From: Leisingera daeponensis | Lineage (GTDB): Bacteria; Pseudomonadota; Alphaproteobacteria; Rhodobacterales; Rhodobacteraceae | Assembly: GCF_019801465.1 (NCBI RefSeq) | Contig: NZ_JAHVJA010000005.1 | Coordinates: 1-64,000 of the forward strand | Direction of reading: 5' to 3' | DNA: 64,000 bases | Shown: positions 1 through 64,000 of the stretch, in pieces | Numbering within the stretch: the first letter of the stretch is position 1 | Layout of the letters: each line of letters opens with the position of its first letter | Translations under genes and position numbers: made by a program | The notes under the pieces: generated by a model | The model's input: only the letters and a program-made list of their open reading frames with translations | The model's database searches: none | What the model was told of the DNA's origin: nothing

Positions 1-194
1 CCGGCCAGCAGCAGATCGCTTGAACCGGGCATGCGGAGCGAGGCCAATTCGACCACCACAGGCGGTGCCGCCGCCGCTCCGCGGCGCGGCGCCACCCCGC
101 GGCGGTTCTCTTCGGGCAACCGCGCAGCGCCGTAGCCCGTGCATAGCGTGGCTCAGTTACCCTTTTCACCTGTCCGGTTATTGTTCCGCGCCAT
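1..194. other. Left-edge stretch without a supported gene
   Basis: This stretch lies downstream of the minus-strand operon that ends at 195. I see no strong terminator hairpin. On the minus strand, a GTG at 57-59 opens a 19-codon frame that runs off the left edge (VVELASLRMPGSSDLLLA...). It reads like protein and could be the start of a further gene. There is no clear ribosome-binding site in front of it, so it is not called. Confidence 0.3.
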
Positions 195-1637
195 TCACGC
201 AGGGGGTTTTCCTTCCGGATTTTCCGCATTGCGCCAAAGGCACTCCGGTTCGAGCCGCAGAGCTTGCAGCCCGGCCCGGCTCACCGCCGCCCGCGCGGCT
301 CCGGTTGCCTCCTCAATGACCGCTGCCGGATCCAGCGTTTGAGGCACGCGTCCCTGCAAGACAATCCGCCCGTTCGCGATAACAGTGTCTGCATCTGCGG
401 CATTTGCGAAATGGGTGATGGCGTGCAGCGGCATGTCCGGCGGCGTCAGATGCGGTTTGCGCATATCCACCAGCACGATATCGGCTTTCTTGCCCGCTTC
501 CAGAGAGCCGAGATCACGCTCCAGCCCCAGAGCCCGGGCTGCATCGATGGTTGCCATCTCCAGCACCTTGCCCGGCGGCAGCACAGAAGGGTTCCTGAAA
601 TGGCGGCGGTGGTAATGCATGGCCTGCGCCATGTGGCGGAACATGTCATAGCCGCGGTCCGGTGCCGATGCGTCCGAGCCAAGCGCCACCCGGATCCCCC
701 GCGCGATCAGCTCGGGCGCCGGGCAGCGGCCCAGAATGGACATGATGGAACTGGGATTATGCGCAACTGCGGCACCGCTGTCCTCCAGCGCCGCGATATC
801 TGCCGCGGTCAAGTCCACGCAGTGCGCCAGCAGGCTTAAGGGGCCAAGCAGCCCGAGGTCGCGGACATGGGCGACCGTCCCGTTGCGGTGCCCGTCCTGT
901 GTCAGCAGGACCCCATGCTTTTCCCGCAGCGCGGCGACCGCACCGGCCATGCGGCGCACTTCCGTCTCAGGTGCAGCACTATCGTCCCCAGGCCCGTAAA
1001 CCGGCATCACCAGGCAGATGCCGGTTCCGGTCTTCAGAATACTGTCATGCCGGGCGATGAGCTCCGCACTCACGTCCAGCTGATGTTCAAAGTTCACATC
1101 GACGGCAGCACCGCGGCTGTTGCGGTAGCGGCGGGGAAACGGCGGCCGCCCCGGCCCGACGGCCAGCATCGTGCGCAGCCCGCTTTCGCGCACCGCGGCG
1201 CAATAGGCATCGCCGTAGGCCGGATCATCGCTGCGGTAAATATCCGCCCCGCCGCCCAGCAGTGTGACACAGGTGGTGACCCCGGCCATCAGACGCTCCA
1301 GCAGCGTCAGACGCGCCTCTGCCGCCCAGAAGGCAACATCCGTACCCCCCGCATAAAGCGCCTCGCAGGCTTGGAACCAGGCCTGCGTGTCGCCGGCCCC
1401 CAGAGCACGGACAAGCCCATGCCCGGCGTGGGCGTGGCAATCAATCAGCCCGGGGATCGCGGTCATGCCGGTGGCGTCGATTATCTTGGCGGCGCCATCG
1501 GCCAGCGGCGCCACGTCAGCGTCGCGCCCGACCGCGGTGATGCGGTCGCCTTTAATGGCGATGGCCGCGTCCTCGATAACCCTGCGGTCCTCATCCACGG
1601 TCAGGGCTGTGGCGTGGCGGATCAGGATACTGCTCAT
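195..1637 (-). CDS. Amidohydrolase, AtzA/TrzA-like (8-oxoguanine deaminase type)
   Basis: A metal-dependent amidohydrolase of about 480 residues, the usual length for the chlorohydrolase/8-oxoguanine deaminase/SsnA group. These enzymes remove amino or chloro groups from N-heterocycles. The first metal motif is intact as DCHAHAGH near residue 65. Later His residues occur in GHRNGT and LLAHCVD, and the catalytic Asp sits in GSDASAPD. The gene is last in the minus-strand operon. Its ATG overlaps the stop of the preceding amidohydrolase by 4 bp (ATGA), so translation is coupled. The substrate cannot be told from sequence. The operon's peptide-type importer and the two sister hydrolases suggest stepwise breakdown of one imported compound. 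The family call is firm; the subfamily is tentative. Confidence 0.85.
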   Translation of the reverse strand: MSSILIRHATALTVDEDRRVIEDAAIAIKGDRITAVGRDADVAPLADGAAKIIDATGMTAIPGLIDCHAHAGHGLVRALGAGDTQAWFQACEALYAGGTDVAFWAAEARLTLLERLMAGVTTCVTLLGGGADIYRSDDPAYGDAYCAAVRESGLRTMLAVGPGRPPFPRRYRNSRGAAVDVNFEHQLDVSAELIARHDSILKTGTGICLVMPVYGPGDDSAAPETEVRRMAGAVAALREKHGVLLTQDGHRNGTVAHVRDLGLLGPLSLLAHCVDLTAADIAALEDSGAAVAHNPSSIMSILGRCPAPELIARGIRVALGSDASAPDRGYDMFRHMAQAMHYHRRHFRNPSVLPPGKVLEMATIDAARALGLERDLGSLEAGKKADIVLVDMRKPHLTPPDMPLHAITHFANAADADTVIANGRIVLQGRVPQTLDPAAVIEEATGAARAAVSRAGLQALRLEPECLWRNAENPEGKPPA

Positions 1638-3127
1638 GCAGGCGCCTTCCGCAGCGGATAGGCCGGGGCGAAGATCTCCTCCACCGGCGGATGACCGAAG
1701 GTGCGGTCGGGGTATTGCGCCACCAGGCTGTCGAAGCGGTGTTGCGCGCCGGCGCGCAGCCCGTCATGGTCGACACTGGGAATGATGCCGTCCTGCATTA
1801 CGATGCGGCCGTCGATCACCACCGTGCGCACGTCACGGCCGGAACCGTTCAGCAGGACCGTCTGAACCGGGTCGATAACTTGCCCGATTGCCGGATCATC
1901 GAGACCTATAACGGTGATGTCGGCCCGTGCCCCAGGCGCCAGACGGCCGAGGTCGCTGCGCCCGAGCGCCTTGGCTCCGCCCAAAGTTGCCGCATCATAC
2001 ATGTCGGCTGCAGAGACGGCCTGCGGGTTGCTGTCTGCCATCCGGGCAGTGATAAGCCCCAGCTGCATGTTCAGGATCATGTCCGGCGGATGGGTGTCTG
2101 TCCCCATGCCGATGGTCAGCCCCGCGTCGCGGTAGCGTGCAAAGGATTTCAGTACCGCACCGCTGCGCGCCATCACCAGCGGGCAATGCGCCAGCGCAGC
2201 CCCTCCGTCCGCCAGGATCTCGAGGTCCGGTGCCTCGTACTCAATCCCGTTGACGCCCGACAGGAAGGTCAGATGCGGCAGGATCGCGCGCGGCGACAGG
2301 AAACCGATGTCCCGCAGCCATTCCGGCGGGCTCTTGCCATGCATCCGCAGAACGCTTTCGTACTCGAAGGCGGACTGGCAGCAATGCAGCCGAACCGGCA
2401 CGTCCAGCTCCCGCACTGCCTGTGCGGTACGCGACAACAATGTTTCAGTGCAGGTTTCAATCCGGTCCGGGGCCAGCATGGTCCGGATCAGCCCTCCTGC
2501 CCCGCCTTCAAAGCGCTCGCAGAAACGCGCTGCGTCGGCGAGGCCCTGAAGACCCCGCTGCTCGTCGAAATGGAACCCGATGCTGCCGTCTTCGGAGACA
2601 TAGGTGTTGCCGCTGCGGTAGGCCGGGCCAAGATAGACCCGCAGGCCAAGCCCCTCCGCCGCCTCTGCCGCGCCTTCGAATTCGTCCCAGGTTTCGCCCC
2701 ATTCGCGGTAGAACAGCGAAGCAATGGGCAGCGCAGTGGTGATGCCATTGCGGATCAGCCTGGTAAAGGCATAGTGCTTCTGCCAGCGCAGGTCCTCCGG
2801 CGTGTACATTTCGCGCGGGCCGTTTTCCATGTAGCTGTGCGGCCAGATGCGGCCCTTCTTCCAGGCCGGCTGATTGTCCAGGCCCAGAACCGTGGTGTCG
2901 AGGTCCGACAGCGCGTCCAGGTCGATGAACCCCGGCCCGACAAGCGCACGGCCGCAATCGATGCGCCGCGCCACCTCGCCTTCGAACCCGTGGCCCGCAA
3001 ACAGGATGGCGCCGTCCTCGAACACTACCTCGCCGCGCGGCAGCAGCACATGCTGCCCGTTTTCATGACCGACCACCCAGTCGGCGGTTATCAAGGTGCG
3101 GCCTTGCTCCCTGGTTCCGGCCATCAC
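1634..3127 (-). CDS. Amidohydrolase-family protein lacking the HxH metal motif
   Basis: This 497-residue protein has the amidohydrolase fold pattern: an N-terminal beta-sandwich segment, the barrel, and a C-terminal segment with a DITVIGLD-type strand. Later metal and catalytic positions can be seen: His in RLHCCQS, His in ILPHLTF, His in ALAHCPL, and Asp in GMGTDTHPPD. The first motif, normally HxH after the GxID strand, reads GFIDLDALSDLD here, so both His are gone. Loss of HxH should change metal binding, so the protein may use a different metal site or have lost hydrolase activity. It overlaps both neighbours by 4 bp (ATGA on each side), which fixes its start and ties it to the same transcript. 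Family membership is clear; the reaction is unknown. Confidence 0.75.
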   Translation of the reverse strand: MMAGTREQGRTLITADWVVGHENGQHVLLPRGEVVFEDGAILFAGHGFEGEVARRIDCGRALVGPGFIDLDALSDLDTTVLGLDNQPAWKKGRIWPHSYMENGPREMYTPEDLRWQKHYAFTRLIRNGITTALPIASLFYREWGETWDEFEGAAEAAEGLGLRVYLGPAYRSGNTYVSEDGSIGFHFDEQRGLQGLADAARFCERFEGGAGGLIRTMLAPDRIETCTETLLSRTAQAVRELDVPVRLHCCQSAFEYESVLRMHGKSPPEWLRDIGFLSPRAILPHLTFLSGVNGIEYEAPDLEILADGGAALAHCPLVMARSGAVLKSFARYRDAGLTIGMGTDTHPPDMILNMQLGLITARMADSNPQAVSAADMYDAATLGGAKALGRSDLGRLAPGARADITVIGLDDPAIGQVIDPVQTVLLNGSGRDVRTVVIDGRIVMQDGIIPSVDHDGLRAGAQHRFDSLVAQYPDRTFGHPPVEEIFAPAYPLRKAPA

Positions 3128-4323
3128 GGCGCTTCCCGCAGGCTGCGGCCGTCGCGGGCAACGATGCGGCCCGCCTTCAGCACCAGCTTGCGCGGCGGGT
3201 GGGATACCACCGCATGCGTCACGGTCTCTGCCTCGACCAGCACCAGATCCGCCTGGCAGCCGATTTCAAGCCCGTAGTCCTCCAGCCCCATGACTTTGGC
3301 GCCGCCCCAGGAGCAGCACCACAGGGCATGTTCGACATCGCTGTCGGCGCGCAGGTTGTTGCGCTGGCCCAGCAGCATGGCGCGCTCCAGCATATCCGCA
3401 TTGCCATAGGGCCCCCAGGTATCGCGGATTCCGTCGGAGCCCGCGCACAGGGTCACCCCGGCCGCCCGCAGATCCTCTGCCAGCGGCACCGGCCGGAACG
3501 GGGTTGCGACCGTCGCGATGTGAATCTGCGCCTCGGCCAGCTGCGCCACCAGCGCCCGGGCACGGTCGCGGTCCGGCATGCCCAGGCAGAAGGCGTGACT
3601 GACCGTCACCCGCCCCTGCATCCCCAGCGCCCGGGTGCGGTCAATGATCATCTCCATGCTGAACGCCCCCAGCTCGCTGGGTTCGTGCAGATGGATGTCG
3701 ATGGGTTTCCCATGCTTTTCAGCCAGAGCAAAGACTGCGTCCAGATGCCCCTTCGGGTCGGCATCCATGCCGCAGGGGTCGAGACCGCCGACAACATCCG
3801 CGCCTCCGCGCAGCGCCGCATCCAGCAGTTCCAGCGTGCCGGGGCGCGTCATCAGCCCGGATTGCGGAAAGGCCACAATCTCGATATCCACCAGCCCGGC
3901 CAGCTCGCTGCGGGTGCGCGCTACGCCCTCGATGCCGGCCAGGCCGGTTTCGGTATCCACATCCACGTGGCTGCGGATCGCGGTCGAGCCATGCCCCAGC
4001 GACAGCAGCGCCTGGCGCATCGACTGCCGGTGCGGGTCGATATTCCATTCCTGGCGCAGGCGGCGTTCGGTATCGATCTTGTCGCGCAGGCTCGGCCCCG
4101 CCTGATGCGGGCGCCAGCCCATGCCCCACAGGGATTTGTCCAGATGGGTATGGGCCTCCACCAGCCCCGGCAGCAGGATCGCGCCGCAGCAGTCTTCCTC
4201 CGGCACGCCGGGCCGGGCCGCCAGATCCGGGCCGGTTTGCGCGATGCGCCCGCCCTCGATCAGCATGTCAGCCGGTTCCGCGCCGAACGGGCGCAGGTTT
4301 CTCAGCAGGATATCGTCGGTCAT
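3124..4323 (-). CDS. Amidohydrolase, cytosine deaminase/AtzC-like
   Basis: This 399-residue enzyme resembles the CodA (cytosine deaminase)/AtzC (N-isopropylammelide hydrolase) branch of amidohydrolases. That branch deaminates or dealkylates pyrimidine- and triazine-type rings in the cytosol. The metal motif VEAHTHLDKSLWG lies near residue 57, with further ligands in DIHLHEPSE, VSHAFCLG and GSDGIRDTWGPYG. The last motif is close to the CodA pattern. It starts 7 bp after the flavin reductase gene and its stop overlaps the next hydrolase start. Being first of three tandem hydrolases, it may carry out the first hydrolytic step, but this is inference. Cytosine deaminase itself is possible; creatinine- or hydantoin-type substrates cannot be excluded. 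Confidence 0.82.
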   Translation of the reverse strand: MTDDILLRNLRPFGAEPADMLIEGGRIAQTGPDLAARPGVPEEDCCGAILLPGLVEAHTHLDKSLWGMGWRPHQAGPSLRDKIDTERRLRQEWNIDPHRQSMRQALLSLGHGSTAIRSHVDVDTETGLAGIEGVARTRSELAGLVDIEIVAFPQSGLMTRPGTLELLDAALRGGADVVGGLDPCGMDADPKGHLDAVFALAEKHGKPIDIHLHEPSELGAFSMEMIIDRTRALGMQGRVTVSHAFCLGMPDRDRARALVAQLAEAQIHIATVATPFRPVPLAEDLRAAGVTLCAGSDGIRDTWGPYGNADMLERAMLLGQRNNLRADSDVEHALWCCSWGGAKVMGLEDYGLEIGCQADLVLVEAETVTHAVVSHPPRKLVLKAGRIVARDGRSLREAP

Positions 4324-4330
4324 GCGTGCT

Positions 4331-4954
4331 TCAGCTCCCTGTTGCGGCAGTCAGTGTCTCGGTTGCGGTCAGCACGAACTGCCGGTCCGATACGATGTAG
4401 TTGTCCGCATGCAGCCGCGCGACCGGCTGATAGGCTTCGGGCCGGACATAGCGCCCCGCCGCATCCAGACAATTGTCGCGCACATGCATCTGCACCACTT
4501 CGCCCAGCACGATAGCACGGCGCGGGTAGTCGATGATCTGCGACACCCGGCACTCCATCGACGCGGGCGCCTCGGCCACCCGGCCCGGTGCGATCTTCAG
4601 CGACGGCACATGGCTCAGGCCGGTCTGTGCGACCTCGTCGACATCGTCGGGAAAACTGATGCCGCAGTCCACCATTTGCTGGGCGATTGCCATGTCGCAC
4701 AGGTTGACGACAAATTCGCTCGACCGGCGGATATTGCGCATCGTCTCCTTCTCGGTGCCGTCGGGCCGGGCCTGAATGCCCAGGATCACGATGGGCGGAT
4801 CCTGCGAGAACACATTGAAGAAGCTCATCGGCGCCGCATTCGGAGTGCCGTTTTCGCTATTTGTGGTCACCAGCGCTATCGGCCGGGGCGCCACGAAACT
4901 GCACAGCAGCCGGTAGCGGTCCTTCGGCGGCAGCGCCTCGAAATCGAACTCCAT
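4331..4954 (-). CDS. Flavin reductase-like FMN-binding split-barrel protein
   Basis: This 207-residue protein belongs to the flavin reductase-like family (split beta-barrel). Such proteins bind FMN and either reduce flavin with NAD(P)H for a partner monooxygenase or act as flavoproteins themselves. The family pattern is visible in FVAPRPIALVTT, then NAAPMSFFNVFSQDPP, and a later NLCDM segment. The ATG overlaps the stop of the upstream ABC ATPase gene by one base (TGATG), so translation is coupled. No flavin monooxygenase lies in the operon, so the redox partner, if any, is encoded elsewhere. Its place between importer and hydrolases suggests an oxidative or reductive step on the imported compound. 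Confidence 0.82.
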   Translation of the reverse strand: MEFDFEALPPKDRYRLLCSFVAPRPIALVTTNSENGTPNAAPMSFFNVFSQDPPIVILGIQARPDGTEKETMRNIRRSSEFVVNLCDMAIAQQMVDCGISFPDDVDEVAQTGLSHVPSLKIAPGRVAEAPASMECRVSQIIDYPRRAIVLGEVVQMHVRDNCLDAAGRYVRPEAYQPVARLHADNYIVSDRQFVLTATETLTAATGS

Positions 4955-6048
4955 CAGGCAACCCCCCTTTCCGGCTGCCGCTGTGCGACCGTGCCCGTTC
5001 CTGTGCCTGCGGCGCCGCCTGCACCGGGCCGGGACCCGGCGGCCGGCTCGCCGGTCACCGCATGGCAGGCGACAACGGTGCCGCTGCTGCGGGCTGCCAG
5101 CGCGGGCGATTGCTCGCGGCAGCGCTGGGTGGCAAGCGGACAGCGCGGATTGAACGAGCAGCCCGGCGGCGGCGTGATCGGATTGGGCACCTCGCCAATC
5201 GCCGGTGCCCGGTCGCGGCGGCCCAGGCTGATATCGGGTACCGTATCCATCAGCAGCCGGGTATAGGGATGCTCCGGCGCGGCAAAGATCTGCTCTGCCG
5301 GCCCGGCTTCCACCAGACGCCCCAGATACATGACGCCGACGTAGTCGGACATGAAGTCGACCACCGCCAGGTCGTGGCTGATGAACAGGTAGGTCAGCCC
5401 CAGCTCATCCTGCAGGTCGCGCATCAGGTTCAGCACCTGGCTCTGCACCGAAACGTCGAGCGCCGAGGTGGGCTCGTCGCAGACCAGGAACTCCGGCTTC
5501 GACGAAATCGCCCGCGCGATGGAGATCCGCTGGCGCTGGCCGCCGGAGAATTCATGCGGAAACTTCTCGCCGTCGCGGGCCGAGAGGCCCACCATCTCCA
5601 GCAGGCGTCCGACCTCGGCCCGTTCCTCCTGCTTCGAGGAGGTGATGCCGAAGCTGCGCAGCGGCTCCGCGATGATGTCGCGCACCCGCCAGCGCGGATT
5701 GAGGCTGGCATAGGGGTCCTGGAAGATCATCTGGATTCGCTTGCGGAAGGCGCCGCGGTCGGCGGCGGCCAGCCTGGTCAGGTCGGTGCCGTCGAAAGTG
5801 ATGCTGCCGGAGGTGGCGCCATGCAGCCCCACCACCAGCTTGGCGACCGTGGACTTGCCGCAGCCCGACTCGCCCACAAGGCTGAAGGTCTTGCCGCGCG
5901 GGATGTCGATGTTGAGCGCGTCGACGGCACGGAGCGTGCGGCGGCCCTTGCGCTCGATCAGCCGGTTGAGCAGCGGCGGGGACAGATCGAAGGTCTTGGA
6001 CAGTCCCGTCAGCGAGACCAGCGGTTGGGTGTCGGTGGCAGAGCTCAT
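4954..6048 (-). CDS. Oligopeptide/dipeptide-type ABC transporter ATPase (DppF/OppF-like)
   Basis: The second ATPase of a family-5 (Dpp/Opp) ABC importer, about 364 residues. The Walker A is GESGCGKST, the signature is FSGGQRQRISIARA and the Walker B ends in VCDEPTSALD. The C-terminus has the oligopeptide-type extension with CSFNPRCPLATQRC. I chose the ATG at 6048 because it overlaps the preceding ATPase stop by 4 bp (ATGA) and has GGAGG upstream; the open frame continues 39 codons further without a good site. It pairs with the neighbouring DppD-like ATPase to power import through the two permeases downstream in this description (upstream in transcription). Substrate is unknown; in this family it ranges from peptides to nickel, opines and heterocyclic amides. 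Confidence 0.9.
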   Translation of the reverse strand: MSSATDTQPLVSLTGLSKTFDLSPPLLNRLIERKGRRTLRAVDALNIDIPRGKTFSLVGESGCGKSTVAKLVVGLHGATSGSITFDGTDLTRLAAADRGAFRKRIQMIFQDPYASLNPRWRVRDIIAEPLRSFGITSSKQEERAEVGRLLEMVGLSARDGEKFPHEFSGGQRQRISIARAISSKPEFLVCDEPTSALDVSVQSQVLNLMRDLQDELGLTYLFISHDLAVVDFMSDYVGVMYLGRLVEAGPAEQIFAAPEHPYTRLLMDTVPDISLGRRDRAPAIGEVPNPITPPPGCSFNPRCPLATQRCREQSPALAARSSGTVVACHAVTGEPAAGSRPGAGGAAGTGTGTVAQRQPERGVA

Positions 6049-7037
6049 ACCGGTTCCTCCTGATAGAGATGACAGGCGACATGGCCGCCCTCGACCGGCA
6101 GCGCCGCCGGCTTGGTCCGTTTGCATTCCGCGAAAGCGCGGGGGCAGCGCGGGTGAAAGGCGCAACCCGAAGGCAGATCGGTCAGACGCGGCATCGCGCC
6201 ATCGATCTGTGTCAGCCGCAGCGCGTTCGAGCCGACGCGCGGAATGGATTGCATCAGCCCCTTGGTGTAGGGGTGGCGCGGGTCGCGGACGACCTTCTCC
6301 ACCGGCCCGATCTCGACCACCCGGCCCGAGTACATCACCGCCACGCGGTCGGCGGTTTCGGCGATCACCCCCATGTCATGTGTCACCAGGATCACCGCCG
6401 CGCCGCGTTCCCGGCACATCTTTTTCAACAGGTCGAGGATCTGTGCCTGAATCGAGACGTCGAGCGCAGTGGTCGGCTCGTCGGCGATCACCAGCGACGG
6501 CTCGGCGCAAAGCGCCAGGGCGATCACCACCCGCTGCCGCATACCGCCGGAAAACTGGTGCGGATACTGGTCGATCCGGGCCTCCGGGGCGGGGATACCG
6601 ACTTCGGCAAGGCATTCGATGGCCCGCTTGCGCGCCGCCTCCTTGCCGAGGGACAGATGGGTCCGGATGGTCTGCACCAGCTGCTGCCCGACGGTCATCA
6701 GCGGGTTGAGGCTGGTCAGCGGGTCCTGGAAGATCGCGCCGATCCGCCGCCCGCGCAGCCGCCGCATCTCTTCCGCAGACAGCGTGTCGATGCGCTTGCC
6801 CTCAAACAGGATCTCGCCGCGGTCGATGCGGCCGGGCCGTTCCAGCAGGCCGGTGATGGCGGTGCCGGTCAGCGACTTGCCCGCGCCGGACTCGCCCACC
6901 ATGCCGAGGATTTCGCCGGGGGCGAGGTCGAAGGTGATGCCGTCCACCGCCCGCAGCGGACCGTGCCGCGTGTCAAAGCAGATTGACAGGTCGCGCACGC
7001 TCAGAAGCGGCGAATTGGGGAAGGTCGTGGTATTCAT
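6045..7037 (-). CDS. Oligopeptide/dipeptide-type ABC transporter ATPase (DppD/OppD-like)
   Basis: The first ATPase of the importer, about 330 residues. The Walker A is GESGAGKSL, the signature FSGGMRQRVVIALAL and the Walker B VIADEPTTALD. The C-terminal oligopeptide domain carries CAFHPRCPRAFAEC, a Cys pattern that in some relatives binds an iron-sulfur cluster. Two ATGs lie close together (7043 and 7037). The AAAGGA element abuts the first and sits 6 bases before the second, so 7037 is preferred. Its end overlaps the DppF-like gene by 4 bp. Confidence 0.9.
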   Translation of the reverse strand: MNTTTFPNSPLLSVRDLSICFDTRHGPLRAVDGITFDLAPGEILGMVGESGAGKSLTGTAITGLLERPGRIDRGEILFEGKRIDTLSAEEMRRLRGRRIGAIFQDPLTSLNPLMTVGQQLVQTIRTHLSLGKEAARKRAIECLAEVGIPAPEARIDQYPHQFSGGMRQRVVIALALCAEPSLVIADEPTTALDVSIQAQILDLLKKMCRERGAAVILVTHDMGVIAETADRVAVMYSGRVVEIGPVEKVVRDPRHPYTKGLMQSIPRVGSNALRLTQIDGAMPRLTDLPSGCAFHPRCPRAFAECKRTKPAALPVEGGHVACHLYQEEPV

Positions 7038-7048
7038 CGTCATTCCTT

Positions 7049-7981
7049 TCAGCGCAGCTTCGGGTTCAGCGCATCGCGCAGCCAGTCACCCAGCAGGTTG
7101 ACCGCCAGCACCAGTGCCACCAGCGTCAGCGAGGGGAAGATCACCACCCACCAGACACCCGAGAACAGGTATTCGTTGCCGACCCGGATCAGGGTGCCGA
7201 GCGAGGGGTTGGTGGGCGGCATGCCGACGCCGAGGAAGGACAGCGTCGCCTCAATCAGGATCGCCATGGCCAAGTTGATCGTGGCGATAACCAGCACCGG
7301 CCCCATCACGTTCGGCAGGATATGGCTGAACAGGATGGCAAAGGGTTTGCGGCCCACCAGCTGCGCCGCATAGACGTATTCACGGCTGCGCTCGACCATG
7401 GTGGAGGAGCGCACGGTGCGGGCGTACTGCACCCAGGTCGTCACGGTGATGGCAAAGACCAGCACGATCAGCGCTGCGCTGTCATGCATCTCCCGCGGCA
7501 GGGCGCCGCGCACGATGCCGCTGACCAGCAGTGCCACGAGGATTGTGGGAAAGCTCAGCATGACATCGGCGATGCGCATGAAAAACGCATCCACCGCGCC
7601 GCCGAAATAGCCGCTGACAAGGCCGACCACGATGCCGATCACCATCGCCAGCGCCACGCTCACGAATCCGACGGCGAGCGAGATCCGCGAGCCATAGAGT
7701 ATGGCCGACAGCACGTCGCGGCCCTGGTTGTCAGTGCCGAGAAGGAACCGCGGATCGCCGCCTTCCGCCCAGACCGGCGGCAGCTCGCTGTCCCAAAGGC
7801 TCAGCGTCGAGACATCAAACGGGTCATGCGGTGCGATCCAGGGCGCCAGCAGCGCTGCAAGAAGGATGAACACGGTGACGGCAGAGGCCGCCACGGTGAC
7901 ATATGAGGTCCGGAAGCGATAAAAGAGATCGCTTTTCAGGAACGCCGTGAGGCGGGATTGGGGGGATGCTTCAAGTGCCAT
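7049..7981 (-). CDS. ABC transporter permease (DppC-like)
   Basis: An inner-membrane permease of 310 residues with the DppC/OppC layout: a cytoplasmic N-terminus, one transmembrane helix, a periplasmic loop (LWDSELPPVWAEGGDPRFLLGTDNQGRD) and five further helices. The LGTDNQGRDVLS segment is the hallmark of this subfamily. The EAA-type cytoplasmic loop appears as VYAAQLVGRKPFAILFSHI, which docks to the ATPases. It lies 11 bp before the ATPase genes and 12 bp after the partner permease in the same transcript. Confidence 0.9.
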   Translation of the reverse strand: MALEASPQSRLTAFLKSDLFYRFRTSYVTVAASAVTVFILLAALLAPWIAPHDPFDVSTLSLWDSELPPVWAEGGDPRFLLGTDNQGRDVLSAILYGSRISLAVGFVSVALAMVIGIVVGLVSGYFGGAVDAFFMRIADVMLSFPTILVALLVSGIVRGALPREMHDSAALIVLVFAITVTTWVQYARTVRSSTMVERSREYVYAAQLVGRKPFAILFSHILPNVMGPVLVIATINLAMAILIEATLSFLGVGMPPTNPSLGTLIRVGNEYLFSGVWWVVIFPSLTLVALVLAVNLLGDWLRDALNPKLR

Positions 7982-7993
7982 TTTGCGTCTCCC

Positions 7994-8962
7994 TTACGCC
8001 CGCACCGACAGGCGCGGATCGATGGCGAAGTAGAGTAGATCGACGATCATGTTGATCGCCACGAAGACCAGCGCGACCATCACCAGGTAGGCGGACATCA
8101 CCGGGATATCGCCAAAGCTGACGGCCTGGATGAACAGCAGGCCCATGCCCGGCCACTGGAAGACGGTCTCGGTAATGATCGCAAAGGCAATCATCGCCCC
8201 CAGCTGCAAACCGACGATGGTGATCACCGGCATCAGGGTGTTGCCGAGCGCATGGCCGAAGTTCACGGCCCGGTTGGTCAGGCCGCGGGCGCGGGCGAAC
8301 CGCACAAAATCGGAGCGAAGCACTTCCATCATCTCGGCCCGCACCAGCCGCATGATCAGCGTGACCTGGAACAGGCCCAGCATCACTGCCGGCAGGATCA
8401 GGGATTTCAGCCCGCTGACGGTCAGGAACCCGGTGCGCCACCATCCGATCTGCACTGTTTCACCGCGCCCGAAGGACGGCAGCCAGTTCAGCCAGACCGA
8501 GAACACCAGGATCAACAGGATGCCGGTCACGAAGGTCGGCACCGATATGCCGATCAGCGAGATGACGTTGAGCATATTGCTCAGCACCCCCTTTGGATGC
8601 AGCGCCGCGTAGATGCCCATCGGCACTCCCAGCAGCAGCGCAAAGACGGCGGCGGCAAGCACCAGCTCCAGCGTTGCGGGCAGGCGCTCAGCGATCATTT
8701 CGGCAACCGCACGCTTGTTGCGGTAGGAAATGCCGAATTCCCCCTGCACTGCGCCGGTGACGAAGCGGGTGAACTGAACCGTCACCGGCTGGTCGAGGCC
8801 AAGCTGCTCGCGCAACTCCTGGCGGTCCTCGGCAGAGGCGTTTTCGGGCAGCATGCTGTTCACCGGATCACCGATGAACCGGAACATGGAAAAGGCGATC
8901 AGGGCGACAGCAAGCATCACGATGACCGATTGGATCAGCCGCTTCAGAATGAAAGCGATCAT
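7994..8962 (-). CDS. ABC transporter permease (DppB-like)
   Basis: The partner inner-membrane permease, about 322 residues. It shows the DppB pattern: an N-terminal helix (FILKRLIQSVIVMLAVALI), a large periplasmic loop (DPVNSMLPENASAEDR...), then five helices and the loop FVRFARARGLTNRAV for ATPase contact. The ATG at 8962 is chosen because GGAGG lies just upstream and the protein then begins directly with the membrane anchor. The longer frame would add an atypical 18-residue leader. The gene lies 87 bp after the binding protein gene. Confidence 0.9.
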   Translation of the reverse strand: MIAFILKRLIQSVIVMLAVALIAFSMFRFIGDPVNSMLPENASAEDRQELREQLGLDQPVTVQFTRFVTGAVQGEFGISYRNKRAVAEMIAERLPATLELVLAAAVFALLLGVPMGIYAALHPKGVLSNMLNVISLIGISVPTFVTGILLILVFSVWLNWLPSFGRGETVQIGWWRTGFLTVSGLKSLILPAVMLGLFQVTLIMRLVRAEMMEVLRSDFVRFARARGLTNRAVNFGHALGNTLMPVITIVGLQLGAMIAFAIITETVFQWPGMGLLFIQAVSFGDIPVMSAYLVMVALVFVAINMIVDLLYFAIDPRLSVRA

Positions 8963-9049
8963 TGGAGGGTCCTCCATTTGTCGGCTGTGGGCCGTGGTAA
9001 AAATGCGGGCCTGCACGCCGCAGCATGCAAGCCCGCCAGGCGGGGAGGA

Positions 9050-10630
9050 TCAGTTGATCTTCGCGTACCAGAGCCGGGGTTTATTGTCGGCGGTGATCGG
9101 CAGATCGACGCCGTCGCGCACTGCCCAGGCCAGCGGCTGCTGGTGCAGCGGGATGATTGCCACGTCATCGCGGGCGATCTTCAGCGCCTCGCTCATCATC
9201 GCGGTGCGTTTGTCCGGGTCCAGCTCGACCGCCACCTTGGAGGTCAGCGCGTCGATGTCCGGGTTGGAATAGCGGCCCGGATTCCAGGCGCCCATCCGGT
9301 CGCTCGGCGTGTGCAGCAGCGATGACAGCACGCTGTAGCTGTCCAGCATCGGCAGCGTCGCCCAGCCCATCATGTAGATGTCCGACGATCCCGCCAGCAG
9401 CTTCTCGAAATGCTTAGATTTGGTCTGCGCCGTCAGCTTGGCCTTTACGCCGATCCGCGACCACATGGCGGTGATGGCCTGGCAGATCTCTTCATCATTA
9501 ACGTAGCGGTCGTTGGGGCAATCTAGGCCGACTTCGAAACCATCGGCATAGCCGGCCTCGGCCAGCAGCGCCTTTGCCGCGGACAGGTCAGCCGGCGGCA
9601 AGACATCCAGCGACTCGTCGTATCCCGGCACCGGCGGCGCCACCAGAAGAGCCGCATTGCGGGACATGTCGCGCATGATCTTCTTGCGGATCAGCTCCAT
9701 GTCAATGGCGCGCCACAGGGCTTCGCGCACGCGGCGTTCCTTCAGCGGGTTGCCGTCCGTCAGGTTGGAATTGTGCAGCGTGTCCTTCTGGTTCATGCCT
9801 AGCATGATGGTGCGCAGCGCCGGGGCAATGATCACCGATGCCCCATCCGAGCGGTCGATGCGATCGATATCCTGCAGCGGCGCGGGCGTGATGAAGTCCA
9901 GTTCGCCCGACAGGAGCGCAGCAATCCGTGTCGCGTCAGAGCTGATCGGGCTGAATTCGATCCGGGTCAGGTTATGCTGCGGCTCATCCCACCAGCCTTC
10001 ATGCACGGTCAGAACAGTACGGGCATCGGGCTGGCGGCTTTCCAGCTTGAACGGCCCGGTGCCGTTGGAATTGGCGACTGCATAGTTTTCCCGTCCGCTG
10101 CGCATGTCTGCCGGCAGCAGGGCGTCATGTTCCTCCATCCACTCCCGGTCAAGGATAAGCATGTTCGTCAGGTAGTTCAGCACGATTGGGTCGGGCCCCG
10201 CCAGCACCAGGTCCACGGTATGATCATCGACCTTCTCGACGGATTCCATGCCGGGAATGTTGCTTTTCACAGGCGAGCTATCATGCGCCGCGCGCTCCAG
10301 CGAGGCAACAACGTCATCAGCGGTAAAGGCATTGCCGTTATGGAACGTCACACCCTCGCGCAGGGTGAAACGGATGCGGGTCGGCTCGATGAATTCCCAG
10401 GACGTCGCAAGCGCAGGCTCGACCTCGAGGTCCTGATTGTAGCGCACCAGCCCTTCATAGACGTGATTGAGGAAACCGATGGTGTTGCTTTCGGTCATCG
10501 AGTGCGGATCCATCGCCGCGATGTCGGTCGAGTCTGCCATCCGCAGCGTGTTGGCGCCAGCGGCCCCGGCCAGGACTGCCGCAAGGGCACCTGCTGCCAG
10601 TCCGGCTTTGAGTCGCGATGTGAAAGTCAT
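9050..10630 (-). CDS. Periplasmic solute-binding protein, ABC family 5
   Basis: A 526-residue extracytoplasmic binding protein of the DppA/OppA family. It has a clear signal peptide (KAGLAAGALAAVLAGAAGA, cleavage near residue 25) and the family start TLRMADSTDIAAMDPHS. The region NHVYEGLVRYNQDLEVEPAL and the downstream TRIRFTLREGVTFHNGN are typical of this family. The ATG at 10630 has GGAGA 8 bases upstream and gives a proper signal peptide. As first gene of the minus-strand operon it should deliver the substrate to the DppBC-like permeases. The binding specificity cannot be read from sequence. Confidence 0.92.
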   Translation of the reverse strand: MTFTSRLKAGLAAGALAAVLAGAAGANTLRMADSTDIAAMDPHSMTESNTIGFLNHVYEGLVRYNQDLEVEPALATSWEFIEPTRIRFTLREGVTFHNGNAFTADDVVASLERAAHDSSPVKSNIPGMESVEKVDDHTVDLVLAGPDPIVLNYLTNMLILDREWMEEHDALLPADMRSGRENYAVANSNGTGPFKLESRQPDARTVLTVHEGWWDEPQHNLTRIEFSPISSDATRIAALLSGELDFITPAPLQDIDRIDRSDGASVIIAPALRTIMLGMNQKDTLHNSNLTDGNPLKERRVREALWRAIDMELIRKKIMRDMSRNAALLVAPPVPGYDESLDVLPPADLSAAKALLAEAGYADGFEVGLDCPNDRYVNDEEICQAITAMWSRIGVKAKLTAQTKSKHFEKLLAGSSDIYMMGWATLPMLDSYSVLSSLLHTPSDRMGAWNPGRYSNPDIDALTSKVAVELDPDKRTAMMSEALKIARDDVAIIPLHQQPLAWAVRDGVDLPITADNKPRLWYAKIN

Positions 10631-10689
10631 TTCTATCTCCGTGTTGTAGCTGGGTTTGCCTGCTTCTTCCGGCAGTGCTAACAATCATC

Positions 10690-10744
10690 GTATACAATAT
10701 TTGTCCGCATTCAAACATTTTCTTTCTAGACAAAATTGGTATAC
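10690..10744. promoter_or_regulatory. Divergent control region with two GTATAC operator-like sites
   Basis: Between the binding protein gene and the gntR-type gene lie two sites built on the palindrome GTATAC, at 10690-10695 and 10739-10744. In opposite orientations they share ATTG(G)TATACG. The spacing is 49 bp, and the DNA between is AT-rich. FadR/FCD-type GntR proteins commonly bind short palindromes of the TTGTATACAA kind (known for the family). That these are the operators of the adjacent regulator is inference. Confidence 0.55.
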
Positions 10745-10821
10745 GTTTCCGGTGGATGGTGCCCGGCCACTGCAGGTTTCTTCAGCCCGGCGCGCGGCAC
10801 CCGGTCAGAAAAGGTCAGGTC

Positions 10822-11550
10822 ATGAAAGCTCGTAACGGGACGGAACCGACGACTGGAACTACCGATTCGGGCAACCCGGCCCGGGTCGACAGCAGCACGA
10901 TCTACTCGCGCATTTTCGACGCCATCGTCGACCACAAGCTTCCGCCCGGAACACATCTGAAGGAAGATGAACTGTGCGACCTGTTCGGCGTTGGACGCAC
11001 GCGCGTGCGCTCCGCGCTGTCGCGCCTGGCCGCTGATCATGTCATTGAACTGGTCGCGAACCGCGGCGCATTTGTCGCCAGTCCGTCAGTCGAAGAGGCC
11101 CGCGAAGTCTTCCGTGCGCGGCGGGTTATCGAGGGACACCTGATCCGCCGTGCCGCAGAACGGCGGAATCCTCCGATGCAGCAAGCGCTTACTGAACACC
11201 TGCACGGAGAGCATACCGCCAGAGAGGCGGGCGACACGGCTCAGGTTATCCGCCGCTGCAGCCGCTACCACCAGCTGCTGGCAGACCAGGCAGACAGCCC
11301 CATAATGGCCGGTTTCATCCGGGAGCTTATTGCCCGCTCATCGCTGATCGTGGCGATCTATGAAAAATCAAAACCGGACAAATGCGAGATCGACGAGCAC
11401 CGCCTGCTGTCCGACCTCGTCCTGGCCGGCCGTGCCGATGAGGCAGCCGCGCTGATGGACCGGCACCTTCAGGGGATCGAAGACCGCCTAGATCTGAAGC
11501 GCGAAAGCGGAACAATTAACGCGCTGTCCCAAAGCCTCGGGTTCAATTGA
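10822..11550 (+). CDS. GntR-family transcriptional regulator, FCD domain
   Basis: A 242-residue regulator. The N-terminal winged helix (about residues 20-90) contains YSRIFDAIVDHKLPPGTHL and ELCDLFGVGRTRVRSALSRL, which are typical of GntR. An all-helical FCD ligand domain follows, with the metal-ligand type motif in RCSRYHQLL and later His in DEHRLLSDL and DRHLQGIED. It is divergent from the ABC/amidohydrolase operon and very likely controls it, probably as a repressor relieved by the substrate or an intermediate. The ATG at 10822 follows AAGGTCAGGTC. The longer frame from 10675 would translate through the AT-rich promoter and is rejected. Confidence 0.88.
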   Translation: MKARNGTEPTTGTTDSGNPARVDSSTIYSRIFDAIVDHKLPPGTHLKEDELCDLFGVGRTRVRSALSRLAADHVIELVANRGAFVASPSVEEAREVFRARRVIEGHLIRRAAERRNPPMQQALTEHLHGEHTAREAGDTAQVIRRCSRYHQLLADQADSPIMAGFIRELIARSSLIVAIYEKSKPDKCEIDEHRLLSDLVLAGRADEAAALMDRHLQGIEDRLDLKRESGTINALSQSLGFN

Positions 11551-11570
11551 AGCCCGGCCTTTGAAGCGCT

Positions 11571-11611
11571 CTGGCCGCAATCCGCCGGGAAAGCGGGACG
11601 GCCAGGCTTTT
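11571..11611 (+). terminator. Probable terminator after the gntR gene
   Basis: Arms CTGGCCG (11571-11577) and CGGCCAG (11599-11605) enclose a smaller CCGC/GCGG pairing and are followed by GCTTTTCC. It lies 20 bp after the regulator stop and before the convergent chemoreceptor gene. Confidence 0.5.
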
Positions 11612-11633
11612 CCCTGCCGAAAGCAGAGCGGCG

Positions 11634-14273
11634 TCAGGCCTGCAGCCGCCAGTTTTCCTCGCCGTCTATCTCCGCCTCTTCCACCGCCGTATTGGTGCGG
11701 AAAGCGCCAAGCGCACCAGCCATGGCCTGAGCCTCCTTAGACAGGCCGTGACTGGAGGACGTAACCTCCTCGAACAGCCCGGCATTGCGGGTGGTGGCGT
11801 CATCCAGGTTGGCCATCGCCGAATTGATCTCCTGCAGGCTGCCGGATTGCTCCGAAGACGCTTGCGAAATGGTCTGCATCAGGTCGGCTGCGCTGGCGAC
11901 GGATTCAGAGATTTCGCCGATGGCCGCACGGGTCTGCTCGACCAGATCCGCGCCCAGTTCTACGTTCTGGCCTGCCTCCGCCACCAAGGCGGCAATTTCG
12001 GTCGCCGCTTCCTTGGAACGGTGCGCCAGGGTGCGCACCTCGGAGGCCACCACCGCGAAGCCCTTGCCGACAGTGCCTGCGCGGGCGGCTTCGACCCCAG
12101 CATTCAGCGCCAGCAGGTTGGTCTGCTGGGCAATCGCCTCGATCATGCCGATGATGCGGGAGATCTTATCGGAACTTTCCTTGATCGCCTCCATGGCGCC
12201 ATAGGTCCGCTTAACCACTTCGATGCTGTCGGCGGCATTGCGGCGGGCCGCTTCGACTGAGGCAGCGGCCTCACCCGAGGCCTGGGCAGTTCCGGTGATC
12301 GAAACCGAGAGCTGGTTCACCGCGGCCGCAGTGCCCGCCAGGGTCTGCGCAGTGCGTTCAGAACGCTCCGACAAGTCATGGGAGGCGGCGGAAATTTCGG
12401 TGCTGACCCCGGCAATGGACTGGCCGTTGGCGCTGAGGCTGCGGACAGAGGCCTCGAGCTTTTCCAGCGCGGCGTTGAAATCGTCGCGCAGCTTGGCATA
12501 GCCCTCGCCCATATCTTCGTGAATGCGGATGGTCAGGTCGCCCTGGGACAGCCGCTCCAGCCCGTTGCCGATGGCGGTCACCGCAGCGGTCTGTTCGGCC
12601 AGCCGGGCATTGCGCTCCTGTGCGGTGGCGGCTTCGGCCTCCGCCTTTTCGACCAGCCCATCGCGGAACACAGACAAGGCATTGGCAATGCGGCGGATTT
12701 CTTCGCTGGAACGGTCATAGCCGGTGACCGGCTGCAGGTCGCCCGCAGCCAGGCGTTCGGTGGTGCCGCTGATGCTGGCCAGCGGCCGCAGGATGAGCAC
12801 CCGGGTCAGGATCAGGGCCATCACGAACACCCCGGCGGAAACCGCCGCCAGGAGCTGCAGCTGCCGCTGGGCCGCAGTCACATCGGCGGCCAGCCCGTCG
12901 GCAATCGAGGCGATTTCCAGCTGGCTGTCATTACCAAGGCCAGTTGCGCGGCGGGCAAATTGCAGCACGGCCTCCACCGTCGCCTCGGAGGCGGCGGCCG
13001 CTTCGGCGGCGGCCTCCAGCGCCGCGACCTTGAACACCGGCAGTCCCTGAACAGGGTCAGCGAGGGCAATCATGCCCTCCAGTTCCTGCGCAAAGACGCC
13101 TTCGCCAAAGCCGGTATAGCCCTGCAGCGCCGCCGCGGCTTCCTGCAGCGGAACGGCGGCAGCATTGGCAGCCTCGATGCTATGGGCCGCAGCCATGTCC
13201 AGTGCGGCAACCTGGAAGGCGCTGGTCCAGCCGTTGATTTCCAGCAGGCGCAGCAGCACGCCGACCTGATTGTCAAGCAGCCCCTGAATGGCGGTGCGGT
13301 TGTCGGCGCTGGCCTGGGTTGCAGCCACCGACAGGGTGAACACCATTCGCTCCATCGCCTGTGTCAGCGGACGCACGCTGGCATTGCGAGCGCTCAGAAC
13401 CTCTTTGCGGCTCTCCTTCAGCTCCTGACGGCTGGCTGTCAGAGTATAGCGGAACAGCTCAACACCTTCATGCACCTTCTTAGCGCGGAACGCATCCAGC
13501 CCAAGCTCTTCAAGTCGGCCCATAACAGGTTCCAGCCGTTTCAGGGCATCAGATGCCATTTTCTTCAGCGCCCGTTTAGTGGGCACATCGCGCACGTGGC
13601 CAAGCGCCAGCGCGGCACCCGACAGGATGCTGATGTCGGCGCGGGCCTCCAGCAGAATCTGCAGGCTGCCGAACTGCTGTTCGACAAGGTTGTTCAAGAC
13701 CTCATCCACCTGGATGATGGTTTCTTCGCCGCCGTCCATCAGACTGTCGCGCGCCTCGGCCGCCACCTTCACAAGCTTTTCCTGCACCCTTTGGCTCAGG
13801 GTCTGCAGGTCGGCAGTCTGCGTGTCGATCCAGGCCTGATTGCGGAATGCCGCCTGACGCGCAGCCAGCAGGTTGTTGAGCCGCTCCGAGGCGGCAGCGG
13901 ACTCCGGCGCGAATTGCTGCTGTTCCGCGGCGGGCAGTTCCGACACGCTCCCTTCGAGCGTCGCAACTGCGGCAGCCGCCGCCGCCTCCGCCAGGGCAAG
14001 TTCCTCCACCGAGCCGGCCTGCAGTACGCCGATCATTGCGTTCTTGGCCTGCCCGGCAGCGTTGACCATTCGGGTGCTGAGTTCGAGCTGCGGAACCTTC
14101 TCACCAGTCAGCACCTCCATTTGACGGCCGGTCTGGGCAAAGACCAGAGTGACGAGTATGCCGCCAGCCGCCGCTGTCGCCCCCATCGCCATCAGGATCA
14201 GCGTAATCTTGGCGCCGATGCTGGAAAACAGGCGGAGCCTGCGTTTCGCCGGGTTGTCTTTCTTCGAACTCAT
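11634..14273 (-). CDS. Methyl-accepting chemotaxis protein with tandem HAMP
   Basis: A chemoreceptor of about 879 residues. A first membrane helix ([21 protein letters not shown], residues about 20-45) is followed by a very long alpha-helical, Ala/Glu/Gln-rich periplasmic region of roughly 400 residues. A second helix near residue 470 and a HAMP domain ([20 protein letters not shown]) come next. A second HAMP-like segment ([14 protein letters not shown]) precedes the signalling domain, whose tip reads [20 protein letters not shown] with VEAARAG. The C-terminus lacks the xWxxF docking pentapeptide seen in the second receptor of this window. The ATG at 14273 follows a modest GGTGATGG site; an ATG at 14300 is also possible. 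The ligand is unknown. No cheA, cheW or cheY lies nearby, so it must signal to components encoded elsewhere. Confidence 0.88.
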
Positions 14274-14520
14274 TCCATCACCCAAGTCTTCTGCCCGCAT
14301 GCCGCGTCCGGGGTGACCGCCGCCGGAGGAAGCCATGGCATTCCAAGTGGCGCAGGCCCGCGGTGCGCTACGGCCTGCTTCTCCCCTACAGAAGGGACGC
14401 AAGTCGTAAAGAAAGGGTGAGAATGAGGCGGATTATCCCGCGCATTTTAACGGTCCGCTTGCGCAGGCCGCCGCACTCCCTGCAGCCGCCGACGCAGATT
14501 TCGTCAATCCGGCGCGCGGG

Positions 14521-16179
14521 TTACTCCGGCACGCCCGCCTGCCGCAGCGCGCTGGCCCATTCCCGGCCTGCCGGGCTCATCGCAGCCGGATTGTCGCGCT
14601 GGAATTGCGACAGGCAGAACTCGGGCGCGGCCTCCAGCAGCTTTTGAACGGTGCTGCGGGCCTCCGCGTCCTGGCCCGACATCTGCAGCGCAATCGCTTT
14701 GGACCGCAGCGGCACCGGGAAGGACCGCTTGGCCTCAAGAGAGCGGTCCGCCAGTTCAATGGCCCGCCCGTAGTTGCGGGCGGACAGGTTCGCGAGGGCC
14801 GAAAGCGCATCGAAGTAATAACACTGCGGCCCAAGCGGCGTCAGCCGCCGGGCGGCATCGGTCATCTGCACTGCCTCGTCCGGCATGTCCTGATAAGCCA
14901 GCGTCGCTCCCTTCAGCAGCAGGGCCAGCGCCTCGTTCGGATTGTCGCGCAGCGCCAGATCGTAGGCGTCCAGCGCCTGGTCAAAGCGGAAGGTCAAATG
15001 GCTGGAGATGAGCCCCTTGAGCGTATGAGCAAGGGAAAAGCCGGGCGCGGCCTCAATTGCGGCTTCCGCCATCTGGCTGGCCTTGCGGCAGTCATCCTCG
15101 CGGTTCCGGGACAGTCCGCGTTCGACCCGCATCACATGCCAGAATCCCGTCCAGGTCAGCGGCAGCGCATGGCCGCGCTCGCGCTCCAGAAGATGGGTCA
15201 GGATGCTGTAAGCCTGCTGGAACTTCTGCACCTCCATTTCCTGCATCAGGGAGATCGCCGCCATCAGGAGGGTGTGGCTCTCCAAGTTGCGCAGCGGCTG
15301 GAAATCCGCCAGCCGGACAGCCTCTCCCGCGGCTGTCTGGCCGATCTGCAAGGTGGCATTGCGCAGAACCTTGCTACGGCCTTCCATCAGATTGTCCAGG
15401 GCTCCCTCGAAGCAGCGGGACCAGATCACTTTCTCGCGGACTGCATCATGCAGGTCAATTTCGGCATGGAACCGGCCGCCGCCGCTGCTAACGGTCCCTG
15501 ACACCAGATAGTCCGCGCCCGCCACCGAGGAGACTTCCGCCGGGCGCACGGTTTCCGGGTTAAACTGGCGGGACGCGAGAAAGGAGGTGACGGAAAACGC
15601 CCAGCTGCGCGACAGGTAGCGAGACAGCTCCTCTGACATGAGCGACCCCAGCGGTGCGGTTGCTTCCCCCGGAGCGCGGTGCGCGAACGGCAGCACCGCG
15701 ATAGAGGGCAGCAGCCCGTCCAGGATCACCCGCCCCGGCGATGTGCCGCCTAACGGTGCCTGGGCTGCGGGCCTGCGGGAGAACTCCGCCCGGGCTTCCG
15801 CCAGCCAGGCGTTGAACACCGCCTCATGCGGCAGTTCAAAGCCCTCCATGAATTCGGCATTTCCGGTACAGCTGTCCAGCTCCGCGCGGGTCAGGTCCAG
15901 AATGACGCGTTCGCGGTTGGCGTAGAGCAGCTTGGCCGCTTCCGGCCCCAAGTGCCGCCGCAAGGTCGACAGCGCGGTACGCAGGCTGGCCTTGGCCTGT
16001 TCCGGCTGAGCCAGACACCACAACGTCTTTTCCAGAAAAGCCCGTGTCCGGATCCCGCCTTCGGCCGTCGACAGCAGAGCGACCAGCGCCTGGTGCTTGG
16101 CGCCGAGCTGCACCCCCGTACCGTTCGCATGAAAGACGCCAAAAGCACCGAACCGTCGAATCTTCAGAAGGACAGTCAT
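14521..16179 (-). CDS. SARP/BTAD-like winged-helix regulator with C-terminal TPR region
   Basis: A 552-residue cytoplasmic protein. The N-terminal about 95 residues form an OmpR/SARP-type winged helix (KIRRFGAFGV, ALVALLSTAEGGIRTRAFLEKTLW, SLRTALSTLRRHLG). A middle segment (SIAVLPFAHRAPGEATAP, LSRYLSRSWAFSVTSF) resembles the adenylate-cyclase/CadC-type module. The last about 250 residues are helical TPR-like repeats (ALDAYDLALRDNPNEALALLLKG). Such proteins act as DNA-binding regulators driven by protein or ligand binding to the TPR part. The ATG at 16179 has GAGGTGGCGG upstream. It is monocistronic with no obvious target beside it except the long AT-rich region upstream. Function is unassigned. 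Confidence 0.72.
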   Translation of the reverse strand: MTVLLKIRRFGAFGVFHANGTGVQLGAKHQALVALLSTAEGGIRTRAFLEKTLWCLAQPEQAKASLRTALSTLRRHLGPEAAKLLYANRERVILDLTRAELDSCTGNAEFMEGFELPHEAVFNAWLAEARAEFSRRPAAQAPLGGTSPGRVILDGLLPSIAVLPFAHRAPGEATAPLGSLMSEELSRYLSRSWAFSVTSFLASRQFNPETVRPAEVSSVAGADYLVSGTVSSGGGRFHAEIDLHDAVREKVIWSRCFEGALDNLMEGRSKVLRNATLQIGQTAAGEAVRLADFQPLRNLESHTLLMAAISLMQEMEVQKFQQAYSILTHLLERERGHALPLTWTGFWHVMRVERGLSRNREDDCRKASQMAEAAIEAAPGFSLAHTLKGLISSHLTFRFDQALDAYDLALRDNPNEALALLLKGATLAYQDMPDEAVQMTDAARRLTPLGPQCYYFDALSALANLSARNYGRAIELADRSLEAKRSFPVPLRSKAIALQMSGQDAEARSTVQKLLEAAPEFCLSQFQRDNPAAMSPAGREWASALRQAGVPE

Positions 16180-16497
16180 CCGCCACCTCACTCAACCCAT
16201 GATACATTCAAAATTAAAGCACCGTTATTATGCACACCTTTAGGTTGTTTTGCAATCACAGATTGCATCCAGTTGAATTTGCACCAAATCCGGCACTTGG
16301 AAAAGTCTTTCGATAGGGGCAACATTGTTTAAAGATAAATGGTTAGCCTGAAGCTGGTGCGAAAGATGAAATTTTCGTCCAATTCGCCACTTCTTTTCCC
16401 GGCAGTCTCCCGCGCTACCTCTAAAACACGCAAAGCGAGAATTTCGCCATCAGGTGCGCCGGTGGCACCATCCGCGGCTGCCAGCGTATTGACCCGG
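16180..16497. other. AT-rich intergenic region, 318 bp
   Basis: This holds the promoter of the SARP/TPR gene and the downstream side of pcaQ. The first about 180 bases are markedly AT-rich compared with the flanking genes. I see no convincing small gene, terminator with T-run or RNA. Confidence 0.4.
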
Positions 16498-17424
16498 CTA
16501 TGCCAGCCCCTGCCCTGCACATGTGCTTCGCAGTGCTTCGCAGAACCGTGCTGCGGCCGGTGACAGCCGATGTTCCAAGCGGGCACAGAAACCCACGGGG
16601 CCAAGGGTGCTGGCAGTGTTCATGGGCAGAACCGACATCGTGCCCGCAGCGAGATCCGGCCGCACCACGCCATGGCTGATGACCCAGATGGCCTGATGCG
16701 CCAGCACAAAACGCCGCCCGAAGCTGGAAGACACGGTCTCCACGGGATAGCGCGGCAGCGCCAGTCCCTGCTCCAGAAACATTCGCTCCACCAACGGCCG
16801 GATGACCGATCCATCCGAAGGCATCAGCACCGGGTAGTCCTCGAAGGCTGCAGGCGGGAGGTGGCTGGCCCCGGCCAGCGGATGCCCGCGGGCGGCAACA
16901 GCAACGACACGTTCACGGTAAAGCGGGTCAAACCCGATCCCCGCCATGGTTTCCGGCGCAGGCATCCGGCCTACCACCACATCCAGCCTGCCCCGGCGCA
17001 GCTGGTCGATCAGGTACTGGTTGTCGCCGGACATGACCATGAACCGGCCGGGCGCGCCGCTGCGCCTCAGCTGCGCCAGCGTGTCCGGCACCAGATCGGC
17101 AGCCACCGTGGGCAAGGCTCCGATGGCAACCTGCGGCCCCTCGGCCTCATCCATGCCGCGCAGCAGCGCCACCCCGTCCCGGGCCAGCGCCAGGCTGCGG
17201 CCGGCATGGTCGCGGAACAGCTCCCCATAGCTGCTGAGCCGGATGCCGCGGCCGTGTTTTTCAACCAGCGGCTTGCCGCAGACCTGCTCCAGCTCGCGCA
17301 GGGCCCGGGTGACCGCTGGCTGCGTCATGCCCAGCGCCTCTGCGGCCTGGGTGACGCTCATCTTGCGGGCCACTTCAACGAAAACCTCAAGATGACGCAG
17401 TTTCAAAACTGACGAAAGACGCAT
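16498..17424 (-). CDS. pcaQ: LysR-family regulator of protocatechuate genes, PcaQ
   Basis: A 308-residue LysR regulator. The helix-turn-helix lies near residues 18-40 (MSVTQAAEALGMTQPAVTRAL), followed by the effector-binding domain with APGRFMVMSGDNQYLIDQLRRGRLD. The N-terminal reading LKLRHLEVFVEVARKMSVTQAAE matches the PcaQ/GbpR type. It is divergent from pcaC-pcaH-pcaG, the position known for PcaQ in alphaproteobacteria, where it activates the pca genes. The ATG at 17424 is chosen because the frame before it is AT-rich promoter. The effector would be a ring-cleavage intermediate by analogy with characterised PcaQ. Confidence 0.85.
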   Translation of the reverse strand: MRLSSVLKLRHLEVFVEVARKMSVTQAAEALGMTQPAVTRALRELEQVCGKPLVEKHGRGIRLSSYGELFRDHAGRSLALARDGVALLRGMDEAEGPQVAIGALPTVAADLVPDTLAQLRRSGAPGRFMVMSGDNQYLIDQLRRGRLDVVVGRMPAPETMAGIGFDPLYRERVVAVAARGHPLAGASHLPPAAFEDYPVLMPSDGSVIRPLVERMFLEQGLALPRYPVETVSSSFGRRFVLAHQAIWVISHGVVRPDLAAGTMSVLPMNTASTLGPVGFCARLEHRLSPAAARFCEALRSTCAGQGLA

Positions 17425-17510
17425 ATCGGTTCGGTTATTATTAAATGCCTGTTTCAAGATTATACAGACCACTTGCGGTATGCGATACTCCCCTGAAGAG
17501 GGAGGCCGGA
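17425..17510. promoter_or_regulatory. Divergent pcaQ/pcaC control region
   Basis: An 86-bp AT-rich spacer between divergent pcaQ and pcaC. Next to the pcaQ start the minus strand contains ATAACCGAACCGAT, resembling one half of the published PcaQ site (ATAACC-N4-GGTTAA), but the second half is poor. A GGAGG ribosome-binding site for pcaC lies at the right end. Confidence 0.4.
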
Positions 17511-17906
17511 ATGACGCAAGACCGATACGACCGCGGCATGCAGGTGCGGCGCATGGTGCTGGGCGATGCCCATGTCGACCGGGCGGAGGCCGCCAAGACC
17601 CCGCTGGACCAGCCGTTTCAGGAGCTGATTACCGAAGGCGCCTGGGGCACGGTCTGGGCATCGGACCGGATCAGCCTGCGGGAACGCTCGATGCTGACGC
17701 TGGCGCTGCTGGCGGCAACCGGCAATTTTGACGAGATCCCGATGCACATCCGCGCCACTGCCCGCACCGGCGCCAGCCAAGAGGATGTGCTGGAAGCCTT
17801 CCAGCATGTGGCGATCTATGCCGGGATGCCGCGGGCCAACCGCGCTCTGAAACTGGCCAAACAAACCTTTGCCGAAATGGAAAGCGAGGAAGGGGAAACC
17901 CCATGA
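17511..17906 (+). CDS. pcaC: 4-carboxymuconolactone decarboxylase
   Basis: A 131-residue protein of the carboxymuconolactone decarboxylase family. It decarboxylates gamma-carboxymuconolactone to beta-ketoadipate enol-lactone in protocatechuate breakdown. Family features are the start [17 protein letters not shown], the segment [23 protein letters not shown], and [21 protein letters not shown] with [12 protein letters not shown]. The ATG has a strong GGAGG 8 bases upstream. The stop overlaps the pcaH start by 4 bp (ATGA). First gene of the pca operon here. Confidence 0.93.
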
Positions 17907-18640
17907 CCAAGCCACCGCAGCCAGGGGAGTTCTATCAGAGGGACCGGCGCTGGCATCCGCCCGCACTGTCGCGGGACTACAAGACCTCGGTCACACGCGC
18001 GCCGCAGTTTCCGCTGATCAGCCTGGAAAACACCGCCAGCGAGATGACCGGCCCTGTGTTTGGCCGCAACGACATTGCTCCGGCCGACAATGACCTGCTG
18101 ACGAACTACGCTCAGCCTGGCGAAAGTCCGGTAGGAGAGCGCATCATCGTGCATGGCAAGGTGCTGGACGAAAACGCCCGCCCCGTGCCTAACACGCTGG
18201 TGGAGATCTGGCAGGCCAATGCCTCCGGCCGCTACCGGCACAAGAAAGACAGCTACCGCGGCGCGCTGGACCCGAATTTCGGCGGCTGCGGGCGTACCCT
18301 GACGGACGGGAACGGCTGCTACCGCTTCCGCACCGTGAAGCCCGGCGCCTACCCCTGGCGCAACGGGGTGAACGACTGGCGGCCTGCCCATATCCATGTC
18401 TCGGTGTTCGGCACCGGCTTTGCCCAGCGCCTGATCACCCAGCTGTATTTTGAGGGCGACCCGCTGATTGCGCGCTGCCCGATCGTGAACACCATCCCGG
18501 ACCCGGAGGCGGTGCAGATGCTGATTGCGCGGCTCGACATGAACGCCACAATCCCGCTGGACACTATCGCTTACCGCTTTGACATCGTATTACGCGGGCG
18601 GCGGTCCACCCTGTTTGAGAACCGGCTGGAGGGGAACTGA
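17903..18640 (+). CDS. pcaH: Protocatechuate 3,4-dioxygenase, beta subunit
   Basis: A 245-residue catalytic subunit. With PcaG it opens the protocatechuate ring between the two hydroxyls (intradiol cleavage) to 3-carboxy-cis,cis-muconate. The non-heme iron ligands are visible: Tyr in GRYRHKK, Tyr in GAYPWRNG, and the two His in [11 protein letters not shown]. The second half shows the family's [11 protein letters not shown] segment. It is translationally coupled on both sides (ATGA with pcaC, TGATG with pcaG). Confidence 0.95.
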
Positions 18641-19260
18641 TGCCGCAGCGTCTCGACTATCTGAAGGAAACCCCCTCGCAGACGGCCGGTCCTTACGTCC
18701 ATATCGGCCTGGCCCCCGGCGCGGCTGGTTTTGAGATCTACGATCAGGAGCTCGGCTGGGATATTTCTGGCCCCAACGCCAAAGGAGAGCGCATACGGGT
18801 CGAAGGCATAGTGACAGACGGAACCGGCTCTCCGGTCAAGGACGTGCTGCTGGAGGCCTGGCAGGCGAATGCGGAAGGCGTCTATGCCCACCCCGGGCAT
18901 TCAGGCGAGGTCGAGGAGGGTTTTCGCGGCTGGGGCCGGGTGATCACCGATTTCGAAACCGGGGAATGGGGGTTCGATACGGTGAAACCCGGGGCTGTCA
19001 TGGGCCGCAACGGGCAGATGATGGCACCGCATATCAGCCTGTGGATCGTCGCCCGCGGCATCAATGTAGGGCTGAACACCCGGATCTATTTCGAAGATGA
19101 GGCTGAGGCCAACGCGGCCGACCCGGTACTGAATGTGATAGAGTGGGAACACCGCCGCGCCACTCTGATCGCCAAACGCGAGCTGCGGGATGGTCTGGCC
19201 GTCTACCATTTTGACATCCGCCTGCAGGGCGGGGATGAAACCGTGTTTTTCGATATCTGA
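18640..19260 (+). CDS. pcaG: Protocatechuate 3,4-dioxygenase, alpha subunit
   Basis: A 206-residue structural partner of PcaH with the same intradiol dioxygenase fold. The opening TPSQTAGPYVHIGLAPG is typical of the alpha subunit. As expected, the iron-ligand His pair is not conserved (the matching site reads MMAPHISLWIV). The start overlaps the pcaH stop by one base (TGATG). Confidence 0.94.
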   Translation: MPQRLDYLKETPSQTAGPYVHIGLAPGAAGFEIYDQELGWDISGPNAKGERIRVEGIVTDGTGSPVKDVLLEAWQANAEGVYAHPGHSGEVEEGFRGWGRVITDFETGEWGFDTVKPGAVMGRNGQMMAPHISLWIVARGINVGLNTRIYFEDEAEANAADPVLNVIEWEHRRATLIAKRELRDGLAVYHFDIRLQGGDETVFFDI

Positions 19261-19271
19261 AAGGGAAATCC

Positions 19272-20102
19272 ATGAGCAAACCCTGCATCATCTGCGTTGC
19301 CATTACCGGCTCGGTCCCGACCAAGGAAAACAACCCCGCGGTGCCCGTCACCATCGAGGAACAGATCGAAAGCACCCAGGAGGCATTTGAGGCCGGCGCT
19401 GCGATTGCCCATTGCCATGTGCGGAACAAAGACCAGACGCCGACCTCTGACCCGGAGAAGTTCGCCCGGCTGATGGAAGGGCTGCAAAAACACTGCCCCG
19501 GCATGATCATCCAGCTGTCGACCGGCGGCCGCTCTGGCGCCGGCCGCGAGCGCGGCGGCATGCTGCCGCTGCGCCCCGACATGGCGTCGCTGTCTGTCGG
19601 CTCCAACAATTTCCCCACCCGGGTCTACGAGAACTCTCCCGACCTGGTGGACTGGCTGGCATCCGAAATGCGCACCTATGGGGTGAAGCCGGAGATCGAG
19701 GCCTTTGACCTGTCGCATATTCATCAGGCGGTGAAGATGAACCGCGAGGGGCGCATTCCCGGCAAGCTCTACGTGCAGTTCGTGATGGGCGTGAAGAACG
19801 CGATGCCGGTCGACAGGGATGTGTTTGATTACTACGTCAAGACCATGCGGCGGCTGGCGCCCGAGGCCCAGTGGTGCGGGGCGGGCGTGGGGCCCGGGCA
19901 GATCCAGGTCAACGAATGGTCGATCGCTGCAGGCGGCCACACCCGCACCGGGCTGGAGGACAACATGCGGCTGGACCGCGAGACGCTGGCCCCCTCCAAC
20001 GCCGCGCTGGTGAAACGCGCGGCCGAACTGTGCGAGAAATACGAACGCCCCGTTGCAACCTGGCGGCAGGCCCGCGAAATACTGGACCTGCGGCCCGCCT
20101 GA
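19272..20102 (+). CDS. Beta-keto-acid cleavage enzyme (BKACE, DUF849)
   Basis: A 276-residue TIM-barrel enzyme of the BKACE family. Known members condense a beta-keto acid with acetyl-CoA, giving acetoacetate and a CoA ester. The zinc-ligand His pair AHCHVR lies near residue 48, with the family segments STGGRSGAGRERGGMLPL and CGAGVGPGQIQVNEW. It follows pcaG by 11 bp with a GAAAGGGAAATCC leader, so it belongs to the pca operon. Context suggests beta-ketoadipate as substrate, giving succinyl-CoA plus acetoacetate; this would bypass the PcaIJ/PcaF steps. That assignment is inference from position; the family is certain. Confidence 0.88.
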   Translation: MSKPCIICVAITGSVPTKENNPAVPVTIEEQIESTQEAFEAGAAIAHCHVRNKDQTPTSDPEKFARLMEGLQKHCPGMIIQLSTGGRSGAGRERGGMLPLRPDMASLSVGSNNFPTRVYENSPDLVDWLASEMRTYGVKPEIEAFDLSHIHQAVKMNREGRIPGKLYVQFVMGVKNAMPVDRDVFDYYVKTMRRLAPEAQWCGAGVGPGQIQVNEWSIAAGGHTRTGLEDNMRLDRETLAPSNAALVKRAAELCEKYERPVATWRQAREILDLRPA

Positions 20103-20231
20103 CTTCCGGTCGTGCCCCCCGGCGCTATGCTGCTCCGGAGGGCCAGCTTCACGAAACCCGAACAAATCCGTCACAATTCTTTTGCCTAGCAAGCGTAGCA
20201 GCCGGTCAAACTGAACTGGAGAGACTGCCCT

Positions 20232-21152
20232 ATGCTGCAACCCGCCTTTGCCGCCCCCGGAGAGTTCTTCCGCGGCAATCTGCACACCCATTCCAATCTT
20301 TCGGACGGGGTTCTGGACCCGGCTGAAGTCTGCCGCCGCTACAAGGCCGAAGGCTATGACTTCATCGCGCTTACCGACCATTTCGTCGGCTGCTACGGCT
20401 ATCCGGTGACCGACACCTGTGAATTCCGCGACGCGGTTTTCACCACTCTGCTTGGGGCCGAACTGCACTCCGGCACGATGGAAAACGGCGAACTGTGGCA
20501 CCTGCTTGCGGTTGGCCTGCCAGAGGATTTCGCTCCGTCGAACTCCCCCGGGTTCGACCCGGTGGACGGCCAGGAAACCGGCCCGGAACTGGCGCGGCGC
20601 GCCCGCGATGCCGGTGCTTTTGTCGCCGTTGCCCACCCACACTGGTCGGGGATGACCCTGGCGGATGCCCGGTCGGCCGAAGCCGCCCACGCGGTAGAAG
20701 TCTACAACCACGGGTGCGCCACGGAATACGGCCGCGGCGAAGGCTTCCATGTGGCGGACCTGCTGCTGTCAGAGCATCGCGATCTGACGCTCATTGCCAC
20801 CGATGACGCCCATTTTGCGGGTCCCGACCATTTTGGCGGCTGGGTCATGGTCAAGGCCGAAGCGAACGAACCGGAGCTACTGCTGGAAGCCCTGAAGGCC
20901 GGGCATTTTTATGCCTCGCAAGGGCCTGAACTGAAAGCAGTGGCGCTGAACAACGGCCATATCGACGTCGCCTGCTCTGCTGTCTCCACCGTGATCGTGC
21001 AGGGGCATGGCTCCGCAGCGGTGTCACAGCACGGCACGTCGCTGACCCAAGCCCGCATCCCGCTCGACCGCTTCAAGGAGAGCCCGTGGCTGCGGGTCAC
21101 GGTAATCGACAGGAGCGGCAAACAGGCCTGGTCCAATCCGGTCTGGCGCTAA
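20232..21152 (+). CDS. PHP-domain phosphoesterase
   Basis: A 306-residue protein with an N-terminal PHP domain (residues about 14-220). The metal motifs are visible in order: NLHTHSNLSDG, ALTDHF, GAELHSG, VAHPHWSG, and ATDDAHF. PHP proteins hydrolyse phosphoesters (nucleotides, histidinol phosphate, phosphodiesters) with a trinuclear metal site. The last about 80 residues are beta-rich and may bind substrate. It is monocistronic, with a CTGGAGAGACTGCCCT leader. The substrate is not evident. Confidence 0.82.
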   Translation: MLQPAFAAPGEFFRGNLHTHSNLSDGVLDPAEVCRRYKAEGYDFIALTDHFVGCYGYPVTDTCEFRDAVFTTLLGAELHSGTMENGELWHLLAVGLPEDFAPSNSPGFDPVDGQETGPELARRARDAGAFVAVAHPHWSGMTLADARSAEAAHAVEVYNHGCATEYGRGEGFHVADLLLSEHRDLTLIATDDAHFAGPDHFGGWVMVKAEANEPELLLEALKAGHFYASQGPELKAVALNNGHIDVACSAVSTVIVQGHGSAAVSQHGTSLTQARIPLDRFKESPWLRVTVIDRSGKQAWSNPVWR

Positions 21153-21163
21153 AGCCGGAAACG

Positions 21164-21188
21164 CTGCCCGGCCCAGAGGGCCGGGCAG
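21164..21188. terminator. Bidirectional hairpin between PHP gene and cueR
   Basis: Arms CTGCCCGGCCC (21164-21174) and GGGCCGGGCAG (21178-21188) form a perfect 11-bp stem with a 3-base loop. It lies between the two convergent stops. The T-runs on either side are weak (GTCTGTTCC on plus). Confidence 0.6.
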
Positions 21189-21218
21189 GTCTGTTCCGCC
21201 GCAATCCGGATAGGCGCA

Positions 21219-21608
21219 TTATTCCTCGCCGGACAGATCCTTGAGGATCGGACAGTCCGGGCGGCTGTCGCCCGCGCAACTGCTGACCAGTTCTCCCAGC
21301 GTGTCATGCATGGCCTGCAAATCGGCGATCTTCTCCTCGATCTTGGCCAGATGCTCCAGCGCCAGATGTTTCACATCGTGGCTGGCGCGGCTTTCGTCCT
21401 CATACAGCGCCATCAGGGTACGGCAGTCCTCGATGGTGAAGCCCAGCGCCCGGGCGCGGCCCAGAAAGGCCAGCTTGTGCAGATCGGTCTCGGCAAAGCA
21501 GCGGTAACCGTTGGTGCTGCGGTGCGGCTTGATCAGTCCGATGTCCTCGTAATAGCGGATCGTTTTGGCGGGCAGGCCCGAGCGGCTGGATACGTCCCCG
21601 ATGTTCAT
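21219..21608 (-). CDS. cueR: Copper-responsive MerR-family regulator CueR/HmrR
   Basis: A 129-residue MerR-type activator. The winged helix starts MNIGDVSSRSGLPAKTIRYYEDIGLI. A dimerisation coiled coil covers about residues 75-105. The metal loop has Cys111 and Cys119 (CAGDSRPDC), the CX7C pattern of Cu(I) sensors. It is translated with copA: the copA stop overlaps its ATG by 4 bp. The matching CueR promoter upstream of copA therefore controls both genes. The order copA-cueR on one transcript gives autoregulation. Confidence 0.93.
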   Translation of the reverse strand: MNIGDVSSRSGLPAKTIRYYEDIGLIKPHRSTNGYRCFAETDLHKLAFLGRARALGFTIEDCRTLMALYEDESRASHDVKHLALEHLAKIEEKIADLQAMHDTLGELVSSCAGDSRPDCPILKDLSGEE

Positions 21609-24112
21609 GCGCGTGCCTCCTGGTTGCCGGCGGCTGTGGATACCGGTGCGGCCTGTTTCTCATCTATGGCCGGTTTCAGCCGGCGCAAGCGCAGCGCGTT
21701 CGACAGCACGAAAACGCTCGATAATGCCATGGTGCCCGCCGCCAGCGCAGGCGACAGCAGCGGCCCGCCAAAGGGGTAGAGCATGCCGGCAGCCACAGGG
21801 ATCAGCAGCACGTTGTAGCCGAAGGCCCAGCCCAGATTCTGGCGGATGTTCCGCATGGTGGCGCGGCTGACCGTCAGCGCATTCACCACCCCGCGCAGGT
21901 CGCCGGAAACCAGCACCACATCCGCTGCCTCGATCGCCACATCGGTGCCGGTGCCGATAGCAATACCCGCATCCGCCGCGGCCAGCGCCGGGGCGTCGTT
22001 GATGCCATCGCCGACAAAGGCGAGAGCGCCATGCTCCTGCTGCAACTCCTGCAGCGCAGTCACCTTATCGGCGGGCAGGCATTCGGCCTTCACCGCATCG
22101 ATTCCAAGCCGTGCGGCAATCGCCTGCGCCGTGGCCGCGGCGTCGCCGGTGATCATGGCAACCTTCAGCCCCTGGTCGTGAAACGCCTTTATCGCGGCAG
22201 GCGTGCCGGGTTTGACGGGGTCCGCCACTGCGATTACCGCAGCCGCCCGGCCGTCAATCGCAGCATAAAGCGGGGTTTCGCCGCGTTCGGCCAGTTTTTG
22301 GCCTTCCGTCTCCAGCGCGCCCAATGCGATGCCTTCGCGCGCCATCAGACGGGCGGCGCCCACCAGCACAACGCGGCCTTCGACCTCCGCCCGCAAGCCA
22401 TAGCCGGGAATGGCCTCGAAAGCCTCTGCCGCTGGCAGCCCTTTGCCTGCCGCTGCCGTGATGGCGCGGGCAATGGGATGCTCTGACTGCGCCTCAGCGG
22501 CCCCGGTCAGGTGCAGCACCTCGCCGCGGGAGAAGCCTTCAGCGCAGATCAGTTCAGTCAGCGCCGGGCGGCCCTCGGTCAATGTGCCGGTCTTGTCGAG
22601 CGCCACCACGCGCACCTCTTGCAGGCGCTGGAGCGCGTCGCCCTTGCGGAACAGCACACCCATCTGCGCGGCGCGGCCAATGCCGACCATGATCGAGGTC
22701 GGCGTGGCCAGCCCCATGGCACAAGGGCAGGCGATGATCAGCACGGAAACGCCGGCTACCAAAGCCAGCGGCACCGAGGGCGCAGGGCCGAAGACTGCCC
22801 ATGCCAGCACCGTCAGTGCTGCGACCGCAATGACCGCGGGCACGAACCACAGGGTGATCCGGTCGACCAGCCCCTGCACCGGCAGCTTGGCGCCCTGCGC
22901 CTGCTCCACCATGCGGATGATCTGCGCCAGCACGGTGTCACGGCCCACGCGGGTGGCGCGGAACTCCAGCGCCGCATTGCCGTTTATGGTGCCTGCGGTC
23001 ACCTCATCGCCGCGGGACTTGGCCACCGGCACCGGCTCGCCGCTGATCATGCTCTCGTCGATGTAGGAACTGCCTGAAACGATCTCGCCGTCCACGGCGA
23101 TACGCTCGCCCGGGCGGACCCGGATCAGATCCCCTGCCCCGATCTCCTCCACCGGCGTTTCCACTGCTTCACCGCCGGCGACCACCATGGCGGTTTTCGG
23201 CTGAAGCCCGGCCAGCTTGCGGATTGCCGCGCCGGTACGCCCCTTGGCGCGGGCCTCCAGGAAGCGGCCCGTGAGGATCAGGACCACGATCACCGCCGCG
23301 GCTTCGAAATAAACATTGGCTGTGCCGGCCGGCAGCAGCCAGGGCGCAAAAGTTGAAATCACCGAGAAGCCGTAAGCCGCCGATGTGCCCAGCGCCACCA
23401 GAGCGTTCATGTCGGGGGCGCCACGGAAAAGGGCCGGGAAGCCCTTGCTGTAGAACTGCCGCCCCGGTCCTGCCAGAACTGCCGTGGTCAGGGCAAACTG
23501 TAGCAAATAGCTGTTCTGCATACCAATATTGGCTGCCACCCAATGATGCAGCGCCGGGATCATGTGGCCGCCCATCTCGATCAGGAACACCGGCAGCGTC
23601 AGAACTGCGGCAATCAGCACCTGCCGGCCCAGCGCCGCAATCTCATCCGCCTTGCGCTGGCTCGCCTCATCCGCCTCGTCCGCGGCACCGCCGCTCAGGC
23701 GGGCCGGGTAGCCTGCCCCAGTCACCGTTCGGGCTAGATCGGCCGCACGGACCGCACCAGTCAGGAAGCGGACCTGCGCAGTTTCATTCGCCAGATTGAC
23801 GCTTGCAGACAGCACGCCCGGCACTGCCAGCAGCGCCCGTTCCACCCGCCCCACACAGGACGCGCAGCTCATGCCGCTGAGGGCCAGGACGGCTTCCGAC
23901 TCTGCCGCCGGGTAGCCCGCGGATTTGAGTGCACCCGTCAGCTGCTCCAGCTTAACGCCAGGAGCGGCCTCGACCTGACCGGTTGCATTGGCAAGGTTCA
24001 CAGATGCCTTTTGGACCCCGTCGACTGCTGCCAGGGCACGTTCGGCACGACCGGCACAGCCTGCGCAGCTCAGGTTGGTGATTTGCAGTGATATACGGCT
24101 ATTTTCCGACAT
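21605..24112 (-). CDS. copA: Cu(I)-exporting P-type ATPase CopA
   Basis: An 835-residue P1B-1 ATPase that exports Cu(I) across the inner membrane. Two N-terminal heavy-metal domains carry CAGC (residues 16-19) and CASC (near residue 85). The membrane metal site reads CPC near residue 465, the phosphorylation site is DKTGT near residue 508, and the hinge is GDGINDAPAL. The C-terminal helices contain the GYN and M...S pattern (WAFGYNVLL; LSSVFVLSNALRL). The length is usual for a two-HMA CopA. A MerR-type promoter with a CueR box lies upstream. Confidence 0.95.
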   Translation of the reverse strand: MSENSRISLQITNLSCAGCAGRAERALAAVDGVQKASVNLANATGQVEAAPGVKLEQLTGALKSAGYPAAESEAVLALSGMSCASCVGRVERALLAVPGVLSASVNLANETAQVRFLTGAVRAADLARTVTGAGYPARLSGGAADEADEASQRKADEIAALGRQVLIAAVLTLPVFLIEMGGHMIPALHHWVAANIGMQNSYLLQFALTTAVLAGPGRQFYSKGFPALFRGAPDMNALVALGTSAAYGFSVISTFAPWLLPAGTANVYFEAAAVIVVLILTGRFLEARAKGRTGAAIRKLAGLQPKTAMVVAGGEAVETPVEEIGAGDLIRVRPGERIAVDGEIVSGSSYIDESMISGEPVPVAKSRGDEVTAGTINGNAALEFRATRVGRDTVLAQIIRMVEQAQGAKLPVQGLVDRITLWFVPAVIAVAALTVLAWAVFGPAPSVPLALVAGVSVLIIACPCAMGLATPTSIMVGIGRAAQMGVLFRKGDALQRLQEVRVVALDKTGTLTEGRPALTELICAEGFSRGEVLHLTGAAEAQSEHPIARAITAAAGKGLPAAEAFEAIPGYGLRAEVEGRVVLVGAARLMAREGIALGALETEGQKLAERGETPLYAAIDGRAAAVIAVADPVKPGTPAAIKAFHDQGLKVAMITGDAAATAQAIAARLGIDAVKAECLPADKVTALQELQQEHGALAFVGDGINDAPALAAADAGIAIGTGTDVAIEAADVVLVSGDLRGVVNALTVSRATMRNIRQNLGWAFGYNVLLIPVAAGMLYPFGGPLLSPALAAGTMALSSVFVLSNALRLRRLKPAIDEKQAAPVSTAAGNQEARA

Positions 24113-24463
24113 GGGAGACCTACTGGGTTTATCCTATGCAAAGCCATATGAGGCTTCCAGTGAGGGGAAGGTCAAGACCTGGAATCAAAATTCCTTCCTA
24201 AAACTGGAAGCCTTTCGGCAAGCTGCTGTAAACCGCCGCTTTTTTCTTAACGCGGGAATGGCGCGGACCGCCGGTCAGCTGTCGCATTCGGGGCAAAGCC
24301 CGGCGGCCCTCCCCTGATAGGGTGCCGAGGCAATGCTTGCGCGCGTCAGCCCTCAAATGTAACGCTGGGTCCGTCAAACCCGCGCCACGCCGCTGGCACA
24401 GAATTCACCCGGGCGCGCCAGGCGGCGGCCCGAACCCGCAGAAAAGAACGAAGGACCAGTCTC
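24113..24463. other. Divergent copA/frmA intergenic region, 351 bp
   Basis: The left third holds the copA promoter described separately. Nothing clear stands out in 24180-24400. The frmA gene is preceded by GAAGGACC. No small gene is supported. Confidence 0.4.
24145..24175 (-). promoter_or_regulatory. CueR-type copA promoter
   Basis: Read on the minus strand, -35 TTGACC (24175-24170) is separated by 19 bp from a -10-like CATATG (24150-24145). Such a long spacer is typical of MerR-activated promoters. The spacer contains the dyad ACCTTCC-N7-GGAAG (overlapping the -35), which fits the CueR operator consensus. The distance to the copA ATG is about 33 bp. Confidence 0.8.
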
Positions 24464-25579
<1,116 letters not shown>

Positions 25580-25604
25580 TCCCGCGATTCATGTGAAACA
25601 TGGG

Positions 25605-25637
25605 AAACGCAGGCCTCCGGGCCTGCGTTTTCTTTTT
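25605..25637 (+). terminator. Strong intrinsic terminator after frmA
   Basis: Arms AAACGCAGGCC (25605-25615) and GGCCTGCGTTT (25620-25630), loop TCCG, followed by TCTTTTTT. It lies between frmA and the convergent SpoVR gene and may serve both. Confidence 0.85.
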
Positions 25638-25664
25638 TCAGGACAGGCTGGACAGACCCGGCTG

Positions 25665-27179
25665 TCAGCGTTCCGTACTGGCTTCAACCGCGTCCAGCCG
25701 GACATCGTACCCCCAAAGGCGGCGCAAGTGCTTCAGCACCTCTTCCTGGTCATCCTCGTCCAGGTGAATGCCGTCGCGCACGGTATGGGTCAGCTTCAGC
25801 TCCCGGTCGCCGCGAAGATCCGCATCGGTCACCTGAATGTCCGGCTCCAGATAGGCCAGGTCATACTGTTTCGCCAAATCGCGGCGGATCGCCTTGTAGC
25901 CGGCCCGGTTGTGGATCTGGCTGACCACCAGATTGGGCAGCTCCGCATCGTTGGTCAGGGTGAAAAGCTTGAATTTGCGGATCAGGTGCGGCGACAGGAA
26001 CTGCTGGATGAAGCTTTCGTCGCGGTAGTTCGCCCAGGCGTCCCGCAATACGCCGCGCCAGTCCGGGTTACCGGCAAAATCCGGGAACCACTCACGGTCC
26101 TCGTCGGTCGGATCCTGACAGATGCGCCGAATGTCCTGCATCATCGCAAAGCCCAGTGCATAGGGGTTGATGCCGGAGTAGCGCTGATCGTCATATTCCG
26201 GCTGCATCACCACATTGGTGTGGCTGTGCAGCATCTCCATATAGGCGCCTTGCGTGATCTGGCCCTGCTCGTAGAGCTTGTTGATGATGTAGTAGTGCAC
26301 GAAGGTCGCGCAACCTTCGTTCATCACCTTGGTCTGTTTCTGCGGATAGAGGTATTGCGCCAGCATCCGCACAATGCGCAGGATTTCGCTTTGCCAGGGC
26401 TCCAGCACCGGGCTGTGCTTTTCCAGGAAGTACAGGATGTTTTCCTGCGGCAGGTTCATCATCTTGCGCCGCGCGCTGTAGTCGGCGTCCTCCACCATTT
26501 CCAGCTTGTCCCGGCCCAGGGTGGAATCGGTCCAGATATCCAGAACGCTCTGGCCGCTTTCGTAGCCTTCGCGCACTTTCTGCATCGCCACCAGCTCCTC
26601 TCTGGTGGGTTTGGGCGGGCGGCCGTAGCGGAACACGCCCTGCGACTGCAGCGCGTGGGCAGCGTCCAGAACCTCTTCCACGGCCATCGGGCCGTAGCGC
26701 TCCTCGCAGGCCGCGATATAGTTCTTGGCGAACGCAAGGTAATCATGGATGCCCGCGGCGTCCGTCCATTGCTGGAACAGGTAGTTGTTCTTGAAGAAAT
26801 GATTGTGGCCGAAAGCCGCATGCGCCATCACCAGCGTCTGCATCGCCATGGTGTTTTCTTCCATGTTGTAGCTGATGCAGGGGTTGGAATTGATGACGAT
26901 CTCATAGGCCAGCCCCTGGCGGCCTGTGCGGTAGAGCGCCTCGTCGCGGGCAAAATGCTTGCCGAAGGACCAGTGCTGATACATCAGCGGCAGCCCGACG
27001 CAGGAATAGGCGTCCAGCATCTGCTCCGCCGAGATGATCTCGATCTGGTTCGGATAGACATCCAGCCCAAGGTCGCCCAGCGCGATCTCCTCGATCGCGT
27101 CGCGCGCCTTCCCCATCAGCTCAAAGGTCCATTCCGGCCCGTCGAACAGTGGCGTGCGCGCCGTTTCAGCTGCCTGCAT
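25665..27179 (-). CDS. SpoVR family protein
   Basis: A 504-residue cytoplasmic protein of the SpoVR/YcgB family. Its biochemical role is unknown; in Bacillus it affects spore cortex, and in proteobacteria it always travels with PrkA and DUF444 proteins. Family features include EWTFELMGKARDAIEEIALGDLG, the His/Glu-rich AHAAFGHNHFFKNNY and the CATFVHYYIINKLYEQG segment. It is third in the minus-strand trio, with its start overlapping the DUF444 gene end by 14 bp, so translation is coupled. Confidence 0.92.
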   Translation of the reverse strand: MQAAETARTPLFDGPEWTFELMGKARDAIEEIALGDLGLDVYPNQIEIISAEQMLDAYSCVGLPLMYQHWSFGKHFARDEALYRTGRQGLAYEIVINSNPCISYNMEENTMAMQTLVMAHAAFGHNHFFKNNYLFQQWTDAAGIHDYLAFAKNYIAACEERYGPMAVEEVLDAAHALQSQGVFRYGRPPKPTREELVAMQKVREGYESGQSVLDIWTDSTLGRDKLEMVEDADYSARRKMMNLPQENILYFLEKHSPVLEPWQSEILRIVRMLAQYLYPQKQTKVMNEGCATFVHYYIINKLYEQGQITQGAYMEMLHSHTNVVMQPEYDDQRYSGINPYALGFAMMQDIRRICQDPTDEDREWFPDFAGNPDWRGVLRDAWANYRDESFIQQFLSPHLIRKFKLFTLTNDAELPNLVVSQIHNRAGYKAIRRDLAKQYDLAYLEPDIQVTDADLRGDRELKLTHTVRDGIHLDEDDQEEVLKHLRRLWGYDVRLDAVEASTER

Positions 27180-28503
27180 ACTGCGCCCCTTTCACCTTGG
27201 GGAGGAAGAACTCCCGGAAAATCGGATAGATGTGGCCCGGCTGCGAAACACGCTGCATTTCGAAATGCTGCGCCTGCGCCTTCACTTCACGGTAGTTCTG
27301 CCACAGGTCTTCGCCTGCCTCGGGATTGTTCAGCAGCATTTCCGCCGCCTCGTCGACGATTTCCACGTAGGCGTAGAACTGGCTGACCGGCAGAAGATCG
27401 TTCAGCAGCAGATTTTTGCAGCGCACCGAGTCATTGCCGAAGTTTTCGCCGTCGGAGGCCTGGGCGCCGTAGATGTTCCATTCATCCGGCGGATAGCGTT
27501 CCTCGATGATCTCCTTCATTTTCTCCAAAGCGGTCGACACAATCGTGCCGCCGGTCTCGCGGGCATAGAAGAAGGTTTCCTCATCCACTTCCTGTGCGTG
27601 GTGGGTATGGCGCACGAACACAAGCTCGGTGTGCTCATAGCAGCGTTCCAGAAACAGATGCAGCAACAGGAAAAAGCGCTTGGCCAGGTCCTTCTCGCGT
27701 TCCTGCATGGAGCCGGAGACATCCATCAGGCAGAACACCACGGCGCGGGAGTTGCGGATCTTCTCCGGCACGAAAGTGTCGTAGCGCAGATCCAGCGGGT
27801 CGATGTAGCCGACCACCTTGCGCTTTCGGATGATGCCTTCCAGCCGTTTCTTCAGCGCCTCCAGGAATTCCTCCTGCGGCGGGGTGCGCTCATCCAGCGC
27901 TTCCAGTTCCGCGATCTGTTCTTCCAGATCGCGCTGGGATTTAGTGGTGGGACGCTGCAGCGCGATGCGGCGGCCCAGTGAGTTGCGCATGGTGCGCACC
28001 AGGTTGAGGTTGTTGGGCGTCCCTGCAGTGGTCAGGCCTGCGCGGCGGGTGCCGATGGTTTCGGTCTCCACCGTGGCCTTTTCCACCAGGTCCGGCAGCT
28101 CCAGCCCCTCGAACAGGATTTCCAGGTATTCCTCCTGCGTCAGGGTAAAGGAAAACTCGTCCTCGCCGTCGCCGTCCTCGGAGGCCTTGCGGCCGCCCTG
28201 CCCGGCGCCGCCCTGCGGCCGCTTGATGGTGTCGCCGACAACAAAATCCTTGTTGCCGGGCAGCACATGGCGTCGCAGGCCGCCCTTGGAGGAATGGAAG
28301 AACCGCGGCTCTTTCAGACCCCGGGTCGGGATGGTGACCTTTTCGCCTTCATCCGGGACGCCGCTGCCGTTCTGGATCGACTTTCCCCGGACCGACTGAT
28401 CGACGCGCTCCTTAATATTCTCCCGGGCCCGCCGCAGGAACCGCTGGCGGTTCCCTAGGCTCTTGCCCTTTGGATTGGCGCGCCTGTCGATGAAATGATG
28501 CAT
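27166..28503 (-). CDS. DUF444 (YeaH/YhbH) family protein
   Basis: A 445-residue protein of the YeaH/YhbH family. The C-terminal half resembles a von Willebrand A-type fold: VVFCLMDVSGSMQEREKDLA contains the DxSxS metal motif near residue 260. The N-terminal half is charged and basic (FIDRRANPKGKSLGNRQRFLRR at the start, GPP-rich GGRKASEDG later). It lies between the prkA and SpoVR genes, 18 bp after prkA. The three proteins are thought to work together in stress or stationary-phase physiology; the mechanism is unknown. Confidence 0.92.
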   Translation of the reverse strand: MHHFIDRRANPKGKSLGNRQRFLRRARENIKERVDQSVRGKSIQNGSGVPDEGEKVTIPTRGLKEPRFFHSSKGGLRRHVLPGNKDFVVGDTIKRPQGGAGQGGRKASEDGDGEDEFSFTLTQEEYLEILFEGLELPDLVEKATVETETIGTRRAGLTTAGTPNNLNLVRTMRNSLGRRIALQRPTTKSQRDLEEQIAELEALDERTPPQEEFLEALKKRLEGIIRKRKVVGYIDPLDLRYDTFVPEKIRNSRAVVFCLMDVSGSMQEREKDLAKRFFLLLHLFLERCYEHTELVFVRHTHHAQEVDEETFFYARETGGTIVSTALEKMKEIIEERYPPDEWNIYGAQASDGENFGNDSVRCKNLLLNDLLPVSQFYAYVEIVDEAAEMLLNNPEAGEDLWQNYREVKAQAQHFEMQRVSQPGHIYPIFREFFLPKVKGAQYAGS

Positions 28504-28521
28504 GTTGCACAGCGCTCCTCT

Positions 28522-30456
28522 TTAGCCCGCCTTGTTGACCCGCATGTACCATTCGACCAGGCGCCGCACCTGGCGGTCGGTGTAGCCGTGGCCGCGCATG
28601 CGCTCGACGAACTCCTGGTGCTTGCTTTCGGTCTTACTGTCCTTCTTGGACCCGAAGGAAATTACCGGAAGCAGTTCCTCGACCTGGCTGAACATATGCT
28701 TTTCGATCACATCGCGCAGCTTCTCGTAAGAGTTCCAGGCAGGATTCGAGCCGGTGTTGGCGCGGTGCCGCAGGGCGAATTTGACAACCTCGTTGCGGAA
28801 GTCCTTGGGATTGGCGATGCCCACCGGCTTCTCAATCTTGCTGAGCTCCGCGTCCAGCACCTCGCGGTTGTAGAGCTGGCCGGTGTCGGGATCCTTGTAG
28901 TCCTGCTCTTCAATCCAGGCATCGGCATAGGAAATGTAGCGGTCAAAGACGTTCTGCCCGTATTCGGTATAGCTTTCGAGGTACGCCTTCTGAATCTCGT
29001 TGCCGATGAATTCCTCATAGCGCGGCGCCAGCTCGGTCTTGATGAACTCGAGATACTTCTGTTCCGTCTCCTGCGGGAACTGCTCGCGCTTGATCATCTG
29101 CTCAAGCACATACATCAGATGCACTGGGTCCGCCGCTACCTCGTTGGTGTCGAAGTTGAAGGTGGTCGACAGCACCTTGAAGGCAAAGCGGGTCGAGATG
29201 CCGTTCATGCCCTCGTCCACGCCGGCGCGGTCCTGGTACTCCTGCACCGTCTTGGCCTTGGGGTCGGTGTCCTTCAGGCTTTCGCCGTCATAAACCCGCA
29301 TCTTGGAATAGAGGTTGGAGTTCTCATGCGGCTTCAGGCGGGTCAGCACCGAGAAGCGGCTGAGGATCTTCAGCGTTTCCGGTGCGCAGGGCGCGCTGCG
29401 CAGTTCGCTGTGCTCGATCAGCTTTTCATAGATCGAGGTCTCGTCCGATACCCGCAGGCAATAGGGCACCTTGACGATGGACACCCGGTCGATGAAGGCC
29501 TCGTTGTTTTTGTTGTTCTTGAACGATTGCCATTCGCTCTCGTTCGAGTGCGCCAGGATCAGGCCGTTGAACGGGATCGCACCGAAGCTTTCGGTGCCCA
29601 TGTAGTTGCCTTCCTGGGTCGCCGTCAGCAGCGGATGCAGCATCTTGATCGGCGCCTTGAACATTTCGACGAATTCCAGGATGCCCTGGGTCGAGCGGTT
29701 CAGCCCGCCGGAGAAGCTGTAGGCATCCGGGTTGTCCTGGCTGAAATGCTCCAGCTGTCGGATGTCGACCTTGCCCACCAGGGTCGAGATATCCTGGTTG
29801 TTCTCATCGCCCGGCTCCACCTTTGCGACGCAGATCCGGCGCAGCCGCGACGGATACAAGCGCACCACGGAGAACTTGTTGATATCGCCGTCGAATTCAT
29901 CCAGGCGCTGCACCGCCCAAGGCGACATCAGCCCCGGCAGCCGGTGCTGGGCAATACCGTATTCCTCTTCCAGAACCTTGCCCATGCGGACCGGGTCGAA
30001 GAGGCCCAGCGGGCTCTCGAAGATCGGCGAGACCTGATCGCCGGCCTTCAGCACATAAATCGGCTGGTCTTCGACCAGGCGCTTCAGGCGCTCAGCCAGA
30101 GACGACTTGCCGCCGCCGACCGGCCCCAGCAGGTAGAGGATCTGCTTGCGCTCCTCCAGGCCTTGCGCCGCGTGACGGAAGTAGCCCACGATCCGCTCGA
30201 TCGTGTCTTCCATGCCGTAGAAATCGTGGAAGGCGCTGTAGCGCTTGATCGTCCGGTTCTGAAAGATCGGCCCGAGCCGGGAATGCTTGGACGTATCCAC
30301 CAGCTCTTCTTTGCCAATTGCCTTCAGCATCCTCTCGGCGACATTCGCGTACAGGCTCGGATCGTCACGGCAGGCGTTCAAATACTCCTGCAGCGGCATT
30401 TCCTGCTCGCGGGTTTCGCCGTACTGCTCTGCAAAAAGTTCGGCAATGTCTTTCAT
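28522..30456 (-). CDS. prkA: PrkA-family serine protein kinase (YeaG-like)
   Basis: A 644-residue protein with an N-terminal AAA+ type domain. Walker A reads GPVGGGKSSLAERLK near residue 115. A C-terminal kinase-like PrkA domain follows. Characteristic segments include YSFSGGLNRSTQGILEFVEMFK and NGLILAHSNESEWQSFKNNKNNEAF. The E. coli homologue YeaG is a stress- and nitrogen-starvation-linked kinase, and Bacillus PrkA has been reported as both a kinase and a Lon-like protein. It is first of the trio. The ATG at 30456 is preceded by AGGAGG 13 bases upstream. Confidence 0.93.
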   Translation of the reverse strand: MKDIAELFAEQYGETREQEMPLQEYLNACRDDPSLYANVAERMLKAIGKEELVDTSKHSRLGPIFQNRTIKRYSAFHDFYGMEDTIERIVGYFRHAAQGLEERKQILYLLGPVGGGKSSLAERLKRLVEDQPIYVLKAGDQVSPIFESPLGLFDPVRMGKVLEEEYGIAQHRLPGLMSPWAVQRLDEFDGDINKFSVVRLYPSRLRRICVAKVEPGDENNQDISTLVGKVDIRQLEHFSQDNPDAYSFSGGLNRSTQGILEFVEMFKAPIKMLHPLLTATQEGNYMGTESFGAIPFNGLILAHSNESEWQSFKNNKNNEAFIDRVSIVKVPYCLRVSDETSIYEKLIEHSELRSAPCAPETLKILSRFSVLTRLKPHENSNLYSKMRVYDGESLKDTDPKAKTVQEYQDRAGVDEGMNGISTRFAFKVLSTTFNFDTNEVAADPVHLMYVLEQMIKREQFPQETEQKYLEFIKTELAPRYEEFIGNEIQKAYLESYTEYGQNVFDRYISYADAWIEEQDYKDPDTGQLYNREVLDAELSKIEKPVGIANPKDFRNEVVKFALRHRANTGSNPAWNSYEKLRDVIEKHMFSQVEELLPVISFGSKKDSKTESKHQEFVERMRGHGYTDRQVRRLVEWYMRVNKAG

Positions 30457-31187
30457 CTTGGATCAAGCCTCCTGGTTAACTCGCGCCGTTCCTCCTGGCG
30501 TATCGGTTCGCGCACGGACAGAGAGTGCCCAGCACGTGGGCATGGGTGTCCGCGTCAGTGTTGAGTTCTGATTTCTGCTCGGCGCCGCTGCTGGCGTCAT
30601 ACGTCCGGCTGACCGCTCTTTGCGGCGGCCTGAGCCCGGAGTCCAAGGCTGTCGGCGTCGTATTACTTACTTTCGAGCTTACACCAATTACGAACTTCTT
30701 ACTATCTGAAAGTGGTGTACTTTTAATTAATTGCCAGAAACTTTTGCGGGAAATTCTCTTCACATCGCGGCGATCACCGCCGTTGCACCGCCCTTTTGCA
30801 TCGCGGCATTTCAAGGGCTTCCGCGCCTGCATCAGCTCAAAACCGGAGCAGCAAATACCGCTTTCCCCTTTCCCCGCAGCGCCAGCGCGGACACGGCGCT
30901 CCGCAGAACCCGCCACCCGGCTCCAGCGCCCGCGCGACGTGCGGGTCCGGAGGACGCAGCATTACAGGCGCGTGAAAAACCTTTTAAAATCTGCGGCAGC
31001 CAAGACACGGTCCGCGACAAAATCACCCCGAATGCCTCGCGCCTGCACTGGACAGATCTATTAAAATTGTAACATTGTGGCCTCAAAATGGCCGCAAAAG
31101 ACGGCCGCTGGGCAAAAGACAGGCAACGAAACCATACGCCGACGGCCGAATTCCGGGCTGCGGCGCGTACAGATGGGCGGTAAGTTT
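30457..31187. other. Divergent prkA/adhesin intergenic region, 731 bp
   Basis: The longest gene-free stretch in the window. An AT-rich block at about 30655-30745 is the likely prkA control region. It holds the inverted repeat TACACCA (30680-30686) and TGGTGTA (30713-30719). The stretch 30780-31000 is GC-rich, and its short open frames look like noise. A second AT-richer patch at about 31050-31080 precedes the adhesin gene. No RNA gene is recognisable. Confidence 0.4.
30680..30719. promoter_or_regulatory. Inverted repeat in the prkA upstream region
   Basis: Perfect 7-bp arms TACACCA and TGGTGTA separated by 26 bp of AT-rich DNA, about 225-265 bp upstream of prkA. It could be an operator for a dimeric regulator; the binder is unknown. 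Confidence 0.35.
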
Positions 31188-33749
31188 ATGAGCACGGTCG
31201 CATATATCACCCGCGATATGGCGGGCACCACGCAGCATGGAAATTTCTCCGAAGGCACCCCGGCGCACATTGATGCCAGCCGCTCCAAGGACATTTCGCT
31301 AAACCTCAGCCCTGCTGATGTCGAGAGCTATTCCCGGCAAGGCGGCAACCTGCACATCAGGCTGGCGAACGGCCAGGAACTGGTGCTGGAGAACTATTAT
31401 TCCTTCGGCTCAACCGGCGCGAAAAACCTGTTCCTGAGCCAGGAAGGTGAATTCATTGAAGTGGTCCTGGAGGACAAGTCCAGCGGCATGCTGTTCGCAA
31501 CCTATGAGCCTCTCGACCTGACCGGCAAGTGGAGCGCCTATGACGAGATGGTGTTCCTGGACGTTGACAGGATTGAACCGGTCGTGGCACCGCTGGCGGC
31601 CCCGCTGTTCGGCGGCCTCGGCGCGGCCGGAGCCGCTGCAGGCGCCGTTGGCGTCGCGGCCATCGCCGCCGGCGGCGGCGATGGAGGAGATGGCGGCGGC
31701 GGAGGTGGCGGCGATGGCGGCGGCAACAATGGCAACACCTTCGTGACCATCGACAGCGGCCAGGCCGGCGGCGACGACACGATCAGCGCTGCCGAAGCGT
31801 CCGCCGGGGTGACCCTGACCGGCACCGCAGAGGCAGGTTCCACCGTGGAAGTCACCTTTCAGGGCGTTACCCGCACAGTGACCGCCACCGACGAGGGCAC
31901 CTGGAGCGCCGATTTCGCATCGGGGGAGATTACTGGCGGCGAATACGACGCACCTATAAGCGTCACCTCTACGGACACCTCCGGTAATACGGCAACTGCC
32001 ACCTCAATAATCCGCATCGACACCGCGACCACGGTTGCGCTTGATGACGGCCAGGCCGGCGGCGATGATATGATCAACGGCGCAGAGGCCGCAGACGGCG
32101 TCACTCTGACCGGCACTGCCGAGGCAGGCGCCACGGTGGAAGTGACCTTCCAAGGCGTGATCCGCACGGTGACGGCCACCGACGAGGGCACCTGGAGCGC
32201 CGTTTTCGCCGCCTCTGAAATCCTGTCCGGAGAATACGACGCAGAGGTCACGGCAACGGCTACCGACACCTTCGGCAACACCGAGACAACCACCGGCATG
32301 GTCCGGGTGGACACCATTACCTCGGTGGCAATCGATTCCGGCCAGGCTGGCGGCGACGACATCGTCAACAACGCGGAAGCGGCAGCAGGCCTGACCTTGA
32401 CCGGAACCGGCGAAGCCGGCGCGACAGTCAGCGTCACGGTCGAAGGCGTCACCCGCACAACCACCGTGGACGCCGACGGCAACTGGGCCGCGGAATTCGA
32501 AGCGGGATCCCTGCCCGCGGGCGAATACGACACCACCGTCAGCGTGACCTCAACCGACGCAGCGGGCAACAGCGCAACAGCCACGGCCGATCTGCGTGTG
32601 GACACCCTTGTCGACCCCCTGACAACCGATACCGCCAGTGTCGAAGGCGATGGCATCGTTAATGAAACCGAACACAGCGACGGCGTGACCCTGACCGGCA
32701 CCGTTGAACCGGGATCAACCGTGGTTGTTCAGCTGGGCAGCGCCACCAGGACTGCGACCGTGGATGCTGGCGGCAACTGGAGCGTGGACTTTGCTGCCTC
32801 CGACATCCCCGACGGCAGCTATGAAGCGGATGTCACCGTCACCGCCACGGACGCTGTCGGCAACACTGCGGAAATCACCGACACTCTGACCATCGACACG
32901 GAAGTCGTGCCGTTCGAGGCTGACAGCATCACCGGTGATGACATCGTTAACATCGCCGAGCGCGCTGCGGGGCTGACGCTTACCGGCACGGTGGAGGCTG
33001 GCTCAACTGTCGACGTCACCATCGAAGGCGTGACCCGGGCCGCATCGGTCGATGCCGACGGCAACTGGAGCGTGGCGTTCGACGCAGGCGACCTGCCCGA
33101 AGGCAGCTATACCAGCCGCGCGGAGATCACTGCGACCGATCCGGCCGGCAACACCGCAACTCTGACCGAGGCCTTTGAAGTCGACACTGATTATGACGCG
33201 CCGAACGTCGGCAATATCATCAGCACTGGCGCCGGCGTCACCGGTTTCTTCAGCGACGACTACGAAGACGGCGACACCACCCATGAACTGACCAGCAGCG
33301 GTGCCGTCGAGAATGTTACGGGCACGGAAACCGACCTCGGTGGCGGCAGCACCCTGTTCAGCTTCGACGATACGGTCCCGGACGGCTCCAACCTGGTGGT
33401 CAACCGCATCGATGATGCCGGCAACAGTTCCGGCACCATGGTGGTGTTTGAAGATGGCGCCGATGCCAGCGTTCTGAATCACGCCGGCCTGTCGCAATTC
33501 AATATCGACGAGCTGAACCTGGTCCACGCGGACAACGTCGATCTGACCCTGACCGAAGCCGACATCAACGCTCTTTCGGGCAATTCCGACACTCTGACAG
33601 TGCACGGCGGTACCGATGACAGGCTGACCATCACCGGCGCGACCGCAAACGGGACAGAGACCATCGACGGCGAGACCTACAACGTCTATACACTGGGCAC
33701 TGACGGCACCACGATCCTGGTTGATGAAGACGTCAATACCGTGATCTGA
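31188..33749 (+). CDS. BapA-like type I secreted adhesin with five Ig-like repeats
   Basis: A surface protein of about 853 residues. The N-terminal about 130 residues form a BapA/LapA prefix-like beta domain (IHIRLANGQELVLENYYSFG type segment, then EFIEVVLED). A hydrophobic Gly/Ala stretch (GLGAAGAAAGAVGVAAIAAGG) and a Gly/Asp linker follow. Five tandem Ig-like repeats of about 97 residues come next, each with GVTLTGT.EAGSTVEVT and a DxxGNTA end. The C-terminal about 180 residues, ending in GTTILVDEDVNTVI, look like a type I secretion signal. No RTX GGxGxD nonapeptides are seen. The ATG at 31188 (GGGCGGTAAG upstream) gives a clean prefix domain. It is followed directly by the three exporter genes. 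It should mediate surface attachment or biofilm; it is small for this family. Confidence 0.82.
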   Translation: MSTVAYITRDMAGTTQHGNFSEGTPAHIDASRSKDISLNLSPADVESYSRQGGNLHIRLANGQELVLENYYSFGSTGAKNLFLSQEGEFIEVVLEDKSSGMLFATYEPLDLTGKWSAYDEMVFLDVDRIEPVVAPLAAPLFGGLGAAGAAAGAVGVAAIAAGGGDGGDGGGGGGGDGGGNNGNTFVTIDSGQAGGDDTISAAEASAGVTLTGTAEAGSTVEVTFQGVTRTVTATDEGTWSADFASGEITGGEYDAPISVTSTDTSGNTATATSIIRIDTATTVALDDGQAGGDDMINGAEAADGVTLTGTAEAGATVEVTFQGVIRTVTATDEGTWSAVFAASEILSGEYDAEVTATATDTFGNTETTTGMVRVDTITSVAIDSGQAGGDDIVNNAEAAAGLTLTGTGEAGATVSVTVEGVTRTTTVDADGNWAAEFEAGSLPAGEYDTTVSVTSTDAAGNSATATADLRVDTLVDPLTTDTASVEGDGIVNETEHSDGVTLTGTVEPGSTVVVQLGSATRTATVDAGGNWSVDFAASDIPDGSYEADVTVTATDAVGNTAEITDTLTIDTEVVPFEADSITGDDIVNIAERAAGLTLTGTVEAGSTVDVTIEGVTRAASVDADGNWSVAFDAGDLPEGSYTSRAEITATDPAGNTATLTEAFEVDTDYDAPNVGNIISTGAGVTGFFSDDYEDGDTTHELTSSGAVENVTGTETDLGGGSTLFSFDDTVPDGSNLVVNRIDDAGNSSGTMVVFEDGADASVLNHAGLSQFNIDELNLVHADNVDLTLTEADINALSGNSDTLTVHGGTDDRLTITGATANGTETIDGETYNVYTLGTDGTTILVDEDVNTVI
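31737..33189 (+). repeat. Five tandem Ig-like coding repeats
   Basis: Period about 291 bp, measured between equivalent motifs: 31758, 32049 and 32340 for GGCCAGGC(C/T)GGCGG (291 each), then 294 and 288 for the ATCGT(C/T)AA motif at 32361, 32655 and 32943. Repeats 1 and 2 are closest in DNA; repeats 4 and 5 have diverged and lack the SGQAGGDD lead-in. Such repeats can expand or contract by recombination. Confidence 0.85.
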
Positions 33750-33755
33750 CTTACC

Positions 33756-33784
33756 GGCCCGGCAGCGGCGCCTGCAGCCGGGCC
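33756..33784 (+). terminator. Hairpin between adhesin and exporter genes
   Basis: Arms GGCCCGGC (33756-33763) and GCCGGGCC (33777-33784), with a 13-base loop and no T-run after. It starts 7 bp after the adhesin stop. It may be a partial or Rho-assisted terminator or an mRNA 3'-end stabiliser that gives more adhesin than exporter. Confidence 0.4.
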
Positions 33785-33824
33785 CAAGATATCAAAAGCC
33801 TGGGACAAAAGGGCAAAGGGCAGG

Positions 33825-35114
33825 ATGCAACCGGGACGCTTTCTTTGCGCCATCGCAGTGATGTGCAGCCTGTCGGGCTGCGCACCTTCCCCCTTTGGCG
33901 GCGCAGGCGATGCAGAGAACGGCCCCCCGCGCAGCAATTTCACACAATCCGGCGAGACCCGGTCAGAAGTGATCAGCACCTTGATGGACCGCCGATCGCT
34001 GCTGGCCGAGGACAGCGCCTACGGGCAGGTTGCTGCGGCAGCAATCGCCGCATCCTCCCGCGCGGCGGAGGCGGAACTGGTCAGCGCCAAATTGCGGGCC
34101 GAGGCCGCGTCCAAGAACTGGTTTCCGACGCTGGGACCGTCGGTCAGCCTGACCGATCTGGGCGATCTGGTCGCGGGGCTGCTGATCGAGCAGGTGCTGT
34201 TTGACAATGGCCGCCGCAAGGCGGAGCGCGAATTTGCCGCCGCCGATGTCGAAGCGGCCGCCGTCAGCTTGTCACAGGACATGAACAGCCGGGTGCAAAC
34301 AGCAGTCGGGCTCTACGCCGCGGCGCTGCGCGGCGATGAGAAGGCCGCCTATGGCAACCGCGCGCTGCGCCGGATGCAGGATTTCCGCCGCATCGTTCAG
34401 GGCCGTGTTGACGGCGGCGTCTCCGACCGCGCGGACCTCAACGTCGTGGACAGCAAGATCAGCGGCATCCGCACCGCCACGGCCACCGCCCAGGACGCCG
34501 CCGTAACCGCCCGCGCAGAATTGCAGGCAATGACCGGACGGAGTTTCGAGCAAAAGCCATCGCATCTGTCCATTGCCCCCCCCCCGGAACAGCTGCAGTT
34601 CCTGTCGGTGCTGAAGGCGCGCGCCGAAGCAGAACGCGCCATCGCCCAGGCAAAGTCCGGCCGCGCCGCGCTGCTGCCGCAAATTGCGGCGTCCGGCAAC
34701 GTGACCTCTGACGGTTTCGGTGCCGGGATTACCCTGGGGGTCGGCCAGCCGCTGGGCCTGGGCACCCCTGCTGCCATTCAGGCGCTGGAAGCCTCGAAGG
34801 AGGCCGCGGCACGCCAGGTGGGTGAAGCGGAGGAAGCCGCCCGCCGAGCCCGCAGCCGGCAGTTGCAGCAAATCGCATCTTACCAGCGCCAGGAGGGCGA
34901 GACCGCCGTGCTGGTGCGCCGCAGCCGCGAGACCTATGAGCTGTTCCAGAAGCAGTTCGAGGCCGGCCAGCGCCCGGTGATGGAGGTGATCCAGGTCTAT
35001 GAGGAGCTGGTGCGCCGCGAGCAGGCCTATATCGACGCGAAATACGAGGTGGTGCTGATCCAGCTGGAGCTGGCGCGCGACCTGGGGCTTCTGGCTGATG
35101 GGGACAAGATTTGA
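33825..35114 (+). CDS. TolC-family outer-membrane lipoprotein of a type I secretion system
   Basis: A 429-residue protein with a lipoprotein signal (MCSLSGCAPS, lipid Cys near residue 19). Two TolC-type long helical hairpin repeats follow, rich in Ala, Glu and Arg (AAEAELVSAKLRAEAASKNWFPTLGPSVSL and EAARRARSRQLQQIASYQRQ types). It should form the outer-membrane exit duct for the adhesin. It lies 75 bp after the adhesin gene and overlaps the ABC gene by 4 bp. Confidence 0.87.
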   Translation: MQPGRFLCAIAVMCSLSGCAPSPFGGAGDAENGPPRSNFTQSGETRSEVISTLMDRRSLLAEDSAYGQVAAAAIAASSRAAEAELVSAKLRAEAASKNWFPTLGPSVSLTDLGDLVAGLLIEQVLFDNGRRKAEREFAAADVEAAAVSLSQDMNSRVQTAVGLYAAALRGDEKAAYGNRALRRMQDFRRIVQGRVDGGVSDRADLNVVDSKISGIRTATATAQDAAVTARAELQAMTGRSFEQKPSHLSIAPPPEQLQFLSVLKARAEAERAIAQAKSGRAALLPQIAASGNVTSDGFGAGITLGVGQPLGLGTPAAIQALEASKEAAARQVGEAEEAARRARSRQLQQIASYQRQEGETAVLVRRSRETYELFQKQFEAGQRPVMEVIQVYEELVRREQAYIDAKYEVVLIQLELARDLGLLADGDKI

Positions 35115-37450
35115 CCGACACCACGCGAAAGCCGCCCCGCCCGGCACCTGCCGCCGGAAAAAAGCCGGTGCTGCGGGCCGTGCCGGTTTCCGGGCCGCAA
35201 GCCGCATCGCGAGGCGGAGTGCAGCCCGCCAATACCGCTGCCCCGGCCCCCAGCGCCAAGGCTCAGGTCAAGCCGCGCACGGACAATCCGGTGCCTCCGC
35301 CCCAGCCGCAGGAAGCACAGCCCGAAGTCGGCTCCTTGCTGGAGGGCGCTGCGGCCCGCATCCAGCACCGCGCCAGCCTGATTGCCACTCTTGCCGCCCT
35401 GAAAGGCAGTGAGGTGCCGGTCAGCGATGTCGCCGCCTTCCTGTGGAAGGAAACACCGGGCGATCTGTCGCTGCACACACTGGCCAAGGCGGTGCAGACC
35501 GCCGGGCTGCAACCCAAGGTGCTGGAAAAGCAGCGCCTTGCCCCTGCACTCTGGCCTGCGCTGGCGGTTATGTCCGGCGGCCAATGCGTATTGGTTCTGG
35601 GCCAGGCCGATAACGCGCTGACCATCTATGACACCTCCTGCCCGGACAACCGCACCGAGGTGCCGCTGGCGGAGTTCAGCCCCTATTTCACCGGCACCGT
35701 TCTGTCGGCCCGCCCCTCGCTCAGCCAGATGGCGGCCAAGCACACGCCGCAGATTGATCCGGGCCACTGGTTCTGGAGCGAATTCCCGAAGTACCGCCGT
35801 CAGGTGGGCGAGATCATGCTGGGCTCGCTGGTTGCGAACATCCTGGCAGTGTCGGTCGCGCTGTTCTCCCTTCAGGTCTATGACCGGGTGGTGCCGCACC
35901 AGTCGCACGCCACCCTTTGGGTGCTTGCCGTCGGCGCCTTTCTGGCGATTGCGCTGGAAGCGATGCTGAAACTCGCCCGCGCACGGCTGACCGATGCGGC
36001 GGGCCGCCAGATCGAACTGTCGGTGCAGCACAACCTGATGCGCCGCCTGATCGGCATGCGCTCGGACAAGAAACCGCTGCCGCCCTCCGGCCTGTTTGCC
36101 GCAATGCGCGATTTCGGCTCGGTGCGGGAGTTCTTCACCTCGTCCACCATCTCGACGCTGGCGGACATTCCGTTCATCGCCGTGTTCCTGCTGCTGGTGG
36201 CCTCCATCGCGGGGCCGGTGGTCTGGGTGATCATCGCAGGCGGCATCCTGATGCTGCTGCCTGCCTATTTCATGCAGAAGAAGATGATCGCCTACACCCG
36301 CCAGACCCAGGGGGCGAACGCCAAGGCGGGACGGCTTCTGCATGAGGTTGTCACAGAACTGGATACCGTTAAGACCCAGCGCGGCGAAGACCGGGTGCTG
36401 CGGCTGTGGGATGAGCTGAACACTCTATCGTCGCACTCCGCCACCGAGCAGCGCAAGCTGGCCAGTGCCCTCACCTACTGGTCTCAAGGAGTGCAGCAGG
36501 CAACCTATATCACCGCTGTGGTGCTGGGCACGCTGTTGGTGTTTGCCGGTGAGTTCACTGTCGGCACCATCATCGCCACTGGCATCCTGACCAGCCGCAC
36601 CCTGGCGCCGCTGACCCAGTTCGCCGCCACGCTGGCACGCTGGAGCAACGTCAAGGCAGCGCTGGAAGGGCTGGATGCCATCGCCCAGGCACCGCAGGAG
36701 AAGGAAAAGGAGCGCACCTACCTGCGCCGCCAGAAAATCGAAGGCCGGTTCGAGCTGCGCGAGATCATGTTCCGCTACGAGGACGACGCCGCGCCAACAC
36801 TGGACGTGCAGGCAGTAGCCATCACCCCCGGCCAGCGGGTTGCGGTGCTGGGCGTCAACGGCTCGGGCAAATCCACCCTGCTCAAACTTCTCTCGGGCCT
36901 CTACGCACCCGATCATGGCCGCATCCTGCTGGACGGCACCGACATGGCGCAAATCGACTCTAGGGATCTGCGGGCGAATATCGGCTACCTCAGCCAGGAT
37001 GTGCGGCTGTTTGCCGGCTCATTGCGCGACAACCTGAACCTGAACCAGCTGGAACGCGACGACGACCGGCTGATGGAAGCGCTGGAGTTTGCGGGCCTCG
37101 GCGGCCATGTGCGCAGCCATCACAAGGGGCTGGACCTGGAAATCAGCGACGGCGGCCATGGCTTGTCCATCGGCCAGCGGCAATCGATCGGCTGGGCAAG
37201 GCTATGGCTGCAGAATCCGTCTGTCGTGCTGCTGGATGAGCCGACGGCGGCACTGGACCAGACGTTGGAACGCACTCTGGTCAGCCGCCTTGAAACCTGG
37301 CTTGACGGACGTACTGCAGTCATCGCCACCCACCGGATGCCGATCCTGTCGCTGACCAACCGCACCCTGATCCTGCAATCCGGCCGGATGGTGGTGGACG
37401 GGCCGCGCGACCAGGTTCTGGCGCATCTGGCCGCCGGGGAAGGCAAATGA
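35111..37450 (+). CDS. Type I secretion ABC transporter/ATPase (LapB-like)
   Basis: A 779-residue fused permease-ATPase. A Pro/Ala-rich N-terminal tail of about 75 residues leads into a C39-like domain with no catalytic Cys (residues about 80-200). This is the non-proteolytic type that binds unfolded cargo. Six membrane helices (about 230-480) and an ATPase domain follow: Walker A GVNGSGKST, Walker B SVVLLDEP. The signature reads LSIGQ instead of LSGGQ. The start is TTG (35111), overlapping the stop of the outer-membrane gene (TTGA). It exports the adhesin in one step together with the HlyD- and TolC-type partners. Confidence 0.9.
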   Translation: MTDTTRKPPRPAPAAGKKPVLRAVPVSGPQAASRGGVQPANTAAPAPSAKAQVKPRTDNPVPPPQPQEAQPEVGSLLEGAAARIQHRASLIATLAALKGSEVPVSDVAAFLWKETPGDLSLHTLAKAVQTAGLQPKVLEKQRLAPALWPALAVMSGGQCVLVLGQADNALTIYDTSCPDNRTEVPLAEFSPYFTGTVLSARPSLSQMAAKHTPQIDPGHWFWSEFPKYRRQVGEIMLGSLVANILAVSVALFSLQVYDRVVPHQSHATLWVLAVGAFLAIALEAMLKLARARLTDAAGRQIELSVQHNLMRRLIGMRSDKKPLPPSGLFAAMRDFGSVREFFTSSTISTLADIPFIAVFLLLVASIAGPVVWVIIAGGILMLLPAYFMQKKMIAYTRQTQGANAKAGRLLHEVVTELDTVKTQRGEDRVLRLWDELNTLSSHSATEQRKLASALTYWSQGVQQATYITAVVLGTLLVFAGEFTVGTIIATGILTSRTLAPLTQFAATLARWSNVKAALEGLDAIAQAPQEKEKERTYLRRQKIEGRFELREIMFRYEDDAAPTLDVQAVAITPGQRVAVLGVNGSGKSTLLKLLSGLYAPDHGRILLDGTDMAQIDSRDLRANIGYLSQDVRLFAGSLRDNLNLNQLERDDDRLMEALEFAGLGGHVRSHHKGLDLEISDGGHGLSIGQRQSIGWARLWLQNPSVVLLDEPTAALDQTLERTLVSRLETWLDGRTAVIATHRMPILSLTNRTLILQSGRMVVDGPRDQVLAHLAAGEGK

Positions 37451-38625
37451 CCTTGTCCCTCCACGACCCTTACGGCAACGCAGAGCCTCCGCGCAGCGCC
37501 AGCCGGATCATATACCTGGCGCTGGCTGCGGTGCTGACCTTCCTGATCTGGGCCGCCTTTGCCTCCATTGACGAGATTGTGCGCGGCGAGGGCCAGGTGG
37601 TCTCCTCCTCGCGCGCGCAGATCGTGCAGAACCTCGAGGGCGGCATCCTGGCGGAGCTGCATGTGCGCCAAGGCGATATTGTGACCGCCGGCCAGGTGCT
37701 GGCCAAGCTGCAGGACACCAAATTCCGCACCGCTGCCGATGAGTTGCAAAACCAGATAGACGCGCTGGAAATCAAACGCCACCGGCTGGAAGCGCAGATG
37801 AAAGGCGCCTTCGAATTCACCGTGCCCGACATGCTGGCGCAACGGTCCCCCGGCATCCTGGCCTCTGAGCGCGGCCTTCTTATTGCACGGCAGACCGACT
37901 TTGCCAGCCGCCGCGACAGCGCCCGGCAGATCATGGATCAGCTGAATGCTGAGCTGGCCAATATGGAAGATCTCTTAAGCCAGAAGATCGTGGCGCTGAT
38001 CGAAGTGAACAAGGCGCGCAAGGCGGCGACCGACGCCCACGCCAAATACAATGAAATCGGCACCCAGGCGGAACTGGAACAGGCCGAGGAATACGCCCAG
38101 ACCCTGCGGGAAATCACCACCCTGCGCCAGGAGCAGCGGCTGGCAGTGGATCAGCTGAACCGCACCATCATCACCTCGCCGATGGCAGGCATCGTCAACA
38201 GCCTGGCGGTGACCACTATCGGCGGCGTGATCCGCCCCGGCGAGGAGATCCTCGAAATCATCCCTCTGGGCGAGGAACTGTTTGTGGAGGCGCGCGTCAA
38301 ACCCGAAGATATCGCCAGCGTGCAGCCAGGGCAGGACGCCACCATCAAGCTGTCGGCCTATGATTACACCATCTACGGCTCGCTGCGCGGCAAGGTGGAT
38401 TTTGTCTCGGCCGACACCTTTGAGGATGAGCGCAACCCGCGCGCCGAACCCTATTACCGGGTGACGGTCAGGGTAGACAAATCGGGCTTTTCCGAACGCC
38501 AGCAAGCCATTGAGATCCGCCCCGGCATGCGGGCCACTGCGGAATTGCAGACTGGGGCCAAGACCGTGCTGCAATATCTGCTGAAACCGCTTTACAAGTC
38601 CCGGGAAGCTCTGCGCGAGCCTTGA
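37447..38625 (+). CDS. HlyD-family membrane fusion protein of the type I system
   Basis: A 392-residue periplasmic adaptor. A short cytoplasmic N-terminus and one membrane helix (YLALAAVLTFLIWAAFA, residues about 24-40) come first. A lipoyl half-motif (QNLEGGILAELHVRQGDIV), coiled-coil hairpins (about 95-230), the second lipoyl half (ITSPMAGIVNSL) and the C-terminal beta-barrel follow. It joins the ABC protein to the TolC-like duct. The ATG overlaps the ABC stop by 4 bp (ATGA). Confidence 0.92.
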   Translation: MTLSLHDPYGNAEPPRSASRIIYLALAAVLTFLIWAAFASIDEIVRGEGQVVSSSRAQIVQNLEGGILAELHVRQGDIVTAGQVLAKLQDTKFRTAADELQNQIDALEIKRHRLEAQMKGAFEFTVPDMLAQRSPGILASERGLLIARQTDFASRRDSARQIMDQLNAELANMEDLLSQKIVALIEVNKARKAATDAHAKYNEIGTQAELEQAEEYAQTLREITTLRQEQRLAVDQLNRTIITSPMAGIVNSLAVTTIGGVIRPGEEILEIIPLGEELFVEARVKPEDIASVQPGQDATIKLSAYDYTIYGSLRGKVDFVSADTFEDERNPRAEPYYRVTVRVDKSGFSERQQAIEIRPGMRATAELQTGAKTVLQYLLKPLYKSREALREP

Positions 38626-38686
38626 GACGGAAAGGTCCGTCCCGTCCTGAACAGTCTCTTCGCCGCGGCGGGCTGGAAGCGACGCT

Positions 38687-39400
38687 TTAGCCGGCGCTGC
38701 GGATCAGATCGCTGAGCGTTTCATCCAATGCGGTGCCAATCGATACCCTGCGGCTGCCCATAGCGGCCTTGGCCGAGATTACGGAAACCAGCCGCGGCGC
38801 CTGGCCCGGGCGCAGTTCCAGAACCGGCGACCCGGACGCGCCGAAGTCCACCAGGCACGACATCACCAGTGTCCGGCTCTTGCGGGCCAAAACACTGCAG
38901 GAGCGTTTCAGTCTGGGCCGGGTTGCATTCGCCTGTGTATAAGACATCACATCCAGGCTATCCCCCCGCTCGGCGCCGCCGTCCATCGCCAGGGGCGCAA
39001 CCTGATTGCGGCTGATCGGCTTGTCCAGCCGCAGGACAGCCAAATCGCTGCCGATCTGATGCACTCCTGACGGGCGGTACCGATACTGCGGATGAATGAC
39101 CGCCTTCACCACCTGCCGCAAGGCGACGGCACGGCGCCCTGACAACCCGGCCTCGAACCGGATGCTTTGCGGATCGACCCTGGCCCCGGTCCTGGGATCA
39201 AACAGGCAATGCGCAGCGGTCAGCACCAGATTGGGTGCGACCAGCGCGCCGGTGCACATGCTCTGATTGGCGATGCTCAGCCGCCCGACGGCTTCCAGCC
39301 CGCGTATCGATTCGGCGCGCGGTTGCAGTTCACCCGCAGCCGCGCCATTGGGCATGCCCAAGGACAGGCATGCCGCAATTGCAGCAATGGTCAGTCTCAT
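38687..39400 (-). CDS. Secreted trypsin-like serine protease
   Basis: A 237-residue chymotrypsin-fold protease with a signal peptide (LTIAAIAACLSLGMPNGAAAG, cleaved near residue 23). The catalytic triad is visible: His in TAAHCLF, Asp in GSDLAVLRL, Ser in GASGSPV. The usual Asp before Gly-Ser-Gly is replaced (GASGS rather than GDSGS). Cys residues in CTGALV and TAAHC fit a disulfide near the active site. It is monocistronic and convergent with the exporter operon; a link to adhesin processing is possible but unsupported. Confidence 0.85.
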   Translation of the reverse strand: MRLTIAAIAACLSLGMPNGAAAGELQPRAESIRGLEAVGRLSIANQSMCTGALVAPNLVLTAAHCLFDPRTGARVDPQSIRFEAGLSGRRAVALRQVVKAVIHPQYRYRPSGVHQIGSDLAVLRLDKPISRNQVAPLAMDGGAERGDSLDVMSYTQANATRPRLKRSCSVLARKSRTLVMSCLVDFGASGSPVLELRPGQAPRLVSVISAKAAMGSRRVSIGTALDETLSDLIRSAG

Positions 39401-39975
39401 AACCCACTCCAGCTTCCCACATGGGCATCGTCATTCAGGCGTGCGGCTGGAATGAGACCCAAAGTTGCCGGGCCGAGACCAAAAGATGGACAGAATGCGG
39501 CAGCGTTAACAATTCCCTAACCCCCCGGTTATTGATGCTTAACCATGGCAAAAAAGCCTGGGGCTTGGCCAGAAAAAGTAAACAATTCGTAAATATTATT
39601 TCCAATCCCCAGACAACAAACGAGAATTATCCCGCCGCCTGCCGGGCCGGTTTCACTGCACCGCGCCGGGAAAGGGCCGATTCGGCGGCCTAGATCCGTG
39701 AAATTGGTTAACCGGACCCGCCCGCCGGAAGAGAAAAAGTGAACGCCGCTCAGCCTGCCCCTGACTGCCAGCGCCTGCCCGAAACCTTAACGACGGATGC
39801 CGGAAAGCGGCCAGTTATGCAGTTCCGCTGCAGTAAATCACAATCAGGATGAAACTTTTTGCCCATATCTGCTGGGGCATTAACGGATCAAAAATCAATC
39901 TTTAGTTGTATGAGGCCAATCTTAGCCCCCAATCCGCGGCACCGGGCCGGCGGATGCCTTCATGCCAGAGGTGAT
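39401..39975. other. Intergenic region upstream of the chemoreceptor, 575 bp
   Basis: Divergent control region for the protease (left) and the chemoreceptor (right). 39500-39620 is AT-rich with several TTAA elements, and 39830-39910 is AT-rich again. Open frames here are short and lack ribosome-binding sites. No RNA or terminator is recognised. Confidence 0.4.
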
Positions 39976-42333
39976 ATGCTGAAAATGTTGAAGAATTTCA
40001 AACTTTCCCAAAAGCTCCCCATGCTGGTCGTCGGCACTGCCCTGACCGTAACCGTTGTCCTGATTGCCTTCAGCAGCAGCTACTTCCGGCGCAGCGTTGT
40101 GCATGATGCCGAGATCGTCTTGCAATCCTTGGTCCGCGACCGCGAAGCAGCGCTGCATTCCTACCTTGAATCCATCGAAGCGGCGATCCTCACGGTCTCC
40201 GCGGTTCCCTCCACCGCAAAGGCGATGAAAGATATGGGCGTGACCTGGAACTCTCGCGGCGGCAGCGGACAGGAGGCGGTTGGAAACCTGTCGATGTTCG
40301 CCTCTGCCTCATCGCCCTATGACATACATTTCGAACGCAATCACCCGGCCTTCGCCGGCATGATGGAGCGGCTCGGCTACTACGACATCTTCCTGATCAG
40401 CCCTGACGGCGACGTGATTTTCACGGTTACGAAGGAGGCCGACTACGCCACCAACCTGAACACAGGCCCTTATAATGAAACCGGCCTGGCGCAAGCCTTC
40501 CAGCTTGCAGCAGAGGGCGAAAAGGAACAGGTCTATTTTTCCGACATTGCACCCTATGCTCCCAGTGCGGACGCGCCCGCAGCCTTTGCAGCGACCCGCA
40601 TTCAGGACAGCGGCGGGAGGTACATCGGTGTCTTTGCAATTCAGGTCGCGATTGACGAGATTTCCGGCATCACAACCAGCTTCGGCGGAGATCTGAAAAC
40701 GCTCGACGTCTATCTTGCCGGGAAGGACTTCAAGGCCAGGACCGCTTCGCGCCGGGAGGGCGGTCACGAACTGCTGCAGGAACTGCCCGCTCTGCCGCAC
40801 ATTCAAGGCGCCTTCACGTCCGCGCCACAAGCGTCCGGTGAACAGACTGAAAACTTTGTGGAGACGTTCTATCCGTCCATCACACGGGAGGACGGGCGCA
40901 CGATTGCTGCGGTATCCGCACCCGTGATGTTCCGTGGCATCCAATGGGCGCTGGTGGCCGAACTTGACCGCGACGAAATTCTGGCCCCTGCGGCTGCGCA
41001 GCAGCAGATCATGATACTGATCTCCCTCGTCTGCGCCGCCGTGGTTTCTTTTTTCGGCTGGCTTTTTGCGCGGTCGATCACCCGGCCGATCGACCGTATC
41101 TGCGCCGACATGGAAGCGGTGTCCTCCGGCGACCTGGAGACCGAGGTGTCGGCCGCCAGCCGCACCGACGAGATCGGCAAGATCGGCAAGACGCTGGTCT
41201 CCATGCAGGACGACCTGAAGCTGGCCCGTGCCGCCGAGGAGGAGCGCGCCGAGATGCAGCGCCAGCAGCAGCAGGTGGTCGAAAGCCTCAGCGCCGGGCT
41301 GGTGCAGCTCGCCGGCGGCGATTTCTCGCAGCCGATCACCGGCGCCTTCCCGGAGGAATACGAGCAGCTGCGGCAGAACTTCAACAGCACGGTCGGCAAC
41401 CTCAGCGCCACCGTGCAGCAGGTGATCGAAGCCTCCGGCAGCATCCGCAACGGCGCCGCCGAGATCAGCCAGGCCTCCGACGACCTGTCGCACCGCACCG
41501 AAAGCCAGGCCGCGACGCTGGAAGAGACCGCCGCCGCGCTGGATGAGCTGACGGCAAGCGTCAAATCCGCCGCCGAGGGCGCCCGCAGCGTCGAGGCGAC
41601 CATGGCCGAGGCCCGGACGCAGGCGGAAAACAACCGCGAGGTGGTGCAGAGCGCGGTTTCGGCGATGACCGAGATCGAGCAGAGCTCGAACCACATCAGC
41701 CAGATCATCTCGGTGATCGACGACATCGCCTTCCAGACCAACCTGCTGGCGCTCAATGCGGGCGTCGAGGCGGCGCGGGCGGGCGAGGCCGGCAAGGGCT
41801 TTGCTGTGGTCGCCAGCGAGGTGCGCGCCCTGGCGCAGCGCTCCTCGGACGCGGCGATGGAGATCAAGACGCTGATCTCCGACAGCTCCAAACAGGTGGA
41901 GCGCGGCGTCGACCTGGTCGGCAAGGCGGGCGAGGCGCTGCAGAGCATCGTCGAGCAGGTGACGCATATCTCGCAGCTGGTCTCCGGCATTGCCGAGGGC
42001 GCCGCGGAGCAGTCCACCGGCCTCAATGAGATCAACACCGGCGTCACCCAGCTGGATCAGGTGACCCAGCAGAACGCGGCGATGGTGGAGGAAGCCACCG
42101 CCGCCGGCCACATGCTGAACACCGACGCGGGCAAGCTGGCCGAGCTGGTGGCGCATTTCCGGGTGTCCGGCGGCACGGTTTCCGCCCGCCCGGCCGCAGC
42201 TGCCGCGCCTGCCGCGGCGGTCCGGCCTGCGCCCTCGGCCCATGGCGAGGCGGACTGGCAGGTGGAGGCCAGCCCGGCTCCGGCCGCGGCCGCCAGCGGC
42301 AATGCCGCCCGCGATCTCTGGCAGGATTTCTGA
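39976..42333 (+). CDS. Methyl-accepting chemotaxis protein with Cache-type sensor and docking pentapeptide
   Basis: A 785-residue chemoreceptor. A membrane helix ([19 protein letters not shown], residues about 14-35) is followed by a periplasmic Cache-like domain of about 290 residues containing [18 protein letters not shown] second helix, a HAMP domain ([21 protein letters not shown]) and the signalling domain with hairpin [16 protein letters not shown] come next. An Ala/Pro-rich linker ends in LWQDF at the very C-terminus. That fits the xWxxF pentapeptide that tethers CheR or CheB in other receptors. The ATG at 39976 has AGAGGTGAT upstream. It leads an operon-like set with cheB and cheD. 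Confidence 0.92.
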
Positions 42334-42345
42334 CCATCCAACGGA

Positions 42346-42371
42346 GGCGCCGCGGAAATTCCCGCGGCGCC
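42346..42371 (+). terminator. Hairpin between chemoreceptor and cheB
   Basis: Arms GGCGCCGCGG (42346-42355) and CCGCGGCGCC (42362-42371) form a perfect 10-bp stem followed only by TTC. It may partly separate receptor and cheB expression. Confidence 0.45.
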
Positions 42372-42433
42372 TTCAGACTATGGCAACCTGTGCCTGAAAT
42401 TCTGAGGGTACTGCAACTTGACTGGGGAACCCA

Positions 42434-43444
42434 TTGTCTTCGCGTAACTTATTGATCATTACCACAGACCGCACTTTTGCCCGCACATTGCAGGGCTATA
42501 TGGAATCCGCATATCCCGGAATGAAGGTGCTTTTGGCCAACAACCTGATGTTGGCCTATAACCAGGCAGAAGCGGCGCAACCGGTGTTTGCCTTTGTCGA
42601 GGACGGGTTCACCAAGCTGCCCGAATTCGAAATGATGATGGCGCTGTTTTCCGCCATCGATACCCGCTGGGTATCTGTGATGGACACCCAAGGGGCCACG
42701 CCAGCCCGCAAGTCCTCTCCGCTGCTCGATGTCGGGGCCGGCATCTTCGAACTGACAAAATCCGATCACCCCAGCCAGTTCGCGCAATATTTCGACATGA
42801 TGATAAACGCGCCGCGCCGCAGCCCCCGGGCCGCCGCCAGCGCATCGGCCGCCGGGCCGTCCACAGTTGCAGGAGGCAGCAAGAAGCTCATCCTGATCGG
42901 CTCGTCGACCGGAGGCGTGGAGGCGCTGCGCAGTGTGCTGGTCGGTTTTCCCTTCGACTGCCCTCCGACCCTGATCGTGCAGCACACCGGCAAGAACTTC
43001 GGCGCCGGCCTGGTCTCGCTGCTGGACCGCATCTGCCCGGCCCGTGTGCGCCCGGCGGAAGACGGTGCCGCATTGGAGCCGGGCCATGTCTACATTGCAG
43101 CCGGTCAGCGCCGCCACATGGGTCTGGCCAGCCGGAAGCCGCTGCGGCTGCGGATGAAGGAAGGCCCGGATATTTCCGGCCACACCCCCTCTGTTGACGC
43201 TCTGTTCACCTCTGCCGTGCCATATGGGAAGGACGTGGTTGCCACCATCCTGACCGGCATGGGGCAGGACGGGGCCAGGGGGCTTCTGGAACTGCGCAAG
43301 GCCGGCGCCAAGACCTTTGCCCAGGACGAGAAATCCTCGGTGGTCTACGGCATGCCGCGCGTGGCTTGGGAAATGGGTGCTGCCCAGCAGCAGGTTTCCC
43401 TGGCCCGGATGGCCAATACACTAATACAGGCCAGCAAGGCCTGA
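42434..43444 (+). CDS. cheB: Chemotaxis protein-glutamate methylesterase CheB with a degenerate receiver
   Basis: A 336-residue protein. The C-terminal methylesterase domain (about residues 145-335) has the catalytic Ser in IGSSTGG, His in IVQHTGKNF and Asp in TGMGQDGARG. It removes methyl groups from receptor glutamates. The N-terminal about 120 residues sit where the receiver should be (LLIITTDRTFARTL start) but do not show a clear phosphoacceptor Asp motif; the site reads VFAFVEDGF. Regulation by CheA phosphorylation may therefore be lost. The start is TTG at 42434 with GGGGA upstream. It lies 100 bp after the receptor gene and before cheD. Confidence 0.87.
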   Translation: MSSRNLLIITTDRTFARTLQGYMESAYPGMKVLLANNLMLAYNQAEAAQPVFAFVEDGFTKLPEFEMMMALFSAIDTRWVSVMDTQGATPARKSSPLLDVGAGIFELTKSDHPSQFAQYFDMMINAPRRSPRAAASASAAGPSTVAGGSKKLILIGSSTGGVEALRSVLVGFPFDCPPTLIVQHTGKNFGAGLVSLLDRICPARVRPAEDGAALEPGHVYIAAGQRRHMGLASRKPLRLRMKEGPDISGHTPSVDALFTSAVPYGKDVVATILTGMGQDGARGLLELRKAGAKTFAQDEKSSVVYGMPRVAWEMGAAQQQVSLARMANTLIQASKA

Positions 43445-43469
43445 CCGAATTGCAGGAAGGGACCAGATT

Positions 43470-44033
43470 TTGACAACTGTTTTCGCCAACTCGAAGTCCG
43501 TAACAGTCCTGCAAGGGGAGTACCGGGTGAGCACGGATCCGAAAATCATGTTCTCCACGGTGCTCGGGTCGTGCATTGCCGCGTGCATTTACGATCCGGA
43601 AAACGCCGTGGGCGGGATGAACCATTTTCTGCTGGCCAATGCCCGCCAGGGCGGCGCGGCGAATGCCCGCTACGGCATCCATGCCATGGAACTGCTGATC
43701 AACGGGCTCCTGAAGAAAGGAGCCATCCGCTCCAACCTGAAAGCCAAGGTGTTCGGCGGTGCCAAGATGTCGGCGAACTTATCGGACATCGGGGCGGCCA
43801 ACGCGGATTTCGTGCAGCGGTTCCTGCGCGATGAGGGCATTCCCTGCATCTCTTCGAGCATCGGCGGGACCTCGGCGCGCCGGGTGCGGTTCCACGCCTG
43901 TTCCGGTGCCGCCCAGCAAACCCACGTGAAGGATGACCGCAAACTCGGCGAACTGGAGCAGCGCGCGGCCGCGCGCCCGGCCCCGGCTCCCGCTCCCGCG
44001 GCGGGCGGCGCCGGCGCGGTCGATCTGTTCTGA
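43470..44033 (+). CDS. cheD: Chemoreceptor glutamine deamidase CheD
   Basis: A 187-residue protein. The first about 155 residues form the CheD domain, which deamidates receptor glutamines. The active-site Cys is in LGSCIAACIYD and the His in GGMNHFLL, with later family segments KVFGGAKM and GGTSARRVRFH. A C-terminal Ala/Pro-rich tail ends in AVDLF, unusual for CheD. The TTG start at 43470 is preceded by GGAAGGGACC. It lies 25 bp after cheB, probably on the same transcript. Confidence 0.92.
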   Translation: MTTVFANSKSVTVLQGEYRVSTDPKIMFSTVLGSCIAACIYDPENAVGGMNHFLLANARQGGAANARYGIHAMELLINGLLKKGAIRSNLKAKVFGGAKMSANLSDIGAANADFVQRFLRDEGIPCISSSIGGTSARRVRFHACSGAAQQTHVKDDRKLGELEQRAAARPAPAPAPAAGGAGAVDLF

Positions 44034-44059
44034 CCGGCGGCGCCCCGCCGGGGTTTGTT
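44034..44059 (+). terminator. Possible terminator after cheD
   Basis: Arms CCGGCGG (44034-44040) and CCGCCGG (44045-44051), loop CGCC, followed by GGTTTGTT. It directly follows the cheD stop and precedes modA. Confidence 0.5.
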
Positions 44060-44136
44060 ACTAGGAAGCCTGCACAAAGACCTGCAGGAAATACCGTTTG
44101 CCTGGACGGGGCGGCGAGGGTAGTTCCTTAGGGGAA

Positions 44137-44940
44137 ATGACAGAGAAACAGGCTTCAAATTCAAGCTCATTTGCTTCGCCGGCCCACTGGCGGAGCCTTT
44201 TGGCTGCCGGGGTCTTCCTACTGAGCTTGGCGGGTATGGCACATGCCGGGATAACAGTCTTTGCGGCTGCCAGCACTAAAACCGCGCTGGATGACATCGC
44301 GGCAGCCTACACGGCGGACACCGGCCAGAACATAACCTTTTCCTATGCGGGTTCCCCGGCTTTGGCCCGCCAGATCCAGCTTGGAGCCCCGGCGGACCTG
44401 TTCATCTCCGCCAATCCAGGCTGGATGAATGTGCTGCAGGACGAAGGGCTCATTGACGCCGGCTCGCGGGTTGACCTGCTGGCGAACCGTTTGGTCCTGA
44501 TTGCGCATGGCACCGCGGTGCCGCCGCTGAACCTGGAAACCACCGATCTGGCCGGCCTGCTGGGCGAAGGCCGCCTGGCCATGGCGCTGGTGGATGCGGT
44601 GCCCGCAGGAATTTACGGCAAGGCGGCGCTGGCAGCGCTGGGGCAGTGGCCATCGGTCGCGCCCAAGGTGGCACAGGCTGCAAATGTGCGTGCGGCTTTG
44701 GCGCTGGTCGCTTCTGGCGAGGCGCCGATGGGGGTGGTTTATGCCACCGATGCCCGGGCCAGCGCCGGCGTCTCGGTGATCGCGGCGTTTCCTCAGGACA
44801 GCCACCCTCCGGTGATCTACCCGGCCGCGGCAGTCGCGGGCGGCAATACCGGGGAGGCCAAGGCATTCCTGGCGTATTTGCGCAGTCCGAAGGGCCGGGA
44901 CATTTTTCTGCAGCATGGATTCGGAGTGCCTGACCAGTGA
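44137..44940 (+). CDS. modA: Molybdate ABC transporter periplasmic binding protein
   Basis: A 267-residue binding protein that captures molybdate or tungstate. A signal peptide (SLLAAGVFLLSLAGMAHAG) is cleaved near residue 37. The mature start ITVFAAASTKTALDDIAAAY is the ModA hallmark, with further ligand-loop segments YAGSPALARQIQLGAPADLFISA and MGVVYATDA. The ATG at 44137 follows TTAGGGGAA. Its stop overlaps the modB start (GTGA). Confidence 0.94.
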   Translation: MTEKQASNSSSFASPAHWRSLLAAGVFLLSLAGMAHAGITVFAAASTKTALDDIAAAYTADTGQNITFSYAGSPALARQIQLGAPADLFISANPGWMNVLQDEGLIDAGSRVDLLANRLVLIAHGTAVPPLNLETTDLAGLLGEGRLAMALVDAVPAGIYGKAALAALGQWPSVAPKVAQAANVRAALALVASGEAPMGVVYATDARASAGVSVIAAFPQDSHPPVIYPAAAVAGGNTGEAKAFLAYLRSPKGRDIFLQHGFGVPDQ

Positions 44941-45641
44941 GCGCTGAAGCCGCATGGCTGGGGCCCGAGGAGTGGCAGGCGGTGAAGCTGTCGCTGCGGG
45001 TATCCCTGTGGGCGACGCTGGCGGCGCTGCCGCTGGCGGTTCTGACGGCCTACGCGCTGGCACGCTGGCAATTCCATGGCAAGCAGATTCTGAACAGCCT
45101 GGTGCATCTTCCGCTGATCCTGCCGCCGGTGGTGACCGGCTATATTCTGCTGATGGTCTTCGGCACCAAGGGCCCCATTGGCGGGGCGCTTCAGCAGATC
45201 GGCATCGTGTTCGCCTTCCGCTGGACCGGGGCGGCTCTGGCGGCAGCCATCATGGCCTTCCCATTGATGGTGCGGGCGATCCGCCTGTCGGTGGAGGCCG
45301 TGGATCCCAGGCTGGAGCAGGCCGCCGCCACTTTGGGCGCGTCTCGCATCATGTGTTTCGCCACGGTTACCCTTCCGATGATCCTGCCGGGCCTGATTGC
45401 CGGCACGGTTCTGGGGTTTGCCAAGGCAATGGGCGAATTCGGCGCCACGATCACCTTTGTTTCCAGCATTCCGGGGCAGACCCAAACGCTGCCCTCAGCG
45501 ATTTACACGTTTCTGCAAGTTCCGGGCGGCGAGACCGCAGCGTTGCGGCTGACGCTGGTGTCTATCGGCATTGCGCTGACCGCGCTGCTGCTGTCCGAAC
45601 TGCTGGCGCGGCGGGCGGCGGACCGGGCCGGGGGACGCTGA
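44937..45641 (+). CDS. modB: Molybdate ABC transporter permease
   Basis: A 234-residue inner-membrane permease with five predicted helices. ModB-type segments include LSLRVSLWATLAALPLAVL, the PLILPPVVTGYILL helix and the ATPase-contact loop LEQAAATLGASRIMCF. The start is GTG, overlapping the modA stop by 4 bp. It ends one base into modC (TGATG). Confidence 0.95.
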   Translation: MSAEAAWLGPEEWQAVKLSLRVSLWATLAALPLAVLTAYALARWQFHGKQILNSLVHLPLILPPVVTGYILLMVFGTKGPIGGALQQIGIVFAFRWTGAALAAAIMAFPLMVRAIRLSVEAVDPRLEQAAATLGASRIMCFATVTLPMILPGLIAGTVLGFAKAMGEFGATITFVSSIPGQTQTLPSAIYTFLQVPGGETAALRLTLVSIGIALTALLLSELLARRAADRAGGR

Positions 45642-46723
45642 TGCTGACCGTGTCGCTGCAGCATGCCTTGCCGGCCTTTGCTCTGGATGTGCGGTTCGAA
45701 GCCCCGCCCGGCGTCACCGTTCTGTTCGGCCGCTCCGGCACCGGCAAGACAACCGTGATCCAGGCGGTGGCAGGGTTGCTTAGACCGGATCAGGGCCGGG
45801 TGACCCTGGACGGGGACGTGCTCTGCGACACCCGCCAGCGGCAATGGCTGCCGCCGCACAAACGCCGCATGGGCTATGTCTTTCAGGAAGGGCGGCTGTT
45901 TCCGCATCTGACGGTGCGCCAGAACCTGGCTTTCGGGCAGTGGTTCGCACCCCGGGACGCCAAACAGGAAAGTCTGGACCGGGTGGTTGAGCTTCTGGGC
46001 ATCGGCCCGCTACTGCTGCGCCGCCCCGGGCTGCTGTCGGGCGGCGAGAAACAGCGCGTCGCCATCGGCCGGGCGCTGCTGTCGGCACCGCGGATGATCC
46101 TGGCGGACGAGCCGCTCTCGGCTCTGGATGAGGCGCGCAAGGCGGAGATCCTGCCCTATTTCGAGCGGCTCCGGGATGAAATCGGCATTCCGATGCTTTA
46201 CGTCAGCCATTCCGCCGCGGAAGTCGCCCGGCTGGCAACCACCGTGGTAGTACTGCAGAACGGCAAAGTGCAGCGGCAGGGAACAGCAGCCGAGGTTCTG
46301 GGCGACCCAGCGGTCATGCCCGCGGGCGTCCGCGCGGCAGGCGCGCTGCTGCAGGCACGGGTGGCCCGGCATCACAGCGACGGGCTGACGGAACTGGACG
46401 CAGGCGGCGTGCCGCTGTTCCTGCCGCAGATTGCCAAGGCACCCGGCAGTGTGGTCCGGATCAGGATATCAGCGCATGAGGTGATCCTGTCGCGCCAGCG
46501 CCCGGAAGGGCTGTCAGCGCTCAACATCCTGCCGGGCACCGTCGAGCATTTGCGCACAGGCGGCGGACCGGGCGCCATGGTCTCGCTGACGACGCCAGCG
46601 GGCCGGGTGCTGGCCCGTGTCACCCGCCGGTCAGCGCACGCGTTGGGGCTGGAGCCGGGCGCGGAATGCCATGCGATTGTCAAAACCGTCTCCATCGCGC
46701 CGGAAGATATCGGCGGCGGGTAG
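45641..46723 (+). CDS. modC: Molybdate ABC transporter ATPase with MOP domain
   Basis: A 360-residue ATPase. Walker A is GRSGTGKTT, the signature LSGGEKQRVAIGRAL and Walker B ILADEPLSALD. The last about 70 residues form a molybdate-binding MOP domain (LSALNILPGTVEHLR; GRVLARVTRRSAHALGL), which senses intracellular molybdate. The ATG overlaps the modB stop by one base. No modE lies beside it. The nearby xanthine dehydrogenase genes need a molybdenum cofactor. Confidence 0.95.
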   Translation: MLTVSLQHALPAFALDVRFEAPPGVTVLFGRSGTGKTTVIQAVAGLLRPDQGRVTLDGDVLCDTRQRQWLPPHKRRMGYVFQEGRLFPHLTVRQNLAFGQWFAPRDAKQESLDRVVELLGIGPLLLRRPGLLSGGEKQRVAIGRALLSAPRMILADEPLSALDEARKAEILPYFERLRDEIGIPMLYVSHSAAEVARLATTVVVLQNGKVQRQGTAAEVLGDPAVMPAGVRAAGALLQARVARHHSDGLTELDAGGVPLFLPQIAKAPGSVVRIRISAHEVILSRQRPEGLSALNILPGTVEHLRTGGGPGAMVSLTTPAGRVLARVTRRSAHALGLEPGAECHAIVKTVSIAPEDIGGG

Positions 46724-46847
46724 GCGCTTTGGCCTGCCTTCAAAAATTCCGAAATAATCCTTCAGGTAATCTTGATACGGAAATAAGTTCGGTTGCGCGG
46801 GGCAGGCGGGTATCAATGGGGCAGCACTTCAGCAGGAAAGGCAGCCC

Positions 46848-47678
46848 ATGACAAAACGATCCTATTACGCGCCGGAAGGCGGGCTGCCGCCGCAGACCCA
46901 GCTGCTCACCGACCGCGCCATGTTCACCGAGGCCTACGCGGTGATCCCCAAGGGCACGATGAGCGATATCGTGGCAAGCCTTTTGCCGTTCTGGGACAAG
47001 GCGCGCTTCTGGGTGCTGTCGCGGCCCCTGTCCGGCTTTGCCGAGACGTTTTCCCAGTACATTGCAGAAGTGCAGCCCGGCGGCGGCAGCGACCGGCCGG
47101 AAACCGAGCCCGGCACCGAAGCGGTGCTGTTCGTGGTGCAGGGCGTCATGACCCTGACCATCGACGGCACCGCGCATGAGATGGAAGAAGGCGGCTATGC
47201 CTTCCTGCCGCCTCAGGCCAGCTGGAGCCTGCGCAACAACACCGGCGCGCCGGTACGGTTCCACTGGATCCGCAAGGCTTATCAAGCGGTTGCCGGGCTG
47301 GACGCTCCGGAGGCCTTTGTCACCAACGAAAATCACGTCGACCCCACCCCGATGCCGGAAACCGAGGGCAAATGGGCAACCACCCGGTTCGTGGATCCCA
47401 ACGACCTGCGCCACGACATGCATGTGACCATCGTCACCTTTGAGCCCGGCGCGGTGATCCCCTTTGCCGAGACTCATGTGATGGAGCACGGCCTGTATGT
47501 GCTGGAGGGCAAGGCGGTCTACAGGCTGAACCAGGACTGGGTCGAGGTTGAGGCCGGCGATTACATGTGGCTGCGCGCCTTCTGCCCGCAGGCCTGTTAT
47601 GCAGGCGGCCCGGGCAAGTTCCGCTATCTGCTGTACAAGGACGTGAACCGGCACATGCCGCTGGCGCCGTTGCGCTGA
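46848..47678 (+). CDS. allE: (S)-ureidoglycine aminohydrolase
   Basis: A 276-residue bicupin that converts (S)-ureidoglycine to (S)-ureidoglycolate and ammonia in ureide breakdown; Mn2+ is the usual metal. The second cupin carries the metal site in AETHVMEHGLYVLEG, and the C-terminus FRYLLYKDVNRHMPL is typical of AllE. The product is the substrate of AllA, encoded 8 kb downstream. It is monocistronic and convergent with bhcR. AGGAAAGG lies before the ATG. Confidence 0.92.
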   Translation: MTKRSYYAPEGGLPPQTQLLTDRAMFTEAYAVIPKGTMSDIVASLLPFWDKARFWVLSRPLSGFAETFSQYIAEVQPGGGSDRPETEPGTEAVLFVVQGVMTLTIDGTAHEMEEGGYAFLPPQASWSLRNNTGAPVRFHWIRKAYQAVAGLDAPEAFVTNENHVDPTPMPETEGKWATTRFVDPNDLRHDMHVTIVTFEPGAVIPFAETHVMEHGLYVLEGKAVYRLNQDWVEVEAGDYMWLRAFCPQACYAGGPGKFRYLLYKDVNRHMPLAPLR

Positions 47679-47727
47679 CGGCGGGGGGAGGCCGGCCTGA
47701 AAATGTGCCCGGGCGCTGCCCGGCTGG

Positions 47728-48561
47728 TCAGCCGGGCGGGGTCTGATCCGCTGCCGGCGCCCCCAATCCATAAGACAGTTTCTCTGCGGCGTCCTTGACC
47801 AGGGCGCCGATGCCGTTGATGCCCCCATCCGGCATCCGCGCAGTGGGGCCGGAGATGGAGATCCCCGCCAGCACCTCTCCCTGCATGCCGAAGACAGGCG
47901 CTGCGACGCAGCGCATGCCCGGCGCCTTTTCCTCATCATCAAAGGACCAGCCGCGGCTTCGGATCCGGGCCAGATCAGCGCGGAGCGCCTCTACGGACGT
48001 CAGGGTCTTTTCTGTGAACCGCTCCAGTGTCCGGCCGCGCAGGAAACGGGCCAGCTGATCTTCCCCGAAGCAGCTGAGCAGCGCCTTTCCGATGCCCGAA
48101 GCATGCATCGGCGAGGTGGTGCCGGGCGGAAAGAAGGCGCGGATGGATTCATGGGTTTCCACCTGGCTCACGAACATCACGTCGCCGCCGCGTTCGATCC
48201 CGAGGTTGGAGGTCTCGCCGGTGGCCTCCATCAGTTCGCGCATCACCGGCCGCGCCCGCTCGATCACGCTGGAGCGGCGCAAGAAGGCGGAGCCGAGGCG
48301 AAAGGCCATCGCGCCGATGTGCCAGGTCTGCGACTGCGGATCCATCTCGACGATCTGGCGCGCCTCCAGGGTGGCCAGCACCCGGTACATGGTGGCCGCC
48401 GACTGATCCAGCGCTGTGGACAGTTCGGTCAGCGTCATGCCGCTAGCGCCGGCCAGCGCATCCAGCACATCCAGCGCCCGGTCAAGCGATTGAATCGTGG
48501 CCGGCTGGCTGGCGGAATCAAAGCTTTTGGGGCGGCCCTTGCGGCGCGGTGCTTGCGGCAT
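47728..48561 (-). CDS. bhcR: IclR-family regulator of the beta-hydroxyaspartate cycle, BhcR
   Basis: A 277-residue IclR regulator. A winged helix covers about residues 20-85 (ALDVLDALAGASGMTLTELST; DQSAATMYRVLATLE). The effector domain contains ASGIGKALLSCF and GMRCVAAPVFGMQGEVLAGISISGP. It is divergent from bhcA. In Paracoccus the equivalent BhcR activates the bhc genes and responds to glyoxylate (known). The ATG at 48561 has GGGAGG 7 bases upstream; an in-frame TTG six bases earlier is less likely. Confidence 0.88.
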   Translation of the reverse strand: MPQAPRRKGRPKSFDSASQPATIQSLDRALDVLDALAGASGMTLTELSTALDQSAATMYRVLATLEARQIVEMDPQSQTWHIGAMAFRLGSAFLRRSSVIERARPVMRELMEATGETSNLGIERGGDVMFVSQVETHESIRAFFPPGTTSPMHASGIGKALLSCFGEDQLARFLRGRTLERFTEKTLTSVEALRADLARIRSRGWSFDDEEKAPGMRCVAAPVFGMQGEVLAGISISGPTARMPDGGINGIGALVKDAAEKLSYGLGAPAADQTPPG

Positions 48562-48607
48562 TTTCAAGCCTCCCGAGGCAATTCAATAAGCAGCTTATGG
48601 ATAAAAC

Positions 48608-48696
48608 TGAAAATCGCTTCTGTACAGTGAAAAAACTAAAGCCTTTGAATTTATAGTGAAAATCACGCATTTTTGCATTTCTGAAAGCTTTTTTCA
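48608..48696. promoter_or_regulatory. bhcR/bhcA control region with TGAAA repeats
   Basis: Within a strikingly AT-rich 198-bp spacer, four TGAAA elements lie in the same direction (48608, 48628, 48657, 48682). Two of them have extended similarity (TGAAAATCGC and TGAAAATCAC). The last forms a 15-bp dyad, TGAAA-N5-TTTCA (48682-48696). A CTGTACAG palindrome lies at 48620-48627. These are candidate BhcR sites. Confidence 0.45.
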
Positions 48697-48759
48697 AAAA
48701 AATTTCCCTGCGTGCGTCTTGTCTCTAAAGTGAAGGAAATCGCCACAGGAGGGCACGAC

Positions 48760-49950
48760 ATGAGCTTTCAAAACCCGGTTTTCATTCCCGGTCCCACCAA
48801 CATGCCCGAAGCGCTGCGCAAGGCAGTGGACATGCCGACGCTGGACCACCGCTCGCCGCTGTTCGGCCAGATCCTGCACCCCGCGCTGGAAGGCGTGAAG
48901 AAGGTTCTGAAAAGCGAAACCGCCGAGATCTTCGTCTTCCCGTCCACCGGCACCGGCGGCTGGGAAACCGCGATCACCAACACACTGAACGCCGGTGACA
49001 AGGTTCTGGCGGCGCGCAACGGCATGTTCAGCCACCGCTGGATCGACATGTGCCAACGCCACGGGCTGGACGTGCAGGTGGTTGAAACCCCCTGGGGGCA
49101 GGGCATCCCGGCCGACCGCTACGAGGAAATCCTTACCGCCGACACATCGCACGAGATCAAGGTGGTTTTGGCGACCCACAACGAAACCGCAACCGGTGTG
49201 AAATCCGACATCGCCGCCGTCCGCCGTGCGTTGGATGCGGCCGGCCACCCGGCGCTCTTGTTTGTCGACGGCGTGTCCTCCATCGCCTCGATGGACTTCC
49301 GCATGGACGAATGGGGTGTCGACATTGCCGTCACCGGCTCGCAGAAGGGTTTCATGCTGCCGCCGGGGCTGGCCATCGTCGGCTTCTCACCACGGGCAAT
49401 GGAGGCCGCCAAGACCGCGACCCTCCCGCGCACCTTCTTTGATATCAAGGACATGGCCGCAGGCTACGCCAACAGCGCCTACCCCTACACGCCGTCGGTC
49501 GGCCTGCTGAACGGTCTGAACATGGCCTGTGGTATGCTGCTGGATGAAGGGCTGGAGAATGTCTTTGCCCGCCACCACCGGATTGCTGAGGGCGTCCGCG
49601 CCGCAGTCCGCGCTTGGGGCCTGGAGCTGTGCGCGGTGTCGCCGGACGTCTACTCAGACAGCGTCAGCGCGATCCGCACGCCCGAAGGCTTTGACGCCAA
49701 CAAGTTCGTCAGCCTGGCGGCCGAGAAATACGGCGTCGCTTTCGGCACCGGTCTGGGTGAGGTCGCGGGCAAGGTGTTCCGCATCGGCCATCTGGGCAGC
49801 CTGACCGACGTGATGGCCCTGTCGGGCATCGCAACCGCCGAAATGGTCATGGCCGACCTTGGCCTGAACATTCAGCTGGGCTCTGGCGTGGCGGCGGCGC
49901 AGGACTACTACCGCGGCAACACCGCCTCCAGCGCCAAGGCTGCCGCCTGA
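48760..49950 (+). CDS. bhcA: Aspartate-glyoxylate aminotransferase BhcA
   Basis: A 396-residue class V, PLP-dependent aminotransferase. It moves the amino group of aspartate to glyoxylate, giving oxaloacetate and glycine. The start NPVFIPGPTNMPEALRKAV is typical of the serine-glyoxylate/aspartate-glyoxylate branch. The PLP Lys lies in TGSQKGFMLPPG near residue 195, with the conserved Asp in FVDGVSSIASMD. The ATG at 48760 has CAGGAGGG upstream. First gene of bhcABCD; function is assigned through the complete, correctly ordered cluster. Confidence 0.94.
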   Translation: MSFQNPVFIPGPTNMPEALRKAVDMPTLDHRSPLFGQILHPALEGVKKVLKSETAEIFVFPSTGTGGWETAITNTLNAGDKVLAARNGMFSHRWIDMCQRHGLDVQVVETPWGQGIPADRYEEILTADTSHEIKVVLATHNETATGVKSDIAAVRRALDAAGHPALLFVDGVSSIASMDFRMDEWGVDIAVTGSQKGFMLPPGLAIVGFSPRAMEAAKTATLPRTFFDIKDMAAGYANSAYPYTPSVGLLNGLNMACGMLLDEGLENVFARHHRIAEGVRAAVRAWGLELCAVSPDVYSDSVSAIRTPEGFDANKFVSLAAEKYGVAFGTGLGEVAGKVFRIGHLGSLTDVMALSGIATAEMVMADLGLNIQLGSGVAAAQDYYRGNTASSAKAAA

Positions 49951-49964
49951 TGAAGGATACCGCT

Positions 49965-50918
49965 ATGTATATCCCGACCTACGAGGACATGCTGGCTGCG
50001 CATGAGCGCATTCAGCCCCATATCCGCCGCACGCCGGTGCGCACCTCTGCCTACCTGAACGAGCTGACCGGGGCTGAGCTGTTCTTTAAGTGCGAGAACT
50101 TCCAGGAGCCGGGCGCCTTCAAGGTGCGCGGCGCGACCAACGCGGTGTTCGGGCTGGATGAGGAACAGGCGAAGAAGGGCGTCGCCACGCATTCTTCGGG
50201 CAACCATGCCTCCTGCCTGTCCTACGCCGCGATGCTGCGCGGCATTCCGTGCAACGTGGTCATGCCGCGCACCGCGCCGCAGGCCAAGAAGGACACCGTG
50301 CGCCGTTACGGCGGCAAGATCACCGAGTGCGAGCCCTCGACCTCCTCGCGCGAGGAGACCTTCGCCAAGGTTCAGGCCGAGACCGGCGGCGATTTCGTGC
50401 ATCCCTACAATGACCACCGCGTCATCGCGGGGCAGGGCACCTGCGCCAAGGAGTTCGTGGAGCAGACCGACGGGCTCGACATGGTTGTGGCCCCGATCGG
50501 CGGCGGCGGCATGATCTCCGGCACCTGCCTGACGCTGTCCAACCTGGCGCCGGAAACCCAGGTGATCGCGGCAGAGCCGGAGCAGGCCGATGACGCCTAC
50601 CGCAGCTTCAAGGCGGGATACATCATCGCCGATGATGCGCCCAAGACCATCGCAGATGGCCTGCTGGTTCCGCTGAAGGATCTGACCTGGCATTTCGTCA
50701 GCAATCACGTCAGCGAGATCTACACCGCCTCGGACGCGGAGATCATCGAGGCGATGAAGCTGATCTGGAAGCACCTGCGGATCGTGATGGAGCCGTCCTC
50801 CGCGGTTCCGCTCGCCACCATTCTGAAAAACAAGGACGCCTTCGCGGGCAAACGCGTGGGCCTGATCGTCACCGGCGGCAATGTCGACCTCGACAAGCTG
50901 CCCTGGATGAACAGCTAA
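49965..50918 (+). CDS. bhcB: Beta-hydroxyaspartate dehydratase BhcB
   Basis: A 317-residue fold-II PLP enzyme of the serine/threonine dehydratase family. It removes water from erythro-beta-hydroxyaspartate to give iminosuccinate. The PLP Lys is in PGAFKVRGATNA near residue 54, the phosphate loop in GGGGM, and SSGNHASCLSYA is the substrate loop. AAGGA lies 7 bases before the ATG at 49965; another ATG at 49950 overlaps the bhcA stop (TGATG). Both starts agree with coupled translation. Confidence 0.94.
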   Translation: MYIPTYEDMLAAHERIQPHIRRTPVRTSAYLNELTGAELFFKCENFQEPGAFKVRGATNAVFGLDEEQAKKGVATHSSGNHASCLSYAAMLRGIPCNVVMPRTAPQAKKDTVRRYGGKITECEPSTSSREETFAKVQAETGGDFVHPYNDHRVIAGQGTCAKEFVEQTDGLDMVVAPIGGGGMISGTCLTLSNLAPETQVIAAEPEQADDAYRSFKAGYIIADDAPKTIADGLLVPLKDLTWHFVSNHVSEIYTASDAEIIEAMKLIWKHLRIVMEPSSAVPLATILKNKDAFAGKRVGLIVTGGNVDLDKLPWMNS

Positions 50919-50934
50919 ACTGGGGAACTAAACA

Positions 50935-52098
50935 ATGAACGCACAGACAAATTTTGATCAGCTCGAAGTTGGCTATGACGTCCCGGCGGTCCCGGGCATG
51001 GACGAGGCTGACATCCAGACCCCGGCGCTGGTCCTCGACCTGGACGCGCTGGAGCGCAACATCAAGAAAATGGGCGATTATGCCAAGGCGCATGGCATGC
51101 GCCACCGGGTGCACGGCAAGATGCACAAGTCGGTGGATGTGGCCAAGCTGCAGGAAAAACTCGGCGGCGCGGTTGGCGTCTGCTGCCAGAAGGTCTCCGA
51201 GGCCGAGGTTTTTGCCCGCGGCGGCATCAAGGACATCCTGGTTTCCAACCAGGTCCGCGACCCGCTGAAGATCGACCGTCTGGCCCGCCTGCCCAAGCTG
51301 GGTGCGCGCACCATCGTCTGCGTTGATGACATCGACAACGTGGCCGACCTGTCGGCAGCGGCGCAAAAGCACGACACCGAGCTTGAAGTCTTTGTCGAGA
51401 TCGACTGCGGCGCGGGCCGCTGCGGCGTGACCACGACTGAGGCGGTTGTTGAAATCGCCAAGGCCGTGAACGCGGCAGAGAACCTCAAGTTCTCCGGCAT
51501 CCAAGCCTATCAGGGCGCCATGCAGCACATGGACAGCTACGAGGACCGCAAGGCCAAGCTGGACATCGCCATCGCGCAGGTTGCCGATGCGGTCGAAGGC
51601 TTGAAGAAGGAAGGCATCGAGTGCGAGCTGGTCTCCGGCGGCGGCACCGGCTCCTACTACTTCGAGTCGAACTCGGGTGTTTACAACGAACTGCAGTGCG
51701 GCTCCTACGCCTTCATGGACGCGGACTATGGCCGCATCCTGGACAAGGACGGCAACCGGATCGACCAGGGCGAGTGGGAAAACGCCTTCTTCCTGCTGAC
51801 CCAGGTGATGAGCCACGCCAAGGCCGACAAGGCCATCGTGGACGCAGGCCTCAAGGCGCAATCCGTGGACAGCGGCCTGCCCTTCATCTTCGGCCGCGAC
51901 GACGTGGAATACATCAAATGCTCGGACGAGCACGGTGTGGTCTCGGACCCGAACGGCGCGCTGAAAGTGGGCGACAAGCTGCGCCTTGTGCCTGGCCACT
52001 GCGACCCGACCGCCAACGTGCATGACTGGTACGTCGGCGTCCGCAACGGCAAGGTCGAAACCGTCTGGCCCGTCTCGGCCCGCGGCAAAGCCTACTAA
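50935..52098 (+). CDS. bhcC: Beta-hydroxyaspartate aldolase BhcC
   Basis: A 387-residue PLP enzyme of the D-threonine aldolase-like family. It condenses glycine and glyoxylate to erythro-beta-hydroxyaspartate, the entry step of the cycle. The barrel start QTPALVLDLDALERNI is followed by the PLP Lys in VHGKMHKSVDVA near residue 61. The metal site is the C-terminal PGHCDPT motif. It lies 16 bp after bhcB. Confidence 0.94.
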   Translation: MNAQTNFDQLEVGYDVPAVPGMDEADIQTPALVLDLDALERNIKKMGDYAKAHGMRHRVHGKMHKSVDVAKLQEKLGGAVGVCCQKVSEAEVFARGGIKDILVSNQVRDPLKIDRLARLPKLGARTIVCVDDIDNVADLSAAAQKHDTELEVFVEIDCGAGRCGVTTTEAVVEIAKAVNAAENLKFSGIQAYQGAMQHMDSYEDRKAKLDIAIAQVADAVEGLKKEGIECELVSGGGTGSYYFESNSGVYNELQCGSYAFMDADYGRILDKDGNRIDQGEWENAFFLLTQVMSHAKADKAIVDAGLKAQSVDSGLPFIFGRDDVEYIKCSDEHGVVSDPNGALKVGDKLRLVPGHCDPTANVHDWYVGVRNGKVETVWPVSARGKAY

Positions 52099-52116
52099 GC
52101 AAACGATCCCCGAACT

Positions 52117-52154
52117 GGCGGAGGTGCGCATGCCGCCCTCCGCCGGCTTTTTTG
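52117..52154 (+). terminator. Intrinsic terminator inside the bhc operon
   Basis: Arms GGCGGAGG (52117-52124) and CCTCCGCC (52137-52144) form a perfect 8-bp stem, followed by GGCTTTTTT. It lies between bhcC and bhcD, ending 17 bp before the bhcD ATG. It could attenuate bhcD expression. Confidence 0.75.
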
Positions 52155-52170
52155 TTGAGGAGAAACAGAC

Positions 52171-53136
52171 ATGTATATCGTTCCGGAAAAGGCGATTGCG
52201 GATCTTGTGACCCGCGAGGCCTCGTTCGATGCGGTCGAGAAGGTCTTTGCCGCGATGGCCGCAGGCGATGCCTACAACTTCCCCGTCGTGCGCGAGGCAA
52301 TCGGCCACGAGGACGCGCTTTACGGCTTCAAGGGCGGCTTTGACTGCGCGGGCCTGACCTTGGGCCTGAAGGCCGGCGGCTACTGGCCGAACAACCTGGA
52401 AAAGCGCGGGCTGATCAATCACCAGTCCACCGTCTTCCTGTTCGACCCCGACACCGGCAAGGTGAAGGCGATGGTGGGCGGCAACCTTCTGACCGCGCTG
52501 CGCACCGCCGCGGCGTCTTCGGTGTCGATTAAGCATCTGGCCCGCCAGGATGCCAAGGTGATCGGCATGATCGGCGCAGGCCATCAGGCCACCTTCCAGC
52601 TGCGCGCCGCGCTGGAGCAGCGCAGCTTCGAGAAAGTGATTGGCTGGAACCTGCATCCGGAAATGCTGCCCAACCTGCAAGAGGTGGCCGACGAGGCCGG
52701 GGTGCCGTTTGAGGCGGTTGAGCTGGACGGCATGCGCGAAGCGGATGTGATCATCTCGATCACCTCGTCGTTTGATGCGATACTGAAGGCCGGGCAGGTC
52801 AGCCCCGGCGCCCATATCGCCTGCATGGGCACCGACACCAAGGGCAAGCAAGAAGTCGATCCCCAGCTGCTGGTCAAAGCGGATGTGTTCACTGACGAGG
52901 TCGCGCAGTCGGTCTCCATCGGCGAGGCGCAGCACGCAGTGGCGCAGGGCCTGATCGAGGAATCCGATGTAGCCCAGATCGGTGCAGTGATCAACGGCAA
53001 CAACCCGGGCCGCACCTCGGACGATCAGATCACGCTGTTCGACGGCACCGGCGTCGGCCTGCAGGATCTGGCGGTCGCGGCCTCGGTCGTTGAGGTCGCG
53101 GTGGAAAAGGGCATCGCCATCGAGGTCGATTTCTAA
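52171..53136 (+). CDS. bhcD: Iminosuccinate reductase BhcD
   Basis: A 321-residue protein of the ornithine cyclodeaminase/mu-crystallin family. It reduces iminosuccinate to aspartate with NAD(P)H, closing the beta-hydroxyaspartate cycle. The dinucleotide motif is MIGAGHQATFQLRA near residue 130, and the family substrate loop reads GGYWPNNLEKRGLINHQS near residue 68. GAGGAG lies upstream of the ATG. A terminator hairpin precedes the gene and a stronger one follows it. Confidence 0.94.
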   Translation: MYIVPEKAIADLVTREASFDAVEKVFAAMAAGDAYNFPVVREAIGHEDALYGFKGGFDCAGLTLGLKAGGYWPNNLEKRGLINHQSTVFLFDPDTGKVKAMVGGNLLTALRTAAASSVSIKHLARQDAKVIGMIGAGHQATFQLRAALEQRSFEKVIGWNLHPEMLPNLQEVADEAGVPFEAVELDGMREADVIISITSSFDAILKAGQVSPGAHIACMGTDTKGKQEVDPQLLVKADVFTDEVAQSVSIGEAQHAVAQGLIEESDVAQIGAVINGNNPGRTSDDQITLFDGTGVGLQDLAVAASVVEVAVEKGIAIEVDF

Positions 53137-53182
53137 GCCCCAGCCAGAAACATTTTCTGCAATTATCCGCATAGCGGAGCGG

Positions 53183-53214
53183 CAGGAGAGAGGTGTACCT
53201 CTCTCCTGTTTTTT
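53183..53214 (+). terminator. Strong terminator after bhcD
   Basis: Arms CAGGAGAGAGGT (53183-53194) and ACCTCTCTCCTG (53197-53208), perfect over 12 bp, then TTTTTTC. It ends the bhc transcript just before the UreI/AmiS-like gene. Confidence 0.88.
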
Positions 53215-53232
53215 CTTTGAGGGACTCCAAAC

Positions 53233-53745
53233 ATGTTTCTGGGATTGAGCCTGCTGGTGGTCGGCGTGGTGCTGTGCCTGAACGGCGTATGGCAGATGGG
53301 CCGGATCCAGGACCGCGAGATCATATTGATCAACACGGTTGCGGCGCTGGTGTTCTTTGCAGTTGTTCTAATGATCGCACTGGCTGCGGAGCAGCCGGCG
53401 GATCTGCTGGATGCGGGCATGACATTGCTTTTTGGAACCACTTACTTGTGGGTCGCCTACAACCGGACCTTTGTTTCCAGCGGCGAGGGACTGGGCTGGT
53501 TCAGCGGCTTTGTGGCGCTGACCGCAGCACCCATGGCCCTGCGAGTGCTGGCACAGGCGGACGGGCTGTTCGATGTCTGGCTGGCCGCCTGCTGGGCAGC
53601 CTGGTCTGGGCTGTGGTTCCTGTATTTTCTGAACCTCGCGCTCCGGCGCGGCAGCCCCCGTCTGACGGCCATGGCAACCCTTCTGTGCGGGGTCTTCACA
53701 GGCTGGCTTCCGGGGCTAGCGGTTCTGCACGGGCTGACCACCTGA
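53233..53745 (+). CDS. UreI/AmiS-family urea or amide channel
   Basis: A 170-residue inner-membrane protein with six predicted helices. It matches the AmiS/UreI family: an N-terminal GLSLLVVGVVLCLNGVW, the middle motif LLFGTTYLWVAYNRTF (compare the FGFTYLYAA type of UreI), and WAAWSGLWFLYFLNLAL with TGWLPG near the end. UreI is a proton-gated urea channel in Helicobacter; AmiS moves short amides. It is placed among ureide genes that release urea, so urea passage is the likely role. GAGGGACT precedes the ATG. It has its own terminator. Confidence 0.85.
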   Translation: MFLGLSLLVVGVVLCLNGVWQMGRIQDREIILINTVAALVFFAVVLMIALAAEQPADLLDAGMTLLFGTTYLWVAYNRTFVSSGEGLGWFSGFVALTAAPMALRVLAQADGLFDVWLAACWAAWSGLWFLYFLNLALRRGSPRLTAMATLLCGVFTGWLPGLAVLHGLTT

Positions 53746-53758
53746 GATCCTTGTAAGA

Positions 53759-53785
53759 AAAGCCGGCCCACCAAGGGCCGGCTTT
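53759..53785. terminator. Bidirectional terminator between channel and permease genes
   Basis: Arms AAAGCCGGCCC (53759-53769) and GGGCCGGCTTT (53775-53785), loop ACCAA. It has A-rich and T-rich flanks suited to both convergent genes. Confidence 0.85.
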
Positions 53786-53809
53786 CGCATTCCATTCATT
53801 CCGTTTGTT

Positions 53810-55246
53810 TCAGGCGCGGTCTTCTTGCGGCAGCGAGCCGCGGCCGTGGCCGCTCAGCCCGCCTGAAACCTCCTCGGTGGACTCGTCAGCCAGATCCTGC
53901 GGCAGCAGCAGGTTCAGAACGATGGCGATCAGTGCCGCCGGCAGAAGGCCGCTGGTCAGCAGGATCCGCGCGGTGTCCGGCATGTGCTGCAGCGCGCCGG
54001 GTTCCAGCTGCAGGCCGAGGCCAATCGACAGCGAGATCGCAAAGATCACCATGTTGCGGCGGTTCCAGTCCACGTCCGACAGCATCGACACGCCAGCCGC
54101 AACCACCATGCCGAACATCACGATCACGCCGCCGCCCAGCACTTCGATCGGCACGGTGCGGATCACCGCCCCCACCTTGGGAACCAGGCCGCAGACGATC
54201 AGGAAGATGGCGCCGCAGGTCACAACATGGCGGCTCATCACGCCGGTCATCGCAATCAGGCCGACGTTCTGGCTGAACGAAGTATTCGGGAAGGCGCCGA
54301 AGAAGCCTGCAAAGGCGGTACCGACACCATCGGCATAGGTCGCCCCCGCGATCTCTTTCTGGGTCGCCTCGCGGCCCGCGCCGCCCTTGGTCACGCCCGA
54401 AACGTCACCGACGGTTTCAACCGCGGAGACAAAGCTCATCAGGCAGAAGCCGATGATGGCGGCAGCCGAGAACTCGAACCCGTATTTAAAGGGCTGCGGC
54501 AGGGCAAAGGCGGCCGCCCCGGACCAGGAGCTGGAAACCGCCTCGAAGGTCAGCATGCCGGTCATCAGCGCATAGACATACCCCACAATAAGGCCCAGCA
54601 GCACGGCGGAAACGGACAGCATCCCTTTGGTAAAGAACTTGAGGCCCAGGGTGACAAAAATCACCACCAGCGCGGCCGACCAGTTCAAGAGCGAGCCGTA
54701 TTCCGGTGTGCCGATCGCCGGCACACCGCCCGCAGCGTACTGAATACCGACCTTAACCAGCGCCAGGCCGATCATGGTCACGACCAGGCCGGTGACCAGC
54801 GGCGGCAAGGCAAAGCGGATCTTGCCGATCACCGTCCCCAGCATACCGTGGAAGATACCGCCGACGATGACGCCAGTGAACAGCGCGGCCAACCCGTCGA
54901 CACCCTTGCCCGCAACGAGCGGGATCATGATCGGCAGGAAGGCGAACGAAGTGCCCTGCACAATCGGCAGGGCAGAGCCGACCGGTCCCAGGGTGATGGT
55001 CTGCAGCAGGGTGGCAATGCCGGCAAACAGCATCGACATCTGGATCAAGTAGAGCAACTCCGGGAAGTCGGGCGAATTTGAGCCGAAGCCGAAGCCGGCG
55101 GCCCCGGCCACGATGATTGCCGGTGTCACGTTTGATACGAACATCGCCAGCACATGCTGGATGCCCAGCGGGATCGCCTTGTGCAAAGGGGGGGTGTAAT
55201 CCGGGTCGCGCAGTTGCTCTGGCGTCCCAACGGAAGTGTCAGCCAT
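53810..55246 (-). CDS. Nucleobase:cation symporter-2 family permease (xanthine/urate type)
   Basis: A 478-residue inner-membrane permease of the NAT/NCS2 family with about 12-14 helices. The family signature is FPNTSFSQNVGLIAMTGV (Gln-Asn-x-Gly core), and TSFAFLPIMI and SFVSAVETVGDVSGVTKGG are further conserved blocks. It imports purines or uracil with protons. Its place in the transcript puuE/uraD-allA-permease argues for xanthine or urate. It is 71 bp after allA. Confidence 0.9.
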   Translation of the reverse strand: MADTSVGTPEQLRDPDYTPPLHKAIPLGIQHVLAMFVSNVTPAIIVAGAAGFGFGSNSPDFPELLYLIQMSMLFAGIATLLQTITLGPVGSALPIVQGTSFAFLPIMIPLVAGKGVDGLAALFTGVIVGGIFHGMLGTVIGKIRFALPPLVTGLVVTMIGLALVKVGIQYAAGGVPAIGTPEYGSLLNWSAALVVIFVTLGLKFFTKGMLSVSAVLLGLIVGYVYALMTGMLTFEAVSSSWSGAAAFALPQPFKYGFEFSAAAIIGFCLMSFVSAVETVGDVSGVTKGGAGREATQKEIAGATYADGVGTAFAGFFGAFPNTSFSQNVGLIAMTGVMSRHVVTCGAIFLIVCGLVPKVGAVIRTVPIEVLGGGVIVMFGMVVAAGVSMLSDVDWNRRNMVIFAISLSIGLGLQLEPGALQHMPDTARILLTSGLLPAALIAIVLNLLLPQDLADESTEEVSGGLSGHGRGSLPQEDRA

Positions 55247-55317
55247 GAAGGGAATCTCCTGTCGGTCATGGGGATCTCGCCGCTTCTTGTTTTTTGTTGG
55301 CGGCTTGAGGGGAGTGG

Positions 55318-55809
55318 TCAGTCCGAGACCACGGTAAAAGGCTCCTTGAACCAGTGTTCTTCGAGGTTCGGCGAGGTTCCGATCCGGTCAACAACGATGT
55401 ATTGGCCGGGCGCGCCAAGTGGCGCGAGGACCCCGTGCCAGGTGCCGCGGTGCAGGTTGATGGACTGGCCAGGCCGGCTGATGAATGCCTGCAGGTTGAC
55501 CGGCACGCCGCCGTCGTCATCCGCCACCACCACCAGCATCGGCACGCCGCTGACCGGGACAAACGCCTGGCTGCCTTCCGGGTGGCGCTCCACCATGTCC
55601 ACCTTGTGGGGCAGATGGCGGGCCTTGGCGTCAAACAGGCTGATCCCGGCCCGCCCATCCGGGCCGAAATCCAGGGAAGCGCGGTCGTGGTGGCGGCCGC
55701 ACATGCCCTGATTGATCATCTTGTCCGGTGCGCCCGAGACCTCGATCACGTCGCCGTACGGCGCAAAAGCCGCTGCGGTCAGCGGCTCCGCTGTCAGCCG
55801 ACCGCTCAT
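55318..55809 (-). CDS. allA: Ureidoglycolate lyase
   Basis: A 163-residue cupin-fold lyase that splits (S)-ureidoglycolate to glyoxylate and urea. The family pattern is visible in LTAAAFAPYGDVIEV at the start, RHPEGSQAFVPVSG in the middle, and LHRGTWHGVLAPLG near residue 120. The ATG overlaps the stop of the allantoinase fusion gene by 4 bp (ATGA). Its glyoxylate product feeds the bhc genes encoded nearby. Confidence 0.93.
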   Translation of the reverse strand: MSGRLTAEPLTAAAFAPYGDVIEVSGAPDKMINQGMCGRHHDRASLDFGPDGRAGISLFDAKARHLPHKVDMVERHPEGSQAFVPVSGVPMLVVVADDDGGVPVNLQAFISRPGQSINLHRGTWHGVLAPLGAPGQYIVVDRIGTSPNLEEHWFKEPFTVVSD

Positions 55810-57221
55810 GGCAGCAGGTCCTGCAGCCGGAACTGGGCAATCCGCTCCACCTGGCGGCAGGCCTCGTCGAACTCGGTTGCCCGGTCGTTGCGGATCCTGC
55901 GGTGGAACGCTTCCATGATCGACGCTTTGTTGTGGTCGCGCACCGCGATGATGAAGGGGAAGCCGTGCTTCTCCACATATTCGCTGTTGAGCCGGGTGAA
56001 GGTCTCGCGCTCCTCATCGGTCAGCATATCAAGGCCGGCGCTCGACTGTTCCGAGGTGCTCTCCGCCGTCAGGCGGCCGGCAGCAGCCAGCTTGCCCGCC
56101 AGATCCGGGTGCGCGGTCAGCACACCAAGGCGCTCATCCTCGGATGCGGTGCGGAAAATCCGGCACAGCGCGTTGTGGATGCCGGCCGCGCAGTCATGCG
56201 CCGGACCCAGTTCAAGGTCAAAGGCGCGGTCGGCGATCCAGGGCGAATGTTCAAAGATCGAACCGAACTTGGCAACAAATTCCTCGCGCGCCATCCGGCT
56301 GGGGCGCTCGCGCTTGACCGGCGGATGGGTCTCCGCCCAATGTTCGGCAATGTCGACCCTGCGCGGACACCACACGCCCTCAAAACCTTGAATATACTCG
56401 ATGAAGCGCTTGAGGCCAGCGATCTTGCCCGGACGGCCCACCAGACGGCAGTGCAGGCCGATGGTCATCATCTTCGCAGCACCTTCCTCACCCTCGGCAT
56501 AGATGACGTCAAAGGCATCCTTCAGATACTGGAAGAAATGCTCGCCCGTGATCCAGCCCGGCGAATTGGCAAACCGCATGTCATTGGCTTCCAGCGTGTA
56601 GGGGATGATCAGCTGTTCGCGCCCGCCGGTTTCCAGCCAGTAGGGCAGGTCGTCGTCATAAGTGTCTGAGATGTAGTCAAAACCGCCTTCTTCGGCGACT
56701 AGGCGTACGGTGTTGGCGCTGCAGCGGCCGGTGTACCAGCCGCGCGGGTGCTCGCCCACGACCTCGGTGTGCAGGCGCACCGCTTCGGCGATGGCGGCAC
56801 GCTCTTCCTCTTCCGCCATGTCCTTGTGCTCGACCCATTTCAGGCCGTGGCTGGCGATCTCCCAATCCGCGTCCTTCATCGCCTGCACCTGTTCGGGCGA
56901 GCGGGCCAAGGCAGAGGCAACGCCGTAGATCGTCAGCGGGATTCCGGCGCCGGTGAACAGCCGGTGCAGCCGCCAGAATCCGGCACGGCTGCCGTATTCA
57001 TAGATCGATTCCATGTTCCAGTGGCGCTGGCCGGGCCATTGCGCGGCACCGGGAATGTCGGACAGAAAGGCTTCGGAAGCCGCATCCCCGTGCAGGATGC
57101 AGTTCTCGCCGCCTTCTTCATAGTTGAGGACGAATTGCACGGCAGCTTTGGCCCCATTGGGCCACTGCGGGTCAGGTGCCTTGGCACCGTACCCGCGCAA
57201 GTCACGAGGATAGCGCGTCAC
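55806..57221 (-). CDS. puuE: Fused allantoinase (PuuE type) and OHCU decarboxylase
   Basis: A 471-residue bifunctional protein. Residues 1 to about 305 are the polysaccharide-deacetylase-like allantoinase PuuE (YPRDLRGYGAKAPDPQWPNG start; EIASHGLKWVEHKD; SHGxxW-type site), hydrolysing allantoin to allantoate. Residues about 306-471 form the OHCU decarboxylase UraD (REEFVAKFGSIFEHSPWIADRA; HGFPFIIAVRDHNK), which makes (S)-allantoin from OHCU. Two separated steps of urate breakdown are thus on one chain. The start is GTG at 57221 with GGAGA upstream. It leads the transcript puuE/uraD-allA-permease. Confidence 0.93.
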   Translation of the reverse strand: MTRYPRDLRGYGAKAPDPQWPNGAKAAVQFVLNYEEGGENCILHGDAASEAFLSDIPGAAQWPGQRHWNMESIYEYGSRAGFWRLHRLFTGAGIPLTIYGVASALARSPEQVQAMKDADWEIASHGLKWVEHKDMAEEEERAAIAEAVRLHTEVVGEHPRGWYTGRCSANTVRLVAEEGGFDYISDTYDDDLPYWLETGGREQLIIPYTLEANDMRFANSPGWITGEHFFQYLKDAFDVIYAEGEEGAAKMMTIGLHCRLVGRPGKIAGLKRFIEYIQGFEGVWCPRRVDIAEHWAETHPPVKRERPSRMAREEFVAKFGSIFEHSPWIADRAFDLELGPAHDCAAGIHNALCRIFRTASEDERLGVLTAHPDLAGKLAAAGRLTAESTSEQSSAGLDMLTDEERETFTRLNSEYVEKHGFPFIIAVRDHNKASIMEAFHRRIRNDRATEFDEACRQVERIAQFRLQDLLP

Positions 57222-57271
57222 GACTGGTCTCCTGTTTTTTATCCCTTATAGAGCAAAATAATCCTCGGGGG

Positions 57272-57292
57272 CTTTCAGTAAATTTTTGAAAG
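57272..57292. promoter_or_regulatory. Operator-like palindrome between puuE/uraD and uraH
   Basis: CTTTCA-N9-TGAAAG, a 21-bp dyad in the 149-bp divergent spacer. Its 19-bp core (TTTCA-N9-TGAAA) has the same geometry as the dyad upstream of xdhA at 61645-61663. Confidence 0.55.
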
Positions 57293-57370
57293 AACTTTTT
57301 GACTCTTCCTTCTGTATGCATTGGGCTGAACCGCGCATACCTGAAGAAACGGAATTGATAGGAGGCTGGC

Positions 57371-57727
57371 ATGGCCGGATTTCTGACCACCCATGTGCTG
57401 GACACCGCCCGCGGCTGCCCCGCGGAAGGGCTGAAGATCGACCTGTACCGGATCGAAGGCAAAGAGCGCATCCACCTGCGCAGCCTGACCACCAATGACG
57501 ACGGGCGCACCGATGAGCAGATCCTGCCCGCAGGCGAGTTTGCCACCGGCACCTATGAGCTGGTGTTCCATGCAGGTGGCTACCTGCGCGCCACCGGTCA
57601 GGCCGGCGCCGATCCGCTGTTCCTGGACGAGGTGCCGCTGCGTTTCGGCATGAGCGAGGCAGACAGCCACTACCACGTTCCGCTCCTGCTGTCGCCCTAC
57701 GGCTACTCCACATACCGCGGCAGCTGA
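57371..57727 (+). CDS. uraH: 5-hydroxyisourate hydrolase (transthyretin-like)
   Basis: A 118-residue transthyretin-related hydrolase that opens 5-hydroxyisourate to OHCU. The active-site His is in [11 protein letters not shown] at the start, Arg in [14 protein letters not shown], His in [10 protein letters not shown], and the C-terminal YRGS signature is intact. The length is usual and there is no signal peptide, so it is cytosolic. GGAGG precedes the ATG. It is divergent from the puuE-uraD fusion that takes its product. Confidence 0.95.
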
Positions 57728-57777
57728 GCCGCGCACCCCAAGATACCTCTCCTCCCGCTTGGCATCCGCCGGCGGTT

Positions 57778-57807
57778 CCCGTCCCAGGCAACTGGGGCGG
57801 GCTTTTT
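57778..57807 (+). terminator. Terminator after uraH
   Basis: Arms CCCGTCCCAG (57778-57787) and CTGGGGCGGG (57792-57801), one G-U pair, loop GCAA, followed by CTTTTT. It abuts the stop of the convergent LysR gene. Confidence 0.82.
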
Positions 57808-58715
57808 CATTCCGAAGGCAGCGACGCCTGGATGTGGTCCACCATGAAATCCATGAACAGCCGCACCTTGGGGTCCTGATGGCGGCGGTGGACGTACAGG
57901 CAGGCCATCTGGATCGGGATCGGCGGCTCCTCCGCCAGCACCGGCACCAGCCGTCCGGAGGCCAGATGCTCCGAAATCTCGAACACCGGCTTCAGGATGA
58001 TCCCGTGCCCCTCCAGCGCCCAACTGGTCAGCACGTCGCCGTGATCGGATTCAAACGGGCCGGTGACCGTCACCCGCTTGACCCCGTCCTGACTGCGCAG
58101 GGGCCACTGGAACTCCGGCGCGCCGGGGTAGCGCAGGTTCAGGCAGTCATGGGCCTCTGTCTTCAGTTCCTCACTGTTTTTCGGCTGGCCGCGCTGGCGA
58201 ATGTACTCCGGTGCCGCGCACAGCACCCGCGGGCAGTCGGCAATCTTGCGGATGCGCAGGTTCGAGTCCTCCGGCACGCCGAGGAAAAACGCCGCGTCCA
58301 GTCCCTCGGCCGCCAGGTCCAGCTTGCGGTCCGACAGCCGCAGCCGGATTGAGATCAGCGGGTAGGCTTCCTTGAACTTGGGCACCGCCGGCGCGATCAG
58401 CCGCTGCCCCAGCCCCAAGGGCGCCGCCACATACAGCGTGCCGCGCGGGGTTTGGGTGACGCTGCTGATGTCGGCCTCGGCCTCATCCACCGCTTCCAGA
58501 ATCTTGACTGCGCCGTGGTAGAACAGGTTGCCCTGTTCCGTCGGATTGAGCAGCCGCGTGGTGCGCTGGAACAGGCGCACATTCAAGTGATCCTCCAGCT
58601 GTGAAATCCGCGACGACGCCACGGCCGCCGAGATCCGCATGTCACGCGCGGCGGCCGACATGTTGCCAAGTTCATAAACACGGACAAAGGTGCGGATATT
58701 GTCGAGATAGGCCAT
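57807..58715 (-). CDS. LysR-family regulator beside puuD
   Basis: A 302-residue LysR regulator of the AaeR/DhmR-like group. A winged helix covers residues 1-60 (FVRVYELGNMSAAARDMRIS; SSRISQLEDHLNVRLFQRTTR). The effector domain contains FFLGVPEDSNLRIRKIADC and RVLCAAPEYI. It is divergent from puuD with a long inverted repeat between them, and closely similar to the LysR protein at 60634-61551. It probably controls puuD or the purine genes in general. The effector is unknown. Confidence 0.85.
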   Translation of the reverse strand: MAYLDNIRTFVRVYELGNMSAAARDMRISAAVASSRISQLEDHLNVRLFQRTTRLLNPTEQGNLFYHGAVKILEAVDEAEADISSVTQTPRGTLYVAAPLGLGQRLIAPAVPKFKEAYPLISIRLRLSDRKLDLAAEGLDAAFFLGVPEDSNLRIRKIADCPRVLCAAPEYIRQRGQPKNSEELKTEAHDCLNLRYPGAPEFQWPLRSQDGVKRVTVTGPFESDHGDVLTSWALEGHGIILKPVFEISEHLASGRLVPVLAEEPPIPIQMACLYVHRRHQDPKVRLFMDFMVDHIQASLPSE

Positions 58716-58728
58716 TCAAGTATTCTTT

Positions 58729-58779
58729 GTGTTATTTTGAAACAGCTTGGATTTTTTACCTAATACATGAAAATAACAC
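58729..58779. promoter_or_regulatory. Inverted repeat between lysR and puuD
   Basis: Perfect 10-bp arms GTGTTATTTT (58729-58738) and AAAATAACAC (58770-58779) separated by 31 bp. The right arm overlaps a near match to the uraH/xdhA-type operator (TTTTA-N9-TGAAA, 58754-58772). It is centred in the 105-bp divergent spacer. Confidence 0.6.
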
Positions 58780-58820
58780 CATGCTCTAGTGTCCTTGCCA
58801 AAGCTTATGAGGAGAGAACA

Positions 58821-60080
58821 ATGGAAGAGCTTGTGATCATGTGGGACTGGCTGGGCTTTGCGGTCCGCTGGCTTCACGTCATCACCGCCATTGCCTGGAT
58901 CGGATCGTCCTTCTACTTCGTCGCGCTGGACCTTGGCCTGCGGAAAGTTCCGCATCTGCCGGTCGGCGCGCATGGCGAGGAATGGCAGGTCCACGGCGGC
59001 GGTTTCTACCACATTCAAAAATACCTGGTGGCGCCGGAGAACATGCCGGACCATCTGATCTGGTTCAAATGGGAAAGCTACGCGACCTGGCTGTCGGGTG
59101 CGGGCCTCTTGATGATCGTCTACTGGGCGGGCGGCGAGCTGTACCTGATCGACTCGACCAAGGCCGATCTGGCCCTGTGGCAGGGTATCCTGATTTCCGG
59201 CGCATCGCTCAGCATCGGCTGGCTGGTCTATGACTACCTGTGCAAATCGCCCCTGGGGGAAAAGCCGACCTTCCTGATGGTGCTGCTGTTCGTGCTGCTG
59301 GTCGCCATGGGTTGGGGCTACAACCAGATCTTCACCGGCCGCGCAGTGATGCTGCATCTGGGTGCCTTTACGGCTACCATCATGACTGCAAACGTCTTTT
59401 TCATCATCATGCCGAACCAGCGCATCGTGGTGAAAGATCTGCAGGAAGGCCGCACGCCGGATGCGAAATACGGCAAAATCGCCAAGCTGCGTTCGACCCA
59501 CAACAACTACCTGACGCTGCCGGTCGTGTTCTTGATGCTGTCCAACCACTACCCGCTGGCGTTTGCCACCGAGTACAACTGGCTGATCGCGGCGCTGGTG
59601 TTCCTGATGGGCGTGACCATCCGCCACTACTTCAACAGCAACCACGCGGGCACCTCCAACCCGACCTGGACCTGGCCGGTGACCGCCATCCTGTTCATCG
59701 GCATCATGATCCTGAGCCAGGCACCGCTGCAGCAGGACACCTACGAAGAGTCCGAGGCGCGGGAGCTCACCAGGAGCGAGCAGGTCTTTGCCAGCAACCT
59801 GCACTTCGAGGACGTGATGAATGTGGTGCCGGGCCGCTGCGCCATGTGCCACGCGCGGGAACCCTACTATGACGGCATCCGCCGCGCGCCCAAGAACGTG
59901 CTGCTGGAGACGCCGGCTGACGTGGCAAAATACGCCAAGGAAATCTACCTTCAGGCTGGCGCCACCGTGGCGATGCCGCCGGCGAATGTCACCCATATGG
60001 AAGAGGACGAGCGCGCTTTGATCCGACGCTGGTATAGCAGCGCTTCCAAGGATCTGCCCTTCGCGCTGGCCTCGAACTGA
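58821..60080 (+). CDS. puuD: Membrane urate oxidase PuuD with C-terminal cytochrome c domain
   Basis: A 419-residue integral membrane urate hydroxylase. About eight helices cover residues 8-300 (WLGFAVRWLHVITAIAWIGSSFYFV start; many His for heme or substrate). A periplasmic cytochrome c domain has CAMCH near residue 340. It converts urate to 5-hydroxyisourate and passes electrons into the respiratory chain instead of making hydrogen peroxide. This replaces soluble uricase. The ATG at 58821 follows GAGGAGAG. Monocistronic, with its own terminator. Confidence 0.94.
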   Translation: MEELVIMWDWLGFAVRWLHVITAIAWIGSSFYFVALDLGLRKVPHLPVGAHGEEWQVHGGGFYHIQKYLVAPENMPDHLIWFKWESYATWLSGAGLLMIVYWAGGELYLIDSTKADLALWQGILISGASLSIGWLVYDYLCKSPLGEKPTFLMVLLFVLLVAMGWGYNQIFTGRAVMLHLGAFTATIMTANVFFIIMPNQRIVVKDLQEGRTPDAKYGKIAKLRSTHNNYLTLPVVFLMLSNHYPLAFATEYNWLIAALVFLMGVTIRHYFNSNHAGTSNPTWTWPVTAILFIGIMILSQAPLQQDTYEESEARELTRSEQVFASNLHFEDVMNVVPGRCAMCHAREPYYDGIRRAPKNVLLETPADVAKYAKEIYLQAGATVAMPPANVTHMEEDERALIRRWYSSASKDLPFALASN

Positions 60081-60103
60081 GCAGATCTTCCGCAGCGAAA
60101 GGA

Positions 60104-60134
60104 ATGGCCCCGTCTCGGCTACGGGGCCATTTTT
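60104..60134 (+). terminator. Terminator after puuD
   Basis: Arms ATGGCCCCGT (60104-60113) and ACGGGGCCAT (60121-60130), loop CTCGGCT, followed by TTTTC. Confidence 0.87.
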
Positions 60135-60356
60135 CGTGCGCGGGGATGACAGGACGGGCTGGAACCATTTGCAGACCTCACGCGTTCTTCTTGAAAACGG
60201 GTTTGCCCCAAAGGGTGGGGCGCATAGCGCTCTGGTGAGCTGAAACACAATTCTAACTCCTCACCGGCACACCCCGGCCCCTGCACCGGATTCCGGGGGC
60301 ACTCCGTTCGGGACCACGGATGATTGTCGGAAACCGGCAGTCGAGGAGGATACAAA

Positions 60357-60560
60357 ATGCTTCGGAAAACCATCGCAATCGGATTTGCCATCTGCACTGG
60401 CCTTGCTGCCTGCGGAGATACGACAGGCGAGCAGCTTCTTTACGGTGCCGGTGCCGGTGCGGCGGGTTCTGCCCTTCTGGACGGCAATTTGGTGACCGGC
60501 GCAGCGGTCGGCGCCGCAGCAAACGTTATCTACTGCAAGGAAAAGCCCGGCCGCTGCTGA
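60357..60560 (+). CDS. Small glycine-rich lipoprotein
   Basis: A 67-residue putative lipoprotein. The signal RKTIAIGFAICTGLAACG has a lipobox (LAAC, Cys near residue 19). The mature part is Gly/Ala-rich with glycine-zipper spacing (YGAGAGAAGSALL; VTGAAVGAAAN) and two more Cys (YCKEKPGRC), possibly a disulfide. GAGGAGG lies 6 bases before the ATG. A terminator follows. Glycine-zipper lipoproteins often sit in the outer membrane; no function is assigned. Confidence 0.75.
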   Translation: MLRKTIAIGFAICTGLAACGDTTGEQLLYGAGAGAAGSALLDGNLVTGAAVGAAANVIYCKEKPGRC

Positions 60561-60586
60561 TGCAACTCCAGGTGCTCCAAAACTTG

Positions 60587-60614
60587 AAGGCGGTTCACTA
60601 AGAACCGCCTTTTT
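60587..60614 (+). terminator. Terminator after the small lipoprotein gene
   Basis: Arms AGGCGGTT (60588-60595) and AACCGCCT (60603-60610), loop CACTAAG, followed by TTTT. Confidence 0.85.
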
Positions 60615-60633
60615 CCCTCGTGCCGCCGGGAGA

Positions 60634-61551
60634 CTAGTTCCCGGTTTCGATGCGCCGGAAGGCGGCGAGCCCTTGTTTCACTGCATAATCCACGAATAGC
60701 CGGATCTTGGGGTCCTGCAGTTTCCGGTGCGGGTAAAGGCAGCCGAAGATCGTCGCCTCAGGCGGTGTGTCCGGCAGCACCTCGACCAAGGCGCCGCTGC
60801 GCAGATGCGCGGCCACGTCGAACCGCGGCTTGTTGACGATGCCGCGCCCGTCAAGCGCCCAGCCTGTAAGCACATCGCTGTCATCGGCGTCATACTTTCC
60901 CGACACCTCCAGCTTGCGCGGCCCCTCCGGGGTCGACAGCGTCCAGAAATATTCGGGCGATCGCGGGTAGCGCAGCAGCAGGCAATTGTGGCCGGTCAGC
61001 AGATCCTCCGGCACCTGAGGGGTGCCGTGGCGCTCCAGATACTCCGGCGCGGCGCACAGCACCCTGGCGCAATCGGCGATCTTGCGCATCTTCAGGGTGG
61101 AGTCGTGCGGGGTGCCGATAAAGAAAGCCACATCCAGCCCGTCGGCCAGGATATCAACCTTTCGATCCGACATCCGCATCCGGATTTCGGTCGCAGGATA
61201 GTCCTCGACAAATCCCGGCACCAGCGGCGCGATAATGCGGCGGCCGACACCCAGGGGCGCGGTCACCCGGATCACCCCGCGCGGTGCAGCTGAAAACTGG
61301 GAAACCACCGTCTCGGCGTCCTCAATCGATTCGAGCACCTTTTTGGCTTCGGCATAGAACAGCTGCCCGACCTCGGTCGGGGTCAGCGATCTCGTGGTGC
61401 GGTTGAACAAACGGACACCAAGGTGCTTTTCAAGCTCCTTGATGCGCTTGCTGGCGACCGCAGGAGTCAGCCGCAGGTCGCGCCCGCCGGAGGTGATGCT
61501 GCCCAGTTCGACGACTCGGGTAAACACCCGCAGGGATTCCAGATAAGACAT
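60634..61551 (-). CDS. LysR-family regulator divergent from xdhA
   Basis: A 305-residue LysR regulator with a winged helix at residues 1-60 (FTRVVELGSITSGGRDLRLT) and an effector domain with FFIGTPHDSTLKMRKIADC. That segment nearly repeats the one in the LysR at 57807-58715, so the two are paralogs. It is divergent from xdhA with a palindromic operator-like site between. A role in xanthine dehydrogenase control is likely from position. Confidence 0.85.
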   Translation of the reverse strand: MSYLESLRVFTRVVELGSITSGGRDLRLTPAVASKRIKELEKHLGVRLFNRTTRSLTPTEVGQLFYAEAKKVLESIEDAETVVSQFSAAPRGVIRVTAPLGVGRRIIAPLVPGFVEDYPATEIRMRMSDRKVDILADGLDVAFFIGTPHDSTLKMRKIADCARVLCAAPEYLERHGTPQVPEDLLTGHNCLLLRYPRSPEYFWTLSTPEGPRKLEVSGKYDADDSDVLTGWALDGRGIVNKPRFDVAAHLRSGALVEVLPDTPPEATIFGCLYPHRKLQDPKIRLFVDYAVKQGLAAFRRIETGN

Positions 61552-61644
61552 GGTTCACAGACCTTTACGGGGCGCATCCGCCGCTTGCCCTTTACCGCGG
61601 CAGGCGGCAGACACGCCGGTTCCGGCACCTATTAGCCTAACCAT

Positions 61645-61663
61645 TTTCAACAGGGTGTTGAAA
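61645..61663. promoter_or_regulatory. Operator-like palindrome upstream of xdhA
   Basis: TTTCAACA-GGG-TGTTGAAA, a perfect dyad of 8-bp arms with a 3-base centre, between the divergent lysR and xdhA genes. Its outer TTTCA-N9-TGAAA frame matches the dyad between puuE/uraD and uraH. Confidence 0.6.
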
Positions 61664-61758
61664 GCCTTTCGCGATTGCGGCCGTTAACCGGGGCAGTCGG
61701 ACAAGGTAAAAATGACTGAACAGAATTAGAAGCTGTCCAGCGACTACTTGGAGGCCAG

Positions 61759-63222
61759 ATGGAACATCAAAACGACATTCGCTTTCTGCTGAACGGGCGG
61801 GAGCTTTCGGTCAAGGACGTGAAGGCGACCACGACCCTGTTGGATTTCCTCCGGCTGGAGAAGCGCCTGACCGGCACCAAGGAAGGCTGCGCCGAGGGCG
61901 ACTGCGGCGCCTGCACCGTGCTGGTGGGCCGTCTTCATAATGGCGCGCTGCGTTACGAGGCGGTGAACGCCTGCATCCGTTTCCTGGCGTCTCTCAATGG
62001 CTGCCACGTTGTGACGGTTGAGCATCTGTCCGGCCCCAAGGGCCGTCTGCACCCGGTGCAGCAGGCGATGGTGGAGTACCACGGCAGCCAATGCGGCTTC
62101 TGCACCCCGGGTTTCGTGATGTCGCTTTATGCGCTGTGGATGGAAAACCCGCAGCCCAACGAAGCGGAAGTGGAGACCGCCGTGCAGGGCAATCTGTGCC
62201 GCTGCACCGGCTATGAGCCGATCGTGAAGGCAGCACTTGCGGTGAACCAGTACGGCACCCCGGCCAATGATTACCTGACCACCGAGCGTGAGAGCCTGAC
62301 CGCCAAGCTGAAGGCGATCCAGCCGCAGGCCCGCGTTGTGACCGGCCCCGAGGACGACCGCGCCATCCTGCCGCTGGATGCGGCGGATCTGGCAGAGGTG
62401 CTGGCCGAGAATCCCAAGGCGACCATTGTTGCCGGCTCCACCGATGTGGGCCTGTGGGTCACCAAGTTCATGAAGCCGATTTCTCCGGTGGTGTTTGTCG
62501 CCCACCTGGAGGAGCTGAAGGCGGTTGAGCTGACGGATGAGGCGCTGATCATCGGTGCCGGCGTCACCTATACCGAGAGCGAAGCGGCGATCCGCGATGC
62601 TTTCCCGCATCTGAGCGCCTACTGGGACCGCATCGCCGGCTGGCAGGTGCGCAACATGGGCACCATCGGCGGCAATATCGCCAACGGCTCGCCCATTGGG
62701 GACACCCCGCCGGTACTGATCTCGCTGGGCGCCGAGGTGACGCTGCAGAAGAAGGGCGGTTCGCGCACGCTGCCGCTGGAGGATTTCTTTATCGACTACG
62801 GCAAGCAGGACCGCGAGCCGGGCGATTTCGTCGCCTCGATCCGCATCCCGCTGCGCCGGGACGGGCAGATCGACGCCGCCTACAAGATTTCCAAGCGCCG
62901 GGACGAGGATATCTCCTCGGTTGCGGCGGGTGTCAGCGTCACCGTGAAGGACGGCATGATCACCTCTGCGCGCATCGCATTCGGCGGCATGGCCGCAACG
63001 CCCAAACGTGCAGCCGGCGCCGAGGCGGCCCTGGTGGGCCAGTCCTGGAGCGAGGCCGCTTTTGAGGACGCAGCGGAAGCGGTGAAGCAAGACTTCACCC
63101 CGCTCAGCGATTGGCGCGCCTCTTCGAACTACCGGTCGCTGACGGCCAGCAACCTGCTGCGCCGCTTCTACCTGGAACATGACGCGGGAACCGCCGGTGC
63201 CGTCCGGCTGGCCGTCGCCTGA
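61759..63222 (+). CDS. xdhA: Xanthine dehydrogenase small subunit
   Basis: A 487-residue subunit carrying two [2Fe-2S] clusters and FAD. Cluster ligands are in GCAEGDCGACTVL (residues about 43-55) and in CGFCTPGF plus CRCTGY (about 113-155). The FAD-binding domain has IVAGSTDVGL and GTIGGNIANGSPIGDTPP. It passes electrons from the molybdenum subunit to NAD+. GGAGG lies before the ATG. It is followed by xdhB after 12 bp. Confidence 0.95.
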   Translation: MEHQNDIRFLLNGRELSVKDVKATTTLLDFLRLEKRLTGTKEGCAEGDCGACTVLVGRLHNGALRYEAVNACIRFLASLNGCHVVTVEHLSGPKGRLHPVQQAMVEYHGSQCGFCTPGFVMSLYALWMENPQPNEAEVETAVQGNLCRCTGYEPIVKAALAVNQYGTPANDYLTTERESLTAKLKAIQPQARVVTGPEDDRAILPLDAADLAEVLAENPKATIVAGSTDVGLWVTKFMKPISPVVFVAHLEELKAVELTDEALIIGAGVTYTESEAAIRDAFPHLSAYWDRIAGWQVRNMGTIGGNIANGSPIGDTPPVLISLGAEVTLQKKGGSRTLPLEDFFIDYGKQDREPGDFVASIRIPLRRDGQIDAAYKISKRRDEDISSVAAGVSVTVKDGMITSARIAFGGMAATPKRAAGAEAALVGQSWSEAAFEDAAEAVKQDFTPLSDWRASSNYRSLTASNLLRRFYLEHDAGTAGAVRLAVA

Positions 63223-63234
63223 GGAGATTTTGAG

Positions 63235-64000
63235 ATGAAAGACCATCAGACCATCAGCGGCGCCGTTCACCATGACCGCCAGCACGACAGCGCCATCAAG
63301 CACGTGACGGGCCGCGCCGAATACACTGACGATATCGCCGAGCCCTATGGCACACTGCACGCCTACCTGGGTGTCTCCACCGTGGCGCATGCCAATATCA
63401 AAGGCATCGATTTGTCAGCAGTGCGCGCTGCGCCCGGCGTGGTGGATGTGCTGACCGCCGATGACATTCCCGGTGTCAACGACATCAGCCCCACCGGCAA
63501 GCATGACGAGCCGGTGTTCCCGACCGAGAAAGTCGAATTCCACGGCCAGCCGATGTTTGCGGTCATCGCCGAAACCCGCGATGCCGCCCGCCGTGCGGCT
63601 GAGCTGGCGCAGGTGGATTACGAGGTGCTGCCGCACGCCCTGGACCCGGTCCAGGCGCAGGAGGCCGGTTATCCGATGATCACCGACCCGCTGAAGCTGG
63701 AGCGCGGCGATGTGGAAGCTGGGCGTAAGGGCGCTGCCCACCGCATTCAGGCGCAGATGACCGTCGGCGGCCAGGATCATATGTATCTGGAGGGCCACAT
63801 CGCCTTTGCCATCCCCGGCGAAGACGAAGATGTGACCGTGCATTGCTCCACCCAGCACCCGAGCGAGGCGCAGCATATGGTGGCGCATGTTCTGGGCGTG
63901 GCGAACAACGCGGTGACCGTCAACGTGCGCCGGATGGGCGGCGGCTTTGGCGGCAAGGAAAGCCAGATGAACCTGTTCTGCGCGGTGGCTGCAATTGCTG
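63235..64000 (+). CDS. xdhB: Xanthine dehydrogenase large (molybdenum) subunit, partial
   Basis: The first about 255 residues of the molybdopterin-binding subunit, cut by the window edge. The start shows HVTGRAEYTDDI and HAYLGVSTVAHANIKGIDL. Later GGQDHMYLEGHIAFAIPGED is the conserved Q-x-x-x-E block, and RRMGGGFGGKE is the molybdopterin loop. It oxidises hypoxanthine and xanthine to urate. GAGGAG lies upstream of the ATG. An xdhC gene would be expected beyond the edge. Confidence 0.95.
   Translation, partial: MKDHQTISGAVHHDRQHDSAIKHVTGRAEYTDDIAEPYGTLHAYLGVSTVAHANIKGIDLSAVRAAPGVVDVLTADDIPGVNDISPTGKHDEPVFPTEKVEFHGQPMFAVIAETRDAARRAAELAQVDYEVLPHALDPVQAQEAGYPMITDPLKLERGDVEAGRKGAAHRIQAQMTVGGQDHMYLEGHIAFAIPGEDEDVTVHCSTQHPSEAQHMVAHVLGVANNAVTVNVRRMGGGFGGKESQMNLFCAVAAIA

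Follow-up and report, generated by a model that had tools for sequence, protein, structure and literature searches.

A beta-hydroxyaspartate cycle gene set within a purine degradation island on a probable plasmid of Leisingera daeponensis

The genes of the beta-hydroxyaspartate cycle, bhcRABCD, lie among genes for the degradation of purines in Leisingera daeponensis. The window, that is, the whole stretch of 64,000 nucleotides analysed here, forms the beginning of a 247-kb contig in a 4.89 Mb draft genome of 48 contigs. The contig is probably a plasmid, because its partition genes are close to those of L. thetidis plasmid pBMJM1_3 (ParA and ParB 98% and 83% identical, respectively). At least 80% of positions 46848-60080 of the window is present in each of 17 plasmid records, all of them from Leisingera. 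Gene identities were assigned by applying NCBIfam curated cut-offs or Pfam cut-offs to the open reading frames, and scores are given below in bits, followed by the cut-off of the model. Statements with a PMC number follow excerpts of the cited papers.

All four enzymes of the cycle are present in open frames on the plus strand, and all score above the curated equivalog cut-offs: bhcA for aspartate-glyoxylate aminotransferase (48760-49950; NF045640, 761.5, cut-off 650), bhcB for beta-hydroxyaspartate dehydratase (49950-50918; NF045641, 586.5, cut-off 550), bhcC for 3-hydroxy-D-aspartate aldolase (50935-52098; NF045642, 773.3, cut-off 690) and bhcD for iminosuccinate reductase (52171-53136; NF045643, 589.8, cut-off 500). 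The bhcA frame is open from 48712, and by analogy to L. thetidis its start is probably at 48760. On the minus strand is bhcR, which encodes an IclR-type regulator (47728-48567; NF045644, 418.7, cut-off 350). A gene for a membrane protein of the AmiS/UreI family (53233-53745; PF02293, 155.8, cut-off 25) follows bhcD on the same strand at a distance of 96 bases.

The purine genes stand on both sides of this set. Upstream is allE (46848-47678, plus strand; NF040771, 508, cut-off 350), the product of which is predicted to be a bifunctional allantoicase/(S)-ureidoglycine aminohydrolase. Downstream, three genes are on the minus strand, namely an NCS2 xanthine permease (53810-55246; TIGR03173, 425, cut-off 414), allA for ureidoglycolate lyase, which yields glyoxylate and urea (55318-55809; PF04115, 193.8, cut-off 23), and a puuE-uraD fusion for allantoinase and OHCU decarboxylase (55806-57221; TIGR03212, 523.5, and TIGR03164, 215.6, both above cut-off). 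These are followed on the plus strand by uraH for hydroxyisourate hydrolase (57371-57727; PF00576, 123, above cut-off), puuD for a membrane urate oxidase with one CXXCH (58767-60080; PF06181, 442), xdhA for the small subunit of xanthine dehydrogenase (61759-63222; TIGR02963, 670, cut-off 467) and xdhB (Pfam domains), which runs from 63235 to the window edge at 64000 and ends at contig position 65553. Two LysR-type regulators are encoded on the minus strand, one between uraH and puuD (57807-58715) and the other 5' of xdhA (60634-61551); both match LysR models, none above its curated cut-off among the matches listed. Beyond xdhB, the contig holds xdhC (Pfam domains), an open reading frame, and guaD for guanine deaminase (TIGR02967, 548, cut-off 375). 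The frame between xdhC and guaD has no Pfam match; it is as long as the L. thetidis gene at this place, which is annotated as a permease.

Upstream of allE, modABC (44098..46723, plus strand) encodes a molybdate transporter and is annotated in the same order on the L. thetidis plasmid. Here modA (44098-44940) was recognized by a solute-binding family match, modB (44937-45641) by its position and by analogy with the L. thetidis order, and modC (about 45638-46723) by TIGR02142 (401, cut-off 285). Xanthine dehydrogenase requires molybdenum. An earlier note on this DNA had placed bhcRABCD between allE and the permease, allA, puuE-uraD, uraH, puuD and xdh genes, and the NCBIfam and Pfam cut-offs confirm that placement; the AmiS/UreI gene after bhcD, modABC upstream, and xdhC and guaD beyond the window edge were not listed in it. 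A chemoreceptor gene is found at 39859-42333, for which we make no claim of purine sensing, as the adjacent Trp-Phe pair of purine sensors given in the excerpted text of PMC11245519 is not visible by eye.

With AllE taken as bifunctional, an assumption on which the allantoate step rests, all steps from xanthine to glyoxylate are encoded (xdhAB, puuD, uraH, uraD-puuE, allE and allA). The conversion of allantoate to ureidoglycolate had been left undiscussed in the earlier note. The AllE family has reportedly been divided, by Puggioni in 2014, into bifunctional and single-function types. The window protein fits the bifunctional model, on which E. coli AllE reaches only 150 bits; it also exceeds the cut-offs of two models for single functions, on which its scores are somewhat higher (538 and 534), and the L. 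thetidis copy is annotated with the bifunctional product name. On this fit, AllE is predicted to be of the bifunctional allantoicase type, which would release urea rather than ammonia. Three AllC-type homologues in the genome exceed the broad TIGR01879 cut-off, and on the AllC equivalog model the best homologue scores 235 against a cut-off of 598 (E. coli AllC, 767). Two of the three, both Zn-amidohydrolases, pass the cut-off of a model for a subfamily that bears the name allantoate amidohydrolase, so that allantoate may also yield ammonia. Both lie beside dihydropyrimidinase genes, and we read them, without proof, as pyrimidine enzymes. E. coli-like AllC was found in none of the 85 family stretches examined.

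The further fate of urea was followed in 21 Leisingera genomes. Urease alpha above cut-off is absent from 18, including the draft genome of the window with its 48 contigs, and present in three; urea carboxylase above cut-off is absent from all 21, the window's genome again included. Both enzymes have weaker matches that stay below cut-off. Most of the genus thus seems unable to use the urea that AllE and AllA would release. Since the window's genome has neither enzyme above cut-off, purine ring nitrogen looks largely unusable, and carbon is the likelier gain. By known chemistry, the deamination of guanine by GuaD releases ammonia. The AmiS/UreI gene occurs in 17 copies in 16 of the 21 genomes, each copy adjoining bhc genes, and is missing in five. 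Its product is predicted from its family to be a urea (or amide) channel. It is not simply a replacement for urease, because two of the three urease-bearing genomes also carry it.

The regulation of the island can be considered from the gap between bhcR and bhcA. BhcR scores above its cut-off and its gene is divergent to bhcA, and a conserved palindrome in the gap between them, TGAAA-N5-TTTCA, is a candidate operator. The exact motif occurs in 95 of 144 bhcR-bhcA intergenic stretches, a redundant set with many close relatives, compared with 0.5 on average and never more than 3 in 30 shuffles; spacers of other lengths from 3 to 8 gave a single match in total in these stretches. In the window, the sole exact copy is the predicted BhcR operator at 48682-48696 (plus strand), upstream of bhcA, and one-mismatch copies are at 30973 and 38582 (0.67 expected). 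A longer form of the motif occurs once in the genome, a count that proves nothing by itself because the reversed pattern is found three times. An operator shared by the bhc genes with purine or glc genes was considered and rejected, as no exact copy stands at the purine genes and none lies near xdh or glc. If the palindrome is the BhcR site, BhcR would control bhc only and respond to glyoxylate of any source, and the two LysR proteins may control the purine genes. With glyoxylate present, BhcR acts as an activator of bhc in Paracoccus denitrificans, and a potential palindrome upstream of bhcA has been described (PMC11323563). The earlier note had read the locus as a single plan. As to encoded steps, from guanine or xanthine to oxaloacetate, this holds; as to transcription it does not, because both strands are used, two LysR genes are present and the likely BhcR operator is exact only at bhcA.

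It is important to consider how much carbon could be gained and from which sources. Two of the five purine ring carbons end up in glyoxylate, and the conversion of two glyoxylates to oxaloacetate via BhcA-D costs one NADH. The statement that no carbon or nitrogen is lost therefore applies to the cycle alone and not to the whole route. Glyoxylate carboligase above cut-off was found in none of the 21 Leisingera genomes, where weaker matches below cut-off occur, so that of the two net glyoxylate-assimilating routes examined, through glyoxylate carboligase and through the hydroxyaspartate cycle, the cycle is the only one predicted from the genomes. Glycolate can also feed it, because the window's genome has a glcDEF-like operon on a different contig (GlcF above cut-off, GlcD and GlcE below). 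Similar glcDE-like pairs occur in 21 of 21 Leisingera, none of which has GlcD above cut-off. In nature, glycolate may outweigh purines as a source of glyoxylate.

The survey of bhc neighbourhoods in relatives that the earlier note had called for shows that the pairing with purine genes is widely kept. In other Leisingera, purine genes stand by bhc in 20 of 20 regions, which come from 19 of the other 20 genomes of the genus (one genome gave two). Among the best 80 named loci, the stretch examined contains one or more of allE, allA, puuE-uraD, uraH and puuD in 48; these 48 show 36 different gene strings, some of which differ only by locus ends. For a more even view, 120 genomes of the family were drawn, each from a different genus, and BhcC above cut-off was found in 44. 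These gave 45 bhc places with the window's own excluded, 42 of which show all four bhc genes. A core purine gene lies within about 9.4 kb of bhc in 22 of the 45 (one of them a lone bhcC), and all five do in 11; no core purine gene lies within that distance in the remaining 23, where flanks are shorter if contigs end. glcD is in the flanks of none of the 45, and purine linkage was seen at none of four further family places with BhcC below cut-off. Neighbours were called by tblastn with the window proteins, by which diverged genes could be missed. In addition, allA is at most 20 kb from bhcC in 21 of the 44 genomes with bhc, a count that includes the window's genome and was made by comparing places by eye, against about 0.4 genomes expected by our own estimate for uniform allA placement in a 4 Mb genome; the proximity is thus far above chance.

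Co-occurrence of allA and bhc, as distinct from proximity, is uninformative because nearly all members of the family have allA: it is present in 113 of 120 genomes, that is, 43 of 44 with bhc and 70 of 76 without (both draws taken as the same 120). A swap of glyoxylate modules within the family was also examined, in 40 of the 66 family genomes that have allA and no BhcC match at 1e-200, and was rejected: E. coli-like gcl, hyi, glxR or glxK was found in none of the 40 allA neighbourhoods. Many relatives therefore break down purines with no glyoxylate module next to allA. Across the class, BhcC above cut-off was found in 16 of 387 genomes, and the 16 places examined (two also in the family set) include four linked to purine genes and two beside glcD. 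A further 37 class genomes have only weaker BhcC matches, and one of the four places examined there is beside allE. Other recurrent neighbours over 67 bhc loci were a GAPDH-like gene (18 loci), a 146-aa frame that is perhaps a shadow frame (7), a gene resembling a TRAP permease by eye (5) and five clusters in three loci each; at 37 loci unlinked to purine genes, recurrent neighbours are mainly frames overlapping bhc.

Linkage is found both on plasmids and on contigs several Mb in length, and gene orders vary: allE-bhc-permease-allA-puuE, bhc-lysR-xdhABC-guaD, puuE-allA-allE-bhc and others. The spacing is operon-like in P. ferrooxidans, where bhcD is followed on its own strand by a purine permease, a deaminase and uraH, at gaps of 39, -1 and 17 bases. 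A quick BhcABCD tree was made from 60 of 68 rows, the other eight being left out for lacking two or more of the four genes. It falls into a group of 18 rows with one purine-linked member (17 unlinked) and a group of 42 rows with 23 linked. The linkage label requires 12 changes on this tree, a count that may be inflated by rows with short flanks scored as unlinked, and at least nine of the changes are forced by starred branches; shuffled labels require a mean of 19.2 changes, and in 0 of 500 shuffles was the number as low as 12. Purine linkage is thus clustered on the tree, yet it has been gained or lost several times, as the forced changes indicate. One branch of the hydroxyaspartate cycle may have been shaped by purines rather than glycolate.

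Several parts of this picture are known from other systems. bhcRABCD of P. denitrificans comprises the same four enzymes and divergent IclR-type BhcR that exceed the equivalog cut-offs in the window. There it is tied to growth on glycolate and glyoxylate, whereas in Leisingera it lies inside a purine island; the same 2024 mBio paper also names purines and allantoin as glyoxylate sources (PMC11323563). P. ferrooxidans, of the same genus as P. denitrificans, has its purine genes right behind bhcD. A likeness in layout is also seen in the E. coli allantoin region (allA-allR-gcl-hyi-glxR ... allE-allC), where ureide genes share one region with a glyoxylate-assimilation module and an IclR-type regulator. 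The E. coli module is the glycerate route, which loses CO2. It stands with AllC and AllE, while the Leisingera island combines a carbon-saving cycle with an AllE that scores as the urea-releasing type; no xanthine dehydrogenase or urate oxidase lies in the 20 kb of the E. coli region examined, and the Leisingera island has both. The IclR-type regulator in E. coli is AllR (PMC11323563).

Purines as a substrate of roseobacters are not new and have already been published. Ruegeria pomeroyi DSS-3 is said to use xanthine as carbon and nitrogen source via xanthine dehydrogenase to glyoxylate, in a study by Cunliffe of 2016 that reportedly did not name the hydroxyaspartate cycle. This study on xanthine catabolism is cited in PMC9870897, PMC9038784 and PMC9723583. 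In co-culture with a diatom, the diel ratios of R. pomeroyi xdhABC were 33.4, 33.0 and 25.8 (PMC9038784). R. pomeroyi has urease genes, SPO1711-1713 (PMC9870897), and 18 of 21 Leisingera have none above cut-off. Linkage of bhc and purine genes was not found in the titles and abstract openings of the papers listed for the cycle, alone or with purine or allantoin; prior publication is possible. In short, the parts are already known; added here are the pairing survey, the lack of urease and the gene for the predicted channel.

We consider it likely that the locus, on a probable plasmid of Leisingera, serves as a purine-to-carbon island, and that these bacteria can use purines for carbon. The analysis shows gene identities, the conservation of linkage and the absence of competing enzymes at model cut-offs, whereas all enzyme activities, flux, urea export and regulation are inferred. 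Guanine and xanthine would be imported and then converted by GuaD, XdhAB, PuuD, UraH, UraD and PuuE to allantoate, which AllE (of the allantoicase type) and AllA would split into two ureas and glyoxylate. BhcA-D would join two glyoxylates to oxaloacetate, with no CO2 or ammonia lost within the cycle. Urea is most likely waste, as no urease or urea carboxylase is above cut-off in the genome, and it would cross the membrane via the AmiS/UreI protein. Glyoxylate would be sensed by BhcR, which would switch on bhc alone, and the purine genes would probably be under the LysR proteins. A stronger version, about which we are doubtful, is that urease-less Leisingera live on a carbon-only purine diet, in which the cycle would retain two of the five carbons of the ring and the ring nitrogen would be expelled as urea by way of the channel encoded after bhcD.

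Carbon assimilation from nucleobases, as proposed in the earlier note, gains weight from the conserved linkage and from the lack of glyoxylate carboligase, urease and urea carboxylase above cut-off, and is qualified by the glcDEF-like operon, which can also feed the cycle. That operon, the glcDE-like pairs throughout the genus and the published role in P. denitrificans (PMC11323563) are what one would see if the cycle served phytoplankton glycolate, with the purine neighbours as inherited plasmid cargo and purine-derived glyoxylate as a minor input. Roughly half of the bhc places have no purine genes linked to them, and two of the 16 class-wide places are beside glcD, in line with such a role. 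Yet within the family, glcD flanks 0 of 45 bhc places and purine genes flank 22, and the linkage persists in differing gene orders, on large contigs as well as plasmids, and in operon-like form in P. ferrooxidans; we therefore regard this explanation as unlikely. Less probable still is that the island mainly supplies nitrogen and the cycle removes toxic glyoxylate and spares amino groups. The ammonia from guanine and the AllC-like homologues of uncertain specificity would suit it, as would the use of allantoin as sole nitrogen source by E. coli without oxygen (PMC12535856). It is opposed by the rarity of urease alpha and the lack of urea carboxylase above cut-off in Leisingera, and by AllE, which scores as the bifunctional urea-releasing type where E. 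coli AllE does not.

On the preferred reading, that of purine use for carbon, the island would represent, relative to the E. coli ureide region, one metabolic exit in place of another, more carbon-wasting one. The hydroxyaspartate cycle has been described as a marine route for glycolate. Because about half of the sampled bhc places adjoin purine genes and 0 of 45 adjoin glycolate oxidase, purines should be tested as its natural substrate. If the stronger version, a carbon-only purine diet, is true, a purine eater would be a source of urea for nearby algae. The taking of purine carbon with the return of nitrogen as urea would be an unexpected link between two element cycles.

A lone bhcC-like gene, that is, one resembling the gene for the 3-hydroxy-D-aspartate aldolase of the β-hydroxyaspartate cycle, adjoins allE in four purine loci of relatives (L215, at 8510-10512; L169, at 9130-11120; L258; and L259), and neither bhcA, bhcB nor bhcD was detected near it in any of them. 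The L215 copy scores over the curated BhcC cut-off (NF045642, 690 bits). The lone gene may represent an older or a different aldolase role in ureide breakdown. In two other loci (L236 and L242), the neighbor of allA is a BhcR-like IclR regulator (48% identity), and both of these genomes are without a BhcC match.

Directly upstream of modABC, the window carries a chemoreceptor gene together with genes for CheB and CheD (39859-44033), and the corresponding region of L. thetidis also contains cheA, cheW, and further che genes. The published purine-sensing residues were not visible in the window's chemoreceptor when it was checked by eye; a function of these genes in purine chemotaxis is possible. 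Elsewhere on the same contig, at about 126-186 kb (L265-L267), lie the type VI secretion genes tssC and tssM, which share 95-98% identity with their counterparts on L. thetidis pBMJM1_3.

In another Leisingera genome (G001), the bhc-purine block occurs twice on a 127-kb contig (C7), and these near-alike copies (L116 and L117) are either a true duplication or an assembly artefact. Among 67 bhc loci, 18 have a recurrent GAPDH-like gene in the neighborhood, including L211 (11578-12582), whose copy falls below the GAPDH-I cut-off (334 versus 367). This gene might play a role in gluconeogenesis from oxaloacetate.
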